Source: an uncultured Bacteroides sp. (GTDB lineage: Bacteria; Bacteroidota; Bacteroidia; Bacteroidales; Bacteroidaceae). From it: 64,000 nucleotides of DNA. Positions within the stretch are counted from its first letter, which is position 1. Each line of letters opens with the position of its first letter. Below are positions 1-64,000 of this stretch, one piece after another. Location of the stretch: positions 9,930-73,929 of the forward strand of contig CAAEFE010000112.1 in assembly GCA_900755095.1 (NCBI GenBank), written 5' to 3'. A program made the position numbers and the translations under genes. The notes under the pieces are model-generated. The model saw only the letters and a list, made by a program, of their open reading frames with translations. It was not told the origin of the DNA and ran no database searches.

Positions 1-1
1 T

Positions 2-508
2 GCCCGCACCAATCATCTAAGCATACTGACTTACGACGGAGCAGAAATAGTGACCGAAAACTCGTTGGATCCATACGTACAAAAAGAAGCCTTCCTCAAT
101 AAAATGGCGATACGGGAAACAAACGACTTCCTGACTGACATCACCCTGCCGGTAGCCAAGTGCCTCATCGTCGGAGATGCTGGCAAGCTAATTCCTGTAG
201 AATCCGAGCTTTGCATCCGCCTGCAAGGAAAGATCAATGTCTTCCGTTCGGAACCTTATTTCCTGGAGTTGGTTCCGCAAGGTATCGACAAGGCTTTATC
301 CCTCAGCGTCCTGTTGGAAAATATAGGAATGACACGCGAGGAAGTGATAGCTATAGGCGATGGCTACAATGACCTGTCGATGATCAAGTTTGCTGGTATA
401 GGCATAGCGATGGGCAACGCGCAGGAGCCTGTGAAGAAGGCTGCCGACTACATTACGCTGACTAATGACGAAGATGGGGTTGCGGAAGTGATAGAACGGT
501 TACTCTAA
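2..508 (+). CDS. Cof-type HAD-superfamily phosphatase, C-terminal part
   Basis: The reading frame is open from base 2, so the 5' end of the gene lies outside the window and about 168 residues of the C-terminal part remain. The visible part has the HAD motif IV signature GDGYNDLSMI followed by GIAMGNA, the usual end of Cof/IIB sugar-phosphate phosphatases, and a cap region before it. Members dephosphorylate sugar phosphates or cofactors such as FMN or PLP in the cytoplasm; the substrate cannot be told from this fragment. A GTG at base 50 is in frame, but the coding match upstream of it (residues ARTNHLSILTYDGAEI) argues that it is not the start. The gene converges on the minus-strand RiPP operon, with only 44 bases between the stops, and belongs to the chromosomal backbone rather than to that operon. 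Confidence 0.85.
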   Translation, partial: ARTNHLSILTYDGAEIVTENSLDPYVQKEAFLNKMAIRETNDFLTDITLPVAKCLIVGDAGKLIPVESELCIRLQGKINVFRSEPYFLELVPQGIDKALSLSVLLENIGMTREEVIAIGDGYNDLSMIKFAGIGIAMGNAQEPVKKAADYITLTNDEDGVAEVIERLL

Positions 509-552
509 TCATATTATACAGACCATGCTTTCTGTCCCCGTATGTGTGAAAG

Positions 553-1872
553 TTATCCTCCCATCTTGTCCTTCAACTTTCTCAACGGAGCCAGCAGTCT
601 TTCAATCAGCCTCATATCCTCCGTCACAATCTCAGCAACCCCTTTCATCTCACGGGTTAAGGGCAAATCCTTACCATAATTAGTCCGCATTCCATCCGGT
701 AGTTCTATATCAACCACATACATATTCTCGGCAGTAGGAACAGGAGAAACACTACAGACCCGCCCCTTAACATAGCCAAACTCCTGGTCAGGATAGTTAT
801 TCAAACGGATGTTAACCTCTTGCCCCGATTTCACTTTACCGGAGCCTTGAACCGGAAGCAATGCCTTCCCCATTGGTAAAGCTCCTTCATCGGGTGCAAT
901 CACAAAAACACTTTCACCGGAAGCCACATTCTGATTATTACTCCATACACTCATGAAAGTCAGTTTTCCTGATATGGGCGCCACTAACAAATAACTTTGC
1001 TCCCAAGTTGTGATACTTACCTGCAATTGCTCAACTGTATTTTTAAGATTCACGATATGTTTCTGTTCTTCTGTCAGTGCCTGGTGCTGGACGTCAAGCA
1101 AACTTTCCTTCCCCTGCTCTATTTGCATCTCAATTTGAGAAAGCGACATCCGCATTCCTTCGTAACCTTGCAATTGTTGCAGATAACTACGCTCCGACTC
1201 ATCATATTCCGCTGCAATCATCGCATTTTTCTTATACAGAGTAGAATCACGTCCATAAATACGTTTTATCAACATCTGCTCTTGTCCGCCCAACTGGAAT
1301 TGTTTCTCTGCCAGTTGGTAATACGTCTTCTGACTCTCCAAAAGTTTCCGACTGCTCTCCAGTTTCCTGCGGTAATAATCCTGTTTCACGAAACTCGCAT
1401 AATCTTTCAGAACAGAAATAAACGAAGCATAGGCAGGCTGCACTTCGCCTAGTTGCAAATATTGCCCGTCGAAAAGCTGTTCGGCCATACTCAGGACAAA
1501 CCCTTGAGCTTCCCATTGTTTCATGCGCTCTTTCAGTAAAAACAAATCTTCCGCTTTTGCTGAATTCTCTATCATTCCCAACACAGCCTCCTTCCTGACT
1601 ACCGCACCGTTCTCCACACACAACTCTTCCAATCTTCCGGCTACCCTAGCAACCACATAAGCTGGAGGATTCTGTGTACTAACCGTAATCTCCGCTTCCA
1701 CTACATCCGGATATTTAAACAGATAGCTCCCAATCAGTAGAATGATAACAATACAAAACAAGACAGTGATCCCCCAACGGAGAATCCACACAGGAACGTG
1801 GCTCATCACTTCCTGCACTTCTTCGCTCCGAAGTTCTATTTCTTTATATTCCTTTTTGTCTTCTTGTACCAT
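553..1872 (-). CDS. HlyD-family secretion adaptor (membrane fusion protein)
   Basis: This 439-residue protein has a cytoplasmic N-terminus, one membrane segment at about residues 32-53, a beta-barrel/lipoyl part (around 70-110), a long Gln/Glu-rich coiled-coil hairpin (about 125-290), and a C-terminal lipoyl and barrel part. This is the HlyD/bacteriocin-secretion adaptor layout. Such adaptors bridge an inner-membrane ABC exporter to an outer-membrane TolC channel. It is the last gene of the RiPP operon and starts 12 bases after the C39 ABC exporter stop, so the two should act as one exporter. No TolC-like gene is in the operon; the outer-membrane channel must come from elsewhere. The outer-membrane factor at 41617 belongs to a different, RND-linked operon. 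Known: the family role. Inferred: that its cargo is the peptide encoded at 9805. Confidence 0.9.
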   Translation of the reverse strand: MVQEDKKEYKEIELRSEEVQEVMSHVPVWILRWGITVLFCIVIILLIGSYLFKYPDVVEAEITVSTQNPPAYVVARVAGRLEELCVENGAVVRKEAVLGMIENSAKAEDLFLLKERMKQWEAQGFVLSMAEQLFDGQYLQLGEVQPAYASFISVLKDYASFVKQDYYRRKLESSRKLLESQKTYYQLAEKQFQLGGQEQMLIKRIYGRDSTLYKKNAMIAAEYDESERSYLQQLQGYEGMRMSLSQIEMQIEQGKESLLDVQHQALTEEQKHIVNLKNTVEQLQVSITTWEQSYLLVAPISGKLTFMSVWSNNQNVASGESVFVIAPDEGALPMGKALLPVQGSGKVKSGQEVNIRLNNYPDQEFGYVKGRVCSVSPVPTAENMYVVDIELPDGMRTNYGKDLPLTREMKGVAEIVTEDMRLIERLLAPLRKLKDKMGG

Positions 1873-1884
1873 AAATGCTCCTTC

Positions 1885-4089
1885 CTACTGCCCTAGTTCC
1901 AACTGGTTCTTCACTAATTCATAATACAGTCCTCGCTTCTCTGTCAATTCCTGGTGGGTACCTTCTTCCATGATGCGCCCTTTATCCAGCACTACAATCT
2001 TATCAGCATCTTTCACAGTACTCAAGCGATGGGCTACTACAACTACTGTTTTGCCTTTATAAAACTCATGTAAATGTTCCATAATCTCCTTCTCATTATT
2101 GGCATCCAAGGCATTCGTAGCCTCATCGAAAAAAAGAAATTCAGGATTCTTATAGACGGCACGGGCAATCAGGATGCGTTGCCGTTGCCCCTGACTGATA
2201 CCATTTCCCTCCATACCGATTTTGGTGTTATAGCCTAAAGGCAGCGAATCGATAAAGTCACGAATATTGGCTACCGTAACAGCATGCCGGAGTCTTTCAA
2301 TATCAATCTGCTCCTCACCAACGGCAATATTCTGAGCAATAGATTCGGAAAATATAAATCCGTCCTGCATCACCGACCCCGTACGGGAACGCCATAAATG
2401 AGGATTGATATTTTCAAGAGGAGTCTCTCCCAGTTTTATTTTTCCTTTGTTGGGAGTATAAAAACCTAATAACAGTTTTATCAGCGTAGTCTTTCCGCTA
2501 CCGCTCGCACCAACTATCGCAGTCACTTTCCTTTCCGAAATATGCAGATTCAAGTCTTCCAATACATAGTCCCTTTCCGCCCCGTCATAGCTGAAAGAGA
2601 GTCCTTCGATACAGATATCGCGTTCCTCCGGCAGCAATGTTAGTTTTGATTCGATATTCTGTTCCTCATCTTCCTTGCCATGCACTTCGTTCAATCGCTC
2701 CAGACTGATCTTGGCATCCTGAAGTTGTTGGACAAAACCGATGAAGGAACCGATAGGTCCCGATAACTGACCGATAATATAGGTAAGAGACATCATCATG
2801 CCCAAAGTCATTTCGCCGTCCACCACCGATTTGGCAGCAATAAAAGAGATGACGATGTTGGTAGTTTGGTTAAAGAAGATGGAACCCACCTGTTGGGTTT
2901 GTCCCAATGCAAGACCTTTCACGCTAATCTTGAAGAGTTTCACCTGAATTCGCTCCCATTGCCAACGTTTTTGCTTTTCGCAGTTGTTCAGTTTAATTTC
3001 CTGCATAGCGGTTACAAGCTGTATCAGGCTGCTCTGTTCACCCGCCGCCTGTGCAAAGCGACGGATATCCAGTTCCCGACGATATCTCATGAAGAGAAGT
3101 ATCCAGCAGACATAAAGAGAGTTGCCAACCAGAAAGATGGCAAGAATACCCAAGTTATAATAAGCCAGTACGAAAGCAAAGATAAAGAAGTTGACAAATG
3201 AGAACAATGTACTGATAGAAGAGCCGGTAAGGAAAGACTCAATACGTCCGTGGTCACCGATGCGCTGCATGATATCTCCTATCATTTTCGTATCGAAATA
3301 ATGCAAAGGTAGCTTCATCAGCTTGACCAGAAAGTCTGAAATGAGTGCGATATTGATACGGGCATTCATATGAAGCATAATCCAGCTACGAATAAATTCT
3401 ACGGAGAGCTGAGAAAGAGAGACGACCAGCTGAGCTATCAATATCAAAGTAATAAAAGACAGATTACCTCCATGAATGCCGACATCCACCAGAGACTGGG
3501 TAAGGAAAGGAAAGATGAGTTGCAGCACACTGATAGTCAGCATACCCAAAACTAATTGGATTAACTGCTTTTTATAGGGAGTCAGATACTTCAGGAAAAA
3601 AGAGAGGCTGCGCTCCCCCGCCCTTTTCTCATCATCCATTTCATAAAAGTCGGGAGTAGGATCTAATGTCAGGGCAGCCCCCTTTTCTTCCCCACCTACT
3701 TTCGTGGAAATCCAGCATTTCCTGAATTCTTTTTCCTTATAAGTTACCAACTGGCTAGCAGGGTCAGCAACACTAACCCAATAACCGTCTTTCTTTTTAC
3801 GAATGTCATAGCAAACGACAAAGTGATTTTGGTTCCAATGAAGAATACATGGTAAAGGGACATCTTCCACTAATTGCTTAAAAGTGATTCGCACACCGGA
3901 TGTACGGAAGCCTATGAATTCGGCAGCATCACTGATTCCAAGCATCGATACTCCTTCGCGAGTAATGAAGGAACGGGCACGAAGCGTTTGAAGCGAGTAA
4001 GTCTTGCCGTAGTACTTCGCTATCATACGGAGGCAGGATGGACCACAATCCATGGCGTCCAGTTGGATATAATGAGGAAAACGTTTCAT
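1885..4089 (-). CDS. Peptidase-containing ABC exporter (C39 peptidase, bacteriocin/RiPP type)
   Basis: This 734-residue protein has the three parts of a peptidase-containing ATP-binding cassette transporter. The N-terminal C39 peptidase has the catalytic Cys15 in MDCGPSC, His89 in NQNHFVV and Asp109 in VADP. A six-helix transmembrane domain follows (about 165-440). The nucleotide-binding domain has Walker A GASGSGKTT near residue 525, signature ISQGQRQR, Walker B FLFFDEAT and a switch His in VVAHRLS. Such exporters cut leader peptides after a double glycine and export the core through the inner membrane. The precursor at 9805-10065 has GG at residues 28-29, a fitting substrate. It lies 38 bases after the sulfotransferase stop, with a promoter-like sequence in the gap, and 12 bases before the HlyD gene. 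Base composition looks less AT-rich than the modification genes upstream. Confidence 0.93.
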   Translation of the reverse strand: MKRFPHYIQLDAMDCGPSCLRMIAKYYGKTYSLQTLRARSFITREGVSMLGISDAAEFIGFRTSGVRITFKQLVEDVPLPCILHWNQNHFVVCYDIRKKKDGYWVSVADPASQLVTYKEKEFRKCWISTKVGGEEKGAALTLDPTPDFYEMDDEKRAGERSLSFFLKYLTPYKKQLIQLVLGMLTISVLQLIFPFLTQSLVDVGIHGGNLSFITLILIAQLVVSLSQLSVEFIRSWIMLHMNARINIALISDFLVKLMKLPLHYFDTKMIGDIMQRIGDHGRIESFLTGSSISTLFSFVNFFIFAFVLAYYNLGILAIFLVGNSLYVCWILLFMRYRRELDIRRFAQAAGEQSSLIQLVTAMQEIKLNNCEKQKRWQWERIQVKLFKISVKGLALGQTQQVGSIFFNQTTNIVISFIAAKSVVDGEMTLGMMMSLTYIIGQLSGPIGSFIGFVQQLQDAKISLERLNEVHGKEDEEQNIESKLTLLPEERDICIEGLSFSYDGAERDYVLEDLNLHISERKVTAIVGASGSGKTTLIKLLLGFYTPNKGKIKLGETPLENINPHLWRSRTGSVMQDGFIFSESIAQNIAVGEEQIDIERLRHAVTVANIRDFIDSLPLGYNTKIGMEGNGISQGQRQRILIARAVYKNPEFLFFDEATNALDANNEKEIMEHLHEFYKGKTVVVVAHRLSTVKDADKIVVLDKGRIMEEGTHQELTEKRGLYYELVKNQLELGQ

Positions 4090-4115
4090 GTTTTTAGTGC
4101 GTTTTTCATTTGATC

Positions 4116-4123
4116 TAAATATA
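4116..4123 (-). promoter_or_regulatory. Possible internal promoter for the exporter genes
   Basis: The minus strand reads TATATTTA here, one base from the Bacteroides -7 consensus TAnnTTTG, and ends 27 bases from the ABC exporter start codon. The same sequence in nearly the same context (TTTTATATTTAG) occurs at 14386-14397, at the same distance from the first start codon of the operon. No clear -33 TTTG is visible, so this is tentative. Confidence 0.35.
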
Positions 4124-4126
4124 AAA

Positions 4127-4789
4127 TTAGTAGTTGGGACGAATCTGATAGTCTAACCTATAAAGGTCTTTAATCTCTTCAATATAATCAGTATTAATCA
4201 ATGCAAATTTTGCATGAGTAGAATTTCTAATATCTCCAACCTGAGGGATCTTATATACCTGCAGAAAGGTATCCAACTTTTCTATAGGAACGATATAGTC
4301 TACATCCTCGCAAGAATAATAATCCGACTGCCGACGAATGTGCTCATCTTGATAAAGAGGATCACTTTTCCCCAGTTCAAAACGCACAAATTCCATAAAC
4401 CGGTCGAAGGACGGTTCCCGACACAAATCCAAATACTCAAAATAACGCCGTTGCTGGTGGTGGTATTCCAAACAGAAATTCTTGTAGCAGGAAACTAATC
4501 TTTCAACAGGATCTCTCCAAACAGCAAACTTCATAATACCATTTCCCCACTCTCCATCAAGTTGTTTCACCGGATATAGATAACCATTCATGGAACTATA
4601 ACCGACCACTTCATGTATTTCTTCCTTATCAGAAACAACAGTACCTGTTTTAGCATAGATAGCCAGACTCTTAAGATAAGTCACTGCATTCTTTGCTATA
4701 GCGACAAAAGCCATATTATAATGAGCGATTTCACAAAAATAGTTTCCCATAAAAGGGGAAGAATAAAGAATTCGGGGTATTTCCATCAT
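4127..4789 (-). CDS. Sulfotransferase-like protein (Sulfotransfer_2 type)
   Basis: This 220-residue cytoplasmic protein shows the two PAPS-binding signatures of carbohydrate sulfotransferases. A 5'-phosphosulfate loop, VAIAKNAVTYLK, lies at residues 29-40, with the Lys where the family has PKxG/ACTS. A 3'-phosphate-binding segment, WRDPVERLVSCYK, lies at residues 91-103, with Arg92 and Ser100 at the expected positions. The family moves sulfate from PAPS to a sugar hydroxyl or, in some members, to tyrosine. It follows the second glycosyltransferase by 12 bases, and the natural inference is that it sulfates either the sugar on the RiPP or the single core tyrosine. The start could be either of two consecutive ATG codons (4789 or 4786). 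Sulfotransferases are rare in bacterial RiPP loci. The family call is likely; the acceptor is unknown. Confidence 0.7.
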   Translation of the reverse strand: MMEIPRILYSSPFMGNYFCEIAHYNMAFVAIAKNAVTYLKSLAIYAKTGTVVSDKEEIHEVVGYSSMNGYLYPVKQLDGEWGNGIMKFAVWRDPVERLVSCYKNFCLEYHHQQRRYFEYLDLCREPSFDRFMEFVRFELGKSDPLYQDEHIRRQSDYYSCEDVDYIVPIEKLDTFLQVYKIPQVGDIRNSTHAKFALINTDYIEEIKDLYRLDYQIRPNY

Positions 4790-4801
4790 ATATTTAATTT
4801 T

Positions 4802-6028
4802 TTAAAAAGCATCCAGCAAGCGTTTATATCCCTCTTTCATTTGGCATAAACCGTAATGTTTGAGATAAGCCTTCCGCGCATTTCGTCCAATCTCATTCAT
4901 TAGTGTTTCCGAAGATAAAAGCATAGTCAAAGCATGGACCAAATTCTCACTAAAAGTACCATTTTTCTTTGTTCTTTTCCCAATAGGGACTACTATAGCA
5001 TTGCCCTGATCTTTAAACATATCCCGTAAACCGAAACCATCAGATGTCACTATCGGAAGTCCATGCATCATCATTTCAATACCAACATAACTACACTGTT
5101 CTGTGTAAGAAGGAATGACTCCAATATCTGCCATTTGATACCACTTCTTCAACTCCTTACGTTCCAAATGCCCGGTATATGTTACTTTAGTAGAAATATG
5201 AGCATAATTAGACAAGACAAATTCGGGTAGTAAAGAACCTGCAAGTACTAAACGAATATTAGAAAACTCTTTTAGTAATATGCAAAAAGCATCCAACACA
5301 GCATATATCCCTTTAAATTCAGAAAGTCTTCCTGCAAAAAGAATCACTTTCTCTTTGTCATCTATATAGTATTGTTCTCGAAGTTTATTCTTATCCATTT
5401 TTGAGTTTATGTATTGATTTCTTTTCAGTCCATTAGGTATTAAGAATATCTTTTCCTGATCAATCCTATAGATATTAGTAAGTACTTGATGTGTTCCTTT
5501 TGTCAGACAAACTACTGCATCTACTGTCTGGCACATCTGTAGCTCCTTATCAACAGTATTTAAAATCCATTTATATGTTTTATTCTTCAACGATCTACTT
5601 CTATTCTTTACAATATTTGCCAACAAACAGTCATCCCCAAGTAAAGGTGAAGTCCACCAAAGATTATGAATAACATACAATTGCTTGGACAAAGGATGAG
5701 AGTTGCGTAGACTCTCCAGCAATTCAGGACAAGGAGAATGATTAAAGCAAAACACATTCTCCAAAGAATCAGGAACGAACAGACGAAAAACTCTGTTCAC
5801 CACTTTCCAGTTATCAAAGAAATTACCAGAAGGAAAACGAGGTATCGATATTATCTTCATTCCATTTTTAGAACATACCCTAATCTCCGGTTGCCTGACA
5901 TTAAAGATTACATGGCAAATATCCACATCCATTTTCTTTAGACACTGTAGAAGCTCAGTGATAAATACCCCTATCCCATTTTTAGTAGAAGTGATGTATT
6001 CATCTAAAACATATATCTGCTTATTCAT
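4802..6028 (-). CDS. Family-4 glycosyltransferase, GG-Bacteroidales peptide system type
   Basis: From the start MNKQIYVLDEY the protein has 408 residues and two Rossmann halves of the GT-B fold. The N-terminal half begins with a Gly-rich acceptor loop (KNGIGVFITELL). The C-terminal half has the GT4 donor-site features LFAGRLSEFKG and EQCSYVGIEMMMHGLPIV. The sequence is plainly paralogous to the protein at 10110, and both resemble the glycosyltransferase family that accompanies GG-Bacteroidales precursors (recognised from memory). I chose the ATG at 6028, four residues inside the longest frame, because it gives an ATGA overlap with the stop of the pseudo-radical-SAM gene, as at three other junctions in this operon. 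It probably transfers a sugar from a nucleotide donor to the peptide or to a first sugar. Linkage and donor cannot be read from the sequence. Confidence 0.85.
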   Translation of the reverse strand: MNKQIYVLDEYITSTKNGIGVFITELLQCLKKMDVDICHVIFNVRQPEIRVCSKNGMKIISIPRFPSGNFFDNWKVVNRVFRLFVPDSLENVFCFNHSPCPELLESLRNSHPLSKQLYVIHNLWWTSPLLGDDCLLANIVKNRSRSLKNKTYKWILNTVDKELQMCQTVDAVVCLTKGTHQVLTNIYRIDQEKIFLIPNGLKRNQYINSKMDKNKLREQYYIDDKEKVILFAGRLSEFKGIYAVLDAFCILLKEFSNIRLVLAGSLLPEFVLSNYAHISTKVTYTGHLERKELKKWYQMADIGVIPSYTEQCSYVGIEMMMHGLPIVTSDGFGLRDMFKDQGNAIVVPIGKRTKKNGTFSENLVHALTMLLSSETLMNEIGRNARKAYLKHYGLCQMKEGYKRLLDAF

Positions 6029-7248
6029 TTCAGATGGCATAAATTGAATTTTCCAATCACAAACCCATAATTAGAAGGCGGCGGACACAAATAACGGTGC
6101 AGGCACTTTGCACATTCGGGAGTAACGTCCCGTGTTAATCTCCAAGCCGAGCGATTCTTCATCTCTTTGATTATCAAATCATATATAGTATCTTTTATGG
6201 TACCGACAGGAGGATTATTAATATTAGAATAAACACTACCATCAGGGAATACCGACAATCTGCCCCAATAATTTGAATTCATCACCTGATGCGCAAAAAT
6301 ATCTTTTTTATCATAACTACATACAGTAATATCTTCTTTACAAGTATATATGTATTGCTCAAAGAAATCCAAATTATCTCCGGTAAAGGCAGGACACGGA
6401 ATAATTTCCACATTAACGTTGTTTTGCTTCATTTCTTCCATCTCCTCTATATCAGACTCTCCGAGTATGATATAGATCCATGAAAACGATATAGAAGAAT
6501 CTGCCAGCATCCGGTTTATTTCATCAAATGAGTTTTGCCCGGCATAGTAAAGTTTTAATTCATATTTGTCTTTATCAAACTCCGAAGAGTTCAACAAGTC
6601 CCCGATACCCTTAGCATTATCTCCCAGCATATACAGGCAAACTTTCGCAGTTAAACCTCCTAATAAGCACATCAGTTGTTTTTTATAAGGATATTGCAGT
6701 ATATCTCCTATTACATTGACCTGCAAGAGATAAGTATTGTTTGCCGTAGCCAAAAAAGTTTCCAATGTCTGAATATCCAAGAAGTGTTCATCGGCTATCG
6801 GATAGAGAAACTGCCGGCAGTAATCGGGGTGTTCACTCTGCCCACCCAGGAAGAGGGATAATTCGTTCCAGTTATAAGCTACATATTCCCCCACTTCTCT
6901 TCCTTTCTCCTTTTCAATCCGGTCTACATCCGATTGCAGGTTGAGTAATGGAGGAAAACTGATGGGGCGTGATTCGGTATCCGAATATTCAATCAGACAC
7001 CCCATTTTATTTTCTACTGTATCCAGCATCCATGATCGCAGATCAGTATCTTCCCAGTCTTCCGGTGATACATCTATAGTGTACAAGTTTCTTAATTCAT
7101 TCAACATCAAGCAGTATTTCTTTATCAAACCGTGTATGTCGAAACTCAAGTAAGTGTGTTCTTTTGCATTATACATAACTCCTTCCGTTTCATTTATCCA
7201 CAGAAACGTATCAGGATATAAGGTGTAATAATAAGTCGGTTTCATCAT
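6025..7248 (-). CDS. Pseudo-radical-SAM protein, GG-Bacteroidales system
   Basis: This 407-residue protein has the size and C-terminal layout of a peptide-maturing radical SAM enzyme but lacks any CxxxCxxC motif in its N-terminal half, so it cannot bind the SAM-reducing iron-sulfur cluster. The end keeps a SPASM-like set of cysteines (PECAKCLHRYLC, then C near the C-terminus), so an auxiliary cluster may remain. This is the known pseudo-rSAM partner that sits beside the active enzyme in GG-Bacteroidales loci. It overlaps the active enzyme's stop codon (ATGA), implying translational coupling and perhaps a heterodimer. Two consecutive ATG codons (7248, 7245) are possible starts. The family assignment is fairly firm from layout and position; its role, perhaps peptide binding or scaffolding, is inferred. 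Confidence 0.8.
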   Translation of the reverse strand: MMKPTYYYTLYPDTFLWINETEGVMYNAKEHTYLSFDIHGLIKKYCLMLNELRNLYTIDVSPEDWEDTDLRSWMLDTVENKMGCLIEYSDTESRPISFPPLLNLQSDVDRIEKEKGREVGEYVAYNWNELSLFLGGQSEHPDYCRQFLYPIADEHFLDIQTLETFLATANNTYLLQVNVIGDILQYPYKKQLMCLLGGLTAKVCLYMLGDNAKGIGDLLNSSEFDKDKYELKLYYAGQNSFDEINRMLADSSISFSWIYIILGESDIEEMEEMKQNNVNVEIIPCPAFTGDNLDFFEQYIYTCKEDITVCSYDKKDIFAHQVMNSNYWGRLSVFPDGSVYSNINNPPVGTIKDTIYDLIIKEMKNRSAWRLTRDVTPECAKCLHRYLCPPPSNYGFVIGKFNLCHLK

Positions 7249-8525
7249 ATCTGTACCATTAGTTCTTTTGATATTCTTGCATATATTTCGGGCTGTTGTT
7301 GGAGCATATTCAGATAATAGCCCAAATAATCCAACGCTTCTTTCCTGTTTTTAAAACCGGGGCATCTAGGAGAAGACGACAAATTCTCCATATAGAACAA
7401 ACACTGTTTGCAAAACGGCTTCATATAGCAAGCCTTGCACAAGTGTTTGGTCTTATTGTAGTATGCAGAGTATTGTTTGGCTATCGCATCCAAATCCAGA
7501 TCGACTTTTTCAGATGTGACATGCCCCAATATATACTTCTGATCAATTCTTTCGCATGGCAGTATATCTCCATTTACTGTGAGAAATATCTTTTTTTGAA
7601 ATGGCAGACACGTTCCTGTAGGAAATATTATACTTGCATTTTTTTTCAACAACGAGTTATATTGATAATAAACATTATCAGTCAATCTGTCTATCAGTCT
7701 AAGAAGATCCATCACATCAGAAGAAGCATACAGGAAATCACTATCAGCACATGAAAATTCCGTAGTTTGAGCGGATCGAAACATTTTCCTAAATTCCTCC
7801 TTTTTAGCTTCACTTATTCCAAAATTATTTAGTTCAGCCAATCGAGGACGTTTATTAAAATGCTCAATAATGAACTTTAGAACTTCAACATCATTATTTT
7901 TATCATGAATTACAGAATTAAAACTCACATGTTCTGCAAAATATTCAGGATAAGTTGATTGCAACAATTTCATATTATGAAACACCCGTTGAAAGGAATT
8001 AGCTCCCCGATGGTCCACACGATATCCCTGAGCATATTCGTCACCATCCAGGCTAAGCAACAACATCACTTCCTTTTCTGCCAAGAAAGACATATATCTA
8101 TCCAACAACATTCCATTAGTTGTCATTGCATATCCGTATTTCACTCCGGGTATTGTCGGCAATGACTCCAGGTAAGCAACAATCTGTTCAATAAGGCTCA
8201 TATTCATGAGTGGTTCTCCACCATAGAATCCGAATACAATCTTATGAGGAGAGGAAGCTGCCTGATGATTAGTCCATATATCATAAAGATAATCGATTAG
8301 CCTTTTAGCAACATCAAACTGAAGAAACTTATCCTCTCTTTTTCCATGCGTTTCATAGAAATCTCCATAACCGCAATATTTACATTTAAGATTGCAGGCA
8401 TCTGTCACTTCAAAGGTTAATTGCTTTAAATTTATCAAAGAATTCAATACATTATGCCCGGACAAATTGTAGACATAAGTAACATCTTTCTGCTGAAGTT
8501 GCTCTAATAAATCACTATTCCTCAT
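7245..8525 (-). CDS. Radical SAM/SPASM peptide maturase, GG-Bacteroidales family
   Basis: This 426-residue cytoplasmic enzyme has the radical SAM motif C44xxxC48xxC51 (ACNLKCKYC), the GGEP motif (FYGGEPL) for SAM binding, and a SPASM-type C-terminal region with cysteines in GTCLPF, LPCERI and HLCKACYMKPFCKQC, expected to bind auxiliary iron-sulfur clusters. Such enzymes abstract a hydrogen from a peptide residue to form thioether, carbon-carbon or epimerised products. No separate RRE (PqqD-like) gene is seen. It could be built in at residues 1-35, which precede the cluster motif. Its start overlaps the end of the beta-propeller gene by 11 bases and its stop overlaps the next start (ATGA). The target is most likely the peptide encoded at 9805-10065. 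The exact bond formed is not predictable. Confidence 0.92.
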   Translation of the reverse strand: MRNSDLLEQLQQKDVTYVYNLSGHNVLNSLINLKQLTFEVTDACNLKCKYCGYGDFYETHGKREDKFLQFDVAKRLIDYLYDIWTNHQAASSPHKIVFGFYGGEPLMNMSLIEQIVAYLESLPTIPGVKYGYAMTTNGMLLDRYMSFLAEKEVMLLLSLDGDEYAQGYRVDHRGANSFQRVFHNMKLLQSTYPEYFAEHVSFNSVIHDKNNDVEVLKFIIEHFNKRPRLAELNNFGISEAKKEEFRKMFRSAQTTEFSCADSDFLYASSDVMDLLRLIDRLTDNVYYQYNSLLKKNASIIFPTGTCLPFQKKIFLTVNGDILPCERIDQKYILGHVTSEKVDLDLDAIAKQYSAYYNKTKHLCKACYMKPFCKQCLFYMENLSSSPRCPGFKNRKEALDYLGYYLNMLQQQPEIYARISKELMVQI

Positions 8526-9720
8526 ACTTTTTCAATTTTAGTTTTACAATAACAGGATTGCTTTCTTCTGTCAAGTCCGAGAATGGAGGTTTGCAGCCTT
8601 CTTCAAAGAACTCATAAGCATTCATTAAAGCGTAAAGGTATCCATCTTTCACCCATCCACTTCCACCTAAAACGCCAGAGGGATTCCAGTATTTAAAGCA
8701 TTCATCAACATCATTAACAAAGCCATTTGGAGAGAACGTCAAGGCCTTATCATTATTCTTACAGAAACCCGAGCCGGAGTCATCCAATCTTCCTGCTACA
8801 TGATACAAAACACCATTTCCCAACGGATATACCATAGACAACAATCTACGTCCAAAATCATATTCAGGGATGTCCAGTACCATGCGATGAACACAAAAAT
8901 CATAATCTGCAAATGATTTATCTTTCTTGATGATATAGCAAGGACGCACATCCTTAAAGTCAGAAGTACAATAAATTGTATCCACAGATTGGTGTTTCCA
9001 CCAAAACAGATTGTCATTAAAACCATAACTGAAAGGATAGCCTTGATCCTTTACTATTCCATTCTGAACTACAGCTTTTATATCATAATGATAATTCTGT
9101 TGACGATAAACAATAGAATCCGTTTGCAAATCTTTTGCAAATATAAAATTGGGACCATCGTAATTGATGGTATCGCCTCTCAAAGGGCGAGACCAAGGCA
9201 GATAATAATATACTTCATTCCCATTTACATAAGAAATAATTGTTTTATTCCAACCAATACTATCTGCTTTTGAAACGTCACCTATATGCTCACCTTCCAA
9301 TGAATACAGACGAAATGTTAATCCCATATTATTATTGACAGCCACCATCTTGTTTTCTAAATCATAGGCAGCCCTCGTCGCTACTTTATTAGCTTCCCCC
9401 GGTCCTTGTCCTTGCTTAAATAATGACATCAAGAATTTACCATCAAGAGTATATTTATAAACAAATTTCTGATCAATATAAATGGCATCATCAATTACCG
9501 CTATACCTGTAAAAAGTAGATCAGGAATCAATGGCGTATCATCTAAACGTATATAAGATATACTTTCTACAAACTCCGATAGCTTCGACGGTTCTTCGGA
9601 ATATTTCACATCACTCAAATCTATAATCGTAATATCCTGTTCATTCCCTATTCGACCTTTATTTGCAGAAGTACATGCAAATAGAAAGGCACAAAGAAAC
9701 ATAATAATTAATTGTTTCAT
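8515..9720 (-). CDS. Six-bladed beta-propeller lipoprotein in the RiPP operon
   Basis: This 401-residue protein starts with a lipoprotein signal peptide (lipobox LFAC, Cys16). The rest is regular beta-strand sequence with the features of the Bacteroidetes six-bladed beta-propeller family (for example FVYKYTLDGKFLMSLFKQGQGPGEA and RLYSLEGEHIG repeats). It should sit in the periplasm or on the outer membrane. It starts 84 bases downstream of the precursor gene, after a strong hairpin, and overlaps the radical SAM gene by 11 bases, so it is a true member of the operon. These propellers often act as binding or sensing modules. Possible roles are immunity, product binding or docking to an outer-membrane receptor. 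None of these is shown by the sequence. The fold call is confident; the function is unknown. Confidence 0.8.
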   Translation of the reverse strand: MKQLIIMFLCAFLFACTSANKGRIGNEQDITIIDLSDVKYSEEPSKLSEFVESISYIRLDDTPLIPDLLFTGIAVIDDAIYIDQKFVYKYTLDGKFLMSLFKQGQGPGEANKVATRAAYDLENKMVAVNNNMGLTFRLYSLEGEHIGDVSKADSIGWNKTIISYVNGNEVYYYLPWSRPLRGDTINYDGPNFIFAKDLQTDSIVYRQQNYHYDIKAVVQNGIVKDQGYPFSYGFNDNLFWWKHQSVDTIYCTSDFKDVRPCYIIKKDKSFADYDFCVHRMVLDIPEYDFGRRLLSMVYPLGNGVLYHVAGRLDDSGSGFCKNNDKALTFSPNGFVNDVDECFKYWNPSGVLGGSGWVKDGYLYALMNAYEFFEEGCKPPFSDLTEESNPVIVKLKLKKYEE

Positions 9721-9740
9721 AATAATAGCTTTAATTTTAC

Positions 9741-9782
9741 AATTAAAAGAGAGTAGTTATACATGAGAGTATAACCACTCTC
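9741..9782 (-). terminator. Hairpin with U-tract after the precursor gene (partial terminator)
   Basis: On the minus-strand RNA, 9782-9770 and 9761-9749 pair over 13 consecutive positions (one G-U wobble), with an 8-base loop, followed by UUUUAAUU. It lies between the precursor stop (9805) and the beta-propeller start (9720). This is the usual place for a leaky terminator or 3' stabiliser that raises the amount of precursor mRNA relative to the enzyme genes. Confidence 0.75.
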
Positions 9783-9804
9783 AATGTCTAGTCAAGCCAT
9801 TTCA

Positions 9805-10065
9805 CTATTTTGAAACAGTTTGCATAGCACTACCTTCACCACCTTGGCAAACACAAACAGGATCATTTGAACCGGTAATGGTATAACCATTCTCCTTGTT
9901 TGCAGCCTCATTCTCTGCTGTTGATGGTGATCCACCTGATGGAGTGGCACAAGAGCCACATTTACACCAACCTGGGTCGCCTCCTCTAAAGAGAAGACCC
10001 TGCTGCTTTTTGCTCAACTCAGCTCTATCGAGCTGATGAAGGCTAATTTTTGAAATTTTCTTCAT
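9805..10065 (-). CDS. RiPP precursor peptide, GG-Bacteroidales family
   Basis: This 86-residue peptide has a basic/amphipathic leader (MKKISKISLHQLDRAELSKK) that ends with Gly28-Gly29 after LLFR, the double-glycine site expected by the C39 exporter. The 57-residue core starts at Asp30. It has Cys34, Cys36 and Cys39 in WCKCGSC, a Gly/Ser/Ala/Asn-rich middle, one Tyr at 61, and Cys71 and Cys73 in CVCQGG. The leader and core style match the GG-Bacteroidales natural product precursors known from genome mining. An upstream in-frame ATG at 10104 would add 13 hydrophobic residues that overlap the preceding gene; the MKKISK start at 10065 is chosen because it matches the leader pattern. The gene lies between a glycosyltransferase and the beta-propeller gene and is followed by a hairpin. 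Ser/Thr in the core could carry sugar, and Tyr61 or the sugar could carry sulfate. Product structure and activity are unknown. Confidence 0.88.
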   Translation of the reverse strand: MKKISKISLHQLDRAELSKKQQGLLFRGGDPGWCKCGSCATPSGGSPSTAENEAANKENGYTITGSNDPVCVCQGGEGSAMQTVSK

Positions 10066-10098
10066 CTTGCAAAAAATTAAATTAAACAATATAATAAA

Positions 10099-10112
10099 TA
10101 ACACGCGTGTTA
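10099..10112. promoter_or_regulatory. Perfect 14-bp palindrome before the precursor gene
   Basis: TAACACGCGTGTTA reads the same on both strands. It covers the stop codon of the upstream glycosyltransferase and lies 34 bases before the precursor start. An AT-rich promoter-like stretch (TATATTG, minus strand, 10093-10087) follows at a distance suitable for initiation just before the precursor. It could be an operator for a dimeric regulator or part of an internal promoter. No regulator gene is present in the operon. Confidence 0.4.
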
Positions 10113-11318
10113 CATTCCCAAATAAAAAGAGAGGAGTTGAAGTTTTACATTCTCTATATTATACTTCCATGATTGATCTCTTATTCTTTTATGCCGGTTT
10201 AATGATAAAACAGTCAATAAATTTTCAGTTAAAGCATTCATTATCAAATCTTTTTTACCTTCAATATATTCTACCGAAATATAGCATTCATCTTCGAGCA
10301 TTTCTTTAAGTCCTGTCGTATCAGTACCAACCAAAGGAATGCCATAAGCCATCATTTCAATTGCCACATAGCTACATTGTTCATGGAAAGAAGCCATAAC
10401 TCCGACATCAGAAATTTGATAAAAGACTGATAAAAGCTCCTTATCTACTTTCCCGGCAAACGTTATCTTCCCAAAACAATCCCGACATAAAGGCAAATAT
10501 TTATCATAATTCCCATCTCCCACCAGTAACAAATGGGCATCAGGCAATTTTTCCCGAATTCCTTTGAAAGCTTGAATGATTAAACTGACTCCTTTTATCT
10601 CATCCAATCTCCCGACAAAAAGTATTACTTTTTCATCCTTTCCAAATGCCATCTTACGCTTTTCATTCTCACATTCCTGCTCGTTCAGCAGCGTATCAGG
10701 CAGACGAATACCATTAACCATAGACACTATTTTAGAATCAGGAATCTTATATTCATTATTTAGTAGCTTATAAGTGTATTGTGAGAGACAAATCACTTTA
10801 TCTACGCCATTAAGAAAAGATTTATCCTGCAGAAAATCCATATAAATCATTTGTTCAAAATCATTTCTTTCATCTTTTTCGCCATATATAATCTCACGAA
10901 ATAACAAGGTGTTACCTTTCAAAAGGAGACACCAATTAAAATAATGTATCGTCAGAATAATAGATGCCTCTGGGAATCGAGATTTAATACACCTAGCCAA
11001 AGAAGCATGATGTAAATAATTGAAATGAAAAATACAACCAATCTTTTCATCAACAAACAAGGACAATAAATAAGCTACATTACGATTATATCTATCAGTA
11101 TAAGTATTGTAGAGGAAGCTGCTTATTTGAGGAAATTTCAAATACCTTATATTATCTTGTTTCACTAGTGTAACTTCTTTTTCATCAGAATCCAGTTCTA
11201 CCACCGTGAGATACAAAGATGCAGTTTGGTAAAGGCACGTTATAAGTTGGTTTATATAAGTACCTATACCATAGCTGGCAGCTCTATTTCTTGTATTGAT
11301 TAAGTAAATTTGCTTCAT
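10110..11318 (-). CDS. Family-4 glycosyltransferase, GG-Bacteroidales peptide system type
   Basis: From MKQIYLINTRNRAASYGIG the protein has 402 residues with a GT-B fold. The N-terminal acceptor loop is YGIGTYINQL. The C-terminal donor half has LFVGRLDEIKGVSL, LLLVGDG and HEQCSYVAIEMMAYGIPLVG. It is a paralog of the protein at 4802 and resembles the glycosyltransferase family known to accompany GG-Bacteroidales precursors. The chosen ATG at 11318 overlaps the stop of the LanC-like gene (ATGA); the ten extra residues upstream in frame look non-coding. It is directly upstream of the precursor gene (45 bases from this stop to the precursor ATG), which supports a role in glycosylating that peptide. 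The first sugar may be added by one of the two paralogs and the next by the other, but order and sugar cannot be deduced. Confidence 0.87.
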   Translation of the reverse strand: MKQIYLINTRNRAASYGIGTYINQLITCLYQTASLYLTVVELDSDEKEVTLVKQDNIRYLKFPQISSFLYNTYTDRYNRNVAYLLSLFVDEKIGCIFHFNYLHHASLARCIKSRFPEASIILTIHYFNWCLLLKGNTLLFREIIYGEKDERNDFEQMIYMDFLQDKSFLNGVDKVICLSQYTYKLLNNEYKIPDSKIVSMVNGIRLPDTLLNEQECENEKRKMAFGKDEKVILFVGRLDEIKGVSLIIQAFKGIREKLPDAHLLLVGDGNYDKYLPLCRDCFGKITFAGKVDKELLSVFYQISDVGVMASFHEQCSYVAIEMMAYGIPLVGTDTTGLKEMLEDECYISVEYIEGKKDLIMNALTENLLTVLSLNRHKRIRDQSWKYNIENVKLQLLSFYLGM

Positions 11319-11968
11319 AGCAATAATAATTTCAATCCATTTCTCCATGATAATTCTTCCTGTTTGCCATCGACCTGCTTGTTTACAATCCGTTTTATTA
11401 TATCAATATATGGATAATCAACCCGTTTCCCATTATACAAACCAAGCAACATGGCAACCCCAACAGTAGAATTATGATCGCTTATTTCCATTCTGGAGCA
11501 AGCATACATCAATTCATCAATAAAACTCTTATCAAAAGCGGTTTCCTCATTCTTTCCAATAAGGCGTAATGAAACATAGCAAGCTAAACCGGCCAAACCT
11601 GTTTCAAAAGAGTAATCGGTGATACGTCTCAGATCCTTCTCCATAATCTTCTGATCGATATCAAAAAGAACTTCATTAGAATCACCTGATATAAATTTAT
11701 TTGCCAACAAATATTCTATACCCCAAGCAATGCCGCACAGTCCGGATTCAAACCCCCAAATCATCTCCGTATGCATATCATCAAAGATTTCATCCAATAT
11801 TTCACCTCCAAAATCTTCAAATAAGGTATTTTCTGTATACCGTGCATAGTGAAAGAAAAAAAGTACGAGTCCCATTCGACCATATACAATACTTGAGTCT
11901 GTATTAAAACTGCCAAACATTAATTGATGATTGGCTATCCGACTTAACAATAAATCTTTATCTTCCAT
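11315..11968 (-). CDS. Short LanC-like protein without zinc ligands (second copy)
   Basis: This 217-residue protein has three Gly-rich helical-barrel segments typical of LanC-like proteins: GRMGLVLFFFHYAR, FESGLCGIAWGIEYLL and FETGLAGLACYVSLRL. Full LanC cyclases have about 400 residues, seven such repeats and three zinc ligands (Cys, and Cys-His in CHG). This protein has about half of the repeats and no CHG motif, so zinc-dependent cyclisation is not expected. It is a paralog of the protein at 13614 (shared LCGI-WGIEYL and the MED start). The start MEDKDLLL at 11968 is preferred over an ATG seven residues upstream, because it matches the paralog's start and falls just after the stop of the preceding gene. 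It may bind the peptide or a modifying enzyme. That is inference. Confidence 0.7.
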   Translation of the reverse strand: MEDKDLLLSRIANHQLMFGSFNTDSSIVYGRMGLVLFFFHYARYTENTLFEDFGGEILDEIFDDMHTEMIWGFESGLCGIAWGIEYLLANKFISGDSNEVLFDIDQKIMEKDLRRITDYSFETGLAGLACYVSLRLIGKNEETAFDKSFIDELMYACSRMEISDHNSTVGVAMLLGLYNGKRVDYPYIDIIKRIVNKQVDGKQEELSWRNGLKLLLL

Positions 11969-11970
11969 AT

Positions 11971-12750
11971 TTATTTCCGATTTCTCCAAGATGCTACATC
12001 ATCTGTTAGCTCCTTAGTATCCATGTTACAAATTCTGATTAACTCCAAACGACTGTTGGAAGCAAGCTGCCTATTAAAAAAGCGAGAGTTATCTCCTCTT
12101 GGATGCCACAAATGATATAAAGGGCCTTCGGTATTCACACCTACAGGATAACCCAATATTTCCATTCGCCGGACCCGTTCGGCATCCTCAGGTCCCCAAC
12201 CATAAAAATGTTCGTTCTCTCCGCCACATTTCAAGTAGACCTCCCTATTCACAAAGAAAAGTCCGCCACAGGAAGGGCGCCCAAGCCACCGCCTATAAGA
12301 AGCTGAGTGTAGCTGCAAATGTTCTAAGATAGAGTCAGCTCTCAAGCTTGCAACAGTCTGTTCTTCTGACAAAAACAGGACAGTTTGATCATAGGGAATC
12401 ACCATTGCCGCCTTCCCATTCATAATCATATCCAATGATTCGTCTATCTGCTTATAAGGAAGTATCATTTCGGCATCCCATACAGCAACAACAGGAGTTG
12501 TGCATCTTTTCAATAGCCTATTTAAATAATGTGTACGATAAAAGACAGGGTCTTCGTCATACACAAAACAGAAATCAACATTCTCAAAGTCTTTCCATGT
12601 CGTATAAAGATTCTCCCTGTCTGCTTCCAAAACAAGCACCCGGATACCTGTAGGCTGTAGATAACGGAGCACAGCGTCCATATTGCGCTGACGTTCGGAG
12701 CTATCGACCCGAAGCGTGGTTATTATTGTTATTTGTTCTGTGTTTTCCAT
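11971..12750 (-). CDS. GT-A glycosyltransferase (family-2-like, galactosyltransferase C-terminal motif)
   Basis: This 259-residue cytoplasmic protein has a GT-A-like N-terminal half with the acidic metal-site motif VWDAEM near residue 92, and a C-terminal segment GGENEHFYGWGPEDAERVRRM. That segment is characteristic of the Glyco_transf_7C/galactosyltransferase-associated domain seen in chondroitin-synthase-like and beta-1,4-galactosyltransferase-like enzymes. A His near the end (HLWHPRG) fits metal coordination. It is encoded between the FkbM-like methyltransferase (39 bases upstream) and the second LanC-like gene (2 bases downstream of its stop). This makes a third glycosyltransferase in the operon with a fold different from the two GT-B enzymes. 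It probably extends the glycan or adds a hexose or hexosamine to the peptide. The acceptor is unproven. Confidence 0.8.
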   Translation of the reverse strand: MENTEQITIITTLRVDSSERQRNMDAVLRYLQPTGIRVLVLEADRENLYTTWKDFENVDFCFVYDEDPVFYRTHYLNRLLKRCTTPVVAVWDAEMILPYKQIDESLDMIMNGKAAMVIPYDQTVLFLSEEQTVASLRADSILEHLQLHSASYRRWLGRPSCGGLFFVNREVYLKCGGENEHFYGWGPEDAERVRRMEILGYPVGVNTEGPLYHLWHPRGDNSRFFNRQLASNSRLELIRICNMDTKELTDDVASWRNRK

Positions 12751-12789
12751 GAGATAGATACCTTTTTATTAATACAATTTCTATAACAC

Positions 12790-13626
12790 TCAAAATGCAG
12801 CATGCCAGTCGCACCAGAAGGTCCATTCCGGTTCATCCAGTTGCATCTTATCTCTTCTATGTTTTTTAAGTATTTCCCTAGCTAGTTTATAGCCGTACCA
12901 TCTGCCGGCTAGTTCTTCACCGAATGGTCCTGAAGCATTTGGAAAGAAATCCGTAAATTTCATTCCTCGTTGGTTTGAAGTGAGTTCTAATTGTTCTTTT
13001 GCGTATCTACAATCTATTGCTGTTTGCGCAGTCCAATGATGTTCAGGAATATTAAAATAGAAGTCGCGTTTACTTAATACGGTAAGGGTTTGTTGGTCTA
13101 CCAACTTAAATCTTCTATATCCTAATTGATACAAGCGTTCCAGAGTCTCCAGTTCCTTGCCCATCGCAATGGTTTCATTCTCTCCCAGGCATTCTGTCTC
13201 CACTGATATATATGGAGGCTTTTCATCACTATTTTCTATTGTTTGCAATGCAATAATATCATTTCCTTCTATATCTATTTTGCAATAAAAAGGCATTCCA
13301 TATTCTCTGAATAGGTCATCCAGCCGTTTTGACCGAACCTTTTTCTTTAGTGTTTTATTTCCCTGCCTGGAAGCGACCGCACCATTGGTCGAGTTCCAAA
13401 GAGTATTTTGACTAATAAAGAAATTTATATCTTTATCACTCTCATTCGTTATCGCATAATTAAGCAGGATAAGCCTGCCGTTATCAATATACTCTTTAAA
13501 AGAGCTTTTACCTTCTTCTATCAGTTCAATATCTGCATCTACAGCCACTACGTTATAACCTTTCAACAGATAAAAAAGAGTATCTTCGCCTTTATGAAAT
13601 CCAATGTCATAGATTAACTCTTCCAT
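12790..13626 (-). CDS. FkbM-type SAM-dependent methyltransferase
   Basis: This 278-residue protein begins with the class I methyltransferase motif IYDIGFHKGEDTLFYLLKGYNVVAVDAD (residues 5-33), which binds SAM, and has the FkbM-type catalytic-region motif CKIDIEGND followed by SVETE. FkbM-family enzymes methylate hydroxyl groups, often on sugars or polyketides. The last 80 residues (from about FYFNIPEHHW) are an extension with many Trp and Tyr that I do not recognise. The gene overlaps the end of the upstream LanC-like gene by 13 bases, so it is co-transcribed and probably coupled. O-methylation of a sugar attached to the peptide is the simplest role. A direct change to the peptide is also possible. 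Confidence 0.8.
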   Translation of the reverse strand: MEELIYDIGFHKGEDTLFYLLKGYNVVAVDADIELIEEGKSSFKEYIDNGRLILLNYAITNESDKDINFFISQNTLWNSTNGAVASRQGNKTLKKKVRSKRLDDLFREYGMPFYCKIDIEGNDIIALQTIENSDEKPPYISVETECLGENETIAMGKELETLERLYQLGYRRFKLVDQQTLTVLSKRDFYFNIPEHHWTAQTAIDCRYAKEQLELTSNQRGMKFTDFFPNASGPFGEELAGRWYGYKLAREILKKHRRDKMQLDEPEWTFWCDWHAAF

Positions 13627-14228
13627 GTTATTTTGTTTATCATCTTGTCCACTTTCGTCTTATAGAATCCTGTCACACGCAGTTCGAGTAGCCAGTCGAG
13701 AAGGTCATTTACATCATTTCCCGGTCCATCCAGTTTTCGGTCCATCCAGTCGATCAAGTAAATCAAATTTTCTTTTAGTTCGATGCTAGAATAGGTATCG
13801 CCCCTTTGCCAGCTTGGACGCAGGCGCATCAGTATATAGCGTCCCAAGCCTAAAATGCCATTATCTAACCCCAGTTCACTGATTGGTTCGTAATTAATTG
13901 CATATAGAACACACTGGTCTACTTCGACAAGAATCTCATCGGCATCCCCTTCCAGAAAACCGGATTGGATCAGATATTCTATTCCCCAGCCGATGCCACA
14001 CAGTCCATCCGCAAAAGTGAGAGGTATTTCTAAAGAAAGTTCTTCTAAAAGCTTATCCAACAAGTCGCCGGCAATTTCTTCATAGTACACATCACCAGAA
14101 CAACGAGCACAGTGAAAAAAGAAAATCACAGCACGCATCTTACCGTGCGCCAATCCCAATGATGAATAAAAGTCATTATTCAAAATGTTGGTAACTGAAT
14201 ATCTATGCAATAGTTCCTGATCTTCCAT
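13614..14228 (-). CDS. Short LanC-like protein without zinc ligands (first copy)
   Basis: This 204-residue protein has LanC-type Gly-rich segments: GLAHGKMRAVIFFFHCAR, FADGLCGIGWGIEYLIQ and GLDNGILGLGRYILMRL. It is about half the length of a true LanC cyclase and has no CHG or other clear zinc-site motif. It is a paralog of the protein at 11315. The gene starts 23 bases after a 35-codon ORF and overlaps the methyltransferase gene at its end. No lanthipeptide dehydratase (LanB, LanM, LanKC) is present in the operon, so classic lanthionine formation is unlikely. A role as a peptide-binding scaffold is more likely. The fold call rests on motif pattern only. Confidence 0.68.
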   Translation of the reverse strand: MEDQELLHRYSVTNILNNDFYSSLGLAHGKMRAVIFFFHCARCSGDVYYEEIAGDLLDKLLEELSLEIPLTFADGLCGIGWGIEYLIQSGFLEGDADEILVEVDQCVLYAINYEPISELGLDNGILGLGRYILMRLRPSWQRGDTYSSIELKENLIYLIDWMDRKLDGPGNDVNDLLDWLLELRVTGFYKTKVDKMINKITWKS

Positions 14229-14251
14229 ATTCTTATTTTGTTTGTATGTAT

Positions 14252-14359
14252 TCAGACTTCTTTATTGGGAGAGCAATAGGATAAAACGCAAACAGAATAT
14301 GGATTGCAGATAATGACATCCAAAGATGTTACTTGTCTTATGTCTTGTGCTTCTTTCAT
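14252..14359 (-). CDS. Small Cys-containing peptide ORF at the head of the RiPP operon
   Basis: This ORF encodes 35 residues: a start MKEAQDIRQVTSLDVI, then a Cys-rich end with three cysteines (residues 18, 24 and 29) in CNPYSVCVLSYC, then SPNKEV. It lies 23 bases before the first LanC-like gene. It also lies 27 bases downstream of a promoter-like TATATTTA, so it would be the first gene of the transcript. The N-terminal half looks like a short leader and the C-terminal half like a small core with Ser, Tyr and Cys. There is no double glycine, so it would not be cut by the C39 peptidase in the usual way. It may be a second precursor, a regulatory leader peptide, or a chance ORF. I do not recognise the family. 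Confidence 0.4.
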   Translation of the reverse strand: MKEAQDIRQVTSLDVIICNPYSVCVLSYCSPNKEV

Positions 14360-14386
14360 AATGTTTGTGTATTAGTTTTAATACGC

Positions 14387-14394
14387 TAAATATA
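14387..14394 (-). promoter_or_regulatory. Likely promoter of the RiPP operon
   Basis: The minus strand reads TATATTTA, one base from the Bacteroides -7 box TAnnTTTG, and a start about 7 bases later gives a short leader of about 20 bases before the first ORF. The 14229-14642 gap is otherwise AT-rich and holds only the small ORF and the cysS promoter. No clear -33 element is seen. Confidence 0.45.
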
Positions 14395-14604
14395 AAAATA
14401 AAAAATGAATATACTGCTAATCATCGTATTATATTTCACGAATAAATATAATTTAACTTGATCTTTACAATTTATTCAATATACATATTGTTTTCCGCCA
14501 ATCCAAGTCAGACGATGGTTTTTACTTAATGATTGATACATATAATATAATGTTCCGGATACAGATTTCAAGTTGATTTATCATTATATATCAAAGTTTT
14601 ATTC

Positions 14605-14612
14605 TAACTTTG
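14605..14612 (+). promoter_or_regulatory. cysS promoter, -7 box
   Basis: TAACTTTG matches the Bacteroides -7 consensus TAnnTTTG exactly and lies 30 bases before the cysS start codon. It separates cysS transcription from the divergent RiPP operon. The -33 element is not obvious. Confidence 0.6.
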
Positions 14613-14642
14613 TGGTTTCAAATCGAATAAATAGTAAACGTT

Positions 14643-16124
14643 ATGGAACATCAATTGACCATCTACAACACTTTAGATAGAAAAAAAGAGCTATTCGTAC
14701 CGCTTCACGCACCGCATGTAGGCATGTATGTATGCGGACCGACAGTATACGGTGATGCTCACTTGGGACATGCCCGTCCCGCCATCACATTTGACGTACT
14801 CTTCCGCTATCTGACTCATTTAGGATATAAAGTACGCTATGTACGAAATATTACCGATGTCGGTCATCTAGAGCATGATGCTGACGAAGGAGAAGACAAA
14901 ATAGCCAAGAAAGCCCGTCTCGAAGAATTGGAGCCTATGGAAGTTGTTCAGTATTACCTGAACCGCTATCATAAGGCAATGGAAGCACTGAATGTACTTT
15001 CTCCCAGCATCGAACCGCACGCTTCGGGTCACATTATCGAACAAATCCAGCTCGTACAGAAGATTCTGGACGCCGGATACGCTTACGAAAGCGAAGGTTC
15101 CGTCTACTTTGACGTAGCTAAATATAACAAGGATTATCATTACGGCAAACTCTCAGGGCGCAACTTGGACGACGTACTGAATACCACCCGCGACCTCGAT
15201 GGACAAAGCGAAAAACGTAATCCCGCCGACTTCGCCCTCTGGAAAAAAGCGCAGCCGGAACACATCATGCGCTGGCCTTCTCCATGGAGCGACGGTTTCC
15301 CCGGATGGCATGCCGAATGTACCGCCATGGGACGCAAGTATCTGGGCGAGCACTTCGATATTCACGGAGGAGGAATGGACCTGATCTTCCCGCATCATGA
15401 ATGTGAGATCGCACAGTCGGTAGCTTCGCAAGGCGATGACATGGTTCACTACTGGATGCACAACAACATGATTACCATCAACGGTACGAAGATGGGTAAA
15501 TCACTCGGCAACTTCATCACGCTGGATGAATTCTTCAACGGTACTCACAAGTTGCTGGCACAAGCCTACACTCCGATGACCATCCGTTTCTTCATCCTGC
15601 AAGCTCACTATCGCAGCACTGTAGACTTCAGTAACGAAGCATTGCAAGCTTCGGAAAAAGGGCTGCAACGTTTGATAGAAGCAATCGAAGGACTCGACAA
15701 GATCACTCCGGCCGCAACAACTTCGGAAGGTATCAACGTGAAAGAGCTGCGTGCTAAATGCTACGAAGCTATGAATGACGACTTGAATACTCCTATTGTC
15801 ATCGCACAGCTTTTCGAAGGTGCCCGCATCATCAATAATATCAACGCAGGAAATGCAACGATCTCCGCAGAAGATCTGAAAGACCTGAAAGAAACTTTCC
15901 ACCTGTTCTGCTTCGACATCATGGGGCTGAAAGAAGAGAAAGGTTCTTCCGACGGTCGCGAAGCCGCTTATGGCAAAGTCGTTGATATGCTTCTTGAACA
16001 ACGCATGAAAGCAAAAGCCAACAAAGACTGGGCTACTTCCGACGAAATCCGTAATACATTGACTGCACTCGGATTTGAAGTGAAAGATACAAAAGATGGT
16101 TTCGAATGGAGATTAAACAAGTAA
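14643..16124 (+). CDS. cysS: Cysteinyl-tRNA synthetase
   Basis: This 493-residue class I aminoacyl-tRNA synthetase attaches cysteine to tRNA-Cys in the cytoplasm. It shows the cysteine-binding and HIGH-type region [20 protein letters not shown], the zinc-site cysteines ([22 protein letters not shown]) and the KMSKS loop as KMGKSLGN starting at Lys283. It also has the DALR-type anticodon region at the end. The length is normal for bacterial CysRS. The ATG at 14643 follows a consensus promoter, and the gene ends before a strong hairpin terminator. It is a backbone housekeeping gene that marks the border between the RiPP operon and the glycosaminoglycan locus. Confidence 0.98.
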
Positions 16125-16170
16125 TTCAAGTTCTCCCTAGCAAACTGTCTCATTAACCGCATATAAAACT

Positions 16171-16207
16171 GAGGGTCGATTCTTCGCTGAACCGACCCTC
16201 TTTCTTT
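16171..16207 (+). terminator. Terminator of cysS, possibly bidirectional
   Basis: GAGGGTCGATTC at 16171-16182 pairs with GAACCGACCCTC at 16189-16200 (12 positions, one A-C mismatch on this strand, G-U on the other), followed by TTTCTTT. On the minus strand the run AGTTTTA follows, so it may also end transcription of the convergent PL8 gene. Confidence 0.85.
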
Positions 16208-16247
16208 CATAGAAACACAAACATCAATACCTATTTAAATTCTCTCT

Positions 16248-19109
16248 TCATTTATTTTCAAGAATCATTTCCACCGGTTGTCCATGCTGACAAGTTACAT
16301 CCAGTATCGTATGGGCACCTTTATATTCAAGCTTTACATTCGCCGGTGTCTCCAAGAAACTCCAGCGTCCTTTCAGCTCTATTATTTTACGAATAGGGCG
16401 GCTCGGTTCTTTTGTCGTATACGTCTTTTCCGCAATATTCAAGTTTGGGTCACAGACGCTGAGACGAATCGCCTTTTTTCCCTCTGCCGCATACATGACC
16501 ATCGTTTCCGCAGGAATGGAAGCAACCACCAGCTTATCGTCAGCAGACCGGTAATCTTCAAAAACAGCATATCCGGTTATACCCGTTTTCCTGTCATAGA
16601 CAATATGCGCAGTCTGATCACGTTGCCATACTTCGTATGCAGGCGTTTTCTTCAGTTCATCCAAATCCGAAGCTGAAGGCTGAATCAGTACCATATATTC
16701 ATAAGTAGCATTCTTCGGGGCGTTGCCATGTTCAATCCAGGCAGAAGAGAATGTTCCTTTAGTCTTTTCGCGGGTTTTCTCATGACGCGACTCCTGTTCG
16801 GCTATCTGTGAACGAAGGGTTCCGTCAACTACATGATAATAATTATCATAGCCATCGTGCAACCAATAGTTATCCTTACCTGTCTTCTGCTCTTTGCCGT
16901 TAAATTTCGTCTGGAAGAGAGTGGTCTCCGTAGGATAGTCAGCATTGCTGTTCGTGATGCCTGTTCCGAGGCAGATCATCCGGTTATCAAAACAGAAAAC
17001 GGATTTACGGGCTACAAAGTCAGGAGTAAAGTTCTCATAATCACGTTCCGTCAGTTTCATTGCAAACATTCCGTTCATGCCGCCTAAAGAGCTGCTTCCG
17101 GAAAAGTTTTCCGTAGACCGTGCCATCGTCGTACCTTTCAGGGGACTGTCCAAGAGTTCAAAAGGAAGATGAATGGTAGTCGTACCGGGCAGACGGTTCC
17201 AGTCCCATCCTTCCTGTACAAAACCACTTCCGGCACGGGAGACGGGATTTCCTTTTCCCATAATCTGTACCGATCCGTAGCTTTGATAACGTCCGTAACG
17301 ATTATCTTTCGCATAGATTTCAGCACCCCATACATCTGTGGTATATCCTTTCAGTGTCACCATCCAGTCTGCACGGCGGAAAATACCTGCCGATCCATAG
17401 TTATAAACAAAAAAACCGTGGGGAGCCTGTGCAGGCTGAATACCTTCTTTTCTGAAGAAATGTGCATTCCTTGTATTCCGATCACGTATCAGACGCAAAT
17501 AATCGGTGGCCAGTCCATGATCGAATGTATTTCCCTGACCGGACAAGTCTCCTGACAATGCAATATTGGCAAATGCTTCTATATCATCGCTTCCCATCTT
17601 TCCGCCAAAAGGATGGCGACCGCTAATGCCTGTCCCCCATTCGTAAAGGTTACAATAATTGCGCATGGCGAGAAAGGCAGACTTGATATGTTGACGTGCC
17701 TCTTCCGTCAGTTCAAATCCGGTCCCGTTGGTGAGAGCGATAAATTGGCCGATGGTAGCCAGTACTCCGGTTGTATAGCCGGGATAGAAACCTCCGTGAT
17801 GAAAGGTCGTTCCATCTACTTTGATACCGCCGAGAGTGCCCGGAGTATAATTCAGCGATGAAGACAACCAGCGCGACAAACCATTCAAAGCCTGTTCCTG
17901 TTCTCTTGCATCGGGGAACATCATGGCGGAGATAAACTTTGCCATCAAGAGCGTATGCCATGAATCCAGTAATTCATCCCGCTCCGGCGGACACGGTTGA
18001 CGAGTCTCCTGTAAAGCAGCCCAGAAACGTAAAGTGGATAGATAGGCATCCCGGTGAGGATGTTTATAAATCGCGTCCCGCATGAGCCAGGCGGTAGTAT
18101 ATATTTTACGTACCTGATAGCCGTAATGATGATTCGTCCCCATGCCGCTGCCAAAAGCGAATCCCTGATCCATTGCATAGTCGAATACGGTAAAATAGTT
18201 CTTCTTCGATGTCTCATTCTGATTGTAGAAGGCATCGTATGCAAAGCCGGCAAGCATCGTTTCGATATCATTCCATGACATCTCCCCTTTCTTCTTGTCT
18301 TGCTCGTCCGGTGCTACAACAGGAGTTCCGGTAAAGCCGGTCCCGGCTGCGGAGGGAGCAATGGCAGCTCTTTCAAAAGTCTTCCTTGCAGCGTTGATCT
18401 GTCCTTGGGGAGCTTTCTTCACATCGAGAAATTCAGTCAGGCGTTGTTCGATTGTTTTCAAGTCCTTCTTTTGCCGAGTTGTCAGTTTAGAAAGCAAGGG
18501 GACATCATAAGACTGCTGTTCCCACTTCCATACAAGACACCAATGCCAGAGGTCACGATTGGAAAGACCGTTGTTAGCTGGCAGTTGTTGGTCCGGTGTC
18601 GTGCGCAGGTTCATCTTCTTTTCCGGAAAGGTCAGGCGATCCAGAAAGATGCGCCCTTTACGGTCGGGAGCGACCAGACGATAAGAAACTATATTTTTAT
18701 CTTTCTTATCCCCGTTCATGTAGGCGAAAGATATCCAGCAAGCCCGCCAGCCTGCCGCTTGCAGATGATACGTGAACCAATAAGAGACTTCACCCGCCTT
18801 ATTTAGAAACTCAAAACGGATAGAGTCCTGTTGGGGTTTCTCGTTATATATCCACAGGGTAATACCAAATTGCTGTTCCTTTTTGGCATTCAGCGATAAA
18901 GGTTCTATCTGAACGTCCAGTGTCGAGGCAGGTTGGAAATCCCATTCCAGACTGCTTTCTCCCTCTTTATAGAAAAGAGAAGAAAGTTTCACTTCACCTT
19001 TCCCCGAAACTTTGAACGTCTCGGGAACCTTTTCTTCAAACCCTATGACCTGCGCATAAGAGGACAAAGAACAAAACAAGAACAGAAATATAAAACAAAC
19101 AGCTTTCAT
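16248..19109 (-). CDS. Polysaccharide lyase family 8 (chondroitin sulfate/hyaluronan lyase)
   Basis: From MKAVCFIFLFLFCSLSSYAQ, a Sec signal peptide, the protein has 953 residues. An N-terminal carbohydrate-binding-like beta domain with the chondroitin-ABC-lyase style (about 25-170) is followed by an alpha/alpha toroid. The toroid holds the catalytic-type segments MGTNHHYGYQ (Asn, His) and FHHGGFYPGYTTG (His, Tyr), with RHPFGGK nearby. Beta-sandwich domains follow. PL8 enzymes split chondroitin sulfate, dermatan sulfate or hyaluronan by beta-elimination, giving unsaturated disaccharides. The longest frame starts with a GTG inside a repeat array at 19142; the ATG at 19109 (or 19115) starts the signal peptide and is preferred. 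It follows the sulfatase and GH88 genes on the same strand and should supply GH88 with its substrate. Confidence 0.93.
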   Translation of the reverse strand: MKAVCFIFLFLFCSLSSYAQVIGFEEKVPETFKVSGKGEVKLSSLFYKEGESSLEWDFQPASTLDVQIEPLSLNAKKEQQFGITLWIYNEKPQQDSIRFEFLNKAGEVSYWFTYHLQAAGWRACWISFAYMNGDKKDKNIVSYRLVAPDRKGRIFLDRLTFPEKKMNLRTTPDQQLPANNGLSNRDLWHWCLVWKWEQQSYDVPLLSKLTTRQKKDLKTIEQRLTEFLDVKKAPQGQINAARKTFERAAIAPSAAGTGFTGTPVVAPDEQDKKKGEMSWNDIETMLAGFAYDAFYNQNETSKKNYFTVFDYAMDQGFAFGSGMGTNHHYGYQVRKIYTTAWLMRDAIYKHPHRDAYLSTLRFWAALQETRQPCPPERDELLDSWHTLLMAKFISAMMFPDAREQEQALNGLSRWLSSSLNYTPGTLGGIKVDGTTFHHGGFYPGYTTGVLATIGQFIALTNGTGFELTEEARQHIKSAFLAMRNYCNLYEWGTGISGRHPFGGKMGSDDIEAFANIALSGDLSGQGNTFDHGLATDYLRLIRDRNTRNAHFFRKEGIQPAQAPHGFFVYNYGSAGIFRRADWMVTLKGYTTDVWGAEIYAKDNRYGRYQSYGSVQIMGKGNPVSRAGSGFVQEGWDWNRLPGTTTIHLPFELLDSPLKGTTMARSTENFSGSSSLGGMNGMFAMKLTERDYENFTPDFVARKSVFCFDNRMICLGTGITNSNADYPTETTLFQTKFNGKEQKTGKDNYWLHDGYDNYYHVVDGTLRSQIAEQESRHEKTREKTKGTFSSAWIEHGNAPKNATYEYMVLIQPSASDLDELKKTPAYEVWQRDQTAHIVYDRKTGITGYAVFEDYRSADDKLVVASIPAETMVMYAAEGKKAIRLSVCDPNLNIAEKTYTTKEPSRPIRKIIELKGRWSFLETPANVKLEYKGAHTILDVTCQHGQPVEMILENK

Positions 19110-19139
19110 GATCATTAATTGTTTAAAGGCAGTTCTTAC

Positions 19140-19222
19140 CACACCCGGGTGTCAGGATGCACGACACCCGGGTGTCAGCATGTATGAGATCCGGGTGTCG
19201 GTATGTATGAGACCCGGGTGTC
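19140..19222. repeat. Four tandem 23-bp units, each with a 14-bp palindrome
   Basis: The unit core GACACCCGGGTGTC, a perfect palindrome, occurs at 19140-19153 (first base differs), 19163-19176 (exact), 19186-19199 (two differences) and 19209-19222 (one difference). The spacing is exactly 23 bp, with similar 9-bp spacers (agcatgtat type). The array fills most of the gap between the sulfatase stop and the PL8 start. On RNA each unit can form a small hairpin. Confidence 0.9.
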
Positions 19223-19247
19223 ATACAAACCGTATTAGTATACGGTA

Positions 19248-20801
19248 TCAGTAAGGTATACGGTCCGAAAGAATCTTTTCCGTATACCACGGATCGTCGA
19301 TTTCTTTCAGCATTGTTCCCATTTCACGATAAAGTTGCTCCACAACTTCCTTATTTTCATCCAAAGGCAGATTATTCAGCTGATAAGGGTCGTTTACGTC
19401 ATCAAACAGCAGACTTTTCTTTAGCTGTTTCGTCTTCCGGTCGATATACAGAGCCAATGTATAGCGAGCCGTCTTAATGCCGCGCGAAGAGGGGAAATAA
19501 GATTGCACCAATCCATCCTTATCTTTCTCTCCATCCAGATTCTGAATATACAACGCACCTGCCGGACGAACAATTTCCGCCTTTTCATCGAAGAAAAGAG
19601 GTGCGAAGTTGCGTCCCTGCACCTCGGAAGGAATCGAATCCCCCAGACCGCACAAGCCGAGTACGGTAGGCATAATGTCGGGAGCAGAAAGCAACAAATC
19701 ATCTACCCGGGGCTGAATCTTACCGGGGAAACGAACCAGGAACGGAATATTCATAGATTCGGAATAGGGAGAGTTCTTAGGGTCGTCCGTTCGCTGGCTG
19801 CACATTGTTTCGCCATGGTCGGAAGCAAAGATGACTACTGTATTTTTATCCAATCCCAATTGTTTCAGTGCTTCCAAAATCTGTCCGAAAGCACGGTCTA
19901 CTCCGGTCACAGAAGCAAAGTAGTAACGGACGGATTCCGCTTTTTTCATATTCAGATCTACGTTTGGGCGAATCAGCAGACTGTCCAGCGGTTGATCTTT
20001 ATAAAGATTGAAGTCCTGTTCTTCACAATCGTTCAGCGAACGGTATGGGCTATGCGGCGGGTTCATTCCCACCATGATGAAGAATGGCTTCTTCGTATCA
20101 CGCACGTTTCCTTCATTCTTGAGATAAGAAACAACTTTGCCCGACTCATGGAGCGGTGACCATTCTTTCGGATCATGCCTCTTGCCGTCCGTATCCCAAT
20201 AATGCGGGTTCTTATGTTCGTCAAACGTGCCGTACGAATACCAATAGTTGAAACCATGGCGCTGCTCTTTCGGCGTATAAGCGTCCCACACCGGACGCTG
20301 TGTTTCTACATATTGTCCCGGATTCTCCGGATCATTCGGGGTCGGGAAGTCAGCGTGAAGTTTACCGAAATAAGCACAATCATAACCGGCCTTGCTGAAT
20401 ACGTCGCCTATGCACTCCGCATCGTCACGCAAAGAGCTGATAGGACGTGTAGAGTTACAGTTCAAAGGTACACCACTGCGATTCGGATACATACCGGTCA
20501 GCAACATTCCACGATGGGGGCTGCTCAGCGGACAGTTGCTTTGAGCGGAAGTCAGCACCATAGATTCACGTGCGAAAGTATCTATGTTAGGAGTATGCAC
20601 GGGGTCTCCCCGGAAGTTTACTTTATCTCTGAAACCTTCCTGATTCCAGAAGCCCATTGCCTGATTGCGATACTGATCAGGAAATACATAGATGATGTTT
20701 GGATGTTTCGCTTGCTCTGCCACCTGTTTGGGGGCTTTACAGCCTTGCGCTGCAAAGAGGGTCAAGCCTCCCATCAATAAGTTTACTGATTTGTTTATCA
20801 T
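19248..20801 (-). CDS. S1-family sulfatase lipoprotein, glycosaminoglycan type
   Basis: From MINKSVNLLMGGLTLFAAQG with lipobox Cys21 the protein has 517 residues. It is a formylglycine-dependent sulfatase of the alkaline-phosphatase fold. The modification motif is S93-S-P-H-R97 followed by GMLLTG, so the residue changed to formylglycine is Ser and a radical SAM maturase (anSME) would be needed; no such gene is in the window. Metal-site segments are FPDQYR near residue 42 and FASDHGET. The first acidic pair is Asp-Gln rather than the usual Asp-Asp. The order with PL8 and GH88 matches, from memory, the chondroitin 4-O endosulfatase of B. thetaiotaomicron. The precise linkage cut is inferred. 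The longer frame start at 20849 is rejected because it precedes the signal peptide. Confidence 0.9.
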   Translation of the reverse strand: MINKSVNLLMGGLTLFAAQGCKAPKQVAEQAKHPNIIYVFPDQYRNQAMGFWNQEGFRDKVNFRGDPVHTPNIDTFARESMVLTSAQSNCPLSSPHRGMLLTGMYPNRSGVPLNCNSTRPISSLRDDAECIGDVFSKAGYDCAYFGKLHADFPTPNDPENPGQYVETQRPVWDAYTPKEQRHGFNYWYSYGTFDEHKNPHYWDTDGKRHDPKEWSPLHESGKVVSYLKNEGNVRDTKKPFFIMVGMNPPHSPYRSLNDCEEQDFNLYKDQPLDSLLIRPNVDLNMKKAESVRYYFASVTGVDRAFGQILEALKQLGLDKNTVVIFASDHGETMCSQRTDDPKNSPYSESMNIPFLVRFPGKIQPRVDDLLLSAPDIMPTVLGLCGLGDSIPSEVQGRNFAPLFFDEKAEIVRPAGALYIQNLDGEKDKDGLVQSYFPSSRGIKTARYTLALYIDRKTKQLKKSLLFDDVNDPYQLNNLPLDENKEVVEQLYREMGTMLKEIDDPWYTEKILSDRIPY

Positions 20802-20880
20802 GATATAAAGAATAACAGTTAATGTACCGGAAGAGACTAATATATGCACATATCCGGCTAAAGTACAAGCAAGGCAGTTC

Positions 20881-22083
20881 TTACTTCTTTTCCAGGTCTC
20901 TTTTGCGCATCAATCCTTCCAGGAAGTAATAGTCAGCGTAGTTCAAAGGCACATCTATTTCCTGGCCGTGAGGGATACTGCCCACAGAGTGCATCAATAT
21001 AAAGTTTCCATTCGTACCCACTTTCGCACGATAAGCCGGTGAGCCGAGGCTTTCCATAATCTTATCAGCAGTTTCCTTATAGTGATTGCCCGGCAGATAA
21101 CCGTCGAGTTCGTACAGAGCAGAGGCCGTACAGGCGGCTGCCGAAGCGTCACGAGGTTCGTTCGGAATGTTCGGAGCATCGTAATCCCAGTAAGGAACGA
21201 GGTCTTCCGGCAGGTTCTTATTGGTAAAGATGAAGTTATACACCTTCTGTGCCTGATCGAGATACTTCTTGTCTTTTGTATAGCGATAGCAAGTGGTATA
21301 ACCGTATAATGCCCAAGCCTGTCCGCGAGCCCATGATGATTCGTCCGCATATCCTTGTGCTGTTTGTCTCTTACGCACTTCTCCTGTTTCGGGATCGTAG
21401 TCTACCACATGATAGCAACTGTTGTCCGGACGGAAGTGGTGAGCCATCGTTGTATCCGCATGTTTCACTGCTATATTGTAAAAGGTAGAGTCACCGGAAA
21501 AAGCCGTAGCTTCAAACAGCAATTCCAGATTCATCATATTATCGATAATCACCGGACATTTCCATCCGCGTGTTCCCTGCCAGCCTTTATCGGCATCCCA
21601 TGACTGGATAACGCCTGCTCCCGGACGGAAACGGGTAGACAATGATTTTGCGGCTTCTACAATCACATCTTTATATTCTTTTTTATCTGCAAAACGGTAA
21701 CCGTTAAGATAACTGCACCCGATCATAAAGCCGACATCATGATGCCACTTCAGATATTTCACAGAATCGAGGGCTTCTGTGTATTTTTCTGCCAAAGGCA
21801 ACCACTTTTTATCCCCTGTCAGATTGTAAGTCAGCCACATGCTGCCCGGAAAGAAACCGGAGCACCAGTCATCAATAGGTATATAGGAGATACTACCATC
21901 TGCATTGATGGTTCTTGGATTCAGAATTTTACCGGATTTCTCGATAATGTCTGTCTGAATTGTGTTTTGTGCTACTGCGTTGTCGATGTTGTCCTGAATA
22001 AAATCGACTTCAACCTTTTTTTGTCCACCGCAACTCGTAAAGATCAGAAGCGAAAGTCCCAATGCGCTAAGAATTGTTTTCAT
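20881..22083 (-). CDS. GH88 unsaturated glucuronyl hydrolase, lipoprotein
   Basis: This 400-residue protein has a lipoprotein signal (LLIFTSC, Cys18) and an alpha/alpha barrel. Candidate catalytic aspartates are Asp116 in HHDVGFM and Asp181 in VIIDNMMNLELL, which correspond to the two conserved Asp of unsaturated glucuronyl hydrolases. Further conserved segments are RGQAWALYG and SAAACTASALYEL. GH88 enzymes hydrate the double bond left by lyases and release the uronic acid from chondroitin or hyaluronan disaccharides. It is the first gene of a minus-strand unit with the sulfatase and PL8 lyase, spaced about 80 and 138 bases apart. A consensus -7 box lies 41 bases upstream of the start. Confidence 0.95.
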   Translation of the reverse strand: MKTILSALGLSLLIFTSCGGQKKVEVDFIQDNIDNAVAQNTIQTDIIEKSGKILNPRTINADGSISYIPIDDWCSGFFPGSMWLTYNLTGDKKWLPLAEKYTEALDSVKYLKWHHDVGFMIGCSYLNGYRFADKKEYKDVIVEAAKSLSTRFRPGAGVIQSWDADKGWQGTRGWKCPVIIDNMMNLELLFEATAFSGDSTFYNIAVKHADTTMAHHFRPDNSCYHVVDYDPETGEVRKRQTAQGYADESSWARGQAWALYGYTTCYRYTKDKKYLDQAQKVYNFIFTNKNLPEDLVPYWDYDAPNIPNEPRDASAAACTASALYELDGYLPGNHYKETADKIMESLGSPAYRAKVGTNGNFILMHSVGSIPHGQEIDVPLNYADYYFLEGLMRKRDLEKK

Positions 22084-22123
22084 AATACATGGATTATTTG
22101 TTAAGTTAATAATTATCTGGTGG

Positions 22124-22131
22124 CAAAAGTA
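22124..22131 (-). promoter_or_regulatory. Promoter of the GH88-sulfatase-PL8 unit, -7 box
   Basis: The minus strand reads TACTTTTG, matching TAnnTTTG, with the GH88 start 41 bases on. The minus-strand run TTTGT, read from 22181 down to 22177, places its G at 22178. That is 47 bases upstream of the box, the same distance as the TTTTGT motif of the second SusC promoter (50542-50602). Confidence 0.55.
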
Positions 22132-22416
22132 GTACTTTCAAATAGAATAGACCGTCCCAAATAATCCAATTCAGGGACAAATTTGGTACATTTCTCCCTT
22201 GAAGGGCATATTTGCACAGATATTCCCCAAAAGCCTGCTTAATTATTTAATGAAATTGAAAATGCAATTATAATAATCTGACTAATATATAATATATTCT
22301 GGTCATTTCAAAAAAAAGGCATTCTAACTCTTCTACATTTTTATTATATTTATTTGTAATTAACCGATTGATTGTTAATTATAATTATCATCATCACACC
22401 TACATAAAGTTATGCA

Positions 22417-22444
22417 AACTAAATAAGAAATTACTTATTTAGTT
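22417..22444. promoter_or_regulatory. Perfect 11-bp inverted repeat at the first SusC-unit promoter
   Basis: AACTAAATAAG (22417-22427), a 6-base gap, then CTTATTTAGTT (22434-22444). It ends on the first base of a -7 box, so it covers the -33 region. The placement suits an operator. The gap from 22084 to 22687 holds this, two promoters and AT-rich sequence; I see no credible gene in it. Confidence 0.5.
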
Positions 22445-22451
22445 AGCTTTG
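22444..22451 (+). promoter_or_regulatory. Promoter of the first SusC/D unit, -7 box
   Basis: TAGCTTTG matches TAnnTTTG and is followed by CCATG, as in the second SusC promoter (TATCTTTGCCATC). It would give a leader of about 230 bases before the NHL lipoprotein start at 22688. No -33 TTTG is visible, as is common for promoters that need an activator. Confidence 0.5.
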
Positions 22452-22687
22452 CCATGTCTTTTCTCAGTCAAACTCTTCGTTGATGAGAATCAGACATATA
22501 TAGATATTTGTACTTAAATCTACAACATATTATGAGCACAACATGCCAACATCAACAAGGTGAAGGATACCTAAAACTCCTAAAGATTTAGATACATATT
22601 ATGCTTATAATAAGAAAGATAGGCAAACGTTGTAAGCAATAATATTTATTGTTCGGATGCACTTTAACCATTTTATTATTTATATTT

Positions 22688-24097
22688 ATGAAAAACCACC
22701 TAATAACAGTACTTGTCTGCTGTTTATTCTTCATCGGTTGTAAAGATGATAAAGCCAACTCTAATCAGTATGACCCATCTCAACCAGTAGTATTTACAGA
22801 TTTTAGCCCTAAAGAGGGAGGTATGCGAACCCGCCTGTACATTGAAGGCAGTAACTTCGGGAATGATCCCACCAAAATTCACATTACGATCGGTGGAGAA
22901 AAAACCAAAACCATCGGAGCAGATGGAAAAAAGATTTATTGCATGGTTCCTTCCAAGGCTTTTGATGGAATAATCAATGTTCGTGTAGATGGTCCGGATG
23001 GCAAACCTATTGCAGAACATACATTTGAAGAGGAATTCAAGTACACTCCTGCAACGATCGTAGGTACCTTGCTACGTAAGGTAGACGAGGATAATAATTC
23101 TGCATTTCAAGAGGGTTCGTTCGATGAAGGAGCTTCTATTCCTTCCAATGACTGTATGGTGTTCGACCCCAAGTACAAGGATGGGGACAACCGGTTACTT
23201 TTTTCTTCAAACCATTCTGACGGTCTCCATCTAATAGACCTGGCAGAACGGACTGTAAAACGTCTCTTCCCAAGAACGGGATATAGCACAATGTATTCTT
23301 TCACATTCAGTGCTGACGGAGACACGTTGCTATTTACCGATGATCACGGTCAGGACAACACCACCCGGGCAAATATCTATTATTCTCTCCGTCGTGAAAA
23401 CTTTCGACGAATTCGTCCCTACAACTATGGCAGGACAGCATATAGCTTAGTGTATATGGATGACGGAACCATCTTTTACACCACCTGGTGGGAGGGAAAA
23501 GTCTACAAAATGATACGCAATGGGGCTATTCCCAATATCGACGAGAATGCGGAAGTTGCCTTTAGCCTGAGTCAGATATCGGCAGTGGGCGGTTCACATA
23601 CGATATTATTCAGGCACCCGTCCAATAAATTCATGTATATGCTTTCCGACAATTTTGGCGCAGTGTTCAGAGCCGATTATGATCCGGTGGCAAAAACATT
23701 CGGTAATCCTAGCATCATTGCCGGAAACATGAACGATAAAAGTTTCAAGGAAGGAACGGGAGGAAGCGCCCGGTTTAACAAACCACAGTTCGGTGTATTC
23801 GTAAAAAACGAGAAATACGGCGAAGGAATTGGTCCCGACAACGACCAATATGACTTCTATTTTTGTGACAGAGAAAATCACTGTATCTGGAAACTGGATC
23901 CTCATGGGGTAGCGTCTCTTGCAGCCGGACGAAGTAACGAAAACGCCGACGGCAAAATATGGGGATACGTAGACGGCAATCCATTGCATGAGGCACGTTT
24001 CAATCAGCCAGCCGGTCTTGCTTACGACCCTGATACAGATATGTTCTATATTGGAGATATTGATAATAAAGGGATTCGTTATATGACAACGGAATAA
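22688..24097 (+). CDS. IPT/TIG and NHL-repeat surface lipoprotein
   Basis: From MKNHLITVLVCCLFFIGCKDD (lipobox Cys18) the protein has 469 residues. Residues of about 30-120 form an IPT/TIG immunoglobulin-like domain (VVFTDFSPKEGGMRTRLYIEGSNFG). The rest is a beta-propeller of NHL-type repeats, ending with FNQPAGLAYDPDTDMFYIGDIDNKGIRYM. Such lipoproteins upstream of SusC/D pairs are usually placed on the outer membrane and may bind glycan. The start at 22649 in the longer frame is rejected because the signal peptide begins at 22688. The SusC gene follows after 23 bases, so the genes are in one transcript. The exact ligand is not shown by the sequence. Confidence 0.85.
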   Translation: MKNHLITVLVCCLFFIGCKDDKANSNQYDPSQPVVFTDFSPKEGGMRTRLYIEGSNFGNDPTKIHITIGGEKTKTIGADGKKIYCMVPSKAFDGIINVRVDGPDGKPIAEHTFEEEFKYTPATIVGTLLRKVDEDNNSAFQEGSFDEGASIPSNDCMVFDPKYKDGDNRLLFSSNHSDGLHLIDLAERTVKRLFPRTGYSTMYSFTFSADGDTLLFTDDHGQDNTTRANIYYSLRRENFRRIRPYNYGRTAYSLVYMDDGTIFYTTWWEGKVYKMIRNGAIPNIDENAEVAFSLSQISAVGGSHTILFRHPSNKFMYMLSDNFGAVFRADYDPVAKTFGNPSIIAGNMNDKSFKEGTGGSARFNKPQFGVFVKNEKYGEGIGPDNDQYDFYFCDRENHCIWKLDPHGVASLAAGRSNENADGKIWGYVDGNPLHEARFNQPAGLAYDPDTDMFYIGDIDNKGIRYMTTE

Positions 24098-24120
24098 TAC
24101 TATTTAAAACACAAGTAAAT

Positions 24121-27100
24121 ATGAGAAATGTAATCTTACTATTTTTATTGATAGTAGGCTGGACAACTACAGTCTGCGCTCAAAATGAACAAGAGACGAT
24201 TGAGGTGACGGGAATCGTCACTGATCCAAAGAACGAACCTTTAATAGGCGTGAACGTTACAGCAAGAAATATGCCCGGCTTCGGTGCGATAACAGACATA
24301 AACGGACGTTACAAGATCAAGGTTCCCAATTACTCTTACTTGATTTTTTCCTATGTGGGATTTACAAAGCAGGAAATCTTTATCAAAGACAAAAAAATCA
24401 TTAACATCGTTATGGCAGAGACGAAAGAAACGGTCATCGACGAGGTTGTTGTCACAGGGACCGGTGCTCAGAAGAAGGTAACTGTGACAGGTGCCGTTAC
24501 CACAGTCGACGTTTCCCAGCTACGTACTCCGACGGCAAGCATCACCAATGCTCTTGCAGGCAATGTAGCCGGTATACTCGCCCGCCAGACTTCCGGACAG
24601 CCGGGTAGCAATATTTCTGAGTTCTGGATACGCGGTATCTCCACTTTCGGTGCCGGAGGCAGTGCATTGGTGTTGGTCGATGGCTTCGAACGTGATATGA
24701 ATGAAATCAATGTGGAAGATATCCAGGACTTCTCCGTGTTGAAAGATGCCTCCGCAACCGCCATTTACGGTTCACGCGGTGCAAATGGCGTTGTCTTGAT
24801 CACGACCAAACGCGGCAAGGAAGGGAAGACCCGCGTCAATGCCAAAGTAGAAACCTCGTATAATACACGCACCAGAACTCCGGAATTTGTGGACGGTCCA
24901 ACATATGCCCGCATGATGAACGAAGCCTTGGTTAGTCGTAGTCAGGCTCCGGCCTATAGCGAAAGCGACTTGGAACTGTTTGCAAACGGGCTGGATCAGG
25001 ATCTTTTCCCTAATGTGGACTGGATGAACTTAATACTGAAAGACGGTGCCCCCACTTATCGCGCAACTGTAGACTTGACCGGAGGTGGTACGGTAGCCCG
25101 CTATTTCATTTCTGCCAGTTATGTAAATGAAGGCGGCATGTACGAGACGGATCGTGCAATGACGGACTATAACACCAATGCCAACTACCATCGCTGGAAC
25201 TACCGCATGAATGTAGACATAGACCTGACAAAATCCACGCTGCTAAAAGTAGGCGTATCGGGTTCTTTGGACAAGCAGAACCTGCCGGGAAGCCAGTATC
25301 ATGAAATATGGCACTCGCTAATGGGATACAGTCCCATCGCTTCTCCGGTACAGTATAGTGACGGGAAATGGGCAGCAGTCGGTAGTGAAGGACGAAGAAA
25401 TCCGTGGGTACTGACCACCCAGCAGGGATATCAGGAAACATGGAAGAATAAAATACAGACTACGGTTAATCTTGAACAAGATTTGAAATTTATCACAAAG
25501 GGATTAAAATTCTACGGACGTTTCGGATTCGATACATATACGGATAACGGTGACAACCGTTTCAAATGGCCGGAAAGTTGGTTAGCGGAACGGCAGCGTA
25601 CCTCCGACGGAGAATTGCAATTCAGAAGAATAGAGACGCAGAAACTGATGGACGGAACGATGTATTCAAGTGGACAACGGAAGGAATACTTGGAGGCAGA
25701 GCTACACTATAACCGTACGTTTGGCGACCACATGCTAGGGGCCGTTTTAAAGTATTCTCAGGATAAGACTACCAATACATCTCACAACGGCAATACAGAT
25801 AGCTACGAGAAGATTGTGCAGAGTATTCAGAATCGTCATCAGGGGTTTGCAGGACGTTTCACATACGGATGGAAATACCGCTACTTCTTTGACTTTAATT
25901 TCGGTTACAACGGCTCCGAGAACTTCGCCTCAGGTCAGCAGTTTGGATTCTTTCCCGCCTATTCTGTAGCATGGAACATCGCTGAAGAGTCAATCATCAA
26001 GAAACATCTCAAATGGCTGAATATGTTTAAGCTGCGCTACTCATATGGTAAGGTAGGTAACGACAATGTGGGAACCCGCTTCCCATACGTAGAGAAATTC
26101 GGGACATGGGATGAAGACGGTTATTATTACGGTGATATCGGCACCAGTAATTATTATTATACCGGACTGACCTATTCGAGAATTGCGTCAAGCAGCATCA
26201 CTTGGGAGGTAGCCAAGAAACATGACCTCGGACTTGACTTCTCTATGTTCAATGATAAGTTCAGTGGCAGCATTGACTACTTCCACGAACAACGCAACGG
26301 TATTTATATGGTACGTAGTTACCTTCCTCAGATCATCGGTCTGAATCACATCACAACGAAACCTTATGCCAACGTGGGTTCTGTCTTGTCCGAAGGTTTT
26401 GACGGTAATATCGCTTATAAACAGAGGATAGGTGAGGTAGACCTTACGGTACGTGCCAACATGACCTATAGTAAGAATGAAATCAAGGAGTATGACGAAG
26501 AGAACAGCCGCTATCCGTATAAGATGAAATACGGATTCCGTGTAGACCAGGCACGCGGCCTGATAGCCGAAGGATTGTTTAAGGATTATGAAGAAATCCG
26601 TAACAGACCCTCACAGGGTTCAGGCATCATGCCGGGAGACATCAAATACAAGGACGTAAACGGTGACGGAGTCATTAACGGAGATGACGAAGTGCCCATC
26701 GGTGCGACCACCCGCCCTAACCTGATTTACGGGTTCGGTGTATCTGCACAATGGAAAGGATTTGATATCAACGTTCACTTCCAAGGAGCCGGCAAGTCAT
26801 CCTTCTTCATAGACGGATTCACCGTATATCCATTCCAAGAGAAGTCATGGGGCAATATTCTGACGGATGTAGTGGGTAACTACTGGTCGCTGGGAATCAA
26901 CGAAGACCCGAATGCCAAATACCCGCGTCTGAGTTATGGAGGTAATAGCAACAACTATCGTGCTTCTACTTACTGGCTGCGAAACGGTTCGTACATCCGT
27001 TTAAAGAATGTGGAATTAGGTTACAGCATCCCCAAACGGTTTGTCAATAAACTCCATTTGGACCGTGTACGCCTCTACCTGATGGGAACGAATCTACTGA

Positions 27101-27204
27101 CCTTCTCCGACTTTAAGCTTTGGGATCCGGAACTGGGTAGTTCCAATGGACAACAATATCCGTTATCCAGAACAGTGACCATCGGACTGACGGTAGGAAT
27201 CTAA
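24121..27204 (+). CDS. SusC-like TonB-dependent outer-membrane transporter
   Basis: This 1027-residue protein has a signal peptide (to about VCAQ), a carboxypeptidase-D-like regulatory domain (about 28-105, VTGIVTDPKNEPLIGVNV), a plug domain with the SusC signature DEVVVTGTGAQKK and DASATAIYGSRGANGVVLITTKRG, and a 22-strand beta-barrel that ends with an aromatic/hydrophobic strand. It imports oligosaccharides across the outer membrane with energy from TonB. Its SusD partner follows 22 bases later. Position next to GH88, PL8 and a sulfatase suggests glycosaminoglycan-derived sugars. This pair is additional to the pair at 50641 and may take up a different glycan form; that is inference. Confidence 0.95.
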   Translation: MRNVILLFLLIVGWTTTVCAQNEQETIEVTGIVTDPKNEPLIGVNVTARNMPGFGAITDINGRYKIKVPNYSYLIFSYVGFTKQEIFIKDKKIINIVMAETKETVIDEVVVTGTGAQKKVTVTGAVTTVDVSQLRTPTASITNALAGNVAGILARQTSGQPGSNISEFWIRGISTFGAGGSALVLVDGFERDMNEINVEDIQDFSVLKDASATAIYGSRGANGVVLITTKRGKEGKTRVNAKVETSYNTRTRTPEFVDGPTYARMMNEALVSRSQAPAYSESDLELFANGLDQDLFPNVDWMNLILKDGAPTYRATVDLTGGGTVARYFISASYVNEGGMYETDRAMTDYNTNANYHRWNYRMNVDIDLTKSTLLKVGVSGSLDKQNLPGSQYHEIWHSLMGYSPIASPVQYSDGKWAAVGSEGRRNPWVLTTQQGYQETWKNKIQTTVNLEQDLKFITKGLKFYGRFGFDTYTDNGDNRFKWPESWLAERQRTSDGELQFRRIETQKLMDGTMYSSGQRKEYLEAELHYNRTFGDHMLGAVLKYSQDKTTNTSHNGNTDSYEKIVQSIQNRHQGFAGRFTYGWKYRYFFDFNFGYNGSENFASGQQFGFFPAYSVAWNIAEESIIKKHLKWLNMFKLRYSYGKVGNDNVGTRFPYVEKFGTWDEDGYYYGDIGTSNYYYTGLTYSRIASSSITWEVAKKHDLGLDFSMFNDKFSGSIDYFHEQRNGIYMVRSYLPQIIGLNHITTKPYANVGSVLSEGFDGNIAYKQRIGEVDLTVRANMTYSKNEIKEYDEENSRYPYKMKYGFRVDQARGLIAEGLFKDYEEIRNRPSQGSGIMPGDIKYKDVNGDGVINGDDEVPIGATTRPNLIYGFGVSAQWKGFDINVHFQGAGKSSFFIDGFTVYPFQEKSWGNILTDVVGNYWSLGINEDPNAKYPRLSYGGNSNNYRASTYWLRNGSYIRLKNVELGYSIPKRFVNKLHLDRVRLYLMGTNLLTFSDFKLWDPELGSSNGQQYPLSRTVTIGLTVGI

Positions 27205-27226
27205 AACAATCATTAAAAGAAAAGTT

Positions 27227-29266
27227 ATGAATAAAAATAAATACATTTTATTGGGAGCAGTGGTACTCGGCTTGGGACTCACTTCCTGTTCCGATTTCCT
27301 AAATGTAGACCGCTATTTCAGAGACCAACAATCTACAGAACGCATTTTCTCGGACAAAGACTATACACTTCAATGGCTGTCATTCTGCTACAGTCGCCTG
27401 CAGGGAGATAATCTGGAGGTGGGACACAGTGACGTATGCCCTTTCAATTTCTCAGACGACCAAGTATTCAACGAACGAGGAGACCGTTTTGCCAAATTCA
27501 AACGCGGCGAATATTTAAATTCCACTGGCGGCCAAAATGCTTGGAAATGGTCGTATGACGGAATCTATCAAGCCTCCATTCTACTGAATGAATTGTATGA
27601 GAATGAAGATCTCACTCCGGAGGAAGTGACGGACATAAGAGGACAGGCCCGTTTTCTGCGTGCCTATTTCTACTGGTTACTGCTGAGAAAATTCGGTCCG
27701 ATACCCATTCTACCACCGGAAGGAGCCGACTATACAAAATCGTATGACGAACTGGCCTACCCACGTAAAACCTATGATGAGTGCGTGGCATTCATCACTT
27801 CAGAACTCGAAATTGCAGCTACCGAACTGTTCGAAAAACGCGATAACTTGAACATTGCCCGCCCGACTAAAGGAGCCGCGCTGGCTGTACGTGCCAAAGT
27901 TTTCCTTTATGCTGCCAGTCCGCTGGTAAACGGGAATACGGAAATGGCAGACTTCATCAACAAGGACGGCCAACAGTTGATTCCACAAGAATACAATGAA
28001 GAGAAGTGGGCAAAAGCCGCTGCTGCCGCCAGAGACATGATCGAGTACTCGGAAACGAGCGGACTCTACAAACTTTATACTTTTGAAAGGCGCCCGGTTA
28101 GTACAGACGAGGCTTATCCAACCACTATTGAACCGCCATATCATGAGGAATACAGTAACAAGCCTTTTCCGGAAGGATGGTCCAATATAGATCCATTTGA
28201 ATCATATCGGTCTCTTTTTAATGGAGATATCTATGCAGCCGAAAATCCGGAACTTATTTTTACCCGAGGAACCAATGGTGACAGCAATGACTTAAAAACA
28301 GACAACACGATGGTAGATTTCGTAAAGCATCAACTGCCCGGAACTTTTGGAGGATATAACGTACACGGAATGACCCTGAAGCAGAGTGAAGCATACGCTA
28401 TGGCAGATGGTACATCATTTGACAAAGAATGCTACACATTATGGAAAGGGAAGTTCACAAACGATGAAAACAAAGATGAACACAAGTACGACAATGTAAA
28501 AAATGGCGTATGGTGGGGATATACCAACCGTGAGCCTCGCTTCTATGCTTCCGTAGCTTTCAACGGAGCACAATGGAACGCACTGAGCATTAAGGAAGAA
28601 GGAGGAAAAGACTCACGAAACAAACAAATCTGGTATTATCGCGGAGCAACCGACGGGCGTATCAATGGATCTGATAACTGGTGTATTACGGGCATCGGCA
28701 TCATGAAATATGTAAATCCGAACGATTGCGCCAAATGGGGAGGCTCGATCTACCAGAAAGTGGAACCTACATTACGTTATGCCGACATATTACTGATGTA
28801 TGCAGAAGCACTGAATAATATTTCCGAAGGGACACACTACCAGGTGGCCTCATGGGACGGAAGCCAGACTTACGACATCTTCCGTGACAAAGAACAGATG
28901 CGCCGTGGAGTTAAGCCTGTCCGTATGCGTGCCGGAGTCCCCGACTATAGCGATGAAGTATATGAAAACCCGAAAAAATTCTTTGAAAAAATAGTTCATG
29001 AACGGCAGATCGAATTCTTTGCAGAAACCCAACGCTACTATGACCTGCGTCGTTGGAAAATTGTCGAAGAACATGAAGGAGAACAAATCTACGGTTGCAA
29101 TACACTGATGAACGAAGAATACAAGGACATGTTTTATCTGCCAGTCAGAGTGGCCGAACTACAGACTTCTTTCTCACGCAAACAGTACTTCTGGCCTATC
29201 AGCTTCGATGAGCTGAAACGCAACAATAATCTCTCACAAGCTCCCGGATGGCAGAATTATGATTAG
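27227..29266 (+). CDS. SusD/RagB-family surface glycan-binding lipoprotein
   Basis: This 679-residue lipoprotein (GLGLTSC, Cys21) has the SusD N-terminal segment SCSDFLNVDRYF, the TPR-like helical core (QARFLRAYFYWLLLRKFGPIPI) and the RagB/SusD C-terminal segment (RYADILLMYAEALN, VHERQIEFFAETQRYYDLRRWK). At 679 residues it is longer than the typical 500-600, with inserts around 260-450. It forms the lid of the SusC transporter and binds the incoming glycan. It overlaps no gene; the next CDS starts 28 bases after its stop. Confidence 0.95.
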   Translation: MNKNKYILLGAVVLGLGLTSCSDFLNVDRYFRDQQSTERIFSDKDYTLQWLSFCYSRLQGDNLEVGHSDVCPFNFSDDQVFNERGDRFAKFKRGEYLNSTGGQNAWKWSYDGIYQASILLNELYENEDLTPEEVTDIRGQARFLRAYFYWLLLRKFGPIPILPPEGADYTKSYDELAYPRKTYDECVAFITSELEIAATELFEKRDNLNIARPTKGAALAVRAKVFLYAASPLVNGNTEMADFINKDGQQLIPQEYNEEKWAKAAAAARDMIEYSETSGLYKLYTFERRPVSTDEAYPTTIEPPYHEEYSNKPFPEGWSNIDPFESYRSLFNGDIYAAENPELIFTRGTNGDSNDLKTDNTMVDFVKHQLPGTFGGYNVHGMTLKQSEAYAMADGTSFDKECYTLWKGKFTNDENKDEHKYDNVKNGVWWGYTNREPRFYASVAFNGAQWNALSIKEEGGKDSRNKQIWYYRGATDGRINGSDNWCITGIGIMKYVNPNDCAKWGGSIYQKVEPTLRYADILLMYAEALNNISEGTHYQVASWDGSQTYDIFRDKEQMRRGVKPVRMRAGVPDYSDEVYENPKKFFEKIVHERQIEFFAETQRYYDLRRWKIVEEHEGEQIYGCNTLMNEEYKDMFYLPVRVAELQTSFSRKQYFWPISFDELKRNNNLSQAPGWQNYD

Positions 29267-29294
29267 TGTTAACATTATAAACCAAAAGATCAAT

Positions 29295-30305
29295 ATGAGA
29301 AAATTATATATTTTAGGAATGATACTGGGGATGTATGCAACATTCAGTGCATGCAATGACGAGTGGAAAGATGAACTTTACACACAGATGCTTTCTTTCA
29401 AGGCACCTTTAGGTGACAACGGCTTGAGTGAAATTTATGTACGCTATCAGCCGGATGGAACAGGAATATACCAGTTGCCGGTCATTGTCAGCGGCTCGAA
29501 AAGCAACAGTCGGAATATCGATGCAAAAATAGCCGTGGATGAGGATACGCTCCGAATACTTAACCAGGAAAAATTCCCTGTAGGTCGTCAGGACCTCTGG
29601 TATGTCCCCCTTGCAGAACAGCATTATTCTTTTGAATCAAACATTTGCCATATTCCTGCGGGAGAGAATATACAGCTCTACCCCATCCATTTCAACTTTA
29701 ACGGGTTGGAACTGGATGAGAAATACGTACTTCCGCTGACTATTGAAGAAGACCCTTCTTATGTTCAAAACAAATATAAGGGACGTTATAAAGCGCTGCT
29801 GGGAGTCAATCTGTTCAATGACTACTCCGGAACGTATAACACCACGCTGATGAACATTTACATCGAAGGAACGACAACCGATCCCGCCAAGGTAGATACA
29901 CGCTTAGCCCGCGTGGTGGACGAGAATACCATTTTCTTCTATGCCGGCTCAACGTGGGTGGAAGATGAAAACCGCTCCAGGTATAAAGTATTTGTCGAGT
30001 TTGAAGAAGGAACGGAGGACGAGGAAGGTACTATTAAAGGAAAGTTGAAGTTGTACGGTGACGAAGGCGAACCGGGAATCAATATCCGACCATTGGGAGA
30101 ATGCAAATATGAAAAACGAATCATTCAGCACGAGACCATCAAATATATGGAACGCCACCTTACCACACTGGAACTGAGTTATAAGTACACGGATGTCACT
30201 TCCAATCCGGATTATCCGATAACTTACGAAGTAAAAGGTTCTATGACAATGGAACGCCAGATCAACCCGTTGATACCGGATGAGGATCAAGCTATTGAAT
30301 GGTAA
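29295..30305 (+). CDS. Surface lipoprotein with DUF1735/DUF4973-like domains
   Basis: From MRKLYILGMILGMYATFSAC (lipobox Cys20) the protein has 336 residues. The N-terminal half resembles the DUF1735 beta-sandwich common next to SusD genes (DAKIAVDEDTLRILN, with PLTIEEDPS). The C-terminal half is a lipocalin-like/DUF4973 type domain (DYSGTYNTTLMNIYI). Proteins in this position are usually surface glycan-binding proteins. The longer frame start at 29259 overlaps the end of the SusD gene and lacks a signal peptide, so 29295 is chosen. A terminator follows 17 bases after the stop, closing the unit. The family assignment is from memory and moderate. Confidence 0.75.
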   Translation: MRKLYILGMILGMYATFSACNDEWKDELYTQMLSFKAPLGDNGLSEIYVRYQPDGTGIYQLPVIVSGSKSNSRNIDAKIAVDEDTLRILNQEKFPVGRQDLWYVPLAEQHYSFESNICHIPAGENIQLYPIHFNFNGLELDEKYVLPLTIEEDPSYVQNKYKGRYKALLGVNLFNDYSGTYNTTLMNIYIEGTTTDPAKVDTRLARVVDENTIFFYAGSTWVEDENRSRYKVFVEFEEGTEDEEGTIKGKLKLYGDEGEPGINIRPLGECKYEKRIIQHETIKYMERHLTTLELSYKYTDVTSNPDYPITYEVKGSMTMERQINPLIPDEDQAIEW

Positions 30306-30321
30306 GAGAAAATTAAAAAAG

Positions 30322-30370
30322 GAGGAGACAAGCACTTGATTAAACATAGAAGCTTATCTCCTCTTTCTTT
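30322..30370 (+). terminator. Terminator of the first SusC/D unit
   Basis: GAGGAGA-C-AAGC (30322-30333) pairs with GCTT-A-TCTCCTC (30352-30363), with one mismatch, followed by TTTCTTTT. The gap up to 30610 holds this, the next promoter and no gene that I can see. Confidence 0.8.
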
Positions 30371-30511
30371 TATCAGGATACTCCATATAGCATTTTTATT
30401 AGATGATACGAATGCAAACACCATACCAGTCATAAGGTATTCGAGATTGATGAAGAATAATACCCCCTAAAAACGTAAGTATCCGACAGCCATATATGGG
30501 AATATATTTAT

Positions 30512-30519
30512 TACATTTG
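30512..30519 (+). promoter_or_regulatory. Promoter of the thioesterase gene, -7 box
   Basis: TACATTTG matches TAnnTTTG, followed by CGG. The leader would be about 85 bases before the start at 30611. Confidence 0.5.
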
Positions 30520-30610
30520 CGGAAGAATCTTGAATTTTAAATTATAGGCTAATTCGGCTCTCATAACTTATCATTCAACGTTTCAAATTAGTAATTCAAA
30601 ATTAATCATT

Positions 30611-31015
30611 ATGACCCCACAAGAGTTTTTTAAAAAGGACCTGTTCGCCGAAAATGCAGGCGTAGTATTGCTTGAAGTACGCGAAGGATACAGTAAAGCC
30701 AAACTGGAAATAAAACCCGAACATCTTAATGCCGGAGCGCGGACACAAGGAGGAGCGATTTTCACGCTGGCAGATCTGGCACTCGCCGCAGCTGCCAATT
30801 CGCACGGAACACTCGCTTTCTCTCTTTCATCCTCAATCACTTTTCTGCGTGCCAGCGGTCCGGGCGACACTCTCTATGCCGAGGCACGCGAACGGTATAT
30901 CGGCCGAAGCACCGGCTGCTATCAAGTAGATGTTACTAACCAGAACGGAGACTTGATCGCTACATTCGAATCAAGTGTTTTCCGGAAAGATCAGAAAGTA
31001 CCTTTTACTCTGTAG
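30611..31015 (+). CDS. PaaI-type hotdog-fold acyl-CoA thioesterase
   Basis: This 134-residue protein has the hotdog-fold segment HLNAGARTQGGAIFTLADLALAAAAN, where the family has the NGxGxxHGGxxxxLAD motif, then the strand pattern SSSITFLRASGPGDTLYAEA. Such proteins hydrolyse acyl- or aryl-CoA thioesters in the cytoplasm. The His of the usual HGG is Gln here (TQGG), which may alter activity. The gene converges on the DUF3108 gene with 5 bases between stops. It is probably a backbone gene unrelated to glycan use. Confidence 0.8.
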   Translation: MTPQEFFKKDLFAENAGVVLLEVREGYSKAKLEIKPEHLNAGARTQGGAIFTLADLALAAAANSHGTLAFSLSSSITFLRASGPGDTLYAEARERYIGRSTGCYQVDVTNQNGDLIATFESSVFRKDQKVPFTL

Positions 31016-31020
31016 ACAGA

Positions 31021-31905
31021 CTATTTAACTATAGAAGTCAATGGATGACGGTGACCTCTGACATCATTTAAGAAAGCTTTGGCTGAACCGAAATTCAAGA
31101 ACATATCTAAACGGACAGGAAGGTGGTTCTTATCATCTGTTACGAAGAAAGTAATCACTTCCTTTTCTTTCCCTTTTTTATCGTATTCAACTAATGAGAA
31201 GATCAGGCAGCGATAGGTAACCCCATTTTCCGCTTTCACATTCTCTTTTCCCCGATAAATCAGTGTCTGTTCTTCCACTTTACGTCCGGTAGCCATCGGG
31301 AATTTGATTTTATCGCCTACCTTATAATCAGCAGGATCATAAGAACGCGCTTGGGCAAGGATAGTCAGCATATCGTAGATGCAGCGACTGTCGCTTTCTT
31401 CCGACTCCTGAACTTCTCCGTCACGGAACGTACGTTTTTGTTTGGCAAAGCAAAGGCCGTCTTTATAAGAGAACCAAGCCTCATCTACCGTATAGCGTTT
31501 TCCTTCCTCGGCACCTTTACGGAAATAACGAGGTTCCAGTTTTTCACCCATGACGCAAGTCAGTGTATCGCGCATCTTGAAAAAGAAGTCGGCACGCTTG
31601 CTACCTAAGGCAAGCAGATTGATACGGTAAGCCAGTTCCGAATGATAGGTAGTTGCATTAGTCGTCAGACTGGCTATACCCGCTTTCACCCAAACGAATT
31701 TCCAGTTGAAGTACAAATCATACATTACATGCTCTCCGGATTGAAAAGCATCGTTTTTAGCTTCACACTGAGCATTGGCAGGAAGCGCAAAACTTCCCAT
31801 CAACAATGCAAGAATTCCAACAATTAGATGACGTCGCAAATTAGCGACGGTTACGGTTTTGGTTATTTCTATCTCTTTCTCTTTCTTTCTTTTTCTTGTC
31901 TTCAT
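31021..31905 (-). CDS. DUF3108 periplasmic protein
   Basis: This 294-residue protein has a basic stretch followed by a signal-peptide-like segment (LIVGILALLMGSFALPANAQ) and a DUF3108-type beta-rich domain (GEHVMYDLYFNWKFVWVKAGIA, YRCLIFSLVEYDKKGKEKEVITFFVTDDKNHLPVRLD). The annotated ATG at 31905 lies 65 bases inside the upstream Ig-like gene in another frame, giving a 20-residue Lys/Glu/Arg-rich start before the signal peptide. No later Met would keep the signal peptide, so the start is kept with reserve. The function of DUF3108 is unknown; it is thought to be an envelope protein. Confidence 0.75.
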   Translation of the reverse strand: MKTRKRKKEKEIEITKTVTVANLRRHLIVGILALLMGSFALPANAQCEAKNDAFQSGEHVMYDLYFNWKFVWVKAGIASLTTNATTYHSELAYRINLLALGSKRADFFFKMRDTLTCVMGEKLEPRYFRKGAEEGKRYTVDEAWFSYKDGLCFAKQKRTFRDGEVQESEESDSRCIYDMLTILAQARSYDPADYKVGDKIKFPMATGRKVEEQTLIYRGKENVKAENGVTYRCLIFSLVEYDKKGKEKEVITFFVTDDKNHLPVRLDMFLNFGSAKAFLNDVRGHRHPLTSIVK

Positions 31906-33769
31906 CTGGTTTTTGTTTTTTTAGTTCATCCAGTTTCTGTTTGTCTACAGGAGTTGCGTGTATATCCCAGTTTTGGTCAACATCCCATAACGCTTTATAT
32001 TCAACAACCTTGGGGAAATAGTAAACTTCTTCCGGTTGTATTCCTTTTGCATAGTCTCCCGTGTCCCATTCTCCGTTTCCATTTCTATCATTGATCAGTC
32101 TGGCGGCATATTTCCCCGGATTCAGGTAATAGAAATCTGCCCTTCCATCATCCACCAGTCTTCGTCGAACCACTTTATCTTGGGTATCCAGTAATTCTAT
32201 AAATGCCTGAGGATCTGCTCCTGTTACAATAAAATGAAGAGTAAAATATTCATCCTCACTACGTACCTTAAATGATTGTTTTATCTTATCGGTAAACAAA
32301 CCATAAATGCCATGAAACGCAGTTGAGTCCACCGAGAACTCATATTCCATTGTAGGCTCCCAATCATTTTCCGGATACAGATTAAACCGCCTCAGATTCA
32401 ATGAGTCTTGTTCGAATTCGAAAGGAATATCTTTCCAAATCGTATCCACCTTCTGCCGCAGATGAATTGCCGCAGTATCAAAACTTGCAATCGGCTCCTC
32501 AAAGTTTAAAGAAACATAGCCATACACGTCCATTGATGAAGGTGCATTCACATTCACCGGTAAGAATTTAGTCGGTATCGGCTCATCTTCTTCACCCTCT
32601 TTCTTTTTCTTCTTTTTCTTCTTCTCGGGCTCTTCTTTGGTCAGAGTCTTTTGTTTGGATACCAATTTCAAGGTATCTGTACGCGGAATTAACTGGTTCA
32701 GCGTATCCGTATAAAGATAGGTAAGGCTAAGGGCCAGAGTATCCTGTTTATAGAGCAAAGAGTCCTTTACCCAATAATGAATCGTATCGTTCCGTTGGTT
32801 CTTTTCTATCACAAAAGCCTCCTTTTCATCGAAGTTCAACCCTTTCAGTACAGGCAGGGTATCTGCTTTGCCAGCAAAATAAAAGGTGAATTTCTGGGGA
32901 ACCAGTCGTTCGGACTTTATCAAATATTGCGAATAATTGAGTTCTTTAAAAGCACGGAGAATCACATCATCCGGCAAATAATGCATATATTTCTTCTCAA
33001 CGATCGTATCATAAGTCAATGAATCCACCCAAGCCGTATCCATACGAAGTCTTTCTTCCATACGGGGGATGATCAGTGAATCATTAAAAGCAATGACCTC
33101 ACTCTTCTGAGTGAAAGCAAAGTTCTGATCTGAATCCATCAAGCCAAAGATACGATACTTGCCGGGAGCTACCCCACGAATAGAGAAACGCCCACGGCTG
33201 TCGGTACGTGCCACACGGTCGAAAGGAAGTTTAGTAAAGGCGGAGTCATTCAGATTTGCATGCAGTCCGACCAGTATACCTTTAATAGGCTCCAAGTTAG
33301 AGGCGTCAAGCACCGTTCCCGATACTTCCATTGTATCGATCTGCGCACCGGTAGAAAAAGTAAATGCAAAATTACCCAGAGGATTGCCTTCGTTATTATC
33401 GACGATGGCATCCGAGAAATCTATAGTATAGGTAGTATTAGGCTTTAGTGAGTCAAGCAGATTCACTTGTATTTTCTTTCCGGAAGCCTTTATCTCCGGT
33501 TGTTGAATCTGAGGAGGAGAAACAACCACTTTCTCGGTTGCTTTCTCTAGCTTAATAAACTCATCGAACTGAAGAGAAACTTTAGTCCTCTTATTATTAA
33601 TCGCACCTGCAGCAGGGGTACTGCCGACAAAACGCGGAGGATCGTAATCCTTAGGCCCGCCTTCCGGCCGTCCAATGCTGGCACAGGAGTACAATATAGC
33701 CACCAGTGCAATCACCGGAAGAGCTTTGCGCACGATATGTTTTATCTTTTGATTCTCAAATTGTAACAT
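31841..33769 (-). CDS. Ig-like (Big_5) lipoprotein
   Basis: From MLQFENQKIKHIVRKALPVI (lipobox YSC, Cys29) the protein has 642 residues. Residues of about 50-150 form a Big_5-type Ig-like domain (PPRFVGSTPAAGAINN, TTYTIDFSDAIVDNNEGNPL), followed by a carboxypeptidase-regulatory-like domain (VSGTVLDASNLEPIKGILVGL) and a Lys-rich linker (KKKKKKKKEGEE). The end is an Arg/Lys/Asn-rich tail (DKKKKERERDRNNQNRNRR). It is probably anchored in the envelope; function unknown. Its last 65 bases also encode the start of the DUF3108 protein in another frame. A perfect -7 box lies 5 bases before the ATG, so the mRNA may be nearly leaderless. Confidence 0.8.
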   Translation of the reverse strand: MLQFENQKIKHIVRKALPVIALVAILYSCASIGRPEGGPKDYDPPRFVGSTPAAGAINNKRTKVSLQFDEFIKLEKATEKVVVSPPQIQQPEIKASGKKIQVNLLDSLKPNTTYTIDFSDAIVDNNEGNPLGNFAFTFSTGAQIDTMEVSGTVLDASNLEPIKGILVGLHANLNDSAFTKLPFDRVARTDSRGRFSIRGVAPGKYRIFGLMDSDQNFAFTQKSEVIAFNDSLIIPRMEERLRMDTAWVDSLTYDTIVEKKYMHYLPDDVILRAFKELNYSQYLIKSERLVPQKFTFYFAGKADTLPVLKGLNFDEKEAFVIEKNQRNDTIHYWVKDSLLYKQDTLALSLTYLYTDTLNQLIPRTDTLKLVSKQKTLTKEEPEKKKKKKKKEGEEDEPIPTKFLPVNVNAPSSMDVYGYVSLNFEEPIASFDTAAIHLRQKVDTIWKDIPFEFEQDSLNLRRFNLYPENDWEPTMEYEFSVDSTAFHGIYGLFTDKIKQSFKVRSEDEYFTLHFIVTGADPQAFIELLDTQDKVVRRRLVDDGRADFYYLNPGKYAARLINDRNGNGEWDTGDYAKGIQPEEVYYFPKVVEYKALWDVDQNWDIHATPVDKQKLDELKKQKPDEDKKKKERERDRNNQNRNRR

Positions 33770-33773
33770 GGTG

Positions 33774-33781
33774 CAAAAATA
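33774..33781 (-). promoter_or_regulatory. Promoter -7 box directly before the Ig-like lipoprotein gene
   Basis: The minus strand reads TATTTTTG, matching TAnnTTTG. The start codon is 5 bases away, so the transcript would start at or within the ATG. Confidence 0.5.
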
Positions 33782-33878
33782 AACGTTCTTCACCAATAAA
33801 CACTACACTTTCTAGCTAATTTATTAAAAAGTAGCCTTAAATGAATGATTATTGGTCCTTATCTTGTTAATAAATCCC

Positions 33879-33886
33879 TATCTTTG
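33879..33886 (+). promoter_or_regulatory. Promoter of the GH2 gene, -7 box
   Basis: TATCTTTG matches the Bacteroides -7 consensus and lies 33 bases before the start codon at 33920. The TATTTTGTATCA motif seen upstream of the sulfatase and second SusC promoters is absent here. Confidence 0.6.
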
Positions 33887-33907
33887 ACTCCCGAAATTCA
33901 AACCTAA

Positions 33908-37030
<3,123 letters not shown>

Positions 37031-37092
37031 AAAACATAGTTAAAAAACACGGTATCAGAGTACAAGAATACCGAATTTAAAGTACTTTTGCA

Positions 37093-37134
37093 GCCGGAAA
37101 CTTATTTCATGGAATAAGTTTCCGGCTTTTCTTC
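37093..37134 (+). terminator. Perfect 14-bp hairpin with T-run between GH2 and the RND operon
   Basis: GCCGGAAACTTATT (37093-37106) and AATAAGTTTCCGGC (37113-37126) pair fully over a 6-base loop, followed by TTTTCTTCCTT. It is a strong intrinsic terminator for the GH2 gene. A consensus-like -7 box (TACTTTTG, 37083-37090) directly precedes it, so it could instead be a 5' leader hairpin of the RND transcript. Confidence 0.8.
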
Positions 37135-37209
37135 CTTAGATCATCTATCCATACAATGAATGTACACAGCGACGAACGCACAATTTTAAAAAACAGATAA
37201 ATATAAAGT

Positions 37210-38385
37210 ATGAAAAGTAGAATTGTTTTTTTTGCATTTTGCTTAGCCCTCTTGTCTAGTTGCGGCAATAAGGGCAATGACACAGGGAAAGTCCCAGAAT
37301 ATGCAGTACAAGAATTACAGAAGACAACTGCAGATCTAATGAAAGCTTATCCGGCTACTATCAAAGGTAGACAAGACGTAGAAATCCGCCCGCAGGTATC
37401 AGGATTCATCACAAAGTTATGTGTAGATGAAGGAGCAACCGTTCGCAAAGGACAGCTCTTATTCATCATAGACCCTACTCAGTATGAAGCAGCAGTACGC
37501 ACAGCAAAAGCTTCAGTTGCAACAGCAGAAGCAGCCGTGAATACACAACAAATGACTGTTGACAATAAGATCGAACTGAACAAGAAACAGATTATCAGCG
37601 ATTATGACTTGTCAATGGCGAAGAACTCACTGGCACAGGCTCAGGCACAACTCGCCCAGGCTAAAGCACAGCTGACCACAGCACAACAAAATTACTCTTT
37701 CACACAAGTAAAGAGTCCTTCAGACGGCGTTATCAACGACATTCCTTATCGTTTGGGAGCACTCGTAAGCCCCTCTATGGCTACGCCAATGACTACAGTA
37801 TCTGAAATAGACGAAGTATATGTATACTTCTCTACAACTGAAAAAGAACTGCTGGCTATGACCAAAACCGGAGGAACCATCAAAGAAGAAATCAGTAAAA
37901 TACCAGCCATCAAACTACAATTGATTGACGGCACAACATATGATGCAGAAGGAAAGGTAGACGCTATCACAGGAGTGATCGACCAGTCAACCGGTTCTGT
38001 TAGCATGCGTGCTATCTTCCCTAACAAGGAGCATATGCTTCGTAGTGGTGGAACTGCCAACGTTCTGATCCCTTATAATATGGAGAACGTTATCAGCATC
38101 CCACAATCGGCTACTGTAGAAATCCAGGACAAAAAGTTCGTTTACGTTCTGCAGCCGGACAACACGGTGAAATATACCGAGATCGGTATATTCAACCTGG
38201 ACAACGGAAAAGAATATCTGGTAACTTCCGGACTGAACCCCGGCGATAAAATCGTAGTCGAAGGTGTACAGAGCCTGAAGGACGGCCAAAAAATACAACC
38301 AATCACGCCGGCTCAAAAAGAAGCGACCTATCAACAGCATTTGAAAGACCAGCACGACGGAAATTTAGCTACAGCTTTCAACTAA
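37210..38385 (+). CDS. RND efflux periplasmic adaptor (AcrA/MexA type)
   Basis: This 391-residue lipoprotein (LLSSC, Cys18) has the adaptor order of RND pumps: lipoyl half (RPQVSGFITKLCVDEGATVRKGQLLFIIDP), alpha-hairpin coiled coil of Ala/Gln-rich heptads (about 90-160), second lipoyl half (FTQVKSPSDGVINDIPYRLGALVS), beta-barrel and membrane-proximal domain (YVLQPDNTVKYTEIG). It links the inner-membrane RND pump at 38402 to the outer-membrane factor at 41617. The pump gene begins 16 bases after the stop. The pumped substrate is not known; drugs, bile acids or envelope lipids are the usual candidates. Confidence 0.95.
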   Translation: MKSRIVFFAFCLALLSSCGNKGNDTGKVPEYAVQELQKTTADLMKAYPATIKGRQDVEIRPQVSGFITKLCVDEGATVRKGQLLFIIDPTQYEAAVRTAKASVATAEAAVNTQQMTVDNKIELNKKQIISDYDLSMAKNSLAQAQAQLAQAKAQLTTAQQNYSFTQVKSPSDGVINDIPYRLGALVSPSMATPMTTVSEIDEVYVYFSTTEKELLAMTKTGGTIKEEISKIPAIKLQLIDGTTYDAEGKVDAITGVIDQSTGSVSMRAIFPNKEHMLRSGGTANVLIPYNMENVISIPQSATVEIQDKKFVYVLQPDNTVKYTEIGIFNLDNGKEYLVTSGLNPGDKIVVEGVQSLKDGQKIQPITPAQKEATYQQHLKDQHDGNLATAFN

Positions 38386-38401
38386 TAATTTAGATAATCG
38401 T

Positions 38402-41400
38402 ATGAAATTAGATAAATTCATTAACCGTCCGGTACTATCAACAGTTATTTCCATTTTGATAGTTATCCTAGGTGCTATCGGATTGGCAACACTGCCTATC
38501 ACACAGTATCCGGACATTGCGCCTCCTACCGTATCGGTAAGAGCCACATATACGGGTGCCAGTGCATCAACCGTATTGAACTCTGTAATTGCCCCTCTGG
38601 AAGAGCAGATCAACGGTGTAGAAAACATGATGTACATGACTTCCAACGCATCCAATACCGGTTCCGGTGATATCTCAATCTACTTCAAACAAGGAACTGA
38701 TCCGGATATGGCTGCCGTTAACGTACAGAACCGTGTTTCCATGGCACAAGGTTTGCTACCTGCCGAAGTTACCAGAATTGGTGTGACTACTCAGAAACGT
38801 CAGACATCCATGCTGGTAGTATTCTCTCTTTACGATGAAACCGATACATATACAGATGCTTTCATCGAGAACTATGCAAAAATCAACCTGATTCCTCAGG
38901 TTCAACGTGTACAGGGCGTAGGTGATGCCAGTGTGATGGGTCAGGACTACTCCATGCGTATCTGGCTGAGACCGGACGTAATGGCTCAGTATAAACTGAT
39001 CCCCAACGACGTATCTACCGCTTTGGCTGAACAGAATATAGAAGCGGCTCCGGGACAATTCGGTGAACGTAGTAACCAGACTTTCCAATATACCATTCGT
39101 TACAAAGGACGTCTGCAACAGCCGGAAGAGTTTGAGAACATTGTCATCAAGTCTCTGCCTAACGGTGAGGTACTTCGACTGAATGATATTGCGGAGATTC
39201 AGCTGGACCGTCTGGGATATAACTTTACCAACCGTGTAAACGGACACAAAGCTGTAACCTGTATCGTTTATCAGATGGCTGGTACAAATGCTACGCAAAC
39301 CATCACTGATATCCAGAAATTATTGGATGAAGCATCCACAACACTGCCTTCGGGATTGAAGATTAACGTTTCTATGAACGCCAACGACTTCTTGTTCGCT
39401 TCTATCCACGAAGTGTTAAAGACATTGATCGAGGCATTTATTCTGGTATTTATCGTAGTATATATCTTCTTGCAGGATTTGCGTTCTACCTTGATTCCGA
39501 CCATTGCTATTCCGGTAGCCCTTATCGGTACATTCTTCGTACTGTCACTGATCGGATTCAGTTTGAACTTGCTGACCCTGTGTGCCCTTGTGCTTGCCAT
39601 TGCGATTGTGGTCGATGATGCGATTGTGGTTGTCGAGGGTGTACATGCCAAGCTCGATCAGGGATACACATCCGCCCGTCTGGCATCTATCGATGCGATG
39701 AACGAATTGGGTGGTGCCATCGTATCTATCACACTGGTCATGATGTCCGTATTTATTCCGGTAAGTTTCATGGGTGGTACGGCAGGTACGTTCTATCGCC
39801 AATTCGGTTTGACAATGGCTATCGCTATCGGTCTGTCCGCATTGAACGCCTTGACACTGAGTCCGGCATTGTGTGCCGTTCTTCTGAAACCGCATACTGA
39901 TCATGGAGATAAGAAACAAACACTTGTTTCTCGCTTCCACACTTCTTTCAATGCCGCTTATGACTCTATATTAAAAAGGTATAAGAAACGCGTACTCTTC
40001 TTTATCCAGAAAAAGTGGTTGTCAATGGGACTGGTGGTTCTCTCTATCGTATTGCTGATCTTCTTTATGAACACTACTCCGACAGGTATGGTCCCTAATG
40101 AAGATACCGGTACGCTGATGGGAGCTGTAACACTACCTCCGGGTACATCACAAGACCGCTCGGAACAAATACTGGCACGTGTAGACAGTTTGATTGCTGC
40201 GGACCCTGCCGTAGCTTCACGTACATTGATCTCCGGTTTCAGTTTCATTGGTGGTCAGGGACCGTCTTACGGTTCTTTCATTATCAAACTGAAAGACTGG
40301 GATGAACGCTCCATGATTCAGAACTCAGACGTTATCGTCGGTTCTTTATACATGCGTGCGCAGAAGATTATCAAGGAAGCACAGGTATTGTTCTTCGCTC
40401 CTCCTATGATCCCCGGTTACTCGGCATCTACGGATATCGAGGTGAACATGCAGGACAAGACAGGTGGTGACCTGAACAAATTCTTTGATGTAGCCAACAA
40501 CTACACCGCAGCATTGGAGGCACGTCCGGAAATTAACTCTGCAAAAACGACCTTCAACCCGAACTTCCCGCAATATATGATTGATATTGATGCGGCAGCT
40601 TGTAAGAAGGCAGGTATCAGCCCAAGCGATATTCTTAGCACGATGCAGGGATATTACGGAGGTTTGTACGCATCCAACTTCAACCGTTTTGGTAAGATGT
40701 ACCGCGTAATGATCCAGTCGGACCCGTTATCACGCAAGAATCTGGAATCATTGAATAATGTCAAGGTTCGTAACAACCAAGGCGAAATGGCTCCGATTTC
40801 CCAGTTCATCTCTGTAGAGAAGGTATACGGACCTGATATTATCAGCCGTTTCAACTTGTATACTTCCATGAAGGTGATGGTAGCTCCGGCTTCCGGTTAT
40901 ACTTCCGGTCAGGCACTGGCTGCACTGGCAGAAGTGGCCAAAGAAAACCTTCCGGCAGGTTACACCTATGAACTAGGAGGTATGGCTCGTGAGGAAGCAC
41001 AAAGTAGCGGCAGTACGACCGGTTTGATCTTTATCCTTTGTTTCGTGTTCGTTTATTTGCTGTTGAGTGCTCAGTACGAAAGTTATATTCTTCCGCTGGC
41101 CGTATTGTTATCCATTCCGTTCGGTTTGCTAGGCAGCTTCCTGTTCGTCAACGGAATGAGCGCGATCGGTAGTATATCGGCCTTGAAAATGATACTCGGT
41201 ACCATGTCCAACAATATCTATATGCAGATTGCGTTGATCATGTTGATGGGTCTGTTGGCAAAGAACGCGATCCTGATTGTAGAGTTTGCCCTCGACCGTC
41301 GTAAGATGGGTATGAGCATCACATGGGCAGCCGTTCTGGGTGCCGGTGCCCGTCTCCGCCCGATCTTGATGACCTCATTGGCTATGGTAGTCGGTCTGCT

Positions 41401-41617
41401 TCCGTTGATGTTCGCATTCGGTGTAGGTGCCCACGGTAACCGTACACTGGGTACAGCTTCTATTGGTGGTATGTTGATCGGTATGATCTGCCAGATCTTC
41501 ATCGTTCCTGCTTTGTTCGTTATCTTCCAGTACCTGCAAGAGAAGGTTAAACCGATGGAATGGGAAGACATCGACAATACGGATGCCGTAACTGAGATTG
41601 AACAATACGCTAAATAA
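38402..41617 (+). CDS. RND efflux pump, inner-membrane permease (AcrB/HAE1 type)
   Basis: This 1071-residue protein has twelve membrane segments and two large periplasmic loops, the standard HAE1 layout. The proton-relay Asp pair lies in the fourth helix (IAIVVDDAIVVVEGVHAKLD). Conserved segments include FINRPVLSTVISILIVILG at the N-terminus, PVALIGTFFVLSLIGFSLN and FMGGTAGTFYRQFG. It is an inner-membrane proton-driven exporter. It overlaps the outer-membrane-factor start by one base (TAATG), so the genes are co-translated. Length is normal for the family. Confidence 0.96.
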   Translation: MKLDKFINRPVLSTVISILIVILGAIGLATLPITQYPDIAPPTVSVRATYTGASASTVLNSVIAPLEEQINGVENMMYMTSNASNTGSGDISIYFKQGTDPDMAAVNVQNRVSMAQGLLPAEVTRIGVTTQKRQTSMLVVFSLYDETDTYTDAFIENYAKINLIPQVQRVQGVGDASVMGQDYSMRIWLRPDVMAQYKLIPNDVSTALAEQNIEAAPGQFGERSNQTFQYTIRYKGRLQQPEEFENIVIKSLPNGEVLRLNDIAEIQLDRLGYNFTNRVNGHKAVTCIVYQMAGTNATQTITDIQKLLDEASTTLPSGLKINVSMNANDFLFASIHEVLKTLIEAFILVFIVVYIFLQDLRSTLIPTIAIPVALIGTFFVLSLIGFSLNLLTLCALVLAIAIVVDDAIVVVEGVHAKLDQGYTSARLASIDAMNELGGAIVSITLVMMSVFIPVSFMGGTAGTFYRQFGLTMAIAIGLSALNALTLSPALCAVLLKPHTDHGDKKQTLVSRFHTSFNAAYDSILKRYKKRVLFFIQKKWLSMGLVVLSIVLLIFFMNTTPTGMVPNEDTGTLMGAVTLPPGTSQDRSEQILARVDSLIAADPAVASRTLISGFSFIGGQGPSYGSFIIKLKDWDERSMIQNSDVIVGSLYMRAQKIIKEAQVLFFAPPMIPGYSASTDIEVNMQDKTGGDLNKFFDVANNYTAALEARPEINSAKTTFNPNFPQYMIDIDAAACKKAGISPSDILSTMQGYYGGLYASNFNRFGKMYRVMIQSDPLSRKNLESLNNVKVRNNQGEMAPISQFISVEKVYGPDIISRFNLYTSMKVMVAPASGYTSGQALAALAEVAKENLPAGYTYELGGMAREEAQSSGSTTGLIFILCFVFVYLLLSAQYESYILPLAVLLSIPFGLLGSFLFVNGMSAIGSISALKMILGTMSNNIYMQIALIMLMGLLAKNAILIVEFALDRRKMGMSITWAAVLGAGARLRPILMTSLAMVVGLLPLMFAFGVGAHGNRTLGTASIGGMLIGMICQIFIVPALFVIFQYLQEKVKPMEWEDIDNTDAVTEIEQYAK

Positions 41618-43014
41618 TGAAATTCGATATGAAGAAACAGATTCTATATATGGTGTGTGCAACTGCTCTCCTGAGCAGCTGCCACATCTATAAGTCGTAT
41701 GACAGACCCGAAGATATTACCGCTTCCGGCCTGTATCGTGATCCGGCAGCGGACAATGATACATTAGCTTCGGATACCACCAACTTCGGTAACCTGCCGT
41801 GGAGAGAAGTCTTCACCGACCCACAGCTCCAGTCTCTCATCGAACAGGGACTGAAACAAAACACTGACCTCCTTTCCGCTGCATTGAACGTCAAAGCGGC
41901 AGAAGCGTCTCTGATGTCAGCCCGACTGGCTTATGCACCGTCCATCGGTTTGTCTCCACAGGGAACAATCAGCAGTTTTGACAAGAACGCAGCAACTAAA
42001 ACGTACTCATTGCCGGTTACTGCCAGTTGGCAAGTAGACCTGTTCGGGCAACTGCTGAACTCCAAACGAAATGCACAAGTCACCCTGAAACAGACAAAGG
42101 CTTATCGCCAGGCTGTACAGACACAAGTTATTGCCAACATTGCCAACATGTATTATACCTTGCTTATGCTCGACCGCCAGCTGGAGATCACTCAGGCTAC
42201 GGCTGAGGTACTGAAGCGTAATGCTGAAACCGTACAGGCACTTTCGGAAAGATCGACCTACACATCTGCCGCTTTAGCACAAAGCAAAGCTGCCTATGCA
42301 CAAGTAGTGGCTTCCATCCCCGACATCGAGCAGAGCATCCGCGAAACGGAAAATGCCCTGTCTACCTTCTTGGGAGAAGCTCCGCACGCGATCAAACGTG
42401 GTGTACTGGAAGCACAGGCACTTCCTGAGGAACTTTCCGCAGGGATTCCTTTGCAGTTGTTATCTAACCGTCCGGACGTAAAAGCAGCCGAAATGTCCTT
42501 GGCAAGCTGCTATTATAATACGAACTCTGCCCGTGCCGCTTTCTATCCGCAGATCACTCTCAGCGGTTCTGCCGGATGGACAAACAGTGCAGGTTCCGCC
42601 ATTATCAATCCGGGTAAGTTACTGGCTTCCGCTATCGGTTCACTGACTCAGCCATTGTTCTACCGTGGTACGAATATTGCCCGCCTGAAAGCAGCGAAAG
42701 CACAGGAAGAACAAGCTAAATTATCTTTCCAGCAAACGTTGTACAATGCCGGAAGCGAAGTCAGCAATGCGCTAAGTTTATACCAAAACACCAGTAAAAA
42801 AGCTGAATCCCGCCAAATGCAGGTAGAATCTGCCAAGAAAGCTTCGGAAGATACAAAAGAATTGTTTAACTTAGGGACGTCAACCTATCTGGAAGTATTG
42901 TCGGCACAGCAATCTTATCTGAGCGCACAGATTTCTCAGGTTTCCGACTGTTTCGACAAGATGCAGGCTGTGGTCAGCCTCTACCAGGCGTTAGGCGGTG
43001 GAAGAGAAGATTAA
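41617..43014 (+). CDS. RND outer-membrane factor (TolC/NodT family lipoprotein)
   Basis: This 465-residue lipoprotein (ALLSSC, Cys22 from this start) has the duplicated helical and strand pattern of the TolC/OprM/NodT family, for example LPWREVFTDPQLQSLIEQGLKQNTDL, and SNRPDVKAAEMSLASCYYNTNSARAAFYPQITLSG. It should form the outer-membrane exit duct of this pump. Start 41617 overlaps the pump stop by one base; an alternative ATG at 41629 (MKKQILYM) gives a more typical signal peptide. It may also serve other exporters, such as the RiPP exporter that has no channel of its own, but nothing in the sequence shows this. Confidence 0.93.
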   Translation: MKFDMKKQILYMVCATALLSSCHIYKSYDRPEDITASGLYRDPAADNDTLASDTTNFGNLPWREVFTDPQLQSLIEQGLKQNTDLLSAALNVKAAEASLMSARLAYAPSIGLSPQGTISSFDKNAATKTYSLPVTASWQVDLFGQLLNSKRNAQVTLKQTKAYRQAVQTQVIANIANMYYTLLMLDRQLEITQATAEVLKRNAETVQALSERSTYTSAALAQSKAAYAQVVASIPDIEQSIRETENALSTFLGEAPHAIKRGVLEAQALPEELSAGIPLQLLSNRPDVKAAEMSLASCYYNTNSARAAFYPQITLSGSAGWTNSAGSAIINPGKLLASAIGSLTQPLFYRGTNIARLKAAKAQEEQAKLSFQQTLYNAGSEVSNALSLYQNTSKKAESRQMQVESAKKASEDTKELFNLGTSTYLEVLSAQQSYLSAQISQVSDCFDKMQAVVSLYQALGGGRED

Positions 43015-43032
43015 CTTTAAACATATACTATT

Positions 43033-43803
43033 ATGATTAGTCCGTTAGCTTACGTAGACCCCGAAGCGAAATTAGGCAAGAATGTAACTGTCTTGCCTTT
43101 CGCCTACATCGAGAAGGATGTGGAAATCGGCGATGACTGTACCATCATGTCATACGCCAGTATCCTGAAAGGTACAAAAATGGGGAAAGGAAACAAAATA
43201 CATCAGAATGCTGTCCTGGGAGCAGAACCGCAAGACTTTCACTATACAGGGGAAGAAAGCAGTCTGATCATCGGAGACAATAACGATATCCGTGAGAATG
43301 TAGTAATCAGCCGTGCCACTTTTGCAGGAAATGCTACCAGAATCGGAAACGGGAACTACCTGATGGATAAGGTACACCTTTGCCATGATGTGCAGATCAG
43401 CAATAATTGTGTGGTAGGAATAGGCACTACAATTGCAGGAGAATGCTCATTAGATGATTGTGTGATCCTAAGCGGCAACGTAACGTTGCACCAATATTGT
43501 CACATTGGTAGCTGGACACTTGTACAAAGCGGATGCCGCATCTCCAAAGATGTTCCTCCCTACGTAATTATGTCCGGTAATCCTGTTGCCTATCATGGAG
43601 TGAATGCAGTCGTTCTGTCACAGCATCACAATACGTCGGAAAGAATCCTTCGTCATATTGCCAATGCTTACCGGTTGATCTATCAAGGTAATTTCAGTGT
43701 TCAGGATGCTGTCCAGAAGATTATCGATCAGGTTCCGATGAGTGAAGAAATCGAGAATATCGTGAATTTCGTAAAAGGTTCGGAACGTGGGATTGTGAAA
43801 TAG
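43033..43803 (+). CDS. LpxA-like acyl-ACP UDP-N-acetylglucosamine O-acyltransferase
   Basis: This 256-residue protein is a left-handed beta-helix of hexapeptide repeats (for example LGKNVTVLPFAYIEKDVEIGDDC), with the LpxA catalytic region MDKVHLCHDVQISNNCV and the C-terminal helical domain (HHNTSERILRHIANAYRLIY). LpxA transfers a hydroxyacyl chain from ACP to UDP-GlcNAc in the first step of lipid A synthesis. The length and layout match LpxA. A genome would be expected to have another lpxA in the usual lipid A cluster, so this may be a paralog; I cannot check that here. It is the last gene of the RND operon (18 bases after the outer-membrane factor) and ends before a terminator. Confidence 0.9.
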   Translation: MISPLAYVDPEAKLGKNVTVLPFAYIEKDVEIGDDCTIMSYASILKGTKMGKGNKIHQNAVLGAEPQDFHYTGEESSLIIGDNNDIRENVVISRATFAGNATRIGNGNYLMDKVHLCHDVQISNNCVVGIGTTIAGECSLDDCVILSGNVTLHQYCHIGSWTLVQSGCRISKDVPPYVIMSGNPVAYHGVNAVVLSQHHNTSERILRHIANAYRLIYQGNFSVQDAVQKIIDQVPMSEEIENIVNFVKGSERGIVK

Positions 43804-43826
43804 ACAAAATACACTTTTCATAGAGA

Positions 43827-43866
43827 AAGGGTTGATGTCCGTAAAAAGACATCACCCTTCTTATTT
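43827..43866 (+). terminator. Terminator after the LpxA-like gene
   Basis: AAGGGTTGATGTC (43827-43839) pairs with GACATCACCCTT (43848-43859), with one bulged T, followed by CTTATTTATT. It closes the RND operon, and the convergent CBM9-like gene ends just beyond it. Confidence 0.8.
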
Positions 43867-44506
43867 ATTCAAACTCCAGCGTACCGAAGAAGTCGGGACG
43901 ATGGAAGTCCGGTTTCTCAATCTTTATCGGATTCCATGACAGGAAGTGAGGGGTTTGCAGTTCATCCCCGCATTTATAGAAATTCGCTTTAACTTCCTTT
44001 CCATCCAGTGACTGTATCTGATGCTTGAAGAATGCAGCATAAGGAATAATCAAGGCTACTTCCCAAGTCGTATCGTCCACACGTTCTTCGAAGGGTTCAT
44101 TGCCCAGACTGGACCAACGCTGCACGAGAGCCGTCACTTCTTTCGGAGCGTGTTCCCGACCGTTACGGGCTGGTCCGGCACCGATCAGAATCGTTCCGAT
44201 GCAGTTACATTCTATATTATAATAGATTCCGTCACTGGCCGGAACAGAGAAAAACTCCACACAGGAATCAGTCCATACAGATCCATTGTCTTCTCCATAC
44301 TTGGCACGTACACTTTCTTCTCTGACTTTGAAGTGCAACAGAATAGAATCTTTGGTATGCGCAATCCGGAAACTTACTTTTGGCTTGTAAGGATATTCAG
44401 CCCAGTTGACACACTGAACCGGCTGGAAATCTATCTTTTCCTCATCAAATAATTTAGGAAGCGAACAAGCCTCTACATTAGCAGAACTAATTTTCTTTAC
44501 TTTCAT
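43865..44506 (-). CDS. CBM9-like carbohydrate-binding protein
   Basis: From MKVKKISSANVEACSLPKLF the protein has 213 residues, with no signal peptide. It has the beta-sandwich pattern of the family-9-like domain often found in Bacteroides loci: VSFRIAHTKDSILLHFKVREESVRA, GSVWTDSCVEFF and YYNIECNCIGTILIG. A cytoplasmic or unknown location is suggested by the missing signal. A -7 box (TATATTTG) at 44535-44528 fits a start at 44506 rather than at the longer frame's 44530. It is divergent from the hybrid regulator. Its sugar ligand is unknown. Confidence 0.8.
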   Translation of the reverse strand: MKVKKISSANVEACSLPKLFDEEKIDFQPVQCVNWAEYPYKPKVSFRIAHTKDSILLHFKVREESVRAKYGEDNGSVWTDSCVEFFSVPASDGIYYNIECNCIGTILIGAGPARNGREHAPKEVTALVQRWSSLGNEPFEERVDDTTWEVALIIPYAAFFKHQIQSLDGKEVKANFYKCGDELQTPHFLSWNPIKIEKPDFHRPDFFGTLEFE

Positions 44507-44527
44507 ATATCTTTCGTTTGGAGGATA

Positions 44528-44535
44528 CAAATATA
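44528..44535 (-). promoter_or_regulatory. Promoter of the CBM9-like gene, -7 box
   Basis: The minus strand reads TATATTTG, matching TAnnTTTG, 21 bases before the ATG at 44506. Confidence 0.55.
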
Positions 44536-44617
44536 GTTACTTTCTCCTAATAAGGTTCCCGAAAATCAAATAAAAACAATATATTTGCCATTAGTAATAC
44601 CCTAAACAACCGAATTA

Positions 44618-47600
44618 GTGAGAAAAACAATCCTTTTATTTCTGCTATTTTTAAGCGTAACTGCTGTCCGTACGTTAGGACAAAATATTACTTTCAGCCA
44701 TTTGACCACAGATGACGGACTTTCCCAGTTTTCCGTCAACAGCCTGTACATTGACGAACGGGGCATTATATGGATAGGTACGCGCGAAGGGCTGAACCGT
44801 TATAACGGTAACGATATCAAAAGTTTCAAGCTCAAGAAGAATGATCCGAACAGTCTGTTCAGCAATACCGTACTCCGTATCACAGGTAATAAGAACGGGA
44901 AGGTTTACCTGCTTTGCACCGACGGTGTAGCCGAATTTGACATGACCACTCAACGATTCAAAACCTTGTTGCAAGGTAATGTGGACGCTATCTACTACAA
45001 CGAAAAACTATATATCGGAAAAAGAGAAGAAGTATTCGTTTTCAACGAGAACACGAACAACTTCGACCTTTACTACCACCTTGCCGGGAAAGACATTAAC
45101 CTATCCTGCCTCCATCTGGACGAGAAGAAAAACCTGTGGATGGGAACCACCAGCAATGGTGTTTACTGCCTGTCGGACGACAAGCAACTCTCTCAGCCCA
45201 TCACGAAAGGAAACATAGCCAGCATCTACGAAGACTCATCCAAAGAACTGTGGATTGGCAGCTGGGAAGAAGGACTCTACCGTATCCGCACAAACGGCAC
45301 TATCGACAACTTCCGCCACGACCCGAAGAATCCGAACAGTATATGTTCCGATTTTGTCAGAAGCTGCTGTGAAGATAATCTGGGAAATCTATGGATCGGA
45401 ACTTTCCACGGCTTGAACCGCTACGACAAAAGCACAGGACAGTTCCAACTTTATACCGCCAATGACAACAAACCCGACGGACTCACCCACTCTTCCATCT
45501 GGTGTATCGTGAAAGACGAACAGGGAACCCTATGGCTGGGAACTTACTTTGGCGGCGTCAACTACTTCAATCCGGAATATGAAATCTATACCCGCTATAA
45601 AGTAGGAGACACGGAGAAAGAAGGATTAAGCAGTCCCATCGTCGGCAGAATGACGGAAGACAAAGACGGTAACTTATGGATCTGCACCGAAGGCGGCGGC
45701 GTGAACGTCTACAACCGGAAAAACAATACTTATCGCTGGTACCGCCACGAAGAAGGCAAGAACAGTATCTCGCACAACAACGTCAAGGCAATCTATTACG
45801 ACCGGACAGAGGAGATTATGTGGATCGGCACACACTTGGGAGGACTGAACAAACTCGACCTGCGCACCAACCGCTTTACCGTTTACCGGATGAAAGCGGG
45901 CGACCCGACCACACTGCCCTCGGACATTGTACGCGACATCGTGCCCTACGAAGACAAACTGATCATCGCCACACAAAACGGAGTCTGCCTTTTCAATCCG
46001 GCAACAGGCACCTGCGAACATCTTTTCAAGGATACCAAAGAAGGCAGAAATATCGGTATGGTGGCCAGCCTCTACATCGACAAGGACGAAACGCTATGGG
46101 TTTCCGCTACCGGAGAGGGCGTATATTCTTACCGCTTCGACACCGGCAAGCTCACCCACTATGCACACAATCCCTCCATTCCGAACACTCTCAGCAACAA
46201 CAATGTCAACAACATCATGCAAGACAGCAACGGCAACCTGTGGTTCTCCACTTCCGGAAGCGGGCTCGACCGTTACCGCAAGGAGAGCAACGACTTCGAA
46301 AACTTCGACATGCAGAAAGACGGACTATCCAGCGACTGTATTTACGAAGTATTCGAGTCGTCGATACAAAAGGGAGACTTGCTGCTGATTACCAATCAGG
46401 GATTCTCCCAGTTTGACTATCCGCAAAAGAAGTTTTACAACTACGGTACAGAGAACGGATTCCCGCTGACTGCCGTCAACGAAAACGCATTGTTCGTAAC
46501 GCATGACGGAGAAGTATTTCTAGGCGGCATCCAAGGCATGATTTCTTTCTGGGAAAAGAAACTGCACTTTACGCCCAAGTCCTACAGCATCATCCTTTCC
46601 CGCCTGCTGGTCAACGGAAAGGAGATCACTGCCGGAGACGACACCGGCATCTTGGAACAGTCCATCGCCTATACACCGGAAATCAGCCTGAAAGCCGACC
46701 AATCCATGTTCAGCATAGAATACGCCACTTCCAACTTCATCCCTGCCAACAGGAATGAAATCGTCTACCGCCTCGAAGGTTTCTCCGACGAATGGAATCA
46801 CACCGACCGCAAACAGACGCTTATCACTTATACCAACCTGAATCCGGGCAAATATACGCTCGTCATCAAGTCGGACGGAGACGGTATCGAAGAAGCCCGA
46901 CTACTGATCCGTGTATTACCGCCTTGGTATGAGACATGGTGGGCTTATCTGATTTACACCATTTGTACCGTCAGTCTGTTATGGTATCTCATTCAGAACT
47001 ACAATTCCCGCATCAAACTGCGTGAGTCACTGAAATATGAAAAGAAACACATCGAAGACCTCGAAGCATTAAACCAATCCAAGCTGCGCTTCTTTACCAA
47101 CATCTCTCACGAATTCCGCACTCCGCTGACGTTGATCGTGGGACAGGTAGAAACGCTGTTGCAAGTACAGACATTCACACCTAATATTTATCACAAGATA
47201 TTGGGAATTTACAAAAACAGCCTCCAACTGCGTGAACTAATTACGGAACTGCTCGACTTCCGCAAGCAGGAACAAGGGCACATGAAAATCAAAGTCAGCC
47301 GACATAATCTGGTGAACTTCCTGTACGAGAATTATCTGTTATTCCTTGAATACGCCAGCAGCAAGCAAATCAATTTCAAGTTCAACAAGCAGTCAGATGA
47401 TATTGAAGTATGGTACGACCAGAAGCAGATGCAGAAGGTAGTGAACAATCTGCTGTCCAACGCATTGAAGCATACGAAAGCGGAAGATACCATCTCCATC
47501 AACGTATCGCAGGAGGATAAATACGTCATTATCGAGATCAAAGACACGGGAACAGGCATTGCCGCCGCCGAGATCGACAAGATATTCGACCGTTTCTACC

Positions 47601-48682
47601 AGACCGAACGCCTCGACTCGCTGAATACCGGAGCCGGCACAGGCATCGGACTGGCGTTGACAAAAGGTATCATCGAACTTCATCACGGAACCATCCGTGT
47701 AGAGAGCGAACCGGGCAAGGGAAGCCGTTTTATCATTACGTTGAAATCGGGTAACCAGCACTTCACGGAGGAACAAATCGTACGGGACAACGCCGACACC
47801 AACATTCAGCAACAACCGGAAACAATCGTTCCAACCGTAGAAATACTGCCCGACTCCGAATGGAAGGAGGAAGACAACAAACGCATCGAAGATGCGAAAA
47901 TGCTGATAGTGGAAGACAACGAATCCATCAAACAAATGCTGGTAGGTATCTTCGAAACATTCTATCAGGTCACCACCGCTTCCGATGGTGTAGAGGCACT
48001 GGATATCATACAGAAAGATATGCCAAGCATCATACTGAGTGACGTTGTCATGCCACGTATGTCGGGTACGGAACTCTGTAAGCAAATCAAAACGGACTTC
48101 AACACCTGTCACATCCCGGTAGTACTACTGACGGCACGCACAGCCGTGGAACACAACATTGAAGGATTAAAGATCGGCGCGGACGATTATATCACCAAGC
48201 CGTTCAATACCAATCTCCTGATCTCCCGTTGCAACAATCTGGTGAACTCACGGCGGTTGCTACAGGAGAAATTCAGCAAACAGCCACAGGCTTTTGCCCA
48301 GATGCTTGCCACTAACCCGATGGATAAAGAAATGCTGGACCGTGCCATGGCCATCATCGAACGGCACTTGGATAATACGGACTTTAATGTCAACATCTTC
48401 GCCCGTGAAATGGGGATGGCACGTACCAATCTGTTCACGAAGTTGAAAGCCGTCACCGGTCAGACACCGAACGACTTTATATTAAGTATCCGTCTCAAGA
48501 AAGGAGCCGTCATGCTGCGGAACAATCCGGAGCTGAACATTACGGAGATTTCCGACCGCATCGGTTTCTCTTCTTCCCGCTATTTCAGTAAATGCTTTAA
48601 GGAGATTTATCACGTCAGTCCGCTTGCCTACCGCAAGGGTGAAGAAAAAGAGGAAGAAGGGAACGAAGAAACGGATCAATAA
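44618..48682 (+). CDS. Hybrid two-component system regulator (HTCS)
   Basis: This 1354-residue membrane protein combines sensor and regulator in one chain. It has a signal peptide (to about TLGQ) and then two seven-bladed propellers of Reg_prop repeats (about 25-660, with WIGTxxGL-type segments). These are followed by a Y_Y_Y domain, one membrane segment near 773-795, and the histidine kinase HisKA domain with His831 (ISHEFRTPLTLI) and its HATPase domain. The receiver domain carries Asp1142 in LSDVVMPRMSG, and an AraC-type DNA-binding domain (about 1245-1345) ends the chain. Such regulators bind oligosaccharides in the periplasm and activate the nearby locus. From its place between the two halves of the locus, it should sense chondroitin or hyaluronan breakdown products. 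The start codon is GTG. Confidence 0.96.
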   Translation: MRKTILLFLLFLSVTAVRTLGQNITFSHLTTDDGLSQFSVNSLYIDERGIIWIGTREGLNRYNGNDIKSFKLKKNDPNSLFSNTVLRITGNKNGKVYLLCTDGVAEFDMTTQRFKTLLQGNVDAIYYNEKLYIGKREEVFVFNENTNNFDLYYHLAGKDINLSCLHLDEKKNLWMGTTSNGVYCLSDDKQLSQPITKGNIASIYEDSSKELWIGSWEEGLYRIRTNGTIDNFRHDPKNPNSICSDFVRSCCEDNLGNLWIGTFHGLNRYDKSTGQFQLYTANDNKPDGLTHSSIWCIVKDEQGTLWLGTYFGGVNYFNPEYEIYTRYKVGDTEKEGLSSPIVGRMTEDKDGNLWICTEGGGVNVYNRKNNTYRWYRHEEGKNSISHNNVKAIYYDRTEEIMWIGTHLGGLNKLDLRTNRFTVYRMKAGDPTTLPSDIVRDIVPYEDKLIIATQNGVCLFNPATGTCEHLFKDTKEGRNIGMVASLYIDKDETLWVSATGEGVYSYRFDTGKLTHYAHNPSIPNTLSNNNVNNIMQDSNGNLWFSTSGSGLDRYRKESNDFENFDMQKDGLSSDCIYEVFESSIQKGDLLLITNQGFSQFDYPQKKFYNYGTENGFPLTAVNENALFVTHDGEVFLGGIQGMISFWEKKLHFTPKSYSIILSRLLVNGKEITAGDDTGILEQSIAYTPEISLKADQSMFSIEYATSNFIPANRNEIVYRLEGFSDEWNHTDRKQTLITYTNLNPGKYTLVIKSDGDGIEEARLLIRVLPPWYETWWAYLIYTICTVSLLWYLIQNYNSRIKLRESLKYEKKHIEDLEALNQSKLRFFTNISHEFRTPLTLIVGQVETLLQVQTFTPNIYHKILGIYKNSLQLRELITELLDFRKQEQGHMKIKVSRHNLVNFLYENYLLFLEYASSKQINFKFNKQSDDIEVWYDQKQMQKVVNNLLSNALKHTKAEDTISINVSQEDKYVIIEIKDTGTGIAAAEIDKIFDRFYQTERLDSLNTGAGTGIGLALTKGIIELHHGTIRVESEPGKGSRFIITLKSGNQHFTEEQIVRDNADTNIQQQPETIVPTVEILPDSEWKEEDNKRIEDAKMLIVEDNESIKQMLVGIFETFYQVTTASDGVEALDIIQKDMPSIILSDVVMPRMSGTELCKQIKTDFNTCHIPVVLLTARTAVEHNIEGLKIGADDYITKPFNTNLLISRCNNLVNSRRLLQEKFSKQPQAFAQMLATNPMDKEMLDRAMAIIERHLDNTDFNVNIFAREMGMARTNLFTKLKAVTGQTPNDFILSIRLKKGAVMLRNNPELNITEISDRIGFSSSRYFSKCFKEIYHVSPLAYRKGEEKEEEGNEETDQ

Positions 48683-48748
48683 CCCACAAACAGGTAAGCA
48701 AGTAGCATTTGTAACAGGAGAACCTATGCCAAAGTAGTTCCCTCCTGT

Positions 48749-48826
48749 TGGCACACTTGTGCCACGCTGCTGGCACGACCGTGCCATCGCGGTGGCACAG
48801 CTGTGCCAACAGCGTGGCACAAGATC
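48749..48826. repeat. Tandem palindromic 22-bp repeats within a larger inverted repeat
   Basis: TGGCAC-N4-GTGCCA occurs at 48749-48764, 48771-48786 and 48793-48808, with a half-copy at 48815-48820; the period is exactly 22 bp. The array is also one large inverted repeat: 48756-48776 is complementary to 48803-48823 at 20 of 21 positions, and 48781-48786 pairs with 48793-48798. No T-run follows. It lies after the hybrid regulator and before the sulfatase promoter. Confidence 0.9.
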
Positions 48827-48888
48827 CGGGCTACGATGTCAGGAAAAGGCATCCGTAGCCCCGAAACATTTAACCCTTTAGAATGGAC

Positions 48889-48948
48889 TATTTTGTATCA
48901 CACCTGTACATTCCTGCTCACTCATTTCCGCCAATCCTCTTATCTTTG
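48889..48948 (+). promoter_or_regulatory. Sulfatase promoter with candidate HTCS operator
   Basis: TATTTTGTATCA at 48889-48900 is followed, 40 bases later, by the -7 box TATCTTTG at 48941-48948. The same 12-mer lies 41 bases before the -7 box of the second SusC gene. The sulfatase ATG is 34 bases beyond the box. Confidence 0.6.
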
Positions 48949-48981
48949 TGTTCAGTAATCACTCCATAAAAGATCAACATT

Positions 48982-50517
48982 ATGAAGAATGTCTCACGTT
49001 TACTACCGCTATTGCCCGGTATAGCCCTGCTGACCGGATGCAATCAGAAAGTACAAAAAGACAACGGACAAAACTCACAAAAGCCTAACATTATTTATAT
49101 ATTCGCGGACGACCTTGGCATAGGTGACCTTAGCTGCTATGGAGCAACGAAGGTCAGTACTCCCCATATCGACCGCCTTGCCGGACAGGGTGTACAGTTC
49201 ACCAACGCCTATGCAACTTCCGCCACCAGTACCCCTTCCCGCTTCGGACTCCTGACAGGCATGTACCCGTGGCGACAGGAGAACACAGGCATCGCCCCCG
49301 GAAACTCGGAACTAATCATCGACACCGCCTGCGTCACCATGGCCGATATGCTGAAAGAAGCAGGTTACGCCACCGGAGTTGTCGGCAAATGGCATCTTGG
49401 ACTCGGTCCGAAGGGAGGCACCGACTTCAACGGCCACATCACCCCCAACGCCCAAAGTATCGGCTTCGACTACGAGTTCGTGATTCCGGCAACCGTAGAC
49501 CGTGTCCCCTGTGTATTCGTCGAGAACGGACACGTGGTAGGACTCGACCCGAACGACCCGATCACTGTGAACTACGAGCATAAAGTAGGCGACTGGCCTA
49601 CAGGCGAAGAGAATCCGGAACTCGTAAAACTAAAACCCAGTCAGGGACATAACAATACGATAATCAACGGCATCCCCCGCATCGGCTGGATGACCGGAGG
49701 TAAGTCCGCTCTCTGGAAAGACGAAGACATCGCCGACATCATCACCGATAAAGCAAAGAACTTTATCGCCTCCCATAAGGAAGAACCTTTCTTCTTATAT
49801 ATGGGTACGCAGGACGTACACGTACCGCGCGTCCCACATCCCCGCTTTGCCGGGAAAAGCGGTCTGGGAACCCGCGGAGACGTAATTCTGCAACTCGACT
49901 GGACCATCGGAGAGATCATGAACACCCTCGACAGCCTCCAGCTGACGGACAACACCATCCTGATATTCACCAGCGACAATGGCCCCGTCATCGACGACGG
50001 CTACCAGGACCAAGCCTTCGAACGCCTCAACGGACATACCCCGATGGGTATTTACCGTGGTGGAAAGTACAGCGCTTACGAAGCCGGCACCCGCATTCCG
50101 TTTATCGTCCGCTGGCCTGCCAAAGTGAAGCCGAACAAGCAACAGGCTCTCTTCTCGCAAATCGATATCTTTGCCTCACTTGCCGCCTTGTTGAAACAAC
50201 CGCTTCCGGAAGGCGCAGCTCCTGACAGTCAGGAACATCTGAACACGCTTCTGGGAAAAGACTACACCAGTCGTGAATACATCGTACAGCAAAATCTCAA
50301 TAATACGCTCGCCATCGTGAAAGGACAATGGAAGTACATCGAACCGAGTGACGCCCCCGCCATCGAATACTGGACAAAAATGGAACTGGGCAATGACAGG
50401 CATCCCCAGCTGTACGATTTATCCGCCGATCCATCGGAGAAAAACAATGTAGCGAAACAGCATCCGGAAGTTGTCAGAGAGCTGTCCGAACTGCTTGAAT
50501 CGGTAAAGACAAGATAA
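48982..50517 (+). CDS. S1-family sulfatase lipoprotein, glycosaminoglycan type
   Basis: This 511-residue lipoprotein (ALLTGC, Cys20) is a formylglycine-dependent sulfatase. The motif S83-T-P-S-R87 followed by FGLLTG shows a Ser-type precursor that needs anSME. Metal-site residues are Asp43-Asp44 (FADDLGIGD) and SDNG in FTSDNGPV. The KWHLG motif (VGKWHLGLG) is present. From memory, the equivalent gene in B. thetaiotaomicron encodes an N-acetylgalactosamine 6-O-sulfatase, and the place directly after the hybrid regulator is the same. The substrate is inferred from that. It is probably periplasmic and acts on the chondroitin disaccharides made by the lyases. Confidence 0.92.
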   Translation: MKNVSRLLPLLPGIALLTGCNQKVQKDNGQNSQKPNIIYIFADDLGIGDLSCYGATKVSTPHIDRLAGQGVQFTNAYATSATSTPSRFGLLTGMYPWRQENTGIAPGNSELIIDTACVTMADMLKEAGYATGVVGKWHLGLGPKGGTDFNGHITPNAQSIGFDYEFVIPATVDRVPCVFVENGHVVGLDPNDPITVNYEHKVGDWPTGEENPELVKLKPSQGHNNTIINGIPRIGWMTGGKSALWKDEDIADIITDKAKNFIASHKEEPFFLYMGTQDVHVPRVPHPRFAGKSGLGTRGDVILQLDWTIGEIMNTLDSLQLTDNTILIFTSDNGPVIDDGYQDQAFERLNGHTPMGIYRGGKYSAYEAGTRIPFIVRWPAKVKPNKQQALFSQIDIFASLAALLKQPLPEGAAPDSQEHLNTLLGKDYTSREYIVQQNLNNTLAIVKGQWKYIEPSDAPAIEYWTKMELGNDRHPQLYDLSADPSEKNNVAKQHPEVVRELSELLESVKTR

Positions 50518-50541
50518 CCAATGAGAATAGCAGATTTGTAT

Positions 50542-50602
50542 TATTTTGTATCAATCTTGAATAATTCTATCCATATGAGAACAATCAATGCGTATATCTT
50601 TG
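50542..50602 (+). promoter_or_regulatory. Second SusC promoter with candidate HTCS operator
   Basis: TATTTTGTATCA at 50542-50553, preceded by a related TTTGTAT at 50535-50541, is followed after 41 bases by the -7 box TATCTTTG at 50595-50602. The SusC start is 39 bases further on. See the matching arrangement before the sulfatase. Confidence 0.6.
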
Positions 50603-50640
50603 CCATCGTAAATTCAACAAAATCACTTAATTTTTAATAT

Positions 50641-53600
50641 ATGAAAAAACATCTATCCAACCAGACAAGAAAAAGGATGCTCTCCATTTTGGGAATGCTC
50701 CTGCTTTCTGTTCCATTTGTGCTTGCACAAGTACTTGTCAAAGGTACTGTGAAGGATAATCTAGGAGAAGGTGTTCCCGGAGCCAGTGTTCAGGTAAAAG
50801 GCACTTCGCAGGGAACGATCACCGACCTTGACGGTAAATTCACTCTTAACATCCCCCAAAAGAACGCTACCTTGGTTATTTCCTTTATCGGCTACGTCAC
50901 CGTAGAACAAAAGGCGGACTCGCAAAAACCAATGGTCATCACATTAAAAGAAGATACTAAAACGCTGGACGAAGTAGTGGTTGTCGGCTATCAGGAAGTA
51001 CGCCGCCGCGACCTTACGGGTTCCGTGGCGAAAGCCAACATGGCAGATGTACTTACCGCCCCCGTCGCTTCATTCGATCAGGCACTCGGCGGACGTATCG
51101 CCGGAGTCAACGTAACTTCGGGCGAAGGTATGCCGGGCGGCAACATGAGCATCGTGATCCGTGGTAACAACTCACTGACACAAGAAAACTCGCCGCTGTT
51201 CGTTATCGACGGTTTCCCGATAGAAGATTCATCGGCAGCCAGCACGCTGAACCCTTCCGATATCGAGTCGCTCGACTTCCTCAAAGATGCGTCGGCTACG
51301 GCCATTTACGGTGCGCGCGGTGCCAACGGTGTTGTCATCATCACCACCAAGAAAGGTAAGGTAGGACGGGCACAGTTGTCCTATGACGGTAGTTTCGGTG
51401 TGCAGCACGTCACCCGCACTATTCCGATGATGGATGCTTATGAGTTTGTCAAGCTACAGAATGAAATGTATCCTACCGTCGTTGCCGGCTCATACCTGAT
51501 GAACTACGAAGGCAAGCAATGGACACTGGACGATTATAAAGACATACCGCAATATAACTGGCAGGACGAGATATTCAAGACTGCCTGGCAGCAGAATCAT
51601 ACGGTCAGACTTGCCGGTGGTACGGAAGGTGTACGCTACAATGCTTCCTTATCTTACTTCGATCAGGACGGTACGCTGATAGAAACCGGTTACAAACGTA
51701 TGCAAGGACGTATGAACACAGTAGTCCGTCGCGGCAAACTGAACATGAGTCTGACCACCAACTATTCACGCTCTATCCAGACAGGTAGTACTCCATCATC
51801 CACCTCTTACAGTGGTATGAACAACCTTTTCTATAGCGTATGGGGATACCGTCCGGTGACTTCCCCCGACACTCCGCTCAGCTTCCTGATGGACAGTTCA
51901 ACGGACAACGCCGTAGATTCAAGCAACGACTACCGTTTCAACCCGATCAAATCACAGAAGAACGAATACCGGAAGAGCTACACCAACAATCTTCAAATGA
52001 ACGGATTCGCAGAATACGAAGTACTGAAAGGACTGAAACTGAAAGTTTCCGCCGGATATACTTATGATTCACGCAAGCAGGATCAGTTCAACAACTCGAA
52101 TACCCGCTACGGAGGTCCTACCTCTACAGATAAAGTGAATGCTCAGGTAACCCGCCAGGAACGCCTGACATGGCTGAACGAAAACACCCTGACTTATCAG
52201 ACTAACATCAAAAAGAAACACTTCCTCAATGTATTGGGAGGTATCACGTTCCAGAACTCGGACTATGAGATTTATTCATTCCGCACAACGCACATCCCCA
52301 ACGAATCACTCGGTATGGCAGGCATGAGCGAAGGACAGGCAGGTACTACCACTTCGGCAAAGTCTTCATGGGCAATGTTGTCGTACCTCGGACGTGTGAC
52401 TTACAATTATATGTCCAAATATTACGCTACCGTTTCTTTCCGTGCCGACGGTTCTTCCAAGTTCAACAAGGACAACCGTTACGGATACTTCCCTTCCGGT
52501 TCTCTCGCATGGAGCTTCTCGGAAGAAGAATTTATGAAGCCGTTGAAAAGTGTACTGTCCAGCGGTAAGGTTCGTCTGAGCTGGGGACTCACGGGTAACA
52601 ACCGTATCGGCGAATATGATTATTATGCGCTGCTGGCGGTATTGAAATCAAGAGTCGGTTCGTATACATCGACAAACTCCCTCCCAAGCGGCGTCTATCC
52701 ATTCGACAATGATGCGACGAATGCAGGTGTTGTTCCTACTTCTCTGCCCAACAAGGATTTGAAATGGGAAACAACCGAACAATGGAACGCAGGTCTCGAC
52801 CTCGGATTCTTCGACGAACGCATCGGTATAACGATGGATATTTACCGGAAGACCACCCGCGACCTGTTGCTGGACGCTTCCCTGCCTTTTTCTTCGGGTT
52901 ATTACAGCGCTACCAAGAATATCGGTAAAGTACGTAACGATGGTCTGGAACTTAGTCTGAACACCGTCAACTTCCAGACACGCGCCTTCAAGTGGACGAC
53001 TAACTTCAACATTTCATTCAATAAGAATAAAGTACTGGCATTGTCGGAGAATCAGACAGCCTTGCTGACTGCCGCGCAATTCGACCAGAACTACAACGGT
53101 CAGTCCAGCTACATCGCCAAAGTCGGTCTGCCGATGGGACTGATGTATGGTTATGTCTATGAAGGTACATACAAGTACGACGACTTCAACAAATCGGGTA
53201 ACTCATACAGCCTGAAACCGGGAGTGCCCCACTACTCTACTGAGACCAACACTCAGCCGGGTATGCCCAAATATGCCGACCTTAACGGAGACGGAGTAGT
53301 TGACTCCAACGACCGTACGATTATCGGACGCGGACTTCCGATACATACCGGTGGTTTCACCAACAACTTTGAATATAAAGGCATCGATCTGAGCGTCTTC
53401 TTCCAGTGGTCATACGGCAACGATATCATGAATGCCAACCGCCTGTTCTTTGAAAGCTCCAACAACCGTTCACGCGAATTGAACCAGTTCGCCAGCTATG
53501 CCAACCGCTGGACACCGGAAAATCCGACCAGTGACATCCCTGCGGCTACCAACTCCTCTTCCAACCGTGTGATCTCTTCACGCATCATCGAAGACGGTTC

Positions 53601-53838
53601 GTACCTGCGTCTGAAGAACGTAACAGTAGGCTATACCTTCCCCGCCAAGCTGGTGAAGAAATGGAAGATAGACAAAGCACGTGTTTACGTTGCCGCACAA
53701 AACCTGTGGACATGTACCGGTTATTCCGGTTATGATCCGGAAGTATCTGTACGCAACAGTGCGCTCACTCCCGGTCTGGACTACTCTTCCTATCCGAGAG
53801 CATACTCTATCAGCTTCGGTGTAAGCCTGGGATTCTAA
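50641..53838 (+). CDS. SusC-like TonB-dependent outer-membrane transporter
   Basis: This 1065-residue protein has a signal peptide (to about VLAQ), a carboxypeptidase-D-like regulatory domain (about 33-108, VKGTVKDNLGEGVPGASVQVKG), a plug domain with DEVVVVGYQEVRRRDLTGSVA and DASATAIYGARGANGVVIITTKKG, and a large beta-barrel. It is the import channel of the second SusC/D pair. From gene order it should take up chondroitin or hyaluronan oligosaccharides bound by the downstream lipoproteins. The SusD gene follows after 40 bases. Confidence 0.96.
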   Translation: MKKHLSNQTRKRMLSILGMLLLSVPFVLAQVLVKGTVKDNLGEGVPGASVQVKGTSQGTITDLDGKFTLNIPQKNATLVISFIGYVTVEQKADSQKPMVITLKEDTKTLDEVVVVGYQEVRRRDLTGSVAKANMADVLTAPVASFDQALGGRIAGVNVTSGEGMPGGNMSIVIRGNNSLTQENSPLFVIDGFPIEDSSAASTLNPSDIESLDFLKDASATAIYGARGANGVVIITTKKGKVGRAQLSYDGSFGVQHVTRTIPMMDAYEFVKLQNEMYPTVVAGSYLMNYEGKQWTLDDYKDIPQYNWQDEIFKTAWQQNHTVRLAGGTEGVRYNASLSYFDQDGTLIETGYKRMQGRMNTVVRRGKLNMSLTTNYSRSIQTGSTPSSTSYSGMNNLFYSVWGYRPVTSPDTPLSFLMDSSTDNAVDSSNDYRFNPIKSQKNEYRKSYTNNLQMNGFAEYEVLKGLKLKVSAGYTYDSRKQDQFNNSNTRYGGPTSTDKVNAQVTRQERLTWLNENTLTYQTNIKKKHFLNVLGGITFQNSDYEIYSFRTTHIPNESLGMAGMSEGQAGTTTSAKSSWAMLSYLGRVTYNYMSKYYATVSFRADGSSKFNKDNRYGYFPSGSLAWSFSEEEFMKPLKSVLSSGKVRLSWGLTGNNRIGEYDYYALLAVLKSRVGSYTSTNSLPSGVYPFDNDATNAGVVPTSLPNKDLKWETTEQWNAGLDLGFFDERIGITMDIYRKTTRDLLLDASLPFSSGYYSATKNIGKVRNDGLELSLNTVNFQTRAFKWTTNFNISFNKNKVLALSENQTALLTAAQFDQNYNGQSSYIAKVGLPMGLMYGYVYEGTYKYDDFNKSGNSYSLKPGVPHYSTETNTQPGMPKYADLNGDGVVDSNDRTIIGRGLPIHTGGFTNNFEYKGIDLSVFFQWSYGNDIMNANRLFFESSNNRSRELNQFASYANRWTPENPTSDIPAATNSSSNRVISSRIIEDGSYLRLKNVTVGYTFPAKLVKKWKIDKARVYVAAQNLWTCTGYSGYDPEVSVRNSALTPGLDYSSYPRAYSISFGVSLGF

Positions 53839-53878
53839 ACGGATAATGATAGTAACAGTTAGAAAAAAGAATTCGATT

Positions 53879-55597
53879 ATGAAAGCATTAAAAATAACAA
53901 TCATAGCTCTATTGGCAGGTTTCAGCATGGCATCCTGTGACTTTCTGGACAAAGAACCTACCAAACTGACGCCGGAGAACTACTTCAACACCCCCGCTGA
54001 AGCCAACTCCTTCCTGACAGGCATCTACGCCATACTGTCGCAACCTACTTTCTACGGCGGTGACTATATGTACCTCGTAGCCGGTGACGACTTATCCCAC
54101 TACGGAGGCAGCGGACGCGGTCCCGCATCTACCGGACTGATCTGCAACAACGCCACCACCAGTGACAACGCCGTGACTGCCTTCTGGTATGCCCTCTATT
54201 CAGGCATCAACCGTGCCAATATGTTCCTCGAAAACATCGACAAAGTAAACGGTTTCGATGCAGGCGTCAAAGAACAGTACATCGCCGAAGCCCGCTTCCT
54301 GCGTGCATTCTATTATTTCAATCTGGTAGAGTGCTGGGGAGATGTTCCTTTCAAAACAGTTTCAACCCAAAGCGTTACCAACCTGAATATCCCGCGTACG
54401 GACAAGCAGGAAATCTATGACTTCATCATCTCCGAAATGGCAGATGCCGCCGATACTGGTCTGAAATCGGCCTCCGATCTTGCTTACAAGCCGGGACGTA
54501 TCTCTCAGTCTACCGCATGGGGCATACTGGCACGTGTATATCTGTTCCGTGCAGGCGAGCATTACCGTGAAGGTCGCAATGCCACACAGGCCGAAAAGAA
54601 AGACTATTTCGAAAGAGCCAGCTTCTATGCCCAGAAAGTAATGACTGCCGGTCACAAACTAGCTGCCAACTACTGGGATCCTTTCATCGATATGTGTTCC
54701 GACAAGTATAACACCACTGCCAACGAAAGCATCTGGGAAGCCGAATTTGCCGGCAACAACACTTCGGATACACAAGCCGAAGGCCGTATCGGTAACATCA
54801 TCGGACTCGCCGGTCCGGATCTGTCCTCCAAAAGCGATGTGACGGGAGCCAAAGACCCCGGATATGGCTATGCCTTTATCTACAGCACTCCGAAACTGTA
54901 CAACCTTTATGTGAACAACGGTGATACCAAACGTTTCAACTGGAGTATCGCTCCGTTTGAATACAAAGAAGCCGGAGGCAAGAATACAGGCGTTACCCAC
55001 CGTGAATTTGAGCAGGGCAAACTTGCTGAAGTAATGTCCCAATACGGTCAGCAACGCGGAACTTACCAGTACGCAGATGACACAGAAAAGACCACAGCCA
55101 CCAAGAACTTCAGCCGTATGTGCGGCAAATACCGCCGTGAATACGAAGCGGATAAGAAAGACAAGAACTATACGTCTATCAACTTCCCGATCCTGCGCTA
55201 TGCTGACGTACTGCTGATGATCGCAGAAGCGGAAAACGAAGCGAACAACGGCCCTACCACTCTGGCTTACCAATGTATGAAGGAAGTAAGAGAACGTGCC
55301 GGACTGAACGAGCTTCCCGACATGACGCAGGAAGAATTCCGCCAGACCGTGAAAGACGAACGTGCCATGGAACTTTGTTTCGAATACACCCGCCGTTTCG
55401 ACCTGATCCGCTGGGGTGAGTATGTGAAAAATATGAGAGCATTGGTAACCGAAGCACAATCCGGCAACAACTGGACGCAGGGACCTACCAACGTATATAC
55501 CTACTTCAACATCTCCAGCACCTACAACTACTTCCCGATTCCGGATGCGGAAATGAGTGTGAACAAAGATATCACACAGAACAATCCGGGTTGGTAA
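53879..55597 (+). CDS. SusD-family surface glycan-binding lipoprotein
   Basis: From MKALKITIIALLAGFSMASC (lipobox Cys20) the protein has 572 residues. It has the SusD N-terminal segment CDFLDKEPTKLTPENYF, the helical core (YIAEARFLRAFYYFNLVECWGDVPF) and the C-terminal segment (RYADVLLMIAEAENEAN, VKDERAMELCFEYTRRFDLIRWG). It caps the SusC channel at 50641. The ATG at 53846 in the longer frame lies 33 bases upstream and lacks a signal peptide, so 53879 is chosen. Confidence 0.96.
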   Translation: MKALKITIIALLAGFSMASCDFLDKEPTKLTPENYFNTPAEANSFLTGIYAILSQPTFYGGDYMYLVAGDDLSHYGGSGRGPASTGLICNNATTSDNAVTAFWYALYSGINRANMFLENIDKVNGFDAGVKEQYIAEARFLRAFYYFNLVECWGDVPFKTVSTQSVTNLNIPRTDKQEIYDFIISEMADAADTGLKSASDLAYKPGRISQSTAWGILARVYLFRAGEHYREGRNATQAEKKDYFERASFYAQKVMTAGHKLAANYWDPFIDMCSDKYNTTANESIWEAEFAGNNTSDTQAEGRIGNIIGLAGPDLSSKSDVTGAKDPGYGYAFIYSTPKLYNLYVNNGDTKRFNWSIAPFEYKEAGGKNTGVTHREFEQGKLAEVMSQYGQQRGTYQYADDTEKTTATKNFSRMCGKYRREYEADKKDKNYTSINFPILRYADVLLMIAEAENEANNGPTTLAYQCMKEVRERAGLNELPDMTQEEFRQTVKDERAMELCFEYTRRFDLIRWGEYVKNMRALVTEAQSGNNWTQGPTNVYTYFNISSTYNYFPIPDAEMSVNKDITQNNPGW

Positions 55598-55630
55598 TCA
55601 CAGTATTCATCGATAAAAGTATCATAGATT

Positions 55631-56674
55631 ATGAAAACATATAAACTCATAGCCATCTGTGTAGCAAGTCTCTTCTTCGGGGCTTGCAGCGACGGGCTGG
55701 ACGAAGCGGTAGGTCTGCACGTAAAAGTAGCGACCAACGAGAATGTAAGCTTCGACGGACAGATCATTACTGCCAAAAAAGGTACTCCGATAGAGTTCAT
55801 CCTTTCGGGCGATCCGGACTTCCTGACATTCTTCAGTGGAGAAGCGGGCAGCAAATACGAATATCGCGAACGCGAAACGATTGATCCTTCACAGATCAAG
55901 TCGTCTATGCTGAACTTCTCTATCTGGTTCCAGTACGGTAACCCGAGCACGACATTGGAGAAACACGTATATATCTCCGACGAATTCACCGGATTATACA
56001 AGGATAATTTCGAAGCTGACTCTTTGCTTGTAGAGCAATTTGAGAAAGACGGTAAATGGAAAGAACTGGTTCCGCAGTCCGCATTCCCGACAGCAGCGGT
56101 AGGCAATGCCGATCTTGCCACTCCATACAGTTTTGATATGAAAGAATACATGGGCAAACGGATTGCAATCGCTATCTGCTACCGTGGCATTGACAATACA
56201 GTGGCACAATCCAAGATGTACTTTGAGCGGATGCGCATCAATAATGTGATGACGAGCGGACAGGAAGCAGAATATTCTGCCGGTTCTTTCGGCTTTACTC
56301 CGATCAATATGAAGAACAAATGGAATCTGAAGGATCAGACCAGCATGACCAAAGACCGTGAATACGGGACAGTTACCAATAACGTATCCGGTATCTGGAA
56401 CCTGACAGGTGTAGGCGGCGGCTCCTTCTTCATCCATAGTACGAATGCCAACGATCCGCTGAAATACAGCTGGCTGGTTTCCGATCTGATTACCGTTAAC
56501 TCTTGCAGTCCCGATCAGGGAACGAAAGTAAAGGATATTACCCAGCGTCTGGATAAGTACACATATACCTACAATCAAATTGGTATCTACAACGTGACAT
56601 TCCTCGCTCGTAATGCCAATATCGATCATTCCTCCACGACTACTTACCACATGGTGGTAAACGTAGTGGAATAA
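55631..56674 (+). CDS. Surface glycan-binding lipoprotein, DUF5017-like
   Basis: This 347-residue lipoprotein (FFGAC, Cys19) has an N-terminal Ig-like region (VKVATNENVSFDGQIITAKKGTPIEFILSGDPDFLTFFSGE), typical of DUF5017 proteins, and a beta-sandwich with DLATPYSFDMKEYMGKRIAI. Proteins in this position after SusD usually bind the glycan at the cell surface. It lies 33 bases after the SusD stop and 38 bases before the next gene in the same unit. The family name is from memory; the ligand is inferred to be chondroitin or hyaluronan. Confidence 0.8.
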   Translation: MKTYKLIAICVASLFFGACSDGLDEAVGLHVKVATNENVSFDGQIITAKKGTPIEFILSGDPDFLTFFSGEAGSKYEYRERETIDPSQIKSSMLNFSIWFQYGNPSTTLEKHVYISDEFTGLYKDNFEADSLLVEQFEKDGKWKELVPQSAFPTAAVGNADLATPYSFDMKEYMGKRIAIAICYRGIDNTVAQSKMYFERMRINNVMTSGQEAEYSAGSFGFTPINMKNKWNLKDQTSMTKDREYGTVTNNVSGIWNLTGVGGGSFFIHSTNANDPLKYSWLVSDLITVNSCSPDQGTKVKDITQRLDKYTYTYNQIGIYNVTFLARNANIDHSSTTTYHMVVNVVE

Positions 56675-56712
56675 CAATAAACGAATAAAATAATAATTAA
56701 TACATTATATCT

Positions 56713-58677
56713 ATGAATTACTTTAAATCAATCATGTTAACCGCATTTGCGCTGTTTGCATTGGCAGCGTGCGATACAGACGACTTGAGAGACGATGTTG
56801 ACAATCTGAAAGACCGCGTAGAGTCTTTGGAAGCGCAAGTCAGTCTATTGAACGATAACATGACAGCTATCAAGCGACTGCTTGAAGGTGGTCAGACTAT
56901 CACAGAAGTGACGAATACAGACGGTACATATAAACTGAAACTGAGTAACGGAGAAACCATCTCACTGACACAAGGCTCGAAGGGAGAAGTTGCTTATCCT
57001 GAGATTACTGTCAATGACGAGGGTCAATGGGTAGTGAACGGTGAGGTATTGATGCAGAATGGCATACCTGTTCAGGCTGTGGGCACTCCCGGTAAGGATG
57101 GTATAGCTCCCAAGTTCCGGATTACGGACGAGGGAAGTTTCTGGCAGGTAAGTTATGATAACGGAACCAGCTGGGAAGACGTACTCGATACAGACGGTCA
57201 AAAGGTATCCGCAGTCAGCAATGGTTCCGGAGGAAGCAGTGCAGACTCTTTCTTTGAGGAAGTATACGTAGATTCAACCGGGGAATTCTTCGTTGTCAAA
57301 CTGAAAGGACAGACGGAAGCCATCTCTATCCCTATTGTAAAAGACTTGCTTTGCGAAATCACCGAACCGGAAACCGGAATGAAGAACGGATACTGGGAAA
57401 TAGGCTATGGCAAGACTGCCACTACGACTGTAAAAGTGAAAGGTGAAAACATTATCGTTACTGCTCCTGCCGGATGGGTGGCTACTGTGAGCGAAGCGGA
57501 TGAAACGACCAATGTAGCTACATTGAGCATTACAGCTCCGGCAAACGCAATGAGTACACGTGCAACGGCGGATAACGGTTCCGACGTAACAGTGCAGGTT
57601 AATAAGGGTGCCAGTTGGGCGGTTGCCAAGATTCAGGTGAAGGCTGTAGAGGTAGTTGACAGCTACTACGAACTTTACAACGCAGGAGGAACTATCGAAA
57701 TAAACGGAATCAAAATACAAAAAGATGGCGCAGATGGATATGGAGAAGCAACCTTGATTACTTCCGAGTCTGAAAGCAAGGAAATCAGCCAGGCAGGAGT
57801 TTACTTCATCAAACCGGGAGTTGAAATTACGTATACTGGAACCGGAACTCTCGATAACCTAGTTCTTATCGGAGACAATGCAGAGCAAAAGGTTAAATGT
57901 ATTGTCAGCAAACCTATTATCTTAGGAACAGCAAGTGCTAAGGGAGCTTTCATTATGAATATCAACATGGATGCCAGCACACTTGCCAACTATGTATTCT
58001 CAATTACAGGTAATCTTTCTCATCTGGCATTCAGTAATAGCGAATTTTCTGTGTATGAAGCCAGAAATCTGGTTAATTGTGCAGCCGATAATGCAGGCGT
58101 ATCTGAAAATATTTCTATCATTAAGAGCTTAGTTAAATTTAATGTGACTAAAGATTGGACAGCTTCACGCGTATTAAACTTCACCAAGGGACTCACATGC
58201 ACATCTGTAACGTTCGAAAACAACGTAGTTTATCCTTCTACAATAGAATATACGATTAACGGTTGTCTGCTCTTTGCACAAGGACAGAATTTGGATTCAA
58301 AAGTGATAATCAGCCATAATACATTCATCAATTTTATCTCTAGTTCTCAGTCCCTTGTAAGAGCAAACGTAAATAACGATGTTACTTTCTCTAACCTCTT
58401 ATTCTTCTATAACGCAAACTTTGGAAATAAAAACGCCACATTAATAAATGTAGGAGATGGAGCTATCGGAACATTAACATTTGCAGATAATATTCGCTAT
58501 AACAACGGAACTTCTGTAATCAACCTCAATCCGTTCGGAGGAACCGCCGCCCCCGGATACCCAAACACTGTAGTTCCTTTGGCAGAAGCAAATCCGTTCG
58601 ACGGCGGCACCTTCGACCTCGCCAACGGTATCTTCGTTCCGAATGCAGAATATGCCGAATACGGTGCAACCAACTAA
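56713..58677 (+). CDS. Surface lipoprotein with DUF4988-like coiled coil and beta-helix-like region
   Basis: This 654-residue lipoprotein (ALAAC, Cys20) starts with a coiled coil (DDLRDDVDNLKDRVESLEA). A DUF4988-type module follows (TDGTYKLKLSNGETISLTQGSKG, PEITVNDEGQWVVNG, DGTS-type strands), then a BACON-like Ig domain (about 215-315). The C-terminal part of about 340 residues has regular short strands and Asn ladders like a parallel beta-helix or DUF5123-type region (VTFENNVVYPSTIEY). The first 170 residues are clearly related to the start of the PL29 protein downstream. It may be a glycan-binding protein or a beta-helix enzyme. No catalytic residues can be named. Confidence 0.75.
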   Translation: MNYFKSIMLTAFALFALAACDTDDLRDDVDNLKDRVESLEAQVSLLNDNMTAIKRLLEGGQTITEVTNTDGTYKLKLSNGETISLTQGSKGEVAYPEITVNDEGQWVVNGEVLMQNGIPVQAVGTPGKDGIAPKFRITDEGSFWQVSYDNGTSWEDVLDTDGQKVSAVSNGSGGSSADSFFEEVYVDSTGEFFVVKLKGQTEAISIPIVKDLLCEITEPETGMKNGYWEIGYGKTATTTVKVKGENIIVTAPAGWVATVSEADETTNVATLSITAPANAMSTRATADNGSDVTVQVNKGASWAVAKIQVKAVEVVDSYYELYNAGGTIEINGIKIQKDGADGYGEATLITSESESKEISQAGVYFIKPGVEITYTGTGTLDNLVLIGDNAEQKVKCIVSKPIILGTASAKGAFIMNINMDASTLANYVFSITGNLSHLAFSNSEFSVYEARNLVNCAADNAGVSENISIIKSLVKFNVTKDWTASRVLNFTKGLTCTSVTFENNVVYPSTIEYTINGCLLFAQGQNLDSKVIISHNTFINFISSSQSLVRANVNNDVTFSNLLFFYNANFGNKNATLINVGDGAIGTLTFADNIRYNNGTSVINLNPFGGTAAPGYPNTVVPLAEANPFDGGTFDLANGIFVPNAEYAEYGATN

Positions 58678-58690
58678 TACCGACTAACGT

Positions 58691-61297
58691 ATGAAAAAAG
58701 TAATATCAATCATATGTATCACCCTCCTCGTCGCACTTTACTCGTGCGACGAACGGGATGATCTGCGCTCCGACATTGACAACCTGAAAGAACGGGTAGC
58801 CAATCTGGAAGCGAGCATAGAACAGATGAACTCGGACATCAGCAACTATCAGCAGATGGTTGAAGGTAAGATTTTGGTGGTGGGATATAGCAAGGATGAG
58901 CAGGACAATTATACCATCGAACTGAGTAACGGTGAAACCATAACCATATACAGCGGCAAAGTAGACATGAACGATATGCCTTTGTTCAGCGTCAACGCGT
59001 CAGGTCACTGGGCATATACCATCAACGACATGACCACCGAACTGCTCGTTAACGACAAACCGGTAAGCGCTATCCCCGAAGCGGGAACAGCAGGCGTCAC
59101 CCCGAAACTGAAAGTAGATGCAAACGGTTTCTGGCTGATTTCTATCGACAACGGAAGCACCTGGAACAAATTGGGCAACAACCAGATTGCCGACGGAACG
59201 CAAGCCGTTGCCAACGCAAGTTCCCTGTTCAGCAACGTAACCATCGACGAAGCGACCGGACAGATCACCTTTACCATCCGTGCCGACAACAGCCAAGTAA
59301 AAGTCCCCATCTACGGAAAAGACTTCTACCTGACAATCAAGTATGAAGGCACAGCCACTTTCGGTCTGGGACAAAAGCAGGAGTTCGTGGTAGAACAAGC
59401 CAACGTGGAAACAGCCACCATCGAAAACCAGACATGGGGCGTGAAACTGACGGAAAACAAACTGATCGTCACCGCCCCCAAAACAAACGTGCAAGGGAAA
59501 GAATACGAAGAACAGATTTACATCAAGATATTCTCGAAAGAAGGTTACTGCCGGGTAGTGAAACTTCCGGTAAAACTGCTGACCACGAAGATAGATGCCA
59601 ACTCGGCAATAGCCTGGCAACACTTCAAGACAGGAGAAAACAATGTGCTGCCCGACTATTCGTATGCCGGATATAATCATGGAGAAAGTGCGCCGCAAGG
59701 CGCATTTTCTTTAGGATACCAAGTGATCAACGTAAAAGAGCGCATGACCGCCAAGAACATGACCGCCCGTGAAGCGCTGATCAGCATCCTGCAAGAGAAA
59801 GGTATGACAAAAGTAAACGGAACCAACAAGCTGAACGCTAACGCGAAGATTGTAATCTATTTCCCCGCAGGCGACTACGTTCTTCACAACGATGACGACA
59901 ACACCCGCGACGAAAGCAAGCAGAAGGACGCCGTTGACTCGAAAAACAACAATGTCAGCAGTGGCATTGAAATCTATGGCGGTAACTTTGTGATCAAAGG
60001 CGACGGTCCCGACAAGACCCGTCTGATCATGGAAACGCCTAATCTGCCGACAAGTATCAGCAATCTCAGTTCATCACCTATACTGTTGGCAATCAAGCAC
60101 ACCAACGGTCCGAACAATGCCGGTAACTCCCCCAAGCTCGCTTCCGTAACCGAGAATGCCAAGCGCGGAGACTTTACCGTGAAAGTCAGCGGAACCACCG
60201 GAATCTCCTCCGGACAGTGGGTACAGTTGCGCTTGCGCAGCGGAGACAGGGAACTGGTAAAGAAGGAAATCGGTCCGATTGCCCTCAACGAGAACTGGGC
60301 GATAGCAAAAGCCCCTATCTCCATCAACCAAAGCTCCGACGACCTGTACGGAGTAAAAATCACCGAATTTCATCAGGTAAAATCCGCTGCAAACGGCAAG
60401 ATCACTTTCTACGAACCGATCATGCACGACATCGACATCAAGTATAACGATACGGAAGGATGGGAAATCCGCACGTACAAATATCTGGAGAATGTCGGTA
60501 TAGAAGACCTGAGCTTCGTAGGAAACGCATTGGACGGCTACGCCCATCACGGAGAAGGACACGCCGAACAGGCTAAAGTAGGCTGGCAATACGACGGAGC
60601 CTACAAACCGCTGCTGCTGCAACGTGTAGTCAATTCATGGGTACGCAACGTCCACTTCGAGAGTGTCAGCGAAGCGCTTACTTTTGCCGAATCTGCCAAC
60701 AGCTCGGCATATGATATCCGTATCAGTGGAAAACGCGGACATTCAGCCGTACGTTCGCAAGGTTCTTCACGCGTCTTTATCGGCAAAGTCCGCGATGAAA
60801 GCGCAGGAAATGACGTATACGGAAAGAGTTGTCAAGGGCAGTTCCACGGCTGCGGCGTATCGAAGCCAAGTGTAGGAACCGTATTATGGAACGTAACCTG
60901 GGGCAATGACGCCTGTTTCGAATCCCACGCCACACAACCCCGTGCCACGCTGATAGACAATTGCAGCGGCGGACTTGTATACTACCGCGCAGGAGGCGAT
61001 GAAAATGAAGTCCCCAATCACTTAGGCGACCTCACCCTATGGAATCTGAATGTGACCGGAACGGATTCTCACGCTTCTAACTTCGCATGGTGGAGCGACA
61101 GCGATACATGGTGGAAAATTTTCCCGCCTATCGTAGTCGGTACACATGGTATGAATGTGAAATTTCCCGGTAAAGAGCAGCAACAAGTCACATACGAAGA
61201 AAGTACCGGTATGAAGGTATCCCCCGAATCTTTGTACGAGGCACAATTGCGGGAACGTCTGGGCTATGTACCCGGATGGCTCAACGCCCTTAAATAA
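58691..61297 (+). CDS. PL29-type chondroitin sulfate/hyaluronan lyase, surface lipoprotein
   Basis: This 868-residue lipoprotein (ALYSC, Cys19) has an N-terminal coiled coil (DDLRSDIDNLKERVANLEA), a DUF4988-like module to about residue 165, an Ig-like part to about 310, and a C-terminal beta-helix-like region (AIVIYFPAGDYVLHN near the start of it, with GLVYY and NCSGG repeats further on). Size and place at the end of the second SusC/D unit match the founding PL29 enzyme of B. thetaiotaomicron, which splits chondroitin sulfate, dermatan sulfate and hyaluronan at the cell surface. I recognise it from position and architecture, and cannot verify residues. It is the last gene of the unit and is closed by a terminator. 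Confidence 0.8.
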   Translation: MKKVISIICITLLVALYSCDERDDLRSDIDNLKERVANLEASIEQMNSDISNYQQMVEGKILVVGYSKDEQDNYTIELSNGETITIYSGKVDMNDMPLFSVNASGHWAYTINDMTTELLVNDKPVSAIPEAGTAGVTPKLKVDANGFWLISIDNGSTWNKLGNNQIADGTQAVANASSLFSNVTIDEATGQITFTIRADNSQVKVPIYGKDFYLTIKYEGTATFGLGQKQEFVVEQANVETATIENQTWGVKLTENKLIVTAPKTNVQGKEYEEQIYIKIFSKEGYCRVVKLPVKLLTTKIDANSAIAWQHFKTGENNVLPDYSYAGYNHGESAPQGAFSLGYQVINVKERMTAKNMTAREALISILQEKGMTKVNGTNKLNANAKIVIYFPAGDYVLHNDDDNTRDESKQKDAVDSKNNNVSSGIEIYGGNFVIKGDGPDKTRLIMETPNLPTSISNLSSSPILLAIKHTNGPNNAGNSPKLASVTENAKRGDFTVKVSGTTGISSGQWVQLRLRSGDRELVKKEIGPIALNENWAIAKAPISINQSSDDLYGVKITEFHQVKSAANGKITFYEPIMHDIDIKYNDTEGWEIRTYKYLENVGIEDLSFVGNALDGYAHHGEGHAEQAKVGWQYDGAYKPLLLQRVVNSWVRNVHFESVSEALTFAESANSSAYDIRISGKRGHSAVRSQGSSRVFIGKVRDESAGNDVYGKSCQGQFHGCGVSKPSVGTVLWNVTWGNDACFESHATQPRATLIDNCSGGLVYYRAGGDENEVPNHLGDLTLWNLNVTGTDSHASNFAWWSDSDTWWKIFPPIVVGTHGMNVKFPGKEQQQVTYEESTGMKVSPESLYEAQLRERLGYVPGWLNALK

Positions 61298-61376
61298 CAA
61301 CCAATCACCCGCACGATTTTTCTAACCTTCAGTTAAAAACGTATATGAAAATCAGACTTTAATCAATTTAACACCC

Positions 61377-61408
61377 AAAAGAGAGGGGCCGTGAGGTTCC
61401 TCTCTTTT
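61377..61408 (+). terminator. Terminator of the second SusC/D-PL29 unit
   Basis: GAGAGGGGCC (61381-61390) pairs with GGTTCCTCTC (61395-61404) with two G-U pairs over a GTGA tetraloop, then TTTT. Four A before and four T after can extend the stem to 61377-61408. Confidence 0.85.
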
Positions 61409-61417
61409 ACTTTTCCG

Positions 61418-61425
61418 TATCTTTG
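61418..61425 (+). promoter_or_regulatory. Promoter of the dihydrouridine synthase gene, -7 box
   Basis: TATCTTTG matches TAnnTTTG, 10 bases after the terminator and 24 bases before the start at 61442. Confidence 0.6.
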
Positions 61426-61441
61426 CAGCAAATTAAAAGAT

Positions 61442-62386
61442 ATGCAAAATACACTACCCATCCATTTTGCTCCGCTGCAAGGTTACACCGAAGCAATTTA
61501 CCGCAATGCACATGACGCCTTCTTCGGCGGTGTAGACACCTATTATACTCCGTTCGTACGATTGGAAAAAGGGAACTTTCGCCGCAGAGATGTCCGGGGA
61601 ATCGAACCCGAGAACAATGGGGTGCCCCACCTGATTCCTCAGTTGATAGCCTCGTCGGCAGAGAAAGCAGAAGTGATTTTATCCCTTTTCATCGAAAAAG
61701 GATATCAGGAAGTGGATATAAACCTAGGCTGTCCGTTCCCGCTTCTGGCGAAACGTCATAACGGCTCCGGCATCCTTCCTTATCCCGAAGAGGTGAAAGC
61801 ATTGCTCAGCATTGTCACCCGATATCCGCAAATCAGCTTCTCCGTCAAAATGAGACTGGGATGGGAACAGCCGGATGAATGCCTGGCGCTTGCCCCCATA
61901 CTGAATGACCTACCTCTGCGCCAGATCACCATGCACCCCCGTCTGGGCAAACAAGGTTACAAAGGAGAAACTGACTTGCAAGGATTCTCTGCTTTCCGGG
62001 AGGTCTGCCGACTTCCGCTTGTTTACAATGGAGACATTCATAATTTGGAAGATATTCAACGCATCAGCGCACAATTCCCCTCACTGGCGGGAATCATGAT
62101 AGGACGCGGACTACTGGCAAATCCGGCTTTAGCACTGGAATACAAAGAAAACCGTACGCTCGCGCCCGATGAAATGAGGGATAGACTGAAATCCATGCAC
62201 AAAAGCGTGTACAACAATTACGACGTACTATTGGAAGGAGGAGAGGGACAGCTACTGACTAAAATGAAGACCTTTTGGGAATACCTGGCGCCCCAAACCG
62301 ACAGAAAAGTACTGAAAGCGATTCATAAAAGTACGAATATCAGCAAATATTATCAGGCTGTCAGTGCCTTTTTTAATCAACGGTAG
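61442..62386 (+). CDS. dus: tRNA-dihydrouridine synthase
   Basis: From MQNTLPIHFAPLQGYTEAIY the protein has 314 residues. It is an FMN-dependent enzyme that reduces uridine to dihydrouridine in tRNA. It shows the Dus motifs APLQGYT near the start, the catalytic Cys in NLGCPFPLL, a Lys in SVKMRLGW, MHPRLGKQGYKG with its His and Arg, YNGDIHN and MIGRGLLANP for flavin phosphate binding. Length is normal. The longer frame start at 61391 lies within the terminator and promoter region and is rejected. It is a backbone gene. Confidence 0.93.
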   Translation: MQNTLPIHFAPLQGYTEAIYRNAHDAFFGGVDTYYTPFVRLEKGNFRRRDVRGIEPENNGVPHLIPQLIASSAEKAEVILSLFIEKGYQEVDINLGCPFPLLAKRHNGSGILPYPEEVKALLSIVTRYPQISFSVKMRLGWEQPDECLALAPILNDLPLRQITMHPRLGKQGYKGETDLQGFSAFREVCRLPLVYNGDIHNLEDIQRISAQFPSLAGIMIGRGLLANPALALEYKENRTLAPDEMRDRLKSMHKSVYNNYDVLLEGGEGQLLTKMKTFWEYLAPQTDRKVLKAIHKSTNISKYYQAVSAFFNQR

Positions 62387-62408
62387 ATTGATAATCAGTT
62401 ATTTTATG

Positions 62409-62416
62409 TAATTTTG
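62409..62416 (+). promoter_or_regulatory. Promoter of the porin-like gene
   Basis: TAATTTTG matches TAnnTTTG, with a TTG at 62388-62390, 18 bases upstream, that fits the -33 element. The start codon is 25 bases further on. Confidence 0.65.
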
Positions 62417-62440
62417 CGCCCGTTTATTAACAAGCACATT

Positions 62441-63703
62441 ATGAAAAAATACATTCTATTATCTCTCTGCTTGATGACACTATCAAGTAGTTTCGCACAA
62501 TTAAAGGATTTTAAATTCAAATTCTACGGACAGATTCGCACGGACTTCTACTATAACAGCCGTGCCAACGAGGAAACTGTAGACGGATTGTTCTACATGT
62601 ATCCTAAAGATGAATTGCTCGACGGCAATGGTGAAGACCTGAACGCTACATCGAACAGTAATTTCTATACATTATATTCCCGTTTGGGACTGGATGTGGC
62701 AGGCCCGAAGTTGGGAACAGCCAAGACATCCGCCAAAGTGGAAGTGGACTTCCGCGGGTCGGGAACTTCTTACTCCACCATTCGTCTGCGCCATGCATAC
62801 TTTAACCTGGACTGGGGAAAGTCGGCTGTGCTGGTAGGTCAGACATGGCATCCGTTGTTCGGTGATGTTTCTCCTCAGATTCTTAATCTTTCCGTAGGAG
62901 CACCGTTCCAGCCGTTCAGCCGTGCACCGCAGATTCGTTACCGCTTCAACAACAAACACCTTCAGTTGACCGGAGCGTTGGTATGGCAGTCTCAGTATCT
63001 GTCACAAGGACCTGCCGGTAAAAGTCAGGAATACATAAAGAAGAGCAACATCCCTGAGATTTATGTCGGAGCAGATTACAAAAACGGAGGATTTCTGGCG
63101 GGTGCCGGCATCGAAATGATTTCATTAAAGCCACGTACTCAATCTTCATGGGAAGAAAAGACGTTTGATCCGACCACCAATGGTACGATATCAATCCCAC
63201 ATACGTACAAAGTAGACGAACGTATCACTACCCTCTCTTATGAGGCCCATGTAAAATATACCAATAAAAATTGGTTCATCGGCGCCAAGAGCGTATTAGG
63301 TTCCAACCTGACACAAGCATCCGGTTTGGGAGGATTTGGAATTAAGCACATAGACAACAAGACAAAAGAGCAGGAATACACTCCGATACGCTTCTCCAGT
63401 TCCTGGCTGAATGTGGTCTACGGACAGAAATGGAAACCGGGGATCTTTGTAGGATACGCCAAAAACTTAGGAACAAGCGACGAATTAGTCTCTGAAAAAC
63501 TCTATGGTACAGGAACCAACCTTGATAAACTGGTAACTGCCGGAGCTGAACTTACCTACAATGTTCCTCACTGGAAGTTCGGAGTTGAATATACATTGAG
63601 TTCGGCATGGTACGGCAAGCTGGATAAATCGGATGGTAAAATCATAGACACCCACTCCGTCAGCAACAACCGTATCGTAGCAGTCGCTATGTTCATGTTC
63701 TAA
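62441..63703 (+). CDS. Outer-membrane beta-barrel (porin-like) protein
   Basis: From MKKYILLSLCLMTLSSSFAQ (Sec signal peptide) the protein has 420 residues. It consists of alternating strands with a porin-like pattern: FKFKFYGQIRTDFYYNSR, LYSRLGLDVAGPKLGTAKTSAKVEVDFRG, RLRHAYFNLDWGKSAVLVGQTWHPLFGD. It ends with a phenylalanine (VAMFMF), as outer-membrane barrels do. It resembles the DcaP-like or general porin families of Bacteroidetes. It should form a diffusion channel in the outer membrane; substrate unknown. Its own promoter separates it from the dus gene. Confidence 0.82.
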   Translation: MKKYILLSLCLMTLSSSFAQLKDFKFKFYGQIRTDFYYNSRANEETVDGLFYMYPKDELLDGNGEDLNATSNSNFYTLYSRLGLDVAGPKLGTAKTSAKVEVDFRGSGTSYSTIRLRHAYFNLDWGKSAVLVGQTWHPLFGDVSPQILNLSVGAPFQPFSRAPQIRYRFNNKHLQLTGALVWQSQYLSQGPAGKSQEYIKKSNIPEIYVGADYKNGGFLAGAGIEMISLKPRTQSSWEEKTFDPTTNGTISIPHTYKVDERITTLSYEAHVKYTNKNWFIGAKSVLGSNLTQASGLGGFGIKHIDNKTKEQEYTPIRFSSSWLNVVYGQKWKPGIFVGYAKNLGTSDELVSEKLYGTGTNLDKLVTAGAELTYNVPHWKFGVEYTLSSAWYGKLDKSDGKIIDTHSVSNNRIVAVAMFMF

Positions 63704-63781
63704 TTTGCAGAAGATCATTCAACAGAATTTAAGTTCCTACATCATTTTAAGGCCGACTAAAAAGTCGGTGGTATCTTAAAT

Positions 63782-63915
63782 CTCCTCCTTCGGGAAGGAG
63801 GAGTACCCGCAGGGGGAGGTGGTAGGTGAATACACGATTCTTTCATTCATAATCAATTAGAGACAACCTTATTTTACCTACCACCCCGGCTTTCAGCCAC
63901 CCCTCCTTCCCGAAG
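63782..63915. repeat. Interspersed inverted-repeat element at the end of the window
   Basis: A 17-base arm at 63788-63804 (CTTCGGGAAGGAGGAGT) is complementary to 63899-63915 at 16 of 17 positions. Inner arms GGTGGTAGGT (63818-63827) and ACCTACCACC (63876-63885) are exact. The left side also forms its own 9-bp hairpin (63782-63803). It resembles short palindromic elements common in Bacteroides intergenic DNA (from memory). The rest of 63704-64000 has no gene that I can see; a 6-bp hairpin (CCGACT/AGTCGG, 63753-63768) lies just upstream. Confidence 0.75.
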
Positions 63916-64000
63916 CTACCCTTTATACACAAGTCTTATCTGATAAACTCATACAGTTCAAACTGTGTATAAAATCTATCCAGTCCATTCTTAAAGGTTA

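Follow-up and report, generated by a model that had tools for sequence, protein, structure and literature searches.

A Bacteroides radical SAM peptide operon predicted to yield a glycosylated, sulfated and exported product

What kind of molecule is made by an operon in which the precursor and maturases of a radical SAM (rSAM) peptide are encoded together with glycosyltransferases (GTs), a sulfotransferase, a methyltransferase and two truncated LanC-like proteins? This question is raised by a locus of an uncultured Bacteroides sp. at one end of the window, i.e., the whole stretch of 64,000 nucleotides analysed here. ORF and family analysis gave the following features:

553..1872, minus strand: HlyD-type membrane fusion protein (HlyD_3, 7.3e-11; 59% to the L105 counterpart)
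1885..4089, minus strand: C39 peptidase-ABC exporter (Peptidase_C39, 2.2e-30; ABC_tran, 1e-28; 86% to L105; DCGPSC and H motifs visible in the sequence)
4127..4789, minus strand: PAPS-type sulfotransferase, SulfoT (Sulfotransfer_2, PF03567, 40.2 bits against a cut-off of 22, 5.7e-10)
4802..6040, minus strand: GT-B glycosyltransferase 2, GT4-like (Glycos_transf_1, 4.5e-26; TIGR04157, 360 bits, below the cut-off of 400; start possibly at 6028)
6025..7248, minus strand: pseudo-radical-SAM partner (TIGR04150, 284 bits against a cut-off of 250)
7245..8525, minus strand: radical SAM/SPASM peptide maturase (TIGR04148, 481 bits against a cut-off of 300; Pfam Radical_SAM and weak SPASM; CNLKCKYC)
8515..9720, minus strand: 6-bladed beta-propeller lipoprotein (DUF5128, 2.6e-4, 20.7 against a cut-off of 22.9, just short; lipobox LFAC)
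9749..9782, minus strand: 14-bp hairpin 3' of the precursor gene (z −6.4)
9805..10065, minus strand: precursor peptide, 86 aa, with GG leader (TIGR04149, 19.5 bits against a cut-off of 25, E 6.6e-4; 21 homologues)
10110..11318, minus strand: GT-B glycosyltransferase 1 (TIGR04157, 442 bits, above the cut-off of 400; Glycos_transf_1)
11315..11968, minus strand: short LanC-like protein 1, 217 aa (LANC_like, 22.5 bits, just under the Pfam cut-off of 23.2)
11971..12750, minus strand: GT-A glycosyltransferase, beta-1,4-galactosyltransferase type (Glyco_transf_7C, 5.7e-7; beta4GalT7, 5.4e-4)
12790..13626, minus strand: FkbM-family methyltransferase (fkbM_fam, TIGR01444, 49.6 against a cut-off of 37.7, 5.5e-13; Methyltransf_21, 3.3e-6)
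13614..14228, minus strand: short LanC-like protein 2, 204 aa (no Pfam match; aligned with LanC-like 1 and relatives; 52% to L182)
14252..14359, minus strand: ORF of 35 residues, 5' of the operon, unlikely to be a gene

The original prediction of a single, tightly packed minus-strand operon agrees with the ORFs, their strand and their spacing: thirteen genes occupy positions 553-14228 with intergenic gaps of −16 to +84 bases, and the ATG of GT-B 1 at 11318 gives a 4-base overlap with LanC-like 1. Thirteen of the fourteen proteins then counted are thus accounted for, while the fourteenth is the unsupported 35-residue ORF, the sole ORF in the last 166 bases of the range 553..14394 first assigned to the operon. 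A tblastn search of the loci compared (E 1e-3) found no counterpart, and the ORF was rejected as a second precursor for lack of both a GG leader and a match. Scans of the window for Rfam families (gathering threshold) and tRNAs were empty. The consensus of Bacteroides-type promoters was matched with one mismatch at best: the minus strand of the window has 21 such sites, and although one lies 5' of the operon, at 14622, they are no denser there than elsewhere. The operon is inserted between HAD and cysS, genes that are adjacent to each other in 23 of 30 relatives. A functional link to a nearby chondroitin-type utilisation locus was considered and is not supported, because the operon does not lie inside that locus.

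Profile searches with Pfam (all 13 genes) and NCBIfam (10 of the 13) bore out the proposed families of the rSAM, its pseudo-rSAM partner, GT-B 1, FkbM and SulfoT, which all exceed their cut-offs. LanC-like 1, the propeller lipoprotein and the precursor matched the expected families, each below its cut-off. For the precursor, a homologue (P0095) has been named as a TIGR04149 family member by NCBI. The leader ends in LLFRGG, and the core holds C-x-C-x-x-C, the stretch STxxNxxAN and a second C-x-C; in motif counts, CxC occurs in all 25 precursors and S/T-x(1,3)-NxxAN in 15 of them. A near-invariant core tyrosine lies within NGYTITG (ENGYTITG in the window). None of 200 shuffles was as stable as the hairpin that follows the precursor gene, and z was −3 or lower in the stretch 3' of the precursor at 7 of 12 related loci; judged from sequence, the hairpin is likely a stabiliser or a partial terminator.

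In an alignment of the sulfotransferase with its relatives, K33 and R92-D93-P94-R97 are invariant and N34 and T37 nearly so, all of which we take to be PAPS-binding residues. Its profile had no match among PDB sequences at 1e-3, and its best fold match is heparan sulfate 2-O-sulfotransferase. Relatives were found in 5 of 158 Bacteroides genomes, and in four of these, all close relatives, the gene lies within a related cluster for an rSAM peptide with glycosyltransferases; the occurrence of SulfoT apart from a precursor, named beforehand as grounds for refutation, is thus not the pattern in these four. In the fifth, the gene is on a contig of 7.2 kb, where GT2 and a propeller lipoprotein are encoded but no rSAM is in view. 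The four clusters (G510, G414, G415 and G418; Pfam was run on the G414 copies only) comprise one or two precursors, rSAM, pseudo-rSAM, cytidylyltransferase, GT2, LanC-like, GT-A and GT-B genes, and three of them a GT10 fucosyltransferase. Both the genome context and the best fold match point towards a sugar as the acceptor. It is doubtful that the enzyme instead sulfates a tyrosine of the peptide, with the glycans separate, in the manner of RaxST of the raxX-raxSTAB system, which likewise employs a C39 exporter and an HlyD-type protein. In the window, SulfoT is the gene directly upstream of the C39-HlyD pair, in L104-L107 the distance is one gene, and the conserved NGYTITG tyrosine could serve as acceptor, for which the rax system offers a precedent (PMC6637879, in the parts consulted). 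However, the GY stretch is also found in precursors of L001, L109 and L010, clusters without a SulfoT match, and both the fold match to a heparan sulfate enzyme and the company of GT2 and cytidylyltransferase genes that SulfoT keeps in the four larger clusters argue against tyrosine.

For FkbM, only 1 of 158 Bacteroides genomes holds a relative at E 1e-15, and its profile found none among PDB sequences at 0.1. This nearest gene adjoins glycosyltransferases, a LanC-like gene and C39, at a locus with two long peptides with GG-type leaders (by eye). As to whether FkbM occurs alone elsewhere, the single relative has LanC-like, GT and C39 partners and a precursor of another type. Searches across the whole order, for SulfoT at E 1e-8 and for FkbM at E 1e-20, each gave 0 of 393, which shows rarity only weakly because the sample had no positive control. 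L109 and L001, two sister clusters, share with the window the gene order LanC-like, GT-B, precursor, propeller, rSAM, with the pseudo-rSAM next in L109, and SulfoT, GT-A and FkbM had no blast match in L109, L001 or L117. Together with the patchwork G+C of the operon (0.34 to 0.44), the lack of SulfoT and FkbM matches would fit a chance insertion in which FkbM, SulfoT, GT-B 2 or some of them modify another glycan, e.g., a capsule. We consider this unlikely, as SulfoT recurs in such clusters in four of its five genomes, the nearest Bacteroides FkbM again stands beside LanC-like, GT and C39 genes, and overlaps and short gaps run throughout the operon.

The class itself is not new, because its core is a known NCBIfam cassette and Bacteroidales clusters combining rSAM, LanC-like and glycosyltransferase genes are in print (PMC10352776, in the passages covered). 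A reading of the locus as a GG-Bacteroidales cluster of the usual kind, without novelty, would agree with core families that are all named in NCBIfam and with the rSAM, LanC and GT areas tabulated in that paper. This reading is nevertheless improbable, since the passages of the literature searched held no description of SulfoT or FkbM in such clusters, nor of LanC-like proteins fused to glycosyltransferases.

Both LanC-like proteins, which are 29% identical, align to the N-terminal half of LanC, and the structural model of LanC-like 1 matches LanC/LanM folds, with the alpha/alpha barrel and LanC repeats of the superfamily. Of 101 LanC-like relatives, 87 are fused to a glycosyltransferase or lie at most two genes from one, against 8 of 110 control ORFs, and Pfam added a glycosyltransferase for six further relatives of the 101. 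Among the 96 neighbouring ORFs counted as glycosyltransferases and scanned with Pfam, the families were nearly all of that kind, with Glyco_transf_7C in 20. Single ORFs join LANC_like with GT2 (L165, L168, L177, L210), GT4 (L219, L175), GT8 (L213) or GT6 and GT11 together (L167). A window-type precursor was found by blast within 9.5 kb of 16 of the 101 relatives; at least one of C39, rSAM, pseudo-rSAM and precursor was near 68, and none was in view for 33. For the LanC-like genes as peptide-specific enzymes, the ground for refutation named beforehand therefore applies, because they often occur without such a precursor. They are best read, from these associations, as glycosyltransferase partners and not as lanthionine cyclases. 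The half that holds the zinc ligands (WCYG, CHG) is present in a true LanC (L193:13680-14888), which adjoins Lant_dehydr_N and Lant_dehydr_C genes, and is absent from the window proteins, so that a lanthionine-type role is not supported. A glycosylated lanthipeptide made by working thioether cyclases is thus very improbable and was rejected despite the relation to LanC in sequence and fold, the weak similarity of LanC-like 1 to LanM (E 0.0035, model positions 593-719 of 932, towards the C-terminus) and the Cys, Ser and Thr of the core, as the zinc-site half is missing, no dehydratase (LanB, LanM, LanKC) was matched among the operon genes by Pfam (all 13) or NCBIfam (10 of the 13), and other Bacteroidales LanC-like proteins also lack the motifs (PMC10352776, in the passages covered).

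Taken together, the operon probably makes one exported, heavily tailored RiPP, an rSAM peptide that carries a sulfated and possibly methylated glycan, in line with the decorated, exported peptide first proposed. The rSAM with its pseudo-rSAM partner would form thioether cross-links from the cysteines of C-x-C-x-x-C. The LanC-like half-barrels may hold the precursor for the glycosyltransferases encoded next to them, LanC-like 1 pairing with GT-B 1 or GT-A and LanC-like 2 with GT-A, and the sugar chain would begin on the conserved core motif S/T-x(1,3)-N-x-x-A-N, the sugar hydroxyls then being sulfated by SulfoT and methylated by FkbM. The C39 exporter is expected to cleave after the GG, and would release the product without its leader through HlyD and a TolC-type protein encoded elsewhere, while the hairpin may cause the precursor to be made in excess of the enzymes. 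A role in competition or signalling in the gut seems likely for the product. More tentatively, the Bacteroidales may possess a large, modular system that employs truncated LanC proteins as substrate adaptors to bring GT2, GT4, GT6/GT11, GT7-like and GT8 enzymes onto RiPP precursors, the window encoding an rSAM-cross-linked peptide with a sulfated, methylated oligosaccharide that possibly resembles host sulfated glycans. A partnership with glycosyltransferases, in place of lanthionine cyclisation, gives the puzzling LanC-like proteins of this order a directly testable role. The sugar genes vary among related clusters (fucosyltransferase, GT6/GT11, UDP-galactopyranose mutase, cytidylyltransferase, LicD, sulfotransferase), which suggests that strains in the gut exchange glycans carried on peptides. 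As originally supposed, an exported peptide modified by rSAM, glycosylation and sulfation, here predicted for a common gut genus, was not found described in the passages of the literature searched.

Among known systems, glycocins are glycosylated RiPPs with an S/O-glycosyltransferase, disulfides and export by a C39 transporter, and are not known to include an rSAM or a LanC-like partner; the window resembles them in its predicted glycosylated RiPP and C39 export and differs by its rSAM and LanC-like genes. Likewise, raxX-raxSTAB is not known to include an rSAM, glycosyltransferases or a LanC-like protein. Its likeness to the window lies in a sulfotransferase encoded with a small peptide, which in Xanthomonas is sulfated (PMC6637879, in the parts consulted). 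The sactipeptide-like cluster of B. uniformis ATCC 8492 combines TIGR04149, TIGR04148 and TIGR04150 with an ABC exporter and an HlyD-type protein in five genes, and glycan enzymes, of which the window has many, are unmentioned in the passages covered (PMC4573289). Also close are BGC3-5 of PMC10352776, with rSAM, pseudo-rSAM and LanC-like proteins without zinc motifs, glycosyltransferases in BGC3 and C39/MFP in BGC4, for which the passages covered set the LanC-like proteins aside as possibly endoglucanase-like and describe no sulfotransferase, FkbM or GT fusions. All four families of the NCBIfam GG-Bacteroidales cassette (TIGR04148, TIGR04149, TIGR04150 and TIGR04157) are matched by the window, the precursor and GT-B 2 below their cut-offs; beyond this cassette, the window has SulfoT, FkbM, GT-A, a second GT-B and two LanC half-proteins.

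The RiPP operon comprises 13 minus-strand genes running from 14228 down to 553 with intergenic gaps of -16 to +84 bases, which bears out the tightly packed minus-strand operon of the original prediction. The operon and its two flanking genes are arranged as follows.

Genes of the operon, in transcription order, and its flanks
2-508, cut by the window start: HAD hydrolase gene, one flank
Genes 1-5, minus strand: LanC-like 2, FkbM methyltransferase, GT-A, LanC-like 1, GT-B 1
Genes 6-9, minus strand: precursor, propeller lipoprotein, rSAM, pseudo-rSAM
Genes 10-13, minus strand: GT-B 2, sulfotransferase (SulfoT), C39 exporter, HlyD
14643-16124: cysS, other flank

The core of the operon is already named by NCBIfam (GG-Bacteroidales), whose cut-offs are passed by the rSAM, pseudo-rSAM and GT-B 1 proteins. 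The precursor (19.5 vs 25) and GT-B 2 (360 vs 400) score below their cut-offs, yet by sequence both clearly appear related to these families. The rSAM family TIGR04148 was detected at E 1e-70 in at least 13 of 399 family-level genomes (12 above the cut-off), a lower bound because at most four candidates were scored per genome. In two sister clusters, L109 (rSAM 52%, precursor 58% relative to the window) and L001 (51% and 54%), the LanC-like, GT-B, precursor, propeller and rSAM genes occur in window order; the pseudo-rSAM gene continues the series in L109. In L001, a shortened C39 gene lies upstream, and farther up (L117) there are another LanC-like gene and another GT-B gene. Blast found no match to SulfoT, GT-A or FkbM in L109, L001 or L117. 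In the window, the additional genes thus flank or interrupt this shared set: LanC-like 2, FkbM and GT-A are upstream of it, and GT-B 2 and SulfoT are between the pseudo-rSAM and C39 genes. The contig of the closest sister ends in a 129-residue ORF (L109:12792-13181) with a C39 piece and, by tblastn, a HlyD piece; as this ORF carries such pieces only, the L109 exporter appears broken or cut.

The operon is cargo inserted between HAD and cysS. Among 30 relatives inspected, out of 49 of 158 Bacteroides genomes with a strong HAD match, 23 have cysS in the same orientation as HAD and starting no more than ~0.85 kb after it, and the distance is ~0.12 kb in the closest one (L242, HAD identity 90%). 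One relative (L260) has cysS at another position and direction, and cysS was not found within 1.5 kb of HAD in six (L251, L262, L264, L266, L268 and L271), where other cargo may occupy the gap. G+C content is 0.34-0.38 in parts of the operon vs 0.46-0.49 in the flanks and elsewhere in the window. Chondroitin-type glycan utilisation genes adjoin the operon (window 16248-30305 and 44618-53838: PL8 lyase, two sulfatases, GH88, a SusC/SusD-like pair, a second SusC-like gene and a hybrid two-component sensor), and an RND efflux pair (HlyD_D23 and AcrB-type) lies at 37210-41617.

One new element is a testable idea on what the LanC-like proteins do. In alignment, LanC-like 1 and 2 cover the N-terminal half of a true LanC (L193:13680-14888; PF05147, 1.8e-44) and stop before its WCYG and CHG stretches, and the predicted structure of LanC-like 1 (pLDDT 76.7) matches LanC-family folds. 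With LanC-like 2 as query, 101 places were found in 41 of the 158 genomes and all contexts were assigned by script; these counts overstate independence because close relatives (G414, G415, G418 and G510) were counted separately. At 87/101 places a glycosyltransferase (GT) was either part of the ORF itself or encoded no more than two genes away on the same strand, compared with 8/110 control ORFs located >6 kb away, in a test biased toward association by its GT set, which was defined from neighbour clusters and by-eye choice. By Pfam, the 96 ORFs of this set fell into 24 families, nearly all of glycosyltransferases (tallies led by GT2-type, up to 53; GT4-type, 27; Glyco_transf_7C, 20; Gly_transf_sug, 11). 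Pfam added a GT for six of the 14 remaining places (L167, L176, L189, L213 and L210 through fusion, L195 through its neighbour), giving 93/101. One of the eight left is the true LanC of L193, which adjoins Lant_dehydr_N and Lant_dehydr_C genes. Several LanC-like domains share one ORF with GTs; the LANC_like cut-off is passed by the L210, L219 and L175 fusions, the other five falling below it.

Combinations of LanC-like and GT domains (in one ORF by Pfam, the triple apart)
With GT2: L165, L168, L177, L210
With GT6 and GT11: L167
With GT4: L219, L175
With GT8: L213
GT2-LanC-like-GT7C triple: L193:8293-10329 (GTs by Pfam, LanC by genome search)

In L010, L013, L005 and L009, a GT-B ORF of 538-552 aa carries a match to LanC-like 2 towards its C-terminus. 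A window-like precursor lies within 9.5 kb of 16 of the 101 places, C39 accompanies 46, rSAM 37 and pseudo-rSAM 34; at least one of these four occurs at 68 and none at 33.

Other tailoring-type genes were seen in such loci: UDP-galactopyranose mutase (L013:8846-9976, L230:16325-17446), an NAD-dependent sugar epimerase/dehydratase (L009:1695-2678), and, in related LanC-like/GT/rSAM clusters (L176:14151-16579, L181:9173-11600), LicD with a nucleotidyltransferase-aminotransferase fusion (Pfam for the L176 copies), which we take to suggest phosphonate- or choline-type decoration. A VKOR-thioredoxin-C39-like fusion protein is encoded close to a LanC-like gene (L234:6891-8432), and ORFs resemble it by look alone at L177:8988-10556 and L015:4638-6194.

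A relative of FkbM was found at E 1e-15 in one of the 158 genomes (locus L164, identity 65%), where the same run of genes includes a LanC-like gene (blast 2e-8, no Pfam match), a GT2 gene and two GT4 genes. Two long peptides encoded nearby, of 181 and 222 aa, have by eye a leader of GG type, and a C39 gene (44%) lies on the opposite strand; a window-type rSAM was not found within the 20 kb of L164. By this context, FkbM recurs among LanC-like, GT and C39 genes, not beside the window precursor type. The large protein set held 523 FkbM homologues, the best of the 120 listed being 88-100% identical.

Among 25 precursors from the loci examined, chosen by eye and blast, C-x-C occurs in all and S/T-x(1,3)-N-x-x-A-N in 15, two of them from one cluster; the latter motif may be where sugars are attached or may supply cross-link acceptors. 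CxCGSC is kept in 21/21 database homologues of the window precursor, and NGYT and a second CxC in most, some rows looking frameshifted or cut. At L163:2228-5300, each of two precursors is followed, where the propeller lipoprotein would be, by a lipoprotein-like ORF with the look of an aspartic protease by eye (Pfam: weak PDZ for one, nothing for the other). The widest gap of the operon, 3' of the precursor gene, contains a 14-bp hairpin (folding z -6.4). The stretch 3' of the precursor gene, the one gap covered by the folding in the window and in the related loci, folds with z <= -3 in seven of 12 such loci, in sequences that differ by eye, and with z from -2.75 to -0.38 in the remaining five, which fits a device holding the precursor mRNA level high.

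A class I lanthipeptide-type locus was also seen in a Bacteroides genome (L193:10632-16911), with Lant_dehydr_N, Lant_dehydr_C, a full-length LanC, an S41/PDZ peptidase and a 77-residue Cys-rich peptide with a GG-leader; excerpts of PMC10352776 report no LanB in 1,136 Bacteroidales genomes. The same excerpts list Bacteroidales areas with rSAM and LanC (263) or rSAM, LanC and GlyS (41), LanC sequences lacking zinc motifs in the clusters BGC3-5, and CAZymes near LanC genes, with LanC proposed to be closer to endoglucanases. No description of the tailored version or of LanC-GT fusions was found in the literature searched, which took in a minority of subscription papers and no bioRxiv preprints. 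TIGR04149 precursors are mentioned in PMC4573289 and PMC8939145, whose accounts, in the sections available, do not name the window's extra tailoring genes. The window operon reads as a variant of the known GG-Bacteroidales kind, distinguished by its extra tailoring genes.
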